A program made the position numbers and the translations under genes. A stretch of 26,451 nucleotides of DNA from Baffinella frigidus (Eukaryota > Cryptophyceae > Cryptomonadales > Baffinellaceae): assembly GCA_026770585.1 (NCBI GenBank), contig MU646372.1, positions 378,040-404,490 of the forward strand, written 5' to 3'. The notes under the pieces were generated by a model. The model worked only from the letters and a program-made list of their open reading frames with translations, did no database searches and was not told where the DNA came from. Positions 1 through 26,451 of this stretch are shown one piece after another. Numbering within the stretch: the first letter of the stretch is position 1; each line of letters opens with the position of its first letter.

Positions 1-16
1 ATATATATATATATAT

Positions 17-56
<40 letters not shown>

Positions 57-87
57 GTATATATATATATGTACACAATATATTTAG
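1..87. repeat. AT-rich microsatellite
   Basis: Almost pure alternating AT with a few GTACAC interruptions. If the DMAP1 model is right, it lies just inside the intron after that gene's fourth exon, whose minus-strand donor is at 99-98. Confidence 0.95.
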
Positions 88-99
88 GGGCGAGGGCAC

Positions 100-2306
100 C
101 TTGCGCGCAGCCTCCCACTCGATGCTGTACGGCTGCGAGAGCAGCACGCCCTCCTCCCCCTCCCCGCCCAGCCCGCGCGCCTCCGCCAGCTTCCTCTGCA
201 CCGCGTAGAACCTGGGACAGGGTGTGGGGTTCGAGCTGTGTGCGTAGAAACCTGGCGCAGGGTGTGGGGTTCTAGCTCTGCCTCACTCGGGTTGATAGAC
301 TTTTCTCATGTTGGCATGCCTCCCCCTCCCCGCCCAGCCCGTGCGCCTCCACTAGCTTCCTCTGCACCGCTTAGAACCTGGGAGAGAGTGGGGGGTTCTA
401 GCTCTGTCTCACTGATAGATATCAAGGTGGCATGTTGCATGTGCGGTACAAATTCGTCAACGTTGGCTCCCCCCTCCCTGCTGTACCGCGTAGAACCTGG
501 GACAGGTTGTGGGGTTCGAGCTGTGTGCGTAGAAACCTGGCGCAGGGTGTGGGGTTCTAGCTCTGCCTCACTCGGGTTGATAGACTTTTCTCATGTTGAC
601 CGCTAGCTTCCTCTGCACCGCGTAGAACCTGGGAGAGGGTGGGGGGTTCGAGCTCTGCCTCACTGATAGATATCTCGTTGACATGTTGGGTGTGCGGTAC
701 AAATTTGTCAACTTTGGATCAGCACGCCCTCCTCCACCTCCCCGCTGAACCTCGTAGAACCTGGGACAGGGTGGGGGTTTCTAGCTCTGCCTTACTCGGG
801 CTGATGGCGCAGGATGTGGGGTTTGAGCTCTGCCTCACTCGGGTTGAAAGACTTTTCTCACGTTGGCATGTCGGGTGTGCGGGACAACCCCGTTAACTTT
901 GGAGCGGGAAAGAGCCCGGGCTGAACAAATGGGTGAGCGAAATAGACATGAGGCAGAGCTACAAGTTTTCGGGTGAAGGCAGGGGTTAAGCGCGTGATGG
1001 GTGCAAGACCTCAAAGCGTGATGCGGCACACGCCCCCGGGAACCGTCCGCCTGAGCGAAGCTCGCCTGAGCGAAGCGACCAGGGTGCAGCCTACGCTAGA
1101 CTGAGGGGGGGGCAATCAAAAGTCCATTTCGACCAATTCCCCTGGATTTCTGTCAACTTTTTGGCGGAATCCTCAGAATCTGAGGATTCCACCACTGAGT
1201 TGACTTTTGATTGACCCCCGTCACGTCTGAAGGAGGGAAGCACGAGGGGTGCACGGAAGCAAGAGGGGGGCAGGGAAGCAGGAGGGCACGGCACCTGTCC
1301 TTGAACATTTCCGTCGTGCGTTGGCTGGACCCGTCCCAGCGGTCCTGCGGCGTCCATCCGGGATAAGCTCTATACGTTTCACGCCAGAAGTTGAGAACAA
1401 TGTTTTCACCCAGGAGTATACGGATTTGTACTGGATGCAAACAAGGCACATCAACTTGCAAATTCCAGATTAATTATGGCAGAGCTAGGCAGGCGCTGCG
1501 CAGGTTCCAGCGCTGTGTGTGCGGTCCTTTCGCCCCAGGATTCGAGCGGTACGATGCCAACTTTTCGTCATGTCCCACATTTGATTTTCCTCCCCCACCT
1601 TCTTTTTGACCACTCGTTCTGACCACACCACGCGCAGGGATGGCTGTGTGCTCGGAGCTTCCGTTCGCGTGCAGTACACACAGGCGCCCCTGCATCTTCG
1701 AAACCCAGTGTGTCGTGTGGACAGACCTGTATCATGATGAAGTTGAGGTCGAAGCGAACGGTGAGCTTCATGAGTTGATCCGTCTCCTGCTTCGTCCATT
1801 CCGGCACCGCCAGATGCCGCGTGTACTCCTCATCTGTGTATTTCAGGATGGATACCTGCACCATTTTGTCATCAGCCACCAATTCGCCTCAAAGGTTGGA
1901 CCAGACAGAGCTTCGTGGCACACAGCGGGGAGAGGATCCTGTACGAGACAGCGGTGGGGGAATACAAGGGGAGGGAAAGGGATCAGATGCAGCGCAAAAG
2001 GCATGCAGAGTCCATGCGGGTTACTGGAAGGGTACACACCGTCTTGTGGAAGCGCGCAAAGGGGTACTCCTCGATAGGCTGGCCCTTCCTCTGCCAGTGC
2101 CGCAGCTCCAGCCCGTCTGTGCGGGAAGTGTTGGTGAAGGCCTTCCACTCCCAGCTCGAGGACCCCCCCAACGCGCTCTGCTTCTTGCGCTCCTTCAGGA
2201 CCGACAGCGGCTGCGTCGGCATCATGCTCACGGGAACCCCCGAGTCCGACCGCCCCGCCCGCCGCGTCGCTTCCATCCCGCCGCCCTCGGACATTTTTGG
2301 ATCCAT
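100..2306 (-). CDS. DMAP1: DMAP1/SWC4 homologue, 5' part (four exons, 3' end off window)
   Basis: Exons on the minus strand: 2306-2040, 1855-1727, 1344-1295 and 211-100, each bounded by GT-AG and joined in phase, giving 186 residues. Family knowledge: DMAP1/SWC4 is a nuclear subunit of NuA4/TIP60 acetyltransferase and SWR1/SRCAP remodelling complexes, with a SANT/Myb-like domain. Seen here: the W-x-W-x-x-FT motif (about residues 52-58), YPFARF (81-86), YTDEEY (95-100), a W-T-K-x-ET-D helix start (109-115), RFDLNF (123-128), DRWD (133-136), RTTEMFKDR and FYAVQRKLAEAR. Exon 2 aligns to the family without a gap across the exon 1-2 junction. The start at 2306 is a guess: the REVYAL motif usual upstream is not recognisable, so an earlier exon may exist. 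Intron 3 is 1083 bp and filled with partial copies of exon 4. Confidence 0.85.
212..905 (-). repeat. Degenerate tandem copies of the DMAP1 exon-4 acceptor and exon start
   Basis: Read on the minus strand, the real exon 4 starts at 211 after CCCAG. The same junction, AG followed by GTTCTAC or a close variant, recurs near 376, 495, 626 and 757, with weaker versions near 247 and 532. Segment 200-313 recurs almost unchanged at 485-598. The copy at 376 carries about 65 bp of exon sequence but turns the TAC codon into a TAA stop. Between copies sits a second unit, a GTCAAC-containing sequence with GTGCGGTACAAAT, at about 432-465, 678-717 and 868-900. All this lies inside intron 3. Confidence 0.85.
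1091..1230. mobile_element. MITE-like inverted repeat in DMAP1 intron 3
   Basis: The arms GGCAATCAAAAGTC (about 1111-1124) and GACTTTTGATTG (1202-1213) are inverted repeats. A 25-bp palindrome with a one-base centre sits at 1166-1190. The left end CTACGCTAGAC and much of the left half match the element at 9450-9585, so both belong to one family. The right end here is eroded. Confidence 0.75.
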
Positions 2307-2451
2307 TTTTGTCAACTTATGACTTCTTAAGTTGCCTGTCCAGGTGGTTGACCTAAAAATCCGAGGAAAATCTCACACGAAATTCGAGGTTTCTCATCCA
2401 GAGGACGGGTGAAATCGGTGGGTGGCGTAAAAGAGATCGTTCGTTGGCGAC
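2307..2451. promoter_or_regulatory. Putative bidirectional promoter
   Basis: The ATG chosen for the DMAP1 homologue (2306, minus) and the ATG of the ubiquitin-like gene (2452, plus) are only 145 bp apart and point away from each other. No TATA box or known operator was recognised. The role is inferred from geometry alone and depends on both start choices. Confidence 0.45.
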
Positions 2452-5400
2452 ATGGCGGGCTACGGGAACACCCCCGTTCAGCCGCAGGGCACGGCGCAAC
2501 TTGACGAGATGCTCCAGCGAAAAGACCTCGCTCCCGGTACGACCCCTGGCCAATTTTCACCCCTCGGAACGCACCTCTCCCCCAAACGACCCTTGAGGCC
2601 AGAACGTTAACGTAGCCCTGAGACAGCCACGCACGAGACCTCTTAGGCGGGTGCGTCGGGCCCACTCCACAAAACCGGGCTGGGTAGCTGACGAGAGCAT
2701 GCTACCTCAAACAGCCACGCGCGAATGGCTGGTGCGCAACTCGGGCGTGTCGATGGAGGACCTCGCCGCGAAGCGCGGCGACGGGGCGCCTGAGGACGAC
2801 GCGTTCAGCGAGCTGCTGGCGCGCAAAGACCTCTCCGAGGACAGCAAGGTCGCTCCCCTGAGACTCTCGCAGAACCGCTGCGTTAATTCAAGTGAGGTCT
2901 TGGAAAGACTCTGAATTCATGGCACGCATCCGGGTGTATATCCAAAGCTTGCATCACTGCAGGCACTTACGGCTGCGTGTGTCGGCCTCCGGCAGGTGTG
3001 GATCGCGAGCCAACGCGGGTTGCGGGGGGGTCGTCAGGTTCAATCCCTTCACCCTGCACCCCCCTTATTCCCTAACCCCTGAACCCGACGCCCTAAAACC
3101 TTCGACACTAACAACTGAACCCTAAAACCTGAACCCTAAACCATAAACCCTCAACCCTAAACCCTCAACCCTAAACCATAAACCATAAATCCTGAAACCT
3201 CAACCCTAAAACATAAGCCCTACACCCTACACCCTACACAGAACACCCGATACCCTAGACCCTACACCCTAAACACTAAACCCTACACCCTAAAACCTAA
3301 ACCTTCAACTGTAAACCCCAAACCCTAAACCAACCCCTAAATCCTAAACCCTAATTCTAAAACCTGAATTCCCCTTAACCCTAAACCCTAAACCCTAAAT
3401 CCTGAACCCCAAGCCCTAATCCCAACACCCTGCACCCTCCTTATTCCCTGAACCCTAAACCCTAAACCCTAAAATCGTCAACCCTAAACACCAAACTCTG
3501 AACCCTGAACCCTGAACCCTAAACCCTAAACCCTAAACCCTAAACCCTAAACCCTAAACCCTAAACCCTAAACCCTATACCCTAAACCCTAAATCCCAGA
3601 CCCCAAACCATAAACCCTAAACCCTTAACCCTAAACCATAAACCCTAAACCCTAAACCCTAAACCCTAAACCCTAAACCCTAAACCCTAAACCCTAAACC
3701 CTAAACCCTTAACCCTAAACCCTTTACCGTAAACCTTAAACCTCAACCCCAATCCATAGACCATAAACCATAAACCATAAACCATAAACCATAAACCATA
3801 CACCATACACCATAAACCTTACACCATAAAACCATAGATCCCAGACCCTAAACCCCACACCCTAAACCCCAAACCCCAAACCCCAAAACCAGGCCGGCAA
3901 GCCGTCGGGTGCAGCAGCTCTCAAAGGCATGTGCATCTACGTCTGCGAACCAGGTCCTTTCTTCTTCTTCTTCTTCTTCTTCTTCTTTATTATTACTCTC
4001 AGAAACAGACCTCCAGGTCTTTCCCCCCCCTGGGTGTTGCGCGCTCCCATCATAGGGGGGCACTGGAACGTGTTCTGCTCTCAAAGGCATGTGCATCTAC
4101 GTCTGCGAACCAGGTGCTTCCCCCGCCTTAGGTCTTCCCCCCCCTAGGTCTCCCCCCCCTTAGGTCGTCCCCCCCCTAGGTCTTCCCCCCCTTAGGTCGT
4201 CCCCCCCTTAGGAAGACCTGCGAACCAAGTCTTCCCCCCCTCAAGTTTCGCGAGCTCCCATCATAGGCGGGCACTGGAACGTGTTCTGCTCTCAAAAGGC
4301 ATGTGCATCTATGTCTGCGAACCAGGTCCTCCACCTGTGGGGACAAACCCGTTTGTGTCATCTACAATACTTACATGGCGCGACTTGTGTAAAGTCACTC
4401 CGTCTATGCCTGCATGTGGTTTATTCACAGACCCCCCCATAGGTTTTGCGAGCTCGCATCATACGCGGACACTGGAACGTATTCTGCAGGGTGGCTGTGC
4501 TTTGTTTCACACATCGAACCGTCCAGTGTGGAGGATATCACCAGTTTCCTGTTTATCATTTTAATCAATTCTTTTCTGAGAGCAGAACCGGCGCACGGTG
4601 CAGCCCAGCGTGCGCGAACCCCGCCAACACTCCCGATTGGACCAAATCGTCCATTTTAGATGTTAGATTTGCCCTTGATTTACCCTTGCAGAGACCCCGG
4701 ATCCGGGGTCTCTGCAAGGGTGAACCTCAAGTCTAAAATCGATGATTTGGTCCAACTGGGTGGGTTGGTGGACCCACATGGCCTGCAGGAGGGGGCAGAC
4801 GGCAGCTGACCCCTACACCTGTTGGAGCCATCGAAGCACACAGCCGGTGCTGCGAACAACGTTTTTCGTTTTTCGAAAAACGTTTTTCGTTTGTTTGTTT
4901 ATGCAGGCACGCGTTCGCGCACCCGCCGTGCTCCCTACTTTCCCCTGTCTACTCTCGCTGTATACGTATATGTAGTGCCGTGGTCGGAGTTCCCCATCAT
5001 CCCCTCCTATCCTCACTACCCATACTGGCGCAGGCATCAGCTGGGGAAAAATGGCGCTTGGTTCAAGCAGCCTAGGAGAATTTTTGGGGGGAGGTTGGCG
5101 AGTGACCCGCGCGCTCTTGTTGGCATTATCATGGCGGAATATCGAGGTGGCGCTGTGGGCGGAAGTGTCAGCTGAAATGAATGGCGTTTTTAAATTCACA
5201 CTCTATTTCCTTTTCAGTATCCGGGCGCAAGATCGAGGTGGCGCTGTGGGCGGAACTGTCAGCTGGAAATGCGCAGCATGTTTTTATTCACACTCTATTT
5301 CCTTTTCAGAATCCGGGCGGAAGATCGAGATAGCGCTCTGGGCGGACGCCACGGTGGGGGAGCTGCGCGAGCGGCTGCGGCGGGTGTGCGCGCGCGGGCG

Positions 5401-8400
5401 CTTCCGCTCAGGTTAATAGGGCAACGGCCTGAAAATGGGGTACTTAGGCCTACGGCATTGCCCAGGATCTCCTACCGTAGGCCGAGACTTTTTGGTCCTA
5501 GGATCCCTCGGCCTACGGTAGGAGGTCCTAGGCAATGCCGTATGCCTAACTACCCCATTTTCAGGCCGTTAGCCTATGAAGGTGCTCCACCCCTGCACTT
5601 GACGAGGCCGTTGCTGTTTAGGGTTTTGGTTGAGGGTTTGGGGTTGAGTGATCGTGGATGTTCAGCTGGGTGTGCGCGCGCGGGCGCTTCCGATCAGGTG
5701 CTTTAGGGTTTAGGGGTCAGGGTGCAGGGTGCAGGATCTAGGGTTCAGATTCCAGGGTCCAGGGTCCAGGGTCCAGGGTCAAGGGTCCAGGGTCCAGGGT
5801 TCAGGGGTCTGGGGTCAGGGTCCAGGGTCCAGGGTCCAGGGTTCAGGATTCAGGGTATAGGGTTCAGGGTGCAGGGTTCAGGGTCCAGGGTCCAGGGTCC
5901 AGGGTCCAGGGTCCAGGGTGCTGGGTGCTGGGTGCAGGGTTCACTCCAGCACTTGATGCGGGTGGTGCTGCATGATCGTGTCAAGTTGCTAGCTTTTGGC
6001 TTTTGGTTCAGCGGTGCCACAGGCATCATGCAGGGTGTTGCGTTTTCATCCCGCCAGGCGTTTAAACTAAATGCTCGAAATGCATACGTCTGGCGTCAGA
6101 AGTTGCCAGAAGTTGCCAATTTGGCCACTTCAGGCAGAATCTGCCGCCAAAAGTATTGCATTTCGAGCATTTAATGTAAATGGCTAGCGGGATGCGTTTG
6201 CGCGACGCACCCCGTGCGTGCTGTTGACGTCGCGAGGTGGCAGGGCACGAGGGGAGCGGGGTGACGATGGCGACCGAGGACGACGCGTGGACCGGCAAGA
6301 AATTGCTGCACGGGACTAAGGTGCTCGGGGCGGACTCCGAACCTCTCTCCGACTTCGAGGTACTCGCGTCGCTTCCTTGCTGGGGAACGCGCCAGCCTCT
6401 CAACTGTGTTTCTCGAAGATTTCATATGAAAATGGTTTTGATTTAAAACTTCTGGGCAATGAAATTTACTACATAGCATGATCTTTATGAGTAATATAAA
6501 AGAATTCGTGCAGTAATTTGCATTGATTCCTAAAGTGTTGAATTAAAACCGTTTTCATGTGAGATTAGGACGTCATCATGCACCGGGGTAAAAGTTTTCA
6601 ACCCTTTCTGATAAGGTTCTTTGACTTTTGAAATCCACTGCCTCGAGGAGAAATTGACTGTTGGCAACCCCTTCCAAGAATCTGGCGTGGCTCGTGTGCA
6701 AGCGTGCAGTTCTTGATGCCGCCGATTGGGAAACTGCTTTTTTTTATCCAGCCCCTCCGAGCAGCATCTCAGCCCTCCCACACTCCCCCCACACCCGAGA
6801 CCCTAAACTCTAAACCCTAAATCCTAAACCCTACACACTCAACCCTAAACCCTAAACCCTAAACCCTAAACCTTAAACCCTAACCCCTAAGCCCTAAACC
6901 CTGAACCCCAAACCCTAAACCCCAAACCCAAAACCCAAAACCCCAAACCCCAAACCCAAAACCTAAACCCTAAACCCTAAACCTGCTCCCTAACCCCTAC
7001 ACCTTAACCCAAAACTTCAAACTCAAATCCTGAACCTAAATCGCGAGGCGCACTGCAGGTGGTCGACGGGTCCGTCCTCTTCCCGATGAACAGTTTCCCC
7101 ACGGTCACCCCCCCCCCCCCCCCCCCCCCAGGATTGTTGGGGGGGGTAATTGATTTAATTAAGGTGCATGAGTAAAATTACCTATGCCGTAGTAATTTAT
7201 CCCATGATTTCTCCTATGCAACAATGAAAATGGCTCCCACGGTCTTCTTCCCCCCCCGCAGTTTCACCCGGACGAGTTTTGGTAAATTCTTTTTCGGGGA
7301 CCCCCCAATCTAGTCCCGGCGAGTAGTCCTCAGGAATACGGTTTTGGTGTATCTTAAAGAGTGGAAATTAGACAGTCGCCTGTCTAGCCTTCACTCATAG
7401 CCCTAAGATCCACCAAGATAGAATCGGAGATCCCCGAAATCGTACTCCTGAGGAATACTCGTCCCGATGAGATCGCGGTTAAGTCTCCTCCCATCAGAGA
7501 TGCCGCCTGGTTTGCCATCTGACCCCCCCGCAGTCTCATCTAGATGAGTATTTACGGTCAATACCTTTTCTGGGACCTTCGCCCCGGTCCAGCTTGAAGT
7601 GAATATTGGCCTTCACGTTCTCCACGCCAGGCTCTTGGGTAGGGTATTCCAGGGTCGTACTTGGAGCCATTGGGTCGTTCATGGAGCCGTTTTTAACCAA
7701 CTACTGACTTTTGAATACCGCTTTCCCTTTAAAATGACTTGTGAATACCCCCCCCCTCCAATCCTGTGTGGCAAGTTCACACTCTCCCCACCAGAGGTGC
7801 CACCTGGTGTGCCTCGGCCCTAGCCCCTGCCCTGCATGCTTCGGCAACATCCTCCAGGTCCGTGAGGTTTTAATTTCGCCCAACATGGCCCAACGCTCTC
7901 TCCCGTAGAAAGGATCTCAACAACCTTCAGGTCCTTCAGGTTGTAATTTCTCCCCAACATGGCCCAACAGCACGCCCTTCCGTAGCAAGGATCTCCTGGT
8001 GGGTCATGCAGGCCCTCGGCACCATCCGGCAACCCCCGAGGCCCCTACGGCCTACCGCCAGCCCTCCCAAGTGGCTCAAATAGTGCCCTGGAAGGTCTTC
8101 GATTTTACCTTGGATCGGGGTCACTTTTGACCCCGATCCAAGGTAAATTGAAAAGGTCCCAGAGCACTATTTGAGCCACCTTCAAGGGCTCGTGGTACCG
8201 TAGGCAATACCGTAGGCTCAGCTACCCGGTTTTCAGGCCGTTGGCCTATCCCAAGATTCGCAGTTCTGCACGCCCCCTAATCGCCGAGCCTTCTTTCCCG
8301 TGTGTGCGCAACCTGCCGCGCCAGAGTCTTGGAAGGGTCTCTCCAGCCGATGGCGCCAAAGTCTGCCGAGGCGGGCCTATCCCCGGATAATCCTCACAGC

Positions 8401-10014
8401 CACAAAGGATAATCGCGAATAACAACACGCACTGCCCTCGGGTCCCTACAGGGGTACCTGCCTTGAGAGGGAATTGACCCTTGACGTCAAGGGTCAAAAA
8501 AAACGTCAAGGGTCAACCCTTGACGTCAAGGGTCAATTCCCTCTCAAGGCAGGTCTCCTACCGTAGGCCGACTTTTGAAAACCGGTTTTCAAAAGTCTAA
8601 CACCGTGTCCTGACACGGTGTTTAAAAAATCCAACCCCCTCCAACACTCTGGCGTGGTGCTACTGAAACCCGGGGGCCCGTATTTCGCGTGAAATGAATT
8701 TGGGTTTCCAGGGCGAACCAATCGTGAAGTTTCTGCGCAGGACTCCAATTTGGATCTCACGTGTGGTACAAACTGGATGTGACTGGTAACGTTCGCATTC
8801 AGTTTGGGGGAAGAGAAATCAACCTGCCCCCCCCACGGAATTGGATCCCTCGACTGTCACAGACATGTGAATCTGAACCACGGGGTTTCAGTACCGAGCG
8901 TAATACTCACACGAGACATGTGAGCAGGTTTCGATTGTGGACCCCGATCTGGCGGTAGCGGCTCTGGGACAGATCAAGGTCCTTTCCCCCCTTTTCCCCG
9001 CCCCGTGATCATGTCCCCACAAATTTTTAAAACGCCCTTTTTATTCTGTTCGCATGGATAGCCTCGTGCGGTGGTGGGTAACTGCCCACAGCAACTGCAC
9101 ATTTGTCCCGGGACAAATGCGCTTTGCGCGAAGTGCGCTCAGGGCAGTGGCCGCACTCACCAAAGGATCCCATGTGCCATCTTCATCCGGGAACATATTT
9201 AATTTAAAATAAAATGGACTATCAAACCGGATTCTGCCCTAATTAAATTTGCTGAGGGCCCTAATTAATTTTCTTCCAAATCCTATGAACACATAGGGAA
9301 CACGCGCTGCCCTGCAGAGAACGTCCTGTACAGGGGTACCTCGCTCATAAGAAAGCGCCCTCCCCTAGGACCCTACAGTAGGACTATGCCTGGGGCCCTA
9401 TGGTGGTCCTAGGGGGGGAGGCGGTTTCTTATGAGCGAGGTACCCCTGTCTACGCTAGACCTGAGTGGAAGCAATCGCAAAAGTCAATTTCGACAAATTC
9501 CCTTGAAACTCTGAAAGGCCGGAAATCCGGCCTTTTGTGTAAAGCGAATTGATGCGATTGCCCACACTCAGGTCTAGCGTAGATCTGATCACAACGTGGT
9601 TCTCATGCATATGCACGCTCGCGCCATGAGCCGTTTAGAACAGGATTTTGTGCTCAGAAGCTAGGGGGTTAATCCTGACCCCCAAACGCTCGCCGCTTAA
9701 GGGATATGTGTACAGGGGTACCTCGCTCATAAGAAACCGCCACCCCCCCAGGACCTCCATAGGGCCATAGGCATAGTCCTACTGTAGGATCCTAGTGGGA
9801 AGCGGTTTCTTATGAGCGAGGTACCCCTGTAGCTGATCAGAACGCGTTTCTCATCCCGAATCAATCCCTCGTATTGCAGGCGAAGATGCTCTCTTTCCCG
9901 GATTTGGTGGGGATGTTTCGACACGACTTTCGCGGCAACTTCGGCGTTCCCGGGACGGGCGTTTCTCCGGGCCTCACTGGCGCTGAGAAGCAGACGGGGT
10001 CTAACTTCTGCTGA
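2452..10014 (+). CDS. Ubiquitin-like-domain protein, seven exons, 216 residues
   Basis: Exons 2452-2536, 2715-2848, 2996-3029, 5310-5411, 6244-6359, 7059-7103 and 9880-10014 (stop TGA) all have GT-AG borders and consistent phases. Residues 1-73 are charged and helical-looking, with two related motifs, EMLQRKDL and ELLARKDL. Residues 74-170 fit a beta-grasp ubiquitin fold: strand VWIASQR, then GRKIEIALWADATVGELRERL (strand 2 and helix, split here by position 95-105), then LLHGTKVL, EPLSDFE and VVDGSVLF, which match in order the LIFAGKQL, TLSDYNI and STLHLV positions of ubiquitin. The loop before LLHG is longer than in ubiquitin. There is no C-terminal di-glycine, and the last 44 residues are unrecognised, so it is a domain protein rather than a conjugated modifier. 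SAP18, which also has this fold, was considered because of W-x-DAT but fits worse. Intron 3 holds a telomere-like array. Confidence 0.7.
3046..3890. repeat. Interstitial CCCTAAA telomere-like array
   Basis: Perfect CCCTAAA runs occur around 3520-3590 and 3640-3710, flanked by decayed variants (CCATAAA, CCCTACA, CCCTGAA). In the gene model it lies within intron 3 of the ubiquitin-like gene. Unique sequence follows on both sides, so it is not a chromosome end. Confidence 0.95.
3900..4490. repeat. Local repeat cluster with TTC microsatellite
   Basis: A unit ending GGCATGTGCATCTACGTCTG and CGAACCAGGT occurs at about 3921-3955, 4081-4113 and 4290-4328. It is preceded in the second and third by a GCTCCCATCATAGG / CACTGGAACGTGTTCTGCT segment, of which a further piece lies at 4450-4488. 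A (TTC)n run fills 3958-3988. A CCCCCCTTAGGTCG / TCTTCC minisatellite fills about 4114-4215. Related sequence (CACCGGAACTGGTTCTG) recurs near 16870 and 18975. Confidence 0.75.
4637..4755. mobile_element. MITE-like palindrome with perfect 38-bp core
   Basis: Terminal inverted repeats TTGGACCAAATC (4637) and GATTTGGTCCAA (ending 4755) enclose an uninterrupted 38-bp perfect palindrome at 4683-4720 centred on CCGGATCCGG. No coding capacity is visible. Confidence 0.8.
4756..5130. other. Intron stretch with no gene assigned
   Basis: This belongs to intron 3 of the ubiquitin-like gene. It contains a near-palindrome of CGTTTTTCGTTTTTCG / CGAAAAACG type at 4858-4890 and AG acceptor-like sites at 4905 and 5040. 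The short frames after those sites do not join the neighbouring exons convincingly. Confidence 0.4.
5139..5309 (+). repeat. Two partial upstream copies of ubiquitin-like exon 4 and its acceptor
   Basis: The real exon starts at 5310 after TCTATTTCCTTTTCAG. The same acceptor precedes a copy at 5218-5272, which repeats ATCGAGGTGGCGCTGTGGGC and then diverges. A third copy of the exon start, without that acceptor, lies at 5139-5180. The period is about 85-95 bp. Confidence 0.85.
5416..5577. mobile_element. MITE, CAACGGCCTGAAAATGGGGT family
   Basis: Inverted arms begin ATAGGG/CAACGGCCTGAAAATGGGG and end TTTTCAGGCCGTTAGCCTAT. The central part has inverted CTACCGTAGGCCGAG motifs. A near-identical copy in the opposite orientation is at 22985-23146, and a lone right arm is at about 8199-8248. 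It starts a few bases after the donor GT of ubiquitin-like exon 4 (5412-5413). Confidence 0.85.
5578..5945. repeat. GGGTCCA minisatellite with a displaced exon-end copy
   Basis: AGGGTCC / AGGGTTC / AGGGTGC units fill about 5700-5945, probably a decayed TTTAGGG-type array. At about 5668-5699 lies a copy of the end of ubiquitin-like exon 4 (GTGTGCGCGCGCGGGCGCTT) plus its donor (CAG|GTGC), on the far side of the MITE at 5416-5577. Confidence 0.75.
6421..6563. mobile_element. Palindromic element, TTACTACAC-core group
   Basis: Imperfect arms of about 28 bp (TCATATGAAAATGGTTTTGA and its complement ending at about 6563) flank a core with GAAATTTACTACA and GCAGTAATTTGC. The core resembles those at 19285, 22589 and 25816, but the arms do not. 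It lies in the intron after ubiquitin-like exon 5. Confidence 0.75.
6786..7042. repeat. Interstitial CCCTAAA telomere-like array
   Basis: CCCTAAA repeats with decay (CCCCAAA, CCCAAAA, CCTTAAA) end just upstream of the acceptor of the 45-bp ubiquitin-like exon 6 at 7059, so they occupy the 3' end of an intron. Confidence 0.9.
7104..8070. repeat. Non-coding intron region with dispersed repeats
   Basis: A C20-type homopolymer lies near 7110-7129. An imperfect inverted repeat around GAGTAGTCCTCAGGAATACG (about 7321-7340) and CGTACTCCTGAGGAATACTC (about 7441-7460) suggests a decayed MITE of about 180 bp. A unit containing AATTTC(T)CCCAACATGGCCCAAC with a preceding CAGGTCC(T/G)T(C/G)AGG(T) occurs at about 7855-7895 and 7930-7975. 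Related sequence is at 14070-14130. No convincing exon was seen. Confidence 0.55.
8071..8179. mobile_element. Long hairpin element
   Basis: GTGGCTCAAATAGTGCCCTG (8071-8090) pairs with CAGAGCACTATTTGAGCCAC (8160-8179). The inner ACCTTGGATCGGGGTCA and TGACCCCGATCCAAGGT pair perfectly around a four-base loop. Confidence 0.85.
8332..8457 (-). repeat. Inverted copy of the 10193-10318 segment
   Basis: The reverse complement matches 10193-10318 at about 94 percent by eye, including GGATAATCGCGAATAACAAC and the terminal GGGGTACC of a MITE. The copied unit therefore spans a MITE end and its flank. Confidence 0.8.
8457..8552. repeat. 40-bp-arm palindrome
   Basis: CCTGCCTTGAGAGGGAATTG and the following TGACGTCAAGGGTCA repeat inverted at 8513-8552 around an A-rich spacer. 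Two further perfect palindromes follow: 8571-8598 (GACTTTTGAAAACC and its complement) and about 8601-8622 (ACACCGTGTC-CT-GACACGGTGT). Confidence 0.85.
8730..8960 (+). other. Possible unplaced exon in the last intron of the ubiquitin-like gene
   Basis: After a CTGCGCAG acceptor at about 8742, one frame reads QFGSHVWYKLDVTGNVRIQF and then GGREINL, which looks protein-like. It is not needed to connect exon 6 (phase 0) to exon 7 (phase 0), and no suitable donor was fixed. It may be chance or an exon remnant. Confidence 0.2.
9180..9328. other. AT-rich spacer
   Basis: AATTTAATTTAAAATAAAAT and CTAATTAAATTTG / CTAATTAATTTT form weak inverted motifs. Nothing else was recognised. Confidence 0.3.
9329..9449. 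mobile_element. CAGGGGTACC-family MITE (copy 1)
   Basis: TIR CAGGGGTACCTCGCTCATAA is complete at both ends, with the core CTAGGACCCTACAGTAGG...GGTCCTAGG. TA precedes the left end; the right flank is TC, so the duplication has decayed or mutated. Confidence 0.9.
9450..9585. mobile_element. CTACGCTAGACCTGAG-family MITE
   Basis: The inverted arms TCTACGCTAGACCTGAGTG and CACTCAGGTCTAGCGTAGA are followed inward by AGCAATCGCAAAAGTCAATT and its partner. An AAGGCCGGAAATCCGGCCTT palindrome forms the centre. It abuts copy 1 directly. It is a relative of the element at 1091-1230. Confidence 0.9.
9711..9831. mobile_element. CAGGGGTACC-family MITE (copy 2)
   Basis: Both termini are intact, with TA on each side. 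The flanking intron sequence CTGATCA(C/G)AACG(T/C)G on its right (9832) also occurs at 9588 to its left, so the acceptor-proximal intron piece is duplicated around it. Confidence 0.9.
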
Positions 10015-10081
10015 TAATACATGTGCGTGTACTTGACGTCATGTCAGGGGGTTGTCCTCGGCTCCTGCGCATAGGCCTCCG

Positions 10082-10202
10082 TACAGGGGTACCTCGCTCA
10101 TGCGAAACCGCCCCTCCTGTAGGACCATCATAGGGCCCTAGGCATGTTGCCACTGTAGGGTCCTAGAGTGTGGCGGTTTCTTATGAGCGAGGTACCCCTG
10201 TA
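10082..10202. mobile_element. CAGGGGTACC-family MITE (copy 3)
   Basis: Intact inverted termini with TA on both sides. It lies 68 bp after the stop codon of the ubiquitin-like gene, in its 3' flank. Confidence 0.9.
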
Positions 10203-10419
10203 GGGACCCTAGGGCAGTGCGTGTTGTTATTCGCGATTATCCTTTGTGGCCGTGAGGATTATCCGGGGATAGGCCCACCTCGGCAGACGTTGGCGCCATC
10301 GGCTTGAGAGAGCCAGGATCAGTCAACAGGGCCTATCCCTGGATGGACCTCACACACGCAAACTTCTGCTGGGCCGCGCGAGTCACACCAGTTGTGTGTG
10401 TCTAGGCTCTAAGGGCGTG

Positions 10420-10545
10420 TACAGGGGTACCTCGCTTATGAGAAACCGCCTCCCCCTAGGACCCTACAGTAGGCCTATGCCTAGCTAGGACCCTACGGTG
10501 GTCCTAGGGGGGGGGGGGGGTTCTTATGAGCGAGGTACCCCTGTA
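10420..10545. mobile_element. CAGGGGTACC-family MITE (copy 4)
   Basis: TA-flanked, with inverted termini and an expanded G14 run inside the right arm. It splits a duplicated segment: TCTAGGCTCTAAGGGC occurs before it at 10401 and again at about 10819. Confidence 0.9.
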
Positions 10546-10586
10546 GCGTTCACATCAGTTACGGCCGAGCCCGCAGTGACATGTCT

Positions 10587-10776
10587 CCAGCGTTACATCG
10601 CAGCGCACAGCACACGCCGCGTGGAACAGCCCCGCCGGCAGGCTCGTGAACGCCCGCGTGACCGGTCACGCGGACGCCGAAGCCAACTGTCCGAGGTGAC
10701 TGCCGTGCGTGTTCCTCCCGGTAAGCAAGTGAGATGTCTCCAGCTTTGCATCGCAGCGCACAGCACACGCCGCGTG
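10587..10776. repeat. Direct repeat flanking the 10642 exon
   Basis: ATGTCTCCAGC(G/T)TT(A/G)CATCGCAGCGCACAGCACACGCCGCGTG (split here; about 44 bp) is present just before and just after the candidate exon 10642-10695, about 149 bp apart. Confidence 0.8.
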
Positions 10777-13700
10777 AGAGCATGCCACCGTGCCCTCCAC
10801 CCCGACCCGTGTGGGTATCTAGGCTCTAAGGGCATCTAAGGACGCAAGGTTATGAGGACGTCGGCGTAGATTCACTTAAGCCTCCTTAAGTACATAGCGT
10901 TCGCAACCCTCTCCGACGAGAAGAGACGCCTAGCCGAGGAAGGTGCCCTGGTCGTCTTTGACGGAGCGGACCTGGTGTGGGGTGTGGGGTTGAGGGTTGA
11001 GGCTTGAGGGTGTAGGGTGTAGGGTGTAGGGTGTAGGGTGTAGGGTGTAGGGTGTAGGGTATAGGGTGTGGGGTTGGGGTGTAGGGTGTAGGGTGCAGGG
11101 TGTAGGGTGCAGGGTGTAGGGTGTAGGGTGTAGGGTATCCCGTAAGTGGCCAGTATGCTCACACGCCCTATCGTACGGCCCTAGGACCTGCCTAGGACCT
11201 CTTGGGGGTCGACCCCCTGGCCACTTAAGGGATAGGGTCTAGGGTGTAGGGTTGATGGAGGATACCGTAGTGAAGTACTTAGCGATGGTCGCACCGATCT
11301 GCTTCTGCATCGAGGGCGCCGCCTTGTCCGACTTGGCGATCGACCGCTGTGCCACGCGTGCATCACAAATCAGTCACTATCCACACATCCAATCACCAAT
11401 CAGCCACTGCACTATCCCTTAAGTGGCCAGGCCCCCAAATTTGCGGACCAAGAGGTCCTAGGCAGGTCCTAGGGCCCTACGGTAGGGCGTATGCGACTAC
11501 TGGCCACTTAAGGGATATTGTCACGTCCAACCTACACATGAATTCATTCGCCGACAACACGTGTCCACCTTCGCGATCGACCGCTGCCACATCCAATCAC
11601 CAGTCAGCCACTGCACTACATTGTCACATCCAACCACCGATCAGTCACAACACTACACGTACAGAGGTTACTCGCCATCAAGCCTTGTCTGATTTCGCGA
11701 TCGCCCGCTGTGCCACGTCCGATCACCGATCAGTCACTAAGGATGCGCACCCTAATTCCGGCGCCAGCCTAATTCCATCTGGTATTGCCTACCGCACACT
11801 ACGGGATGACCGCTGTCACGTTCAACCACCGATCAGTCACTTCAAGTACAGAGGTCACTCGCCAACAAACATTGTCCGACATCAACCAATCCGTCACTAC
11901 AGAGTTACCTCGCTCATAAGGAGCCGCGCGCCCCCCCAGGACCACACAGGAACACGGTAGGTCTGTAGATAGGCCGACTGTAGGGTCCTAAGGGGGGGGG
12001 TGCGTCTCCTTATGCGCGAGGTAACTTCAAGCACAGTTGTTACTTGCGAACAAGGTCTACACAGCCGTAGGGTCCAACGCTAGGGGGGTGTCTAGGAGCA
12101 CAGGACCACCCTACGAGCAACCCCTGTATGCAACCCCTGGAGCAACCCCAGTGCAAGGGTACCTCGCTCATAAGAAACCGCCTCCCCCTAGGACCCTACA
12201 GTAGGCATATGCCTAAGGCCCTACGGTGGTCCTAGGGGGTGGGCGGTTTCTTATCAGCGAGGTACCCCTGTACTTTCCGAATCCCGCGGTGCCCTTGACC
12301 GAGGCGGTGAGGAGAATGAACGGTGGGTGGGCTGCAGATCAACTGCGTGTTCACGGCCTTGAACCTCCTCACGGTCGTCAGGAACGACCAGCCTACCAAG
12401 GTATGGTTTCCTCAGGACTCCGTACCGTGCCGACGTCACTTTCGCTAGCGAACACAGCTTCTACGAAAGCAAACGAACAGACGCGCCACACCAACGGCCG
12501 GCAACTCCGCACCTCCACGAACGCCCCCGCATGGTGCATGTTGAAGGGGAAATGTTTAAGGGAAGCACGAGGAAAGTGTACCTGCGTCGTCGTGGACCCC
12601 TGCAGCTGCGCGAGCTCCTCCCCCTGCTCAACACGGAATCGTCACTCCCCGCGAATCCATGCTGCCCCCCCCCCGCATAGTCCGCTGCGATAAATGAGCG
12701 GGATACAAGCAGCGCATTGTGTCCCTGTAATATGGGGGGGGTACAGGACAAGTGCTGTTCTGTCGCCAGCTCCTCTCTCATCCCCCAGCCTTCCTCGAAA
12801 ACCGAACCGGCAACAGGCGCTCACAGCCGTCCAAAAAATGTCAGATGTCCTGCCTCGCATGCGAGCGGCGTCGGAAACGGACCTCAGTCTCCTGTCCAAG
12901 GCGCGTGGTCCGCCCTGCGGAAAGCCCGCCGCGCCCGCGCCCCGACCCCGAACCGCTCGCCGCCTGCATCAGCGCTGCGAGGCTCCCCGGGTCGAGGTCC
13001 GTGCGGGGCCGCGACTTGAGTCCAATAGACTTCGCCGCGCCAAACATGGAAGATCCCAGCGCCGTCGGGGTCGCCGACGAGTTGGAGAGCGCCAGCGCCA
13101 CGGCGCAGCACAACAGCGCCGCGCCAGCCAGAGCTGCCACGCCAGCATACCTGCAATACGCGCCCCCGATCAACCACCGCCAAGAACGATCCGCGGTGCA
13201 AACACGCGGTGCAAACACGGACAGCTCTGACGTACGTACCCGCAATGACTAGCTTAGAGTGCATCTATCATTCGTAGGACAGGAAATGGATGGAGCCACG
13301 GGAGTCAACGTGGCTGGTCCCCTTTGAAAACTCGGCAGCAAGGCACCTTCCCCAGGGAGGACAAGGTACGGAAAGCAAGCAAACGCAGCGAGGTATCTCT
13401 TTGAGCGGCATACGCACCCCTTGGAAGCCCTCGTGGGCTCCTCCCCCGCTCCATGCCCCTCTTCCAAGCCGCTGTTCACCATGGCTCTTGGCTTTTAAAA
13501 GTCGCTTCAGGGCGAATTGACTTTAGTTTTAAAACACCAAAGTCGACAAAAAAACATTGATGGTCAAAAGGGTGGCAGGCACATCTTTTTCTGAACTCCA
13601 CCAAACCTTGTGGAATGTACCTCCTAGTCCTTGTATCCGTGACCTTCTTCGTGACCCAGGTGGTCTTCGTTGCCTTCGTCGTCGAAGAGACAGGGCGACC

Positions 13701-14546
13701 GGATAGGGAGAACGGAAGTCTGCCTGCGCCGTCGCGCGTTGATTGTGAACCAATCTCCTCACCCCACCACTGCGGAATGGTGGAGGGGTCTTGAGATAAA
13801 GCAGGGGCGTCCTGCAGAACCAGGTCAAGTGTCCACCTATGGTGGGCGCTCGAGGAACCTAGCGGACCGAAAGGATCCGAGTTCCTTCTGCACGGGAGGG
13901 TTTGATGCTTGAGAAAAAGCAGAGCCATCCAGCAGGATAAGTGCTAGTGTCCGCCTATGGTGGAAGCTCGAACAACCCAAGCTCGAACAACCCAAGCACG
14001 CGAAGCCGAGGACTTCGAGGAGGAGCTCTCTCCCCCCCTGTTGGCCAGGCCTTCCCTGTAGTTGTTTAGGTCCTGTAGGTTTTGATTTCTCCCAACATCT
14101 GAACATAGGCGAACACTTCGCCCTTCCGTAGAAAGATCCGCAGAAAAGCCCTGCGTCCTTTCAGATCGCATCCAGTTAGCTCGTCCTGGCTATAGGGAGA
14201 GACGCTCTCCTGTCGCCCCCCTCCCTTAGAGGTGTTCGCGGGCTGCTAGAGCCCGTACGTCTCGTCCCACCCTGCCGTCTTGGCTCGTCACGGTGGGTGT
14301 GGCATTTTATTAAACCTCGCCCCCCCCCATGTCTCGATCCTTCCCAGAAGCGTGTGCCTCTTTGCTGACCAGCGTACTCTGTCTGTGTGGACTCGCCATT
14401 CGACCCCAGCAGTGCCCATCCCGGCACGGGAATACATGTGTCCATGCTGCCGTGCTATGTTCAACTCAGCATCTATAGCTCCAACACGGTGGGGCCTGTT
14501 CGGAGACACCGTATCGTACGTGGTGGAGTACCCGGCGGGGTCTTGA
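10642..14546 (+). CDS. Tentative multi-exon gene, helix-rich product (start not found)
   Basis: Candidate exons are 10642-10695, 10881-10974, 12338-12400, 12817-12904 (or 12907) and a terminal exon 14470-14546 (stop TGA). Phases agree at every join. Readable pieces include LVNARVTGHADAEANCP, LLKYIAFATLSDEKRRLAEE then GALVVFDGADL, INCVFTALNLLTVVRNDQPT and AVQKMSDVLPRMRAASETDL then SLLSKA. These look like amphipathic helices, but I recognise no family. The 12338 exon has G/C in 20 of 21 third positions and ideal CTGCAG/AAG-GT borders, which favours this strand. No first exon was found. The exon at 12817 overlaps the opposite-strand model at 13264-12841, so at least part of one of the two is wrong or they overlap antisense. 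The terminal exon is the weakest. Confidence 0.4.
10976..11136. repeat. GTG TAGGG telomere-like array
   Basis: Repeats of GTGTAGGG with GTGCAGGG and GTATAGGG variants. In the plus-strand model they begin right after the donor at 10975. The period and sequence suggest a relative of TTTAGGG. Confidence 0.85.
11136..11234. mobile_element. CCCTTAAGTGGCCA-family MITE (copy 1)
   Basis: Arms TATCCCGTAAGTGGCCA and TGGCCACTTAAGGGATA enclose CCTAGGACCTGCCTAGGACC. Other copies are at 11413, 18811 (truncated) and 19978. Confidence 0.85.
11266..11346 (-). CDS. Candidate exon (strand uncertain)
   Basis: On the minus strand this 81-bp stretch sits between GTGGCACAG and ACG|GTATCC, phase 0 at both ends. 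It encodes RSIAKSDKAAPSMQKQIGAT then IAKYFTT, with G/C in 24 of 27 third positions. It could follow the minus-strand exon at 12883 in phase. Read on the plus strand it gives KYLAMVAPICFCIEGAALSD, also open, but with poorer splice sites. The conserved CAG acceptor in its nearby copies favours minus. Confidence 0.4.
11347..11880. repeat. Degenerate copies of the 11346 exon edge and intron end
   Basis: A unit with CGATCG(A/C)CCGCTGTGCCAC followed by (A/G)TC(C/A)(A/G)ATCACC(A/G)ATCAG recurs at about 11339-11410, 11573-11610, 11698-11740 and 11805-11845. Read on the minus strand each copy presents a CAG acceptor next to CGGTCGATCGC-like exon start. A CCCTTAAG MITE (11413-11517) sits inside one unit. 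Confidence 0.75.
11413..11517. mobile_element. CCCTTAAGTGGCCA-family MITE (copy 2)
   Basis: Intact arms TATCCCTTAAGTGGCCA and TGGCCACTTAAGGGATA. The flanks GCCACTGCAC and TTGTCACGTCCAACC appear joined, with TACA between them, in an uninserted paralogue at about 11605-11632. This is consistent with a TA duplication. Confidence 0.9.
11904..12025. mobile_element. GTTACCTCGCTCATAAGG variant MITE
   Basis: Inner arm CCTCGCTCATAAG is shared with the CAGGGGTACC family, but the outer end is GTTACC/GGTAAC instead of GGTACC. The core is GTAGG...CCTA type. Confidence 0.8.
12152..12272. mobile_element. CAGGGGTACC-family MITE (copy 5)
   Basis: The left end is mutated (GCAAGGGTACC) and the right end is intact with TA. 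Core as in the other copies. It lies about 65 bp upstream of the candidate exon at 12338. Confidence 0.9.
12841..13264 (-). CDS. Tentative gene starting with a signal peptide or signal anchor
   Basis: First exon 13264-13236 (ATG) joins by GT-AG, in phase, to 13150-12883. The product starts MHSKLVIAGTYAGVAALAGA and continues with LLCCAVALALSNSSATPTAL. This is a short positively charged end, about 26 hydrophobic residues, then a polar Ser/Thr-rich stretch, typical of a secretory signal or single N-terminal membrane anchor. The rest is Ser/Gly/Arg-rich with no family recognised. Two endings are possible. One is read-through of the donor at 12882 to a TGA at 12841, giving about 113 residues in two exons. 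The other is splicing in phase to 11346-11266. The plus strand of 12752-13252 is also open, and a plus-strand exon (12817) overlaps the 3' end, so the model is uncertain. Confidence 0.45.
13270..14280. other. No gene identified; dispersed repeat fragments
   Basis: Segment 13840-13990 repeats GTGTCC(A/G)CCTATGGTGG(G/A)(C/A)GCTCGA twice, with the second ending in a doubled AAGCTCGAACAACCC. 14070-14130 resembles the CCCAACAT unit seen at 7855-7975. 13490-13550 has a TTTTAAAAGTC motif also seen near 8590 and 18665. Some frames are open (for example around 13640-13700), but none has paired splice sites and sensible composition. Confidence 0.5.
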
Positions 14547-14549
14547 CCG

Positions 14550-14880
14550 CAAGTCTCGTAAGTCAGGAGAGCTTCCAGAGCATGTCGTGACGCACACGAC
14601 AGAACATTGCATCCTCTGTGCGAATGCCAGTTCCCTCATCTTTCCGCATTGGCGGGCTAGAGGCATATGCTCCACTTCACCCCCTAACCGGGGAACTCCA
14701 CTTGACCCCCTTGCGTGTGAGTCCAAAATTCGGTGCTTGACTCCCTCTGCTGCAGGCTGGGGCGGCTGTACAGTTGATGCAGTGTTGTGAGTGCACCTTC
14801 TTGGGGCCAGATATAACCCCATAGCAACATAAGAGATATTCCTCCTGTACGGCGCTTCCACTCGTGAGCCCAGGGCTGGT
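14550..14880. other. Spacer without recognised features
   Basis: A consensus-like donor CTC|GTAAGTCAG lies at about 14558-14567 (plus), but the frames leading into it are not convincing. Nothing else was seen before the telomere-like array. Confidence 0.35.
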
Positions 14881-14881
14881 G

Positions 14882-15845
14882 TTAGGTTTGAGTTTTTGGG
14901 GTTTAGGGTTCAGGATTCAGTAAGGGTTTAGGGATGAGTGTTGAGGGTTTCGGGTTTCGGGTTTGGGTTTGGGGTTTAGGGTTCAGGGTTGGGGTCTGCC
15001 TTTAGTTTTTATGGTTTAGGGTTCGTGGTTTAGAGTTGAGGGTTTCAGGGTTTAGGGTTAGGGGTTAAGGGTTAAGGGTGTAGGGTTGAGAGTTGAGGGT
15101 TTTGGGTTTAGGGTTTAGGGTTTAGGGGTTTGGGTTTAGGGTTTAGGGTTTAGGGTTTAGGGTTTAGGGTTTAGGGTTTAATGTTCAGGGTTCAGGGTCT
15201 ATGGTTTGGGGTTCAGAGTTTAGGGGTCGGAGTTCAGGGTTCAGTGTTTGGGGTTGAGGGTTTTGAGTTTAGGGTTGCGGTTATGGTTTCGTGTGTGCGG
15301 TTTAAGGTTTTATGGTTTAGGGTATAGGGTTGAGGGTTGAGGATTGAGGATTGAGGATTGAGAGTTTAGAGTTCAGTGTTTAGGGTTTATCGTTCAGGGT
15401 TTAGGGTCAGGGCGAGAGTTTAGTTTTTTGGGTTTAGGATTTAGGGTTTAGTGGCGAGGGTTTAGGGTTTAGGGTTTGAGCTTGAGGCATTGGGGTTGAG
15501 TGGTGAGAGTTGAGGGTTCAGTGTCGAGTGTGTAGGGATCAGGGTTTAGTGTGTATGGTTTAGGGTTTAGGGTTCAAAGTTCGGGTTTAGGGTTTTGAAT
15601 GTAAGATTAACGTTATGTTTTAGTTTTTAGGGTTTAGGGTTTAGGACTTGGGTTTAGGGTTTAGAGTTGATGGTTTAGGGTATAGGGTTCATGGATTAGT
15701 GTTTAGGGTTTAGGGTTAAAGGTTTAGGGTTTAGGGTTTAAGGTTTAGAGTTTAGGGGTTAGGGTTTAGGGTTTAGGGTTTAGGGTTCAGGATTCAGGGT
15801 TGAGGGCTGAGTGTTTAGGGTCGAGGGTTCAGGGTTCAAGGTTGA
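14882..15845. repeat. Interstitial TTTAGGG telomere-like array, opposite orientation
   Basis: Nearly 1 kb of TTTAGGG and decayed variants, best preserved at about 15105-15180 and 15760-15790. The G-rich strand is on top here, whereas the arrays at 3046 and 6786 have the C-rich strand on top. Confidence 0.95.
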
Positions 15846-15990
15846 GGCATCCCACGGCTGCTGTAGTTTCTGGGGCAATATCCCCAGACTCCCCCTCACG
15901 AGGCTGCGAGGGGTGAGTGGATGATCCTATTGGGGTAGTAGCCCCAATAATATTCTGGGGATATTGCCCCAGATAGTTGGGGCATCAAGG
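15846..15990. mobile_element. Foldback element with nested hairpins
   Basis: TCTGGGGCAATATCCCCAGA (about 15869-15888) and its reverse complement (about 15955-15974) are each able to fold alone. TTGGGGTAGTAGCCCCAA lies between them. Outer GGCATCCCAC / GTTGGGGCATC may be the ends. Confidence 0.7.
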
Positions 15991-16029
15991 CGGTAGGGTG
16001 AAGCTCCGTATAGGGTGTTGTGTAGGGTG

Positions 16030-16200
16030 TAGGAAGTCTGAAATTTACAAATCAAGGATGGAGACTATCACGCCTCTGCCAAGCCTTCCGTGGAGGGTAT
16101 TTTCAAACGGCGAGTAGCCTATTACACTCCTACTTAGGCCTACAAGTAAGGTCCTCCATGGACCTACTGGGGGTCAAATATCCCCCTTCCATAAACGGTG
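16030..16200. repeat. Decayed inverted-repeat region
   Basis: CCTTCCGTGGAGGGTATTT and CCTCCATGGACCTAC...AAATATCCCCCTTCC are loosely complementary around CTACTTAGGCCTACAAGTA. No coding signal was seen. Confidence 0.45.
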
Positions 16201-16239
16201 CCCCCCCCCCCTGAAAAGTGCTCAAAAGTGTCCACACAG

Positions 16240-16445
16240 CCGTCTAGAAAGGGATTCTTGGTGGCCGAGCCACCAAACACCGGTTAGAATACTCGTAGGA
16301 ACGACCCTATGTCCCTAAATAACCTATCAATGGATTCTTGATAGGACCCTGAACGATAAACCCTAAACACCGGATTGCCCACCGTAGGGTCCTATCAAGT
16401 ATCCATTGATAGGTTGTTCACGAAATCCCTTTGTAGTCCGCTGCG
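16240..16445. mobile_element. MITE-like element with AACCTATCAATGGAT arms
   Basis: AACCTATCAATGGATTCTTG (16321) pairs with the complement CAAGTATCCATTGATAGGTT ending at about 16415. Both lead inward to AGGACCCT/AGGGTCCT. Outer AAAGGGATT and AATCCCTTT motifs frame it. The centre contains CCCTAAAC repeats. Confidence 0.75.
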
Positions 16446-16611
16446 TGGTGTGGCCACGTCGTTTTCTACAGACAAGTGTCTCCCTCCCTCAGGTGCACCC
16501 TGAGGGATAGTGTAGTGCAGCACCTTCATACTGTTCCCCTCCGAGACCAGAAATGCCCTGCCTGTACATGTAAGGCGCTCTCAGTCAGGTGCGCGAGTAT
16601 GTTCTCTTTAC

Positions 16612-16792
16612 AACCCTAGACCCTGACCCCTACACCCTGAACCCCAATCCCCAAACACTAAACCCTGAACCCTCAGATTCATAACTTTTCATTCTCCTGA
16701 ATCTTGAACAAAGACCCCTGAACCCTCATCCCTAAAATTTAACCCAAAATCCCTTAACCCGCAACCCCCAACCCTAACCCCCAACGCGTGAA
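16612..16792. repeat. Decayed CCCTAAA-like array
   Basis: CCCTGAACCC, CCCTAAAC and CCCCAACCC variants; much more decayed than the other arrays. Confidence 0.8.
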
Positions 16793-16985
16793 GCATCACC
16801 GACCCTGCAAGAATGAAGCAAGAGGCCCTTTAGGTCCTTTAGGTTCTTCGAGCTCCCAACATGGGTGGACACCGGAACTGGTTCTGAAGAAAAGCCATGC
16901 TTCTTTTCGGATCACATTCAGGCCCCAAGAGGCCTTGAGTGATATCAAAAGGGGTCAAGTGTGCATTCCCCCGCACGGAAGCTAT

Positions 16986-17096
16986 GGGGTACCTCGCTCA
17001 TAAGAAACTGCCCACCACCCTAGGACTACCACAGGGCCCTAGAAATAGCCCTACTGTAGGGTCCTGGGGGGGGCCGGTTTCTTATGAGCGAGGTAC
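16986..17096. mobile_element. CAGGGGTACC-family MITE (copy 6, shortened ends)
   Basis: GGGGTACCTCGCTCATAAG and CTTATGAGCGAGGTAC are present, but the outermost bases differ from the family. The 482-bp element at 17097 begins right at its right end. Confidence 0.85.
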
Positions 17097-17578
17097 AGGG
17101 CTTATTCGAAGTTAAGGTCACAACATTTTGAGACAGTAAGTTTGCGGACCTTAAATAATTAAGGTCGACAGAATCTGAGTGCGGACCTTAAATAGTTCAG
17201 GTCCGCAGAAAACGAGTGTGTGGACTTTGAATGTGGAACTTAAAAAAACCGGGTCAAAAAATGTGCCCTTTTCGATATTTTTGTTCGAAAAAGTGCCATT
17301 TTCGGCACTGTTTCGGCCTTTTTCGACCCGACAATTGGCAAATGGTAGCACTCTTTGGACCCGAAAATTCTCCAGCTCCATTCTCCGGGGGGTTGAGCGA
17401 TGTCGGGCCATTTTTTCCCCGCTGCATTAAGGTCCGCAGACGGTCATTGTGCGGAACTTAAATAATTAAGGTCTACAGCAAAACGAGTCAGGGTGTGGAC
17501 CTTAAATAATCAAGGTCCACATCGGAATAACCAGTGTTTGACCTTCTATTGTGTGGCCTTAACGTCGAGTAAGCCCTG
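17097..17578. mobile_element. 482-bp TA-flanked foldback transposon
   Basis: Ends CAGGGCTTATTCGAAGTTAA (17097) and TTAACGTCGAGTAAGCCCTG (ending 17578) are imperfect inverted repeats, flanked by TA on both sides. Inside, GGACCTTAAATAATTAAGGTC motifs (palindromic, split here: GGACCTTAAAT / AATTAAGGTC) recur near both ends, at about 17145, 17190, 17455 and 17498. No transposase frame was seen, so it looks non-autonomous. Confidence 0.85.
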
Positions 17579-17649
17579 TAGGCCTATGCCTAGGGCCCTA
17601 TGGTGATCCTAGGGGGGTGGGCGTTTCTTATGAGCGAGGTACCCCTGTA
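17579..17649. mobile_element. Right half of a CAGGGGTACC-family MITE
   Basis: It begins at GTAGGCCTATGCCTAGG, the family's centre, and runs to GGTACCCCTGTA. Its left half is replaced by the end of the 482-bp element. This is consistent with insertion of that element at the TA of the family core, with the element at 16986 as neighbour or remnant. Confidence 0.8.
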
Positions 17650-17760
17650 CCTTGCATAAATAGGTGCACCCCTCTAGGACCCCACAGTAGGCCAATACCT
17701 ATGGCCCTACTGTGGTCATACGAGGGGGTGCGCCTCCTGATGAGCAAGGTACCCCTGTAC
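17647..17760. mobile_element. Diverged GGTACC MITE relative
   Basis: GTACCTTGCATAAATAGG and CCTCCTGATGAGCAAGGTAC arms with a CTAGGACCCCACAGTAGG core. The right terminus CCCCTGTA is retained. Confidence 0.75.
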
Positions 17761-17985
17761 ACATGTAGCCCACTTCCTTCCAAAGACGTACGTACACACA
17801 CTGCCTAGTTCCCGCACAAATGTTTCCCGGCAGGTTCATTCTTCCTGGCGGCAGGGTCAGCGATGAGGCAGCCCACTTGCTCCCAAAGATGTACGTACAC
17901 GCACTGCCAACCCCCCGAACAAACCTATCACCCACGCTTCATTCATCCATTCATCCGTCCGCGCGCCAGGATCCGGGATACAACC
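17761..17985. repeat. Duplicated spacer downstream of the right-hand gene
   Basis: GCCCACTTCCTTCCAAAGACGTACGTACAC (split as AAAGACGTACGTACACACAC at 17779) recurs as CCACTTGCTCCCAAAGATGT ACGTACACGCAC at 17872. Just beyond, GAGTGACTTTACACTCTG is repeated twice in tandem at about 18002-18037. Confidence 0.7.
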
Positions 17986-18040
17986 CCGTGTAGGATGGCC
18001 GGAGTGACTTTACACTCTGGAGTGACTTTACACTCTGCCT

Positions 18041-21000
18041 TCAATCGTCCTTGCGCGCGGTAGGGTCCGCGAGGAGGTGCTTGAGCAGCCTGGCCACCTC
18101 CCCCAACTGCTCTTTCGCCTTGCGCACCTGCAGAGGGGCCCGGTGAGTGTTGAGGAAGAACGGGGGTGTGTTGAGGAAGGTGCTGCGCGCGTGTGCACGC
18201 GCGGGTGCACGCGCGTGTGCACGTGCGTGTGCACGTGCGTGTGCTGACACCACGCGCGTAAACGGACACACAACCCGCGTGACAGGGGTACCTCGCTCAT
18301 AAGAAAGCGCCTCTCCCCAGCTAGGACCCTGCAGTAGGACTACGCCTAGGGCCCTATGGTGGTCCTAGCGGGGGGTAGCGCTTTCTTATGAGCGAGGTAC
18401 CCCTGTAAGGGTCCGGTGTGTGTGTTCAGGAAGGGTGCGTGCGTGGCGAAGAAGGGTGTGTGAGTGTTGAGGAAGGACGAGGGGGCGTTGAGGCAGGGTG
18501 GTGTGTGTGTGTTCGTCCACGCCCTTGGTGCCAGCACCCGCGCGTTTCTCACGGCATGGTGCACGCGAGCGTCAAGCACGTGCCTCGCGCCACAGAGCAA
18601 ACCGCTGTCGAGCCAACTCGGCACATATAAGACAGTCAGGACCGGGATTCCGGTCCTGGCTTTTCATTTTAAAAGTGCATTTCCTTCTGGATTCAGTTTA
18701 AAGTTTTTAAAATTGTGTCCCGTCCTCGCTCGGTAGCGGCACGCGTCACGCACGTTTCAAACGGCACAGAGCGAGCGAGCGTGCGGGCTTCCTTTAGCCT
18801 TCAGAGGGCCATATCCCTTAAGTGGCGAGTAGGCGCATACACCCTACCGTAGGGCCCTAGGACCTGCCTAGGACCTCTTGCGGGTCAAATTTGAGGCCAC
18901 GGAGCGAAGAGACGTCAGACGGGCGGGCGGTCCTTCAGGTCCGTTAGGTTCATCGCGCTACCACCATACGCGGAACTGGTTCTGCACCACTTCGCATGGT
19001 ACAACTGGTTCTACCATGCGTCCGTTCGGATCACGGGCGCGCGCACCTGAAGAAGCTCCAGACGCCCCTCTCCCAGAGTGAGCAGCTCCCCACGGTCCTC
19101 CTCCCCGTCTTTCTCGCGCTCCTCCGCTCCGCTCTTTTCGCGCTCCGCTTTAGCCTCCTCGTTGTCTGCCCCGCGCTGCCGTTTTCCTGAAGCACGCGGG
19201 CGGGTGATACGGTTGTGTTAGGAGCGCATTTTCCTGAAGCACGCGGGAGGGTGATCAGGTTGGGTTGGGAGCGCTCCCCTGCTAATCTCCATACAAGTAT
19301 TAATTGATTGCTTTTGGCAACGAAAATTACTACACGATTTGCTCATAAAAGTAATAGTAAAGCTTTTGTGTAGTAAATTTCGTTGCACCAAACGCAATTA
19401 ATTAATACTGTTGTGGAGATGACTGTCATCTGGTGGCGTCGACCGTCGGATCCGGTGTCAGCCTATGTTGGGAGCTCGAAAAACCTACCACCAACCCTCA
19501 CAGTCTGGGCAAATCGGGGAAAATAGCTCCGAAAATCTCATTGAAGGCCGTCGGATTCCGACGGCCTCCAAGGGGATTTGGTGTTTTTTGACTTTTTCGA
19601 TTTGCCCAAGTTGTGAGGGTTGGTGGTAAAGGACCTAAAGGTGGCGTCGGTGGGGGGGGGGGCAGAAGGGGGCGAGCGAGGCGAGGAGGTGCTCGATCAG
19701 TCAACCTCACCCAACTTTATCATGCGGCAGGGTCAGTCAACCTTACCCAACCTTATCAAGCGGCAGGATTAGGCGGCGCATCTCCACCTCGCATACGACC
19801 TTGCTGGTGGGGCGGTGCAAGCAGTCCAACCGGGAACCACTTCATGACATGAGTTACTCGGAATTACGGACACACACCGCCCGTAGGGTGGTCCTGTGCT
19901 CCTAGGACTAGCCCTACTGTAGAACCCTGCGACGGCGCGTGTCCTTGAATTTGAGTAACCCTTGAACCGGCTGAGTGTATTCCTTGAGTGGCAAGTAGGC
20001 TCACACGCCCTACCGTAGGGCCCGAGGACCAGCCTAGGACCTCTGCGGGTCGTTTTCGACCCGCTGGCCACTTGCGGGATAGTTGAGGGGTAGAGCGAAG
20101 CAGATCTTGCTCAGGGACGAGCAAGCGTCTCTGCGCGGCGCTCAGCATCAAGTACAGGGGTACCTCGCTCATAAGAAACCGCCCCCCCCTAGGACCCTAC
20201 AGTAGGACCCTGCCTAGGCTCCTATGAGAGACCTAGGGGGGGTGCAGTTTCTTATGAGCGAGGTACCCCTGTAACCCCAGTATCGGCTGAGTGTGGAGTG
20301 GAGAGGTCGAGCGACGCAGACCTTTCATGCAGAAAGCTTGCGTTATAGGAGGACTTATTTGGTGTTCGCGAACGTAAGTGTTTGGCATTACCGTGCTCGA
20401 GGGCGAGGAAGCGTTTCTGCGCGGCGCTTAGCATCAAGTAACCTTAGCATCAAGTAACCCATGCACCGGCTGAGTGTGGAGTGGAGGGGTAGAGCGGTCC
20501 AGACCTTGTTCGAGGACGAGTAAGCGTTTCTGCGCGGCGTCAGATCTGACCTCGCTGGTGGGGCGCCACTCGAGTGTTGGCTGAGTGTGGAGTGGAGGGG
20601 AAGAGCGAAGCACACCTTGCTCCAAGGACGAGGACGATATATCACCCGAGCGGTGATGATATATCCCCCGAGCGGCGATATAACCCCCGAGTGGTGATAT
20701 ATCCCCCGAGCGGTGAGGGCAGGAGAGGGGGGGGGGACCTTGCTCGAGGACGAGGAAGCGTTTCTGCGCAGCGCTCAGCATCCCCAGCACCCGTCCCTGC
20801 ACCGCGCCGCGCCGTCAGCATTTGTGGGAGATGATAGACTCAGGGAGGCGACACGCGAGAGCAGAAAGATGCTCTAGAGAGTCACCTACCCAGAGTCATA
20901 CATCACCGAGTATACAACAGTATACGAAGATAATACGGGGAACGTCACTTGAGTTCGCGAGGCAGTGGGCTTCGACGCTGGAGTCGCTGACGGCGACCTT

Positions 21001-23697
21001 CGTTACCACGTGTGCACACCGCTGGACGCGCTTTGTAGGAAGCAGGCACACAGTGTGAGAGATAATCAGACTGCGCGTCGCGCCGTTACCACGTGTGCTT
21101 GGTCACCAGACCAGCATCCCCAGCAGCCTTCCCTGCACCGCGTCGCCCCGTTACCACGTGTGCACAACGCTGGACGCGCTTTGTAGGAAGCAGGCACGCA
21201 GTGTCAACGCTGGAGTCACGCTCTAGGCGCACGCCCACGTGCGCAGCCCCCGCGGCCAGCACGTGCAGACCCACTTCAACGCTGGATTCGCTCTGGTCAG
21301 GAGCCACTCCACACGGTGGGCTGCGGATCTGTCAAGACCCCCAGATCTGGGGGCCACGTTATCAAATTTGTACCAGAAAACGTCAACCACACCGCTGGAC
21401 GCACTTTCGAGGAAGCAGCCACGCAGTGTGAGGGATAATCAGACGCCGCATCGCGCCGTCACCACGTGTGCTTCGAGGGAGATAATACGGGGGACGTCCC
21501 CCGTATTAGCCTCGCACTTGCGTTCGCGAGGCTGTCGACTTCAACGCTGGAGTCACGCTCTAGGCGCGCACGCCCACGTGCGCAGCGAGATCAGAGCTGA
21601 AGGAAAGACGTGCGACCGTCTGAGTTCTGCTCGCCAGACCGCGTGCGCACCCACTTCAACGCTGGATGCACTTTCTAGGAAGGAGCCACTCCACACGGTG
21701 GGCTACGGATCTGTCACCACTGTGCACAACGCTGGATTCACTTTCTAGGAAGGAGCCTCGCAGTATGAGGGGATAACCCGGCTCCTTGCCCGAAGCGGAC
21801 TCTTCCAAGCAAGGACTCCGTCCGCACACTCAGAACAAGCTCGCCAAACACCGGGACACACGGGGCGTGCGGGAAAGGCACACACCTGCGCTTTCTCGAG
21901 CATCTCCTCAAGCCCCGCAGCCCCCCCCATCAGCGCTGTCCGCCGCGCCCCCCCGCCGCGCCCCCCCCCCCCGGCCGCCGCCACCACCGCCCCCAGGAAG
22001 CTCATGATCTCGACAGCGGCGCCCCCTGCCTCGCTGGTGCCCGCCGCTGGCGCACTTGGTCCTGCCGCGTTGGTCGCCACCGCGGTGGCGTCGACCGTGC
22101 CGTCGGTGGCGTCGACTGCGGCGTCGGTGGGGGGGGTGGGGGGGGCGGGGGGGGTGCAGAAGGGGGCGAGCGAGGCGAGGAGGTGCTCGATCAGTCTCTC
22201 GAGAGCGGCCACGCCTGCATGCCACGCGGGTTTTTAGGACGGACCATAGGACGAGCGCGACTTCTTTCAGCGGAGAGAAGTGATTCATGTAGAGGAGAGG
22301 CACTTCCTCGCACACGGAGGAAGCGTCAGGCGTCTCCGCCCGAGGCGGGCCCGTCATAGGGCCCGTCCTCACAGTCAAGTCGTCTGCGCCCAGCTGGAAG
22401 CCACTTCGTCACAGCGGAGCGTCAGGTCACAGCGAGGCGTCAGTGTCCCGCTTCGTCACAGCGAAGCGTCTGCACCCCGCTAGGAAGCCCGGCTGCTCGA
22501 GCGAACATCGCCACGCGCAACAGACAACACCAGAAAGGCTTTCTGAGAAAGGTTTCCCTCAGCCAGGGCCGGGCGGGGGTCGAGGAGCTTATCCGGGGAA
22601 ACCTGTTTTTCTTTAGTTTGATGGCAAGGAAAATTACTACACAAATGCTTTAATATTACTAATAAGAACAAATTGTGTAGTAATTTTCCTTGCCATCAAA
22701 CTAAAGAAAAATAGGTTTCCCCGGATAAGAGCACCTTGGGCCGCGCAAACAAAACGTCAAGCGTCTGCGCCCCACCGGGAGCCACTATGTTTCAGCGAGC
22801 ATCGACACGTGCGGCAGGCACCGGCAAAGCTGAGAAAGGTTTCCATTCAGCCAGGGCCGTTCGGGGGGTCGAGGAGCACCTTGAGCCGCGCGCGCCTTGG
22901 CCGCTTCCTTCTCCCCTGCGCGACATGCGGGACTGCAGGTCAGTCATGGCCTGACCGGTCCAGAGTCGGCCACACGCCACATTCATAGGCTAACGGCCTG
23001 AAAATGGGGTAGTTAGGCATACGGCAGTGCCTAGGACCTCCTACCGTAGGCCGAGGGATCCTAGGACCAAAAAGTCTCGGCCTACGGTAGGAGGTCCTAG
23101 GCAATGCCGTAGGCCTAACTACCCCTTTTTCAGGCCGTTACCCTATTAACATGATTTCTTCGTCGAGAAAGTACTTATACCTGCATATGAAGAGCACGGA
23201 TGCGCGGCCAGTCCCAGTGCAGTCCTCGGTGAGGGTGCATGCGCCTACCGAACGCACTACGCGGAAGGACTAGAAACACATCGGGAATTGCGGCCAGTTC
23301 ACACACGTGTAACCGCGAATCGGACACATCATTGATTCCTCTGGCAAATTAACGTTTGGCAGGCATATGAAACCCGATAGCGTTTGGAGCATAATTACAC
23401 TTATCAGAGCATATTTACACTTAGCCCGTCCTCTTAGCAGGCTCGATATCCCGGGAGTTGACTCCCCTGTTTTGAGATACAACCCCGTCAACTTTTGCCG
23501 TGGACACCCGTCAACTTTTGCCGTGGACACCCGTCAACTTTTGCCGTGGACACGATCAGTTAACCCGACGGAGGCAGCGCTAGGGCTTGGGCGGCAGACC
23601 TCCCGGGTTGGCGTGAATCGGCGCCGAGAGCTCCCAGCAGACCCACAGCCTCTCCGGCAGCAGCATGCGCGCTTCTTCCTCCTGTCAGAGAGGGAGA

Positions 23698-23760
<63 letters not shown>

Positions 23761-23787
23761 CGAGAGAGAGAGAGAGAGAGAGAGAGC

Positions 23788-23856
<69 letters not shown>

Positions 23857-26405
23857 TGTGTGAGAGAGAGAAAGTGTGTGTGTCTGTGTGTGTGTGAGAG
23901 AGAGAGCGAGCGAGAGAGAGAGAGAAAGAGAGAGAGAGACCTTCCTTCATACCTGGCCAGCACCAAAGTTGACAGATTTGTACCACACACCCAGCACGTC
24001 AACTTACAAACAGCCCATGTCAACTTACGAATAGTCCGCGAGCCAACGCGCGAGTGAGACCTTGAGCGGAGGGGCGCGGCGGAGGAAGGCGTCCGTCTTC
24101 TCGCAGAGGGCCGCAGCTACGACGAGCGCCGCGAGTACAGGGCCGTTGGCCGCGCCATGCTCGCGCACGCGCGCGCGCCTGATAAAAAAACACCTGCGCA
24201 TCCGTGTTCGTTGAAATCAGGAGGGGGGGAGTCGTCAACTTAAAAACAGCGTCGTGAAATGTCAACTAACGTGTAAGCGTCGTCAAAATGGCGACCGACC
24301 CTTTCGTGCAGAGTCACACGCGCGCCTGCGTCAGAAACATAACTACTGGAAAGCCCCAGGGGAAGTTTCAAAAAGTTCGCGACACTCTGTTGTCGCACAC
24401 TTTTGAGCCGTTTTCTCCTCAAAAGGCAATTTTCACCCCAAGGACGTGACCGAAATTCGTCAAAAGGTAACCTACAAGTAATTTTAGTGTCGTGTCCAAG
24501 AATTTTGAGACTTCCTCTGTGGCTTTGCAGTAGAAGCGGCCGTGTTTTCATTCCTGTGAGAAACGTGGAACGGCGATGAAAGCAGGATGCTGTCGCGTCT
24601 TCATCTCACAGAATGTATTTATCAGTTGGTTTTAGAAAGTCAACTCCCCCACAAAATCGTCAACTTACGGCGATGAAAGGAGGGTGGTGTCGTTGCTGGT
24701 GTCGCTCGTTCTCACTCGTTCTGGTGACCGCCCTAGGGGCGGTGTGTGTGAGGGCGGTGTGGGGGGGGTTAGGGCGGGACCTGTTGCCCCCCCCCCCATC
24801 GCGACCGCGCGCGAGAGCAAAGCCAACTCCCCCACAAAACCGTCAACTTATTGTTTACTATCACTAATTAAATATCAAGTTGACGATCTTGTGGGGGAGG
24901 TGACTTTCGAAAACCAATTAATAAATACACTCTGTGAAGTGAGCCGGTTGCGTGAAGGCGCGGGGGTAGGGGGGGGGGCAGGACCTGTTGTCTTCCTCCC
25001 CGTCGTTGGACTCCAGGCGCGCGACCGCACGCGAGAGCAGCGCGCGCCACACACCTTCCACCCCCCGCGCATTCGGGCTCAGCGCCACCACACCACTCGA
25101 GGCTAGAAGAGGGAGTATTTTAAATGTGGGGTTGTTAAATGTAGTACCAGTCACGAGCCCGCGACACACCTTCCAGCCGCCGAGGTAGGAGGTGGAGTTA
25201 GAATCCATCCGGAAAATGCTAGTATGAGCGGCCGACACGGGGTACAGTAAGTGGCACAATGCGTAGCATGTGCTCGCCACACACCTTGAACCCCCCGTGC
25301 ATTCGGGCTCAGCGCACACGCCCCAACAGCACAGACGCTTGCGGTTAGGGTTCAGGGCTGAGTGTTGAGGGTTTGGGGTTGAGGGTTTAGGGTGTGGGGC
25401 TTAGGGTGTAGGGTGTATGAGCAGCGCTCGCCACACACCTTCCACCCTCGGTGCATTCGGCCTCAGCGCCACCACACCACTCGAGGCTAGAAGAGAGAGT
25501 TTTTAAAGGAGTTTTTTAAATGTGGGGTTGTTAAATTTAGTACCAGTCACGGGCAGGCTTTGGTCACGTAGCTGGGGGAATTCCCCCAGCTACGTGACCA
25601 AACGCCCCTATTCGTGTGAAAATTACTACACGTCTTTCCCCCCCTTCACTTATACAGGAATCCCTGTTTTAAAATAGTCACATTTCTAGCCTCGAGTGGC
25701 ACCGCCAGACGGTTCCACAGAGGCACCTCCAGGCATCAACCGAACCCCGGCGTTCCGTAGGGTGCTACGGTAGACGATACAGTAGGGTGCTACAGCACGC
25801 CGCAATTTCATTCGCAAACACTTATAATTTATAAACTGGATCTAATGAAATTTACTACACAGAACGATTTTTACTAGTAATATTAAAGCAAACGTGTAGT
25901 AATTTTGATTGAAATCCAGTTTATAAATTATAAGTGTTTCCGTATGAAGTTAGGTGCAAGCCAGAACACCGCCCCCCTTGCTCGGACAGCGAGGGGGTAA
26001 ACGGAACGGGCAATTTTATGGTACCCGGATTAAAAAGACCCGTCTGCCCCCTCGCTATCCGACCAAAGTACCTACCTGCCTTGAGAAGCAGCGCCTGTGT
26101 CCCAACGGACTCCCTACCGTCGGGTCCTAGGTCTTATCGCTTAGGGGTCATTCAAAACCCCTTCCAAGTCCGCTGTGTGGTCAGGTGCATGCCGGCACAC
26201 CGCCCTCACCTGCCTTGAGAAGCAGCGCCGCGCCATTCTCCCGGTCCTCCGCCGCAGCCACCAGCGACACCACCACCCCGCACACGGCCCGCTCCTCCTC
26301 CCCCACTCTCCCCCCCTCCTCCGCCCCGCCGGGCGGCGCCCAGGAGAGGATGCGAGAGGCGAGCGGGGGGGGGGCGGGGGGGGGGTCGCCGCGCCATAGC
26401 GCTCG
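18041..26405 (-). CDS. Unidentified helix-rich protein, C-terminal 387 residues (nine exons; N-terminus off window)
   Basis: Exons on the minus strand: 26405-26210, 25102-24985, 24178-24061, 23681-23600, 22915-22880, 22214-21886, 20796-20739, 19186-19047 and 18127-18041 (TGA). All borders are GT-AG, most with good pyrimidine tracts, and every phase agrees. Exons have strong third-position G/C. Residue order: a Pro-rich start, then AVCGVVVSLVAAAEDRENGA; then WRALLSRAVARLE; then NGPVLAALVVAAALCEKTDA (the last resembles the first hydrophobic helix, suggesting a helical-repeat solenoid); then VAALERLIEHLLASLAPFC, an Ala/Pro/Gly-rich low-complexity stretch, GLEEMLEKAQ and LGMLSAAQKRFLVLEQ; then a charged coiled-coil-like segment (about 315-345) and EQLGEVARLLKHLLADPTAR at the end. 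Cellular role and family unknown to me. The introns carry exon-edge copies at most exons. Confidence 0.75.
18140..18281. repeat. GTGCACGCGC / TGTTGAGGAAGG minisatellite, first part
   Basis: GTGTTGAGGAAG units (about 18145-18182) and GTGCACG(C/T)GCGT units (about 18190-18243) lie in the last intron of the right-hand gene. The array resumes after the MITE. Confidence 0.8.
18282..18407. mobile_element. CAGGGGTACC-family MITE (copy 7)
   Basis: Intact inverted termini and core. It is inserted into the GTGTTGAGGAAGG minisatellite, which continues at 18416-18500. Confidence 0.9.
18811..18903. mobile_element. CCCTTAAGTGGC-family MITE (copy 3, right arm lost)
   Basis: The left arm TATCCCTTAAGTGGC and the CCTACCGTAGGGCCCTAGG core are present. 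The right arm stops at GAGGCCAC without the AAGGGATA terminus. Confidence 0.75.
19187..19262 (-). repeat. Tandem copy of the exon-8 acceptor
   Basis: On the minus strand, the real acceptor GCGTGCTTCAG|GAAAAC at 19186 is preceded 47 bp upstream by the same sequence (junction at 19233), ending GAAAATGCGC before returning to the intron. Confidence 0.85.
19285..19420. mobile_element. Palindromic element, TTACTACAC-core group
   Basis: Arms ATCTCCATACAAGTATTAAT and ATTAATACTGTTGTGGAGAT. The core has GAAAATTACTACACG and GTGTAGTAAATTTCGTTG. The arms are unrelated to those of the other core-sharing copies. Confidence 0.85.
19478..19625. mobile_element. Hairpin around a GGCCGTCGGATTCCGACGGCC palindrome
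   Basis: AACCTACCACCAACCCTCACA (about 19480) pairs with TTGTGAGGGTTGGTGGTAAA (about 19611). The next inner segment, TGGGCAAATCGGGGAAAA, pairs loosely with TTTTTCGATTTGCCCA. The centre is a 20-bp palindrome at about 19547-19566. Confidence 0.8.
19632..19702 (-). repeat. Displaced partial copy of exon 22214-21886
   Basis: On the minus strand CTGATCGAGCACCTCCTCGC and the following CTCGCTCGCCCCCTTCTGC match the start of exon 22214-21886, about 2.5 kb away. They end in a C-rich run. The flank GGCGCGGTCGAC-type sequence does not match. Confidence 0.8.
19853..19959. mobile_element. GTTACTC MITE variant
   Basis: GTTACTCGGAATTACGGACAC and GTCCTTGAATTTGAGTAAC inverted arms with CCGTAGGGTGGTCCT...GACTAGCCCTACTGTAG core. 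It lies next to CCTTGAACCGGCTGAG, a unit of the exon-7 copy array. Confidence 0.75.
19978..20082. mobile_element. CCCTTAAGTGGCCA-family MITE (copy 4)
   Basis: Diverged arms TATTCCTTGAGTGGC and GCCACTTGCGGGATA. It is inserted within a copy unit: CCGGCTGAGTG lies to the left and GTTGAGGGGTAGAGCG to the right, contiguous in the units at about 20466-20495. Confidence 0.85.
20083..20738 (-). repeat. Array of copies of exon 20796-20739 3' end with donor and intron start
   Basis: On the minus strand, CTGAGCGC(C/T)GCGCAGA(A/G)ACGC followed by TT(C/G)CTCG(T/C)CC(T/C)(C)GAGCA recurs near 20105-20150, 20395-20432, 20508-20545 and 20615-20640. Each copy is followed by CTCTACCCCTCCACTCCACA-like intron sequence. 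Some donors are spoiled (AAG|AT at about 20107). A short GGTGATATATCCCCCGAGC minisatellite (about 20643-20715) separates the array from the real exon. Confidence 0.85.
20153..20273. mobile_element. CAGGGGTACC-family MITE (copy 8) with paralogous empty site
   Basis: Flanks CAGCATCAAG|TA and TA|ACCCCAGTATCGGCTGAG. The uninserted paralogue at about 20441-20470 reads AGCATCAAGTAACCCATGCA then CCGGCTGAG, with a single TA. This gives a direct TA target-site duplication. Confidence 0.93.
20797..21780. repeat. Complex direct-repeat intron (ACCACGTGTGCACAACGCTGG units)
   Basis: Units such as ACGCTGGA(G/T)(T/C)CACGCTCTAGG, CACTT(T)C(G/T)AGGAAG(C/G)AGCC and CCGTTACCACGTGTGC repeat many times between 20960 and 21775. 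A fragment at about 21108-21150 repeats CAGCATCCCCAGCA and CCCTGCACCGCG, the start and acceptor of exon 20796-20739 read on the plus strand. A hairpin GATAATACGGGGGACGTCCCCCGTATTA is at 21481-21508 (split here: GATAATACGGGGGAC / GTCCCCCGTATTA). Confidence 0.8.
22215..22584. repeat. Short direct repeats, CTTCGTCACAGCG(A/G)AGCGTC
   Basis: CTTCGTCACAGCGGAGCGTC, GTCACAGCGAGGCGTCAG and CTTCGTCACAGCGAAGCGTC occur between 22405 and 22470. A longer duplicated segment, TGAGAAAGGTTTCC(C/A)(T)CAGCCAGGGCCG and following GTCGAGGAGC, occurs at 22540-22588 and 22831-22877. Confidence 0.75.
22589..22728. mobile_element. Palindromic element, TTACTACAC-core group, with 4-bp target duplication
   Basis: Nearly perfect arms of about 55 bp (TTATCCGGGGAAACCTGTTT outermost) enclose GGAAAATTACTACACAAA and TTGTGTAGTAATTTTCC. 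GAGC is present on both sides (22585-22588 and 22729-22732). The uninserted paralogue at about 22871-22885 reads GAGGAGCACCTTGAG, with one GAGC. Confidence 0.9.
22985..23146. mobile_element. MITE, CAACGGCCTGAAAATGGGGT family, inverted copy
   Basis: Ends ATAGGCTAACGGCCTGAAAA and TTTTTCAGGCCGTTACCCTAT. The inner part matches the reverse complement of 5416-5577 closely. Confidence 0.88.
23147..23483. other. Intron stretch without recognised features
   Basis: Unique-looking sequence between the MITE and the 24-bp repeat. No exon or palindrome was seen. Confidence 0.4.
23484..23553. repeat. 24-bp tandem repeat, three copies
   Basis: The unit CCGTCAACTTTTGCCGTGGA-CAC-C is repeated three times with almost no divergence, so it is recent. 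It contains the GTCAACTT motif found in other intron repeats of this window. Confidence 0.92.
23690..23940. repeat. GT and GA microsatellites forming a pyrimidine tract on the minus strand
   Basis: (TG)n fills about 23701-23757, then (GA)n blocks with short (TG)n inserts run to 23940. Read on the minus strand this is a 250-bp CT/CA tract ending TCTCCCTCTCTGACAG at the acceptor of exon 23681-23600. Confidence 0.95.
23958..24030. repeat. Dispersed GTCAAC repeat
   Basis: CCAAAGTTGACAGATTTGTA followed by CCACACACCCAGCACGTCAAC matches the reverse complement of 678-717 (DMAP1 intron 3) at about 36 of 40 positions by eye. It is followed by two further GTCAACTTAC motifs. Confidence 0.75.
24613..24930. 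mobile_element. Inverted-repeat element, GTCAACTCCCCCACAAAATC
   Basis: TATTTATCAGTTGGTTTTAG plus AAAGTCAACTCCCCCACAAAA (24616 on) is inverted at about 24880-24930, and a third partial copy lies at 24820-24850. Between them sit G/C-rich sequence and a copy of the exon 25102-24985 end (about 24770-24815, with CAACAG|GTCCCG on the minus strand). Confidence 0.7.
25120..25555 (-). repeat. Upstream partial copies of exon 25102-24985 and its acceptor
   Basis: On the minus strand, TCTTCTAG|CCTCGAGTGG occurs at 25486 as well as at the real exon (25102). The copy continues in frame for about 65 bp (SSGVVALRPNAPRVE, then GVWRALL) before it breaks off into a TAGGG-type repeat. A copy lacking the acceptor lies at about 25270-25310 and a more decayed one at about 25167-25185. 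The flanking ACTGGTACTAAATTTAACA-type intron sequence is duplicated too. Confidence 0.85.
25343..25420. repeat. Short TTTAGGG / GTGTAGGG array
   Basis: GTTAGGGTTCAGGG, GGTTTAGGGTG and GTGTAGGG variants in the intron between exons 26210 and 25102. Confidence 0.8.
25566..25604. repeat. Hairpin GTTTGGTCACGTAGCTGGGG
   Basis: TTTGGTCACGTAGCTGGGGG and CCCCCAGCTACGTGACCAAA form a tight perfect hairpin centred on GAATTC, followed by a lone GAAAATTACTACACG half-core at about 25618. Confidence 0.8.
25816..25939. mobile_element. Palindromic element, TTACTACAC-core group
   Basis: Arms AAACACTTATAATTTATAAA and TTTATAAATTATAAGTGTTT. The core has GAAATTTACTACAC and GTGTAGTAATTTTG. The arms are specific to this copy. 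Confidence 0.85.
25985..26062. mobile_element. Small inverted-repeat element next to a donor copy
   Basis: CGGACAGCGAGGGGGTAAACGG and CCGTCTGCCCCCTCGCTATCCG (each split at 20) are imperfect inverted arms. It lies inside a copy of sequence also found at 26180-26225 (GTGCA(A/T)GCC...ACACCGCCC...CCTGCCTTGAGAAGCAGCGC). Confidence 0.75.
26071..26100 (-). repeat. Copy of exon 26405-26210 end with donor
   Basis: On the minus strand GGCGCTGCTTCTCAAGGCAG|GTAGGTAC repeats the real exon end GCGCTGCTTCTCAAGGCAG|GTGAGG at 26210. It lies 134 bp downstream, inside the intron, and has a good donor of its own. Confidence 0.85.
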
Positions 26406-26451
26406 CTGTCGGGGGGGGGAGGGGGGGGGAGGGTCAGGAGGTGCTGACGCG

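What the first reader, a model, noticed from the sequence alone, without database searches (positions are those of the whole stretch)
100..26405. Intronic partial copies of exon edges accompany many exons
Seen directly: exon borders with their splice junctions are repeated, partly decayed, in the adjacent intron. Acceptor-side copies occur for DMAP1 exon 4, ubiquitin-like exon 4, and exons starting at 25102, 20796 and 19186. Donor-side copies occur for ubiquitin-like exon 4 and exons ending at 26210, 24985, 22880 and 20739. A displaced internal copy exists for exon 22214-21886. Copies include exon coding sequence, so they are not simply intron minisatellites. Inference: some recurrent local duplication process acts preferentially across exon-intron borders, or such copies are retained there because they buffer or regulate splicing. 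I know of no named process that gives this pattern gene after gene.
Basis: partly seen in the sequence, partly recalled or inferred. Interest (0 to 1): 0.82.

Follow-up and report, generated by a model that had tools for sequence, protein, structure and literature searches.

The report
Half-exon copies left in neighbouring introns
In this alga-like genome about a third of sampled exon ends have a decayed copy of themselves in the adjoining intron, most likely harmless leftovers of ordinary local tandem duplication that splicing tolerates rather than splicing controls.

Summary
In the window, 9 of 29 scorable splice-border windows have a strong same-strand copy within 1 kb. It recurs elsewhere in this unnamed 382 Mb eukaryotic genome: 34 of 92 scorable ends of Pfam-anchored exons have one within 600 bp on the intron side, 1 of 92 beyond the exon, 0 of 92 in reversed sequence. 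Copies follow a half-exon rule: 5' halves upstream, 3' halves downstream, no whole exon detected. This fits local tandem duplication with one breakpoint in the exon and one in the intron: splicing keeps the exon-proximal border, and whole-exon duplication is presumably purged. Border preference is not shown: intron next to borders is duplicated about as often as deep intron (53/330 vs 179/1283; ratio 1.17, 0.71-1.83). Exon ends are seen about twice as often (1.94, 1.33-2.86), probably because they stay recognisable longer; a real exon-end preference is not excluded. A splicing role is not supported. Unexplained: exon-copy differences lie mainly at third codon positions (ratio 3.07, 2.38-3.81), more than a neutral copy predicts.

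The parts
84..210 (-). DMAP1 exon 4 (last coding exon in the window), acceptor at 210
   Evidence: Pfam SANT_DAMP1_like on the joined exons, E 5.3e-22; homologue P0001
319..407 (-). copy of DMAP1 exon 4 acceptor side (intron tail plus 58 nt of exon); in-frame TAA in the copy
   Evidence: 90% over 89 bp
467..545 (-). second copy of DMAP1 exon 4 acceptor side
   Evidence: 91% over 81 columns; coordinates read
600..657 (-). third copy of DMAP1 exon 4 acceptor side
   Evidence: 93% over 58 bp
720..789 (-). fourth copy of DMAP1 exon 4 acceptor side
   Evidence: 79% over 73 columns; coordinates read
5133..5346 (+). 92-bp tandem unit of 2.3 copies spanning polypyrimidine tract, AG and start of the ubiquitin-like exon (live acceptor at 5310)
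   Evidence: TRF, alignment 88%
5668..5699 (+). copy of the 3' end and donor of the ubiquitin-like exon (5382-5413)
   Evidence: 97% over 32 bp
5413..5580 (.). foldback (MITE-like) element at the live donor of the ubiquitin-like exon; the intronic copy of this donor lacks it
   Evidence: relative at 22982-23149
25419..25554 (-). copy of acceptor side of exon 25102-24986 (68 nt of exon plus intron)
   Evidence: 85% over 136 columns
25272..25315 (-). second copy of the same exon start, exon sequence only
   Evidence: 91%, 87% over 55 columns
21112..21162 (-). copy of acceptor side of exon 20796-20740
   Evidence: 84% over 51 bp
20502..20543 (-). copy of donor side of exon 20796-20740, GT kept
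   Evidence: 89%
20390..20435 (-). copy of donor side of the same exon
   Evidence: 91%
20103..20149 (-). copy of donor side of the same exon, GT changed to AT
   Evidence: 87%
19182..19274 (-). 47-bp tandem duplication reaching the acceptor at 19186
   Evidence: TRF; 88%
25950..26095 (-). copy of donor side of the exon ending 26210, split by a foldback at 25978-26066
   Evidence: approximate limits
22464..22746 (-). copy of donor side of the exon ending 22880, split by a foldback at about 22588-22731
19653..19702 (-). displaced copy of 50 nt of exon 22214-21886, in another intron
   Evidence: 98% over 50 bp

Best explanation
These are remnants of local tandem duplications (periods of roughly 50-550 bp, as left by repair of staggered breaks and then by unequal exchange within the array) that happened to have one breakpoint inside an exon and the other in the neighbouring intron. 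Splicing uses the border attached to the rest of the exon, so the protein is unchanged and the extra half-exon becomes intron. Duplications of a whole exon, or wholly within one, alter the protein and are purged. The copies then decay mostly as intron DNA, gaining frameshifts, stops and mobile foldback insertions. They stand out at exon borders because the exon is the slowly changing reference. Shown: position, strand, periods, half-exon rule, decay, and no significant difference between flanking and deep intron. Inferred: the molecular trigger, the purging, and the detectability argument.
For: Same strand and intron side: of 92 scorable exon ends, 31 have a copy scoring 24 or more on the intron side, 0 beyond the exon, 0 in reversed sequence, 2 in reverse complement; periods 64-531 bp, median 174. 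Whole-exon units would be about 20% of exon-touching units by geometry (match lengths used for exon lengths); 0 of 31 seen, P=0.001. Tandem signature: two downstream copies of L084 exon 2 begin at the same exon position (58) and are preceded by nearly the same 15-mer. Flank intron 53/330 versus deep intron 179/1283, ratio 1.17 (0.71-1.83). Third-position divergence of exon copies is 0.20 against 0.111 for intron-intron pairs, so exon copies seem to be seen to greater age. First-plus-second-position divergence is 0.63 (0.37-1.00) of intron divergence in 19 pairs and 0.065 against 0.163, about 0.40, in the wider set; an inert copy of a fully constrained exon predicts 0.5. 21 of 43 aligned copies have a frame-changing gap in the exon part. 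Local duplicates are common everywhere: 68 of 86 pairs in the window touch no exon.
Against: Exon-containing border windows exceed one-sided intron controls 2.48 fold (1.59-3.87), with similar divergence (medians 0.137 and 0.122) and gap density (1.84 and 1.97 per 100 bp) in the two groups, which weakens the detectability argument. Some young copies (96-100% identical over the exon, L079 and L075 donors) lose homology within a few bases of the splice site, and acceptor copies in L009, L062 and L065 (86-91%) start at the CAG with no homology before it; a plain tandem unit should not do this. Third-position excess 3.07 (2.38-3.81) exceeds the maximum near 2 for a copy neutral from birth, and base composition does not explain it. 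Only 1 of 144 classified copy-specific changes makes a stop. One copy in the window (19653-19702) is 2.5 kb away in another intron and so not tandem.
Confidence: 0.7

Rival explanations
1. Duplication or retention is truly concentrated at exon ends: something about exon DNA (GC content, transcription, splicing-coupled breaks) makes exon ends preferred sources.
For: 30 of 90 border windows against 170 of 1225 one-sided intron windows, ratio 2.48 (1.59-3.87), similar divergence in both groups. Windows centred 10-30 nt inside the exon 33-36% against 14% in deep intron. Homology ending close to the splice site in several copies.
Against: Intron adjoining the border, which a border-crossing tandem unit should include, is duplicated at about the deep-intron rate (1.17, 0.71-1.83; 1.31, 0.83-1.97 with shorter windows). 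No border peak in the two-sided full-flank profile. Window shift test P=0.30, or P=0.098 at the strictest score.
Confidence: 0.17
2. Copies are functional: decoy or spare splice borders, or alternative half-exons, kept by selection.
For: 26 of 30 copies covering the splice dinucleotide keep it, 21.6 expected from identity squared. Third-position excess 3.07 overall and 2.48 (1.55-3.91) among changes assigned to the copies.
Against: 21 of 43 aligned copies have frame-changing gaps, and those printed run into non-exon sequence. The polarised test is confounded because exon changes between two duplication events count as copy-specific. 77 of 144 classified copy-specific changes are nonsynonymous. 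Four of 30 covered splice dinucleotides are lost.
Confidence: 0.08
3. The copies are by-products of mobile foldbacks or of telomere-like repeat insertion, each insertion flanked by a long target duplication.
For: Foldbacks and AACCCTA-like arrays lie inside or beside several copies; a telomere-like array (25343-25416) separates two copies of the exon starting 25102.
Against: Telomere-like spacer content is not raised: 2 of 31 copy spacers against 5 of 61 borders without copy. In two window copies a foldback interrupts the copy, so it came later.
Confidence: 0.04
4. Assembly or gene-model artefact.
For: Window gene models other than DMAP1 lack homology support over cut-off; no RNA.
Against: Copies differ from the exon by 1-26% with separate insertions, and the pattern recurs at Pfam-anchored exons on many contigs.
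Confidence: 0.01

Closest known systems
Small tandem duplications from repair of staggered double-strand breaks (Schimmel et al. 2021, PMC8355091, passages only; Vaughn and Bennetzen 2014 known to me only from its reference list and from recall)
   Same: direct, same-strand local repeats with no required element; [quoted passage not shown]
   Different: periods here have a median of 174 bp, several exons have 2-5 copies, and the events seen are old and filtered by splicing
Tandem exon duplication / mutually exclusive exons (recalled; titles listed)
   Same: exon sequence repeated within a gene
   Different: here half-exons facing the border, no whole exon detected, and copies are decayed
Introners (Gozashti et al. 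2022, PMC9860276; passages only)
   Same: intron growth in microbial eukaryotes; foldbacks with inverted repeats are present here too
   Different: introners are element families inserted at many genes, some with 3-9 bp target duplications; these copies match their own exon
Intron gain by tandem duplication of an AGGT-containing exon segment (recalled)
   Same: tandem duplication next to splice sites
   Different: that model copies the downstream exon start at the intron start; here copies sit on the same side as their own border

Membership tests
Local tandem duplication | copies direct and same strand | tested here: met
   34 of 92 direct at score 20 or more, 2 of 92 reverse complement, 0 of 92 reversed
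Local tandem duplication | adjacent copies sharing a unit breakpoint | tested here: inconclusive
   shared breakpoint in L084 exon 2; 92-bp and 47-bp tandem units in the window; many other pairs have unrelated or masked flanks (of 31 copies at 85% identity or more, 16 extend at least 12 bases past the exon alignment above the shuffled limit)
Break-repair duplication | formed by fill-in at a staggered break | not testable with these tools
   needs new mutations or repair mutants
Introner | one element family repeated at many introns, making the intron | tested here: not met
   the copies match their own exon within 1 kb and lie in an existing intron; whether other genes hold the same copies was not searched; introners as described in passages of PMC9860276
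Tandem exon duplication | whole exon copied | tested here: not met
   beyond the exon 0 of 92 ends at score 24 or more and 1 of 92 at 20 or more, within 600 bp
Functional decoy splice site | use in RNA | not tested
   no RNA data at hand

The most novel reading that the evidence does not exclude
The half-exon copies are not inert from birth: they have been under protein-level selection for part of their life, for example as alternative exon ends or as spare sequence from which the live exon border is renewed by gene conversion, so that introns of this genome hold a turnover store of exon ends.
Probability: 0.08. Interest if true: 0.85.

Novelty: new variant of a known kind. Interest (0 to 1): 0.5.

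Why it matters
If about a third of exon ends in a genome have decayed half-copies in the adjoining intron, local tandem duplication is a major route of intron growth there, and the half-exon rule gives a countable readout of which duplications splicing tolerates. Gene predictors and alternative-splice callers would be misled by many false exon ends. The third-position excess makes one question testable: whether such copies are ever translated.

Tried and rejected
Telomere-like repeat insertion as the cause: not supported, 2 of 31 copy spacers against 5 of 61. Base composition as the cause of third-position excess: not supported, composition-weighted neutral rates are 0.112, 0.115 and 0.104 for positions 1-3; CpG context, with a mismatch rate of 0.183 and shares of 0.21, 0.16 and 0.26, could add a little. 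Polarising changes with multi-copy exons: inconclusive, see rivals. Two-sided controls gave 6 of 41 against 14.3%, then 30 of 92 against 20.0 expected; replaced by full-flank and one-sided designs, all reported. A junction-crossing count from raw BLAST gave 4 of 31 borders against 22% of intron positions, before foldbacks were excised. Foldback-end pattern in viral contigs: none. Rfam and tRNA searches of the window: none. Literature: among the papers listed I saw none that describes this pattern; I saw titles and abstract starts, plus passages of two papers, and searches listed only 12 of 13 and 12 of 387.

Rows dropped: kinesin loci L056 and L057 (3 exons) were fetched because overlapping matches already hinted at copies; they are left out of the rate counts and included in the divergence counts. 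L058 and L059 came in the same request; L059 bore a stop flag. 69 of 146 listed Pfam matches (10, 79, 45 and 12) were used; 21 of 113 exon ends were unscorable (masked or cut).

Full report
WHAT WAS CHECKED. The window is G000:C70:378040-404490 of a 382,457,362-base genome in 1364 contigs. It is eukaryotic: spliced DMAP1 matches Pfam SANT_DAMP1_like at E 5.3e-22 and an MMETSP (protist transcriptome) protein at 62% over 74% of the query. The other gene models are weaker: the ubiquitin-like gene matches PF00240 only at E 0.18, and the two minus-strand genes at 18-26 kb have no Pfam match over cut-off.

THE COPIES ARE REAL. Alignments reproduce nine of the ten named borders well; the tenth (donor at 24985) is weak, 74% and partly homopolymer. 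The displaced internal copy is 50 bp at 98%. With foldbacks excised and simple repeats masked, 9 of 29 border windows score 20 or more against sequence within 1 kb; the shuffled 99% limit is 14.5.

BUT LOCAL DUPLICATION IS EVERYWHERE. In the window 592 of 2048 non-exonic control windows also reach 20. Shifting the whole border set gives a mean of 26.8% against 31.0% observed, P=0.30; at a stricter score 20.7% against 31.0%, P=0.098. Split by gene, DMAP1 plus the ubiquitin-like gene show 3 of 16 (no excess), the two unsupported genes 6 of 13, P=0.118 or 0.030 by score. Of 86 local pairs, 68 touch no exon.

GENOME SAMPLE. Pfam searches for chaperonin, kinase, kinesin and SNF2 listed 10, 79, 45 and 12 exon-level matches. 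I used 69 of these 146 matches in 52 loci, taking exon ends as match ends inside the domain, so borders are approximate. Of 113 ends, 92 were scorable. With 80-bp windows and 600 bp of target, 34 of 92 have a copy scoring 20 or more on the intron side, 1 of 92 beyond the exon, 0 of 92 in reversed sequence and 2 of 92 in the reverse complement; 31 score 24 or more, with periods of 64-531 bp, median 174. In an earlier pass that took the better of both sides, 33 of 33 hits lay on the intron side.

HALF-EXON RULE. Upstream copies carry 5' halves and downstream copies 3' halves. Examples (four loci printed): L084 exon 2 (114 nt) has an upstream copy of positions -21 to 63 and downstream copies of 58 to 114, 58 to 116 and 62 to 116; L082 has -24 to 70 and -30 to 82 upstream, 63 to 139 and 91 to 146 downstream. 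Two L084 copies begin at the same exon position and follow nearly the same 15 bases, the mark of an amplified tandem unit. By geometry about 20% of exon-touching units should contain the whole exon; none of 31 does, P=0.001. I infer that whole-exon duplication is removed by selection.

IS THE BORDER SPECIAL? Controls disagreed and all are reported. Two-sided: 6 of 41 against 14.3% in a first part of the sample, then with all 92 ends 30 against 20.0 expected, P=0.003, with uneven flanks in the controls. Two-sided with full 400-bp flanks: no border peak (exon -45: 0.31; border 0.30; intron +30 0.17, +120 0.39, +300 0.34), but intron values include the border copies themselves. One-sided, the fairer design because a border can only be copied to one side: 30 of 90 against 170 of 1225, ratio 2.48 (1.59-3.87). 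The decomposition separates exon from intron: exon side 84 of 321, ratio 1.94 (1.33-2.86) to deep intron; intron adjoining the border 53 of 330 against 179 of 1283, ratio 1.17 (0.71-1.83). With shorter windows the ratios are 1.91 (1.28-2.89) and 1.31 (0.83-1.97). A tandem unit that crosses a border should include the adjoining intron, so the process shows no clear border preference; the exon part is recognised more often. In line with this, third-position divergence of exon copies is 0.20 while detectable intron-intron pairs average 0.111. Against it, the divergence of the whole border windows resembles that of intron pairs.

FATE OF THE COPIES. In 19 pairs with both parts aligned, positions 1+2 diverge at 0.63 (0.37-1.00) of the intron rate; in the wider set the figure is about 0.40 (0.065 against 0.163). 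An inert copy of a constrained exon predicts 0.5. Frame-changing gaps occur in the exon part of 21 of 43 copies. Splice dinucleotides are kept in 26 of 30. However, over 77 copy alignments differences fall at codon positions as 0.062, 0.067 and 0.199, ratio 3.07 (2.38-3.81); a copy neutral from birth allows about 2 at most. Composition does not explain it. Changes assigned to copies show 2.48 (1.55-3.91), with 66 synonymous, 77 nonsynonymous and 1 stop, but exon changes between two duplications are counted there too. Either synonymous sites of exons change faster than introns, or some copies were translated for a time, or some duplications joined diverged alleles. This is open. Also open: in some young copies homology stops within a few bases of the splice site (L079 and L075 donors, 100% and 96%), which a plain tandem unit does not predict.

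MECHANISM. [quoted passage not shown] The step from there to this genome is inference. Introners (PMC9860276, passages) are a different thing. Telomere-like repeat insertion was tested and not supported.

VERDICT. Observation confirmed and shown to recur across the sampled gene families; border preference and splicing role not shown; most likely passive duplication filtered by splicing.

Noticed in passing
window 5413-5580 and 5668-5699: A foldback element appears to sit inside the donor of the ubiquitin-like exon; the live GT looks to be formed by one target base plus the element's first base, while the downstream intronic copy keeps an uninterrupted donor (my reading).
   Followed up: partly
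window 9330-9449, 9711-9831, 10078-10206, 10420-10545, 12150-12274, 18282-18407, 20153-20273 and elsewhere: A foldback family of about 120 bp with TA at its ends; a 27-base stretch of its end occurs 6012 times exactly in the genome, both arms counted (3035 forward, 2977 reverse).
   Followed up: partly
sampled loci (169189 bp): Telomere-like hexamers are C-rich on the coding strand more than G-rich (5.0% against 1.4% of bases): an orientation bias of telomere-like arrays near exons, perhaps because the C-rich strand resembles branch point and polypyrimidine tract.
   Followed up: no
window, whole: 47 self-complementary hairpin hits of 16-382 bp, many of them near-palindromes of 100-170 bp of different sequence, two of them inside exon-edge copies.
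   Followed up: partly
L056, L057 (kinesin genes): Multi-copy exon-end arrays, one with a 369-bp offset at 94% identity; stop codons are flagged in the neighbouring overlapping matches.
   Followed up: partly
window 12840-13150, minus strand: An ORF with a possible acceptor and a hydrophobic start (membrane anchor-like, my reading), no Pfam match.
   Followed up: no
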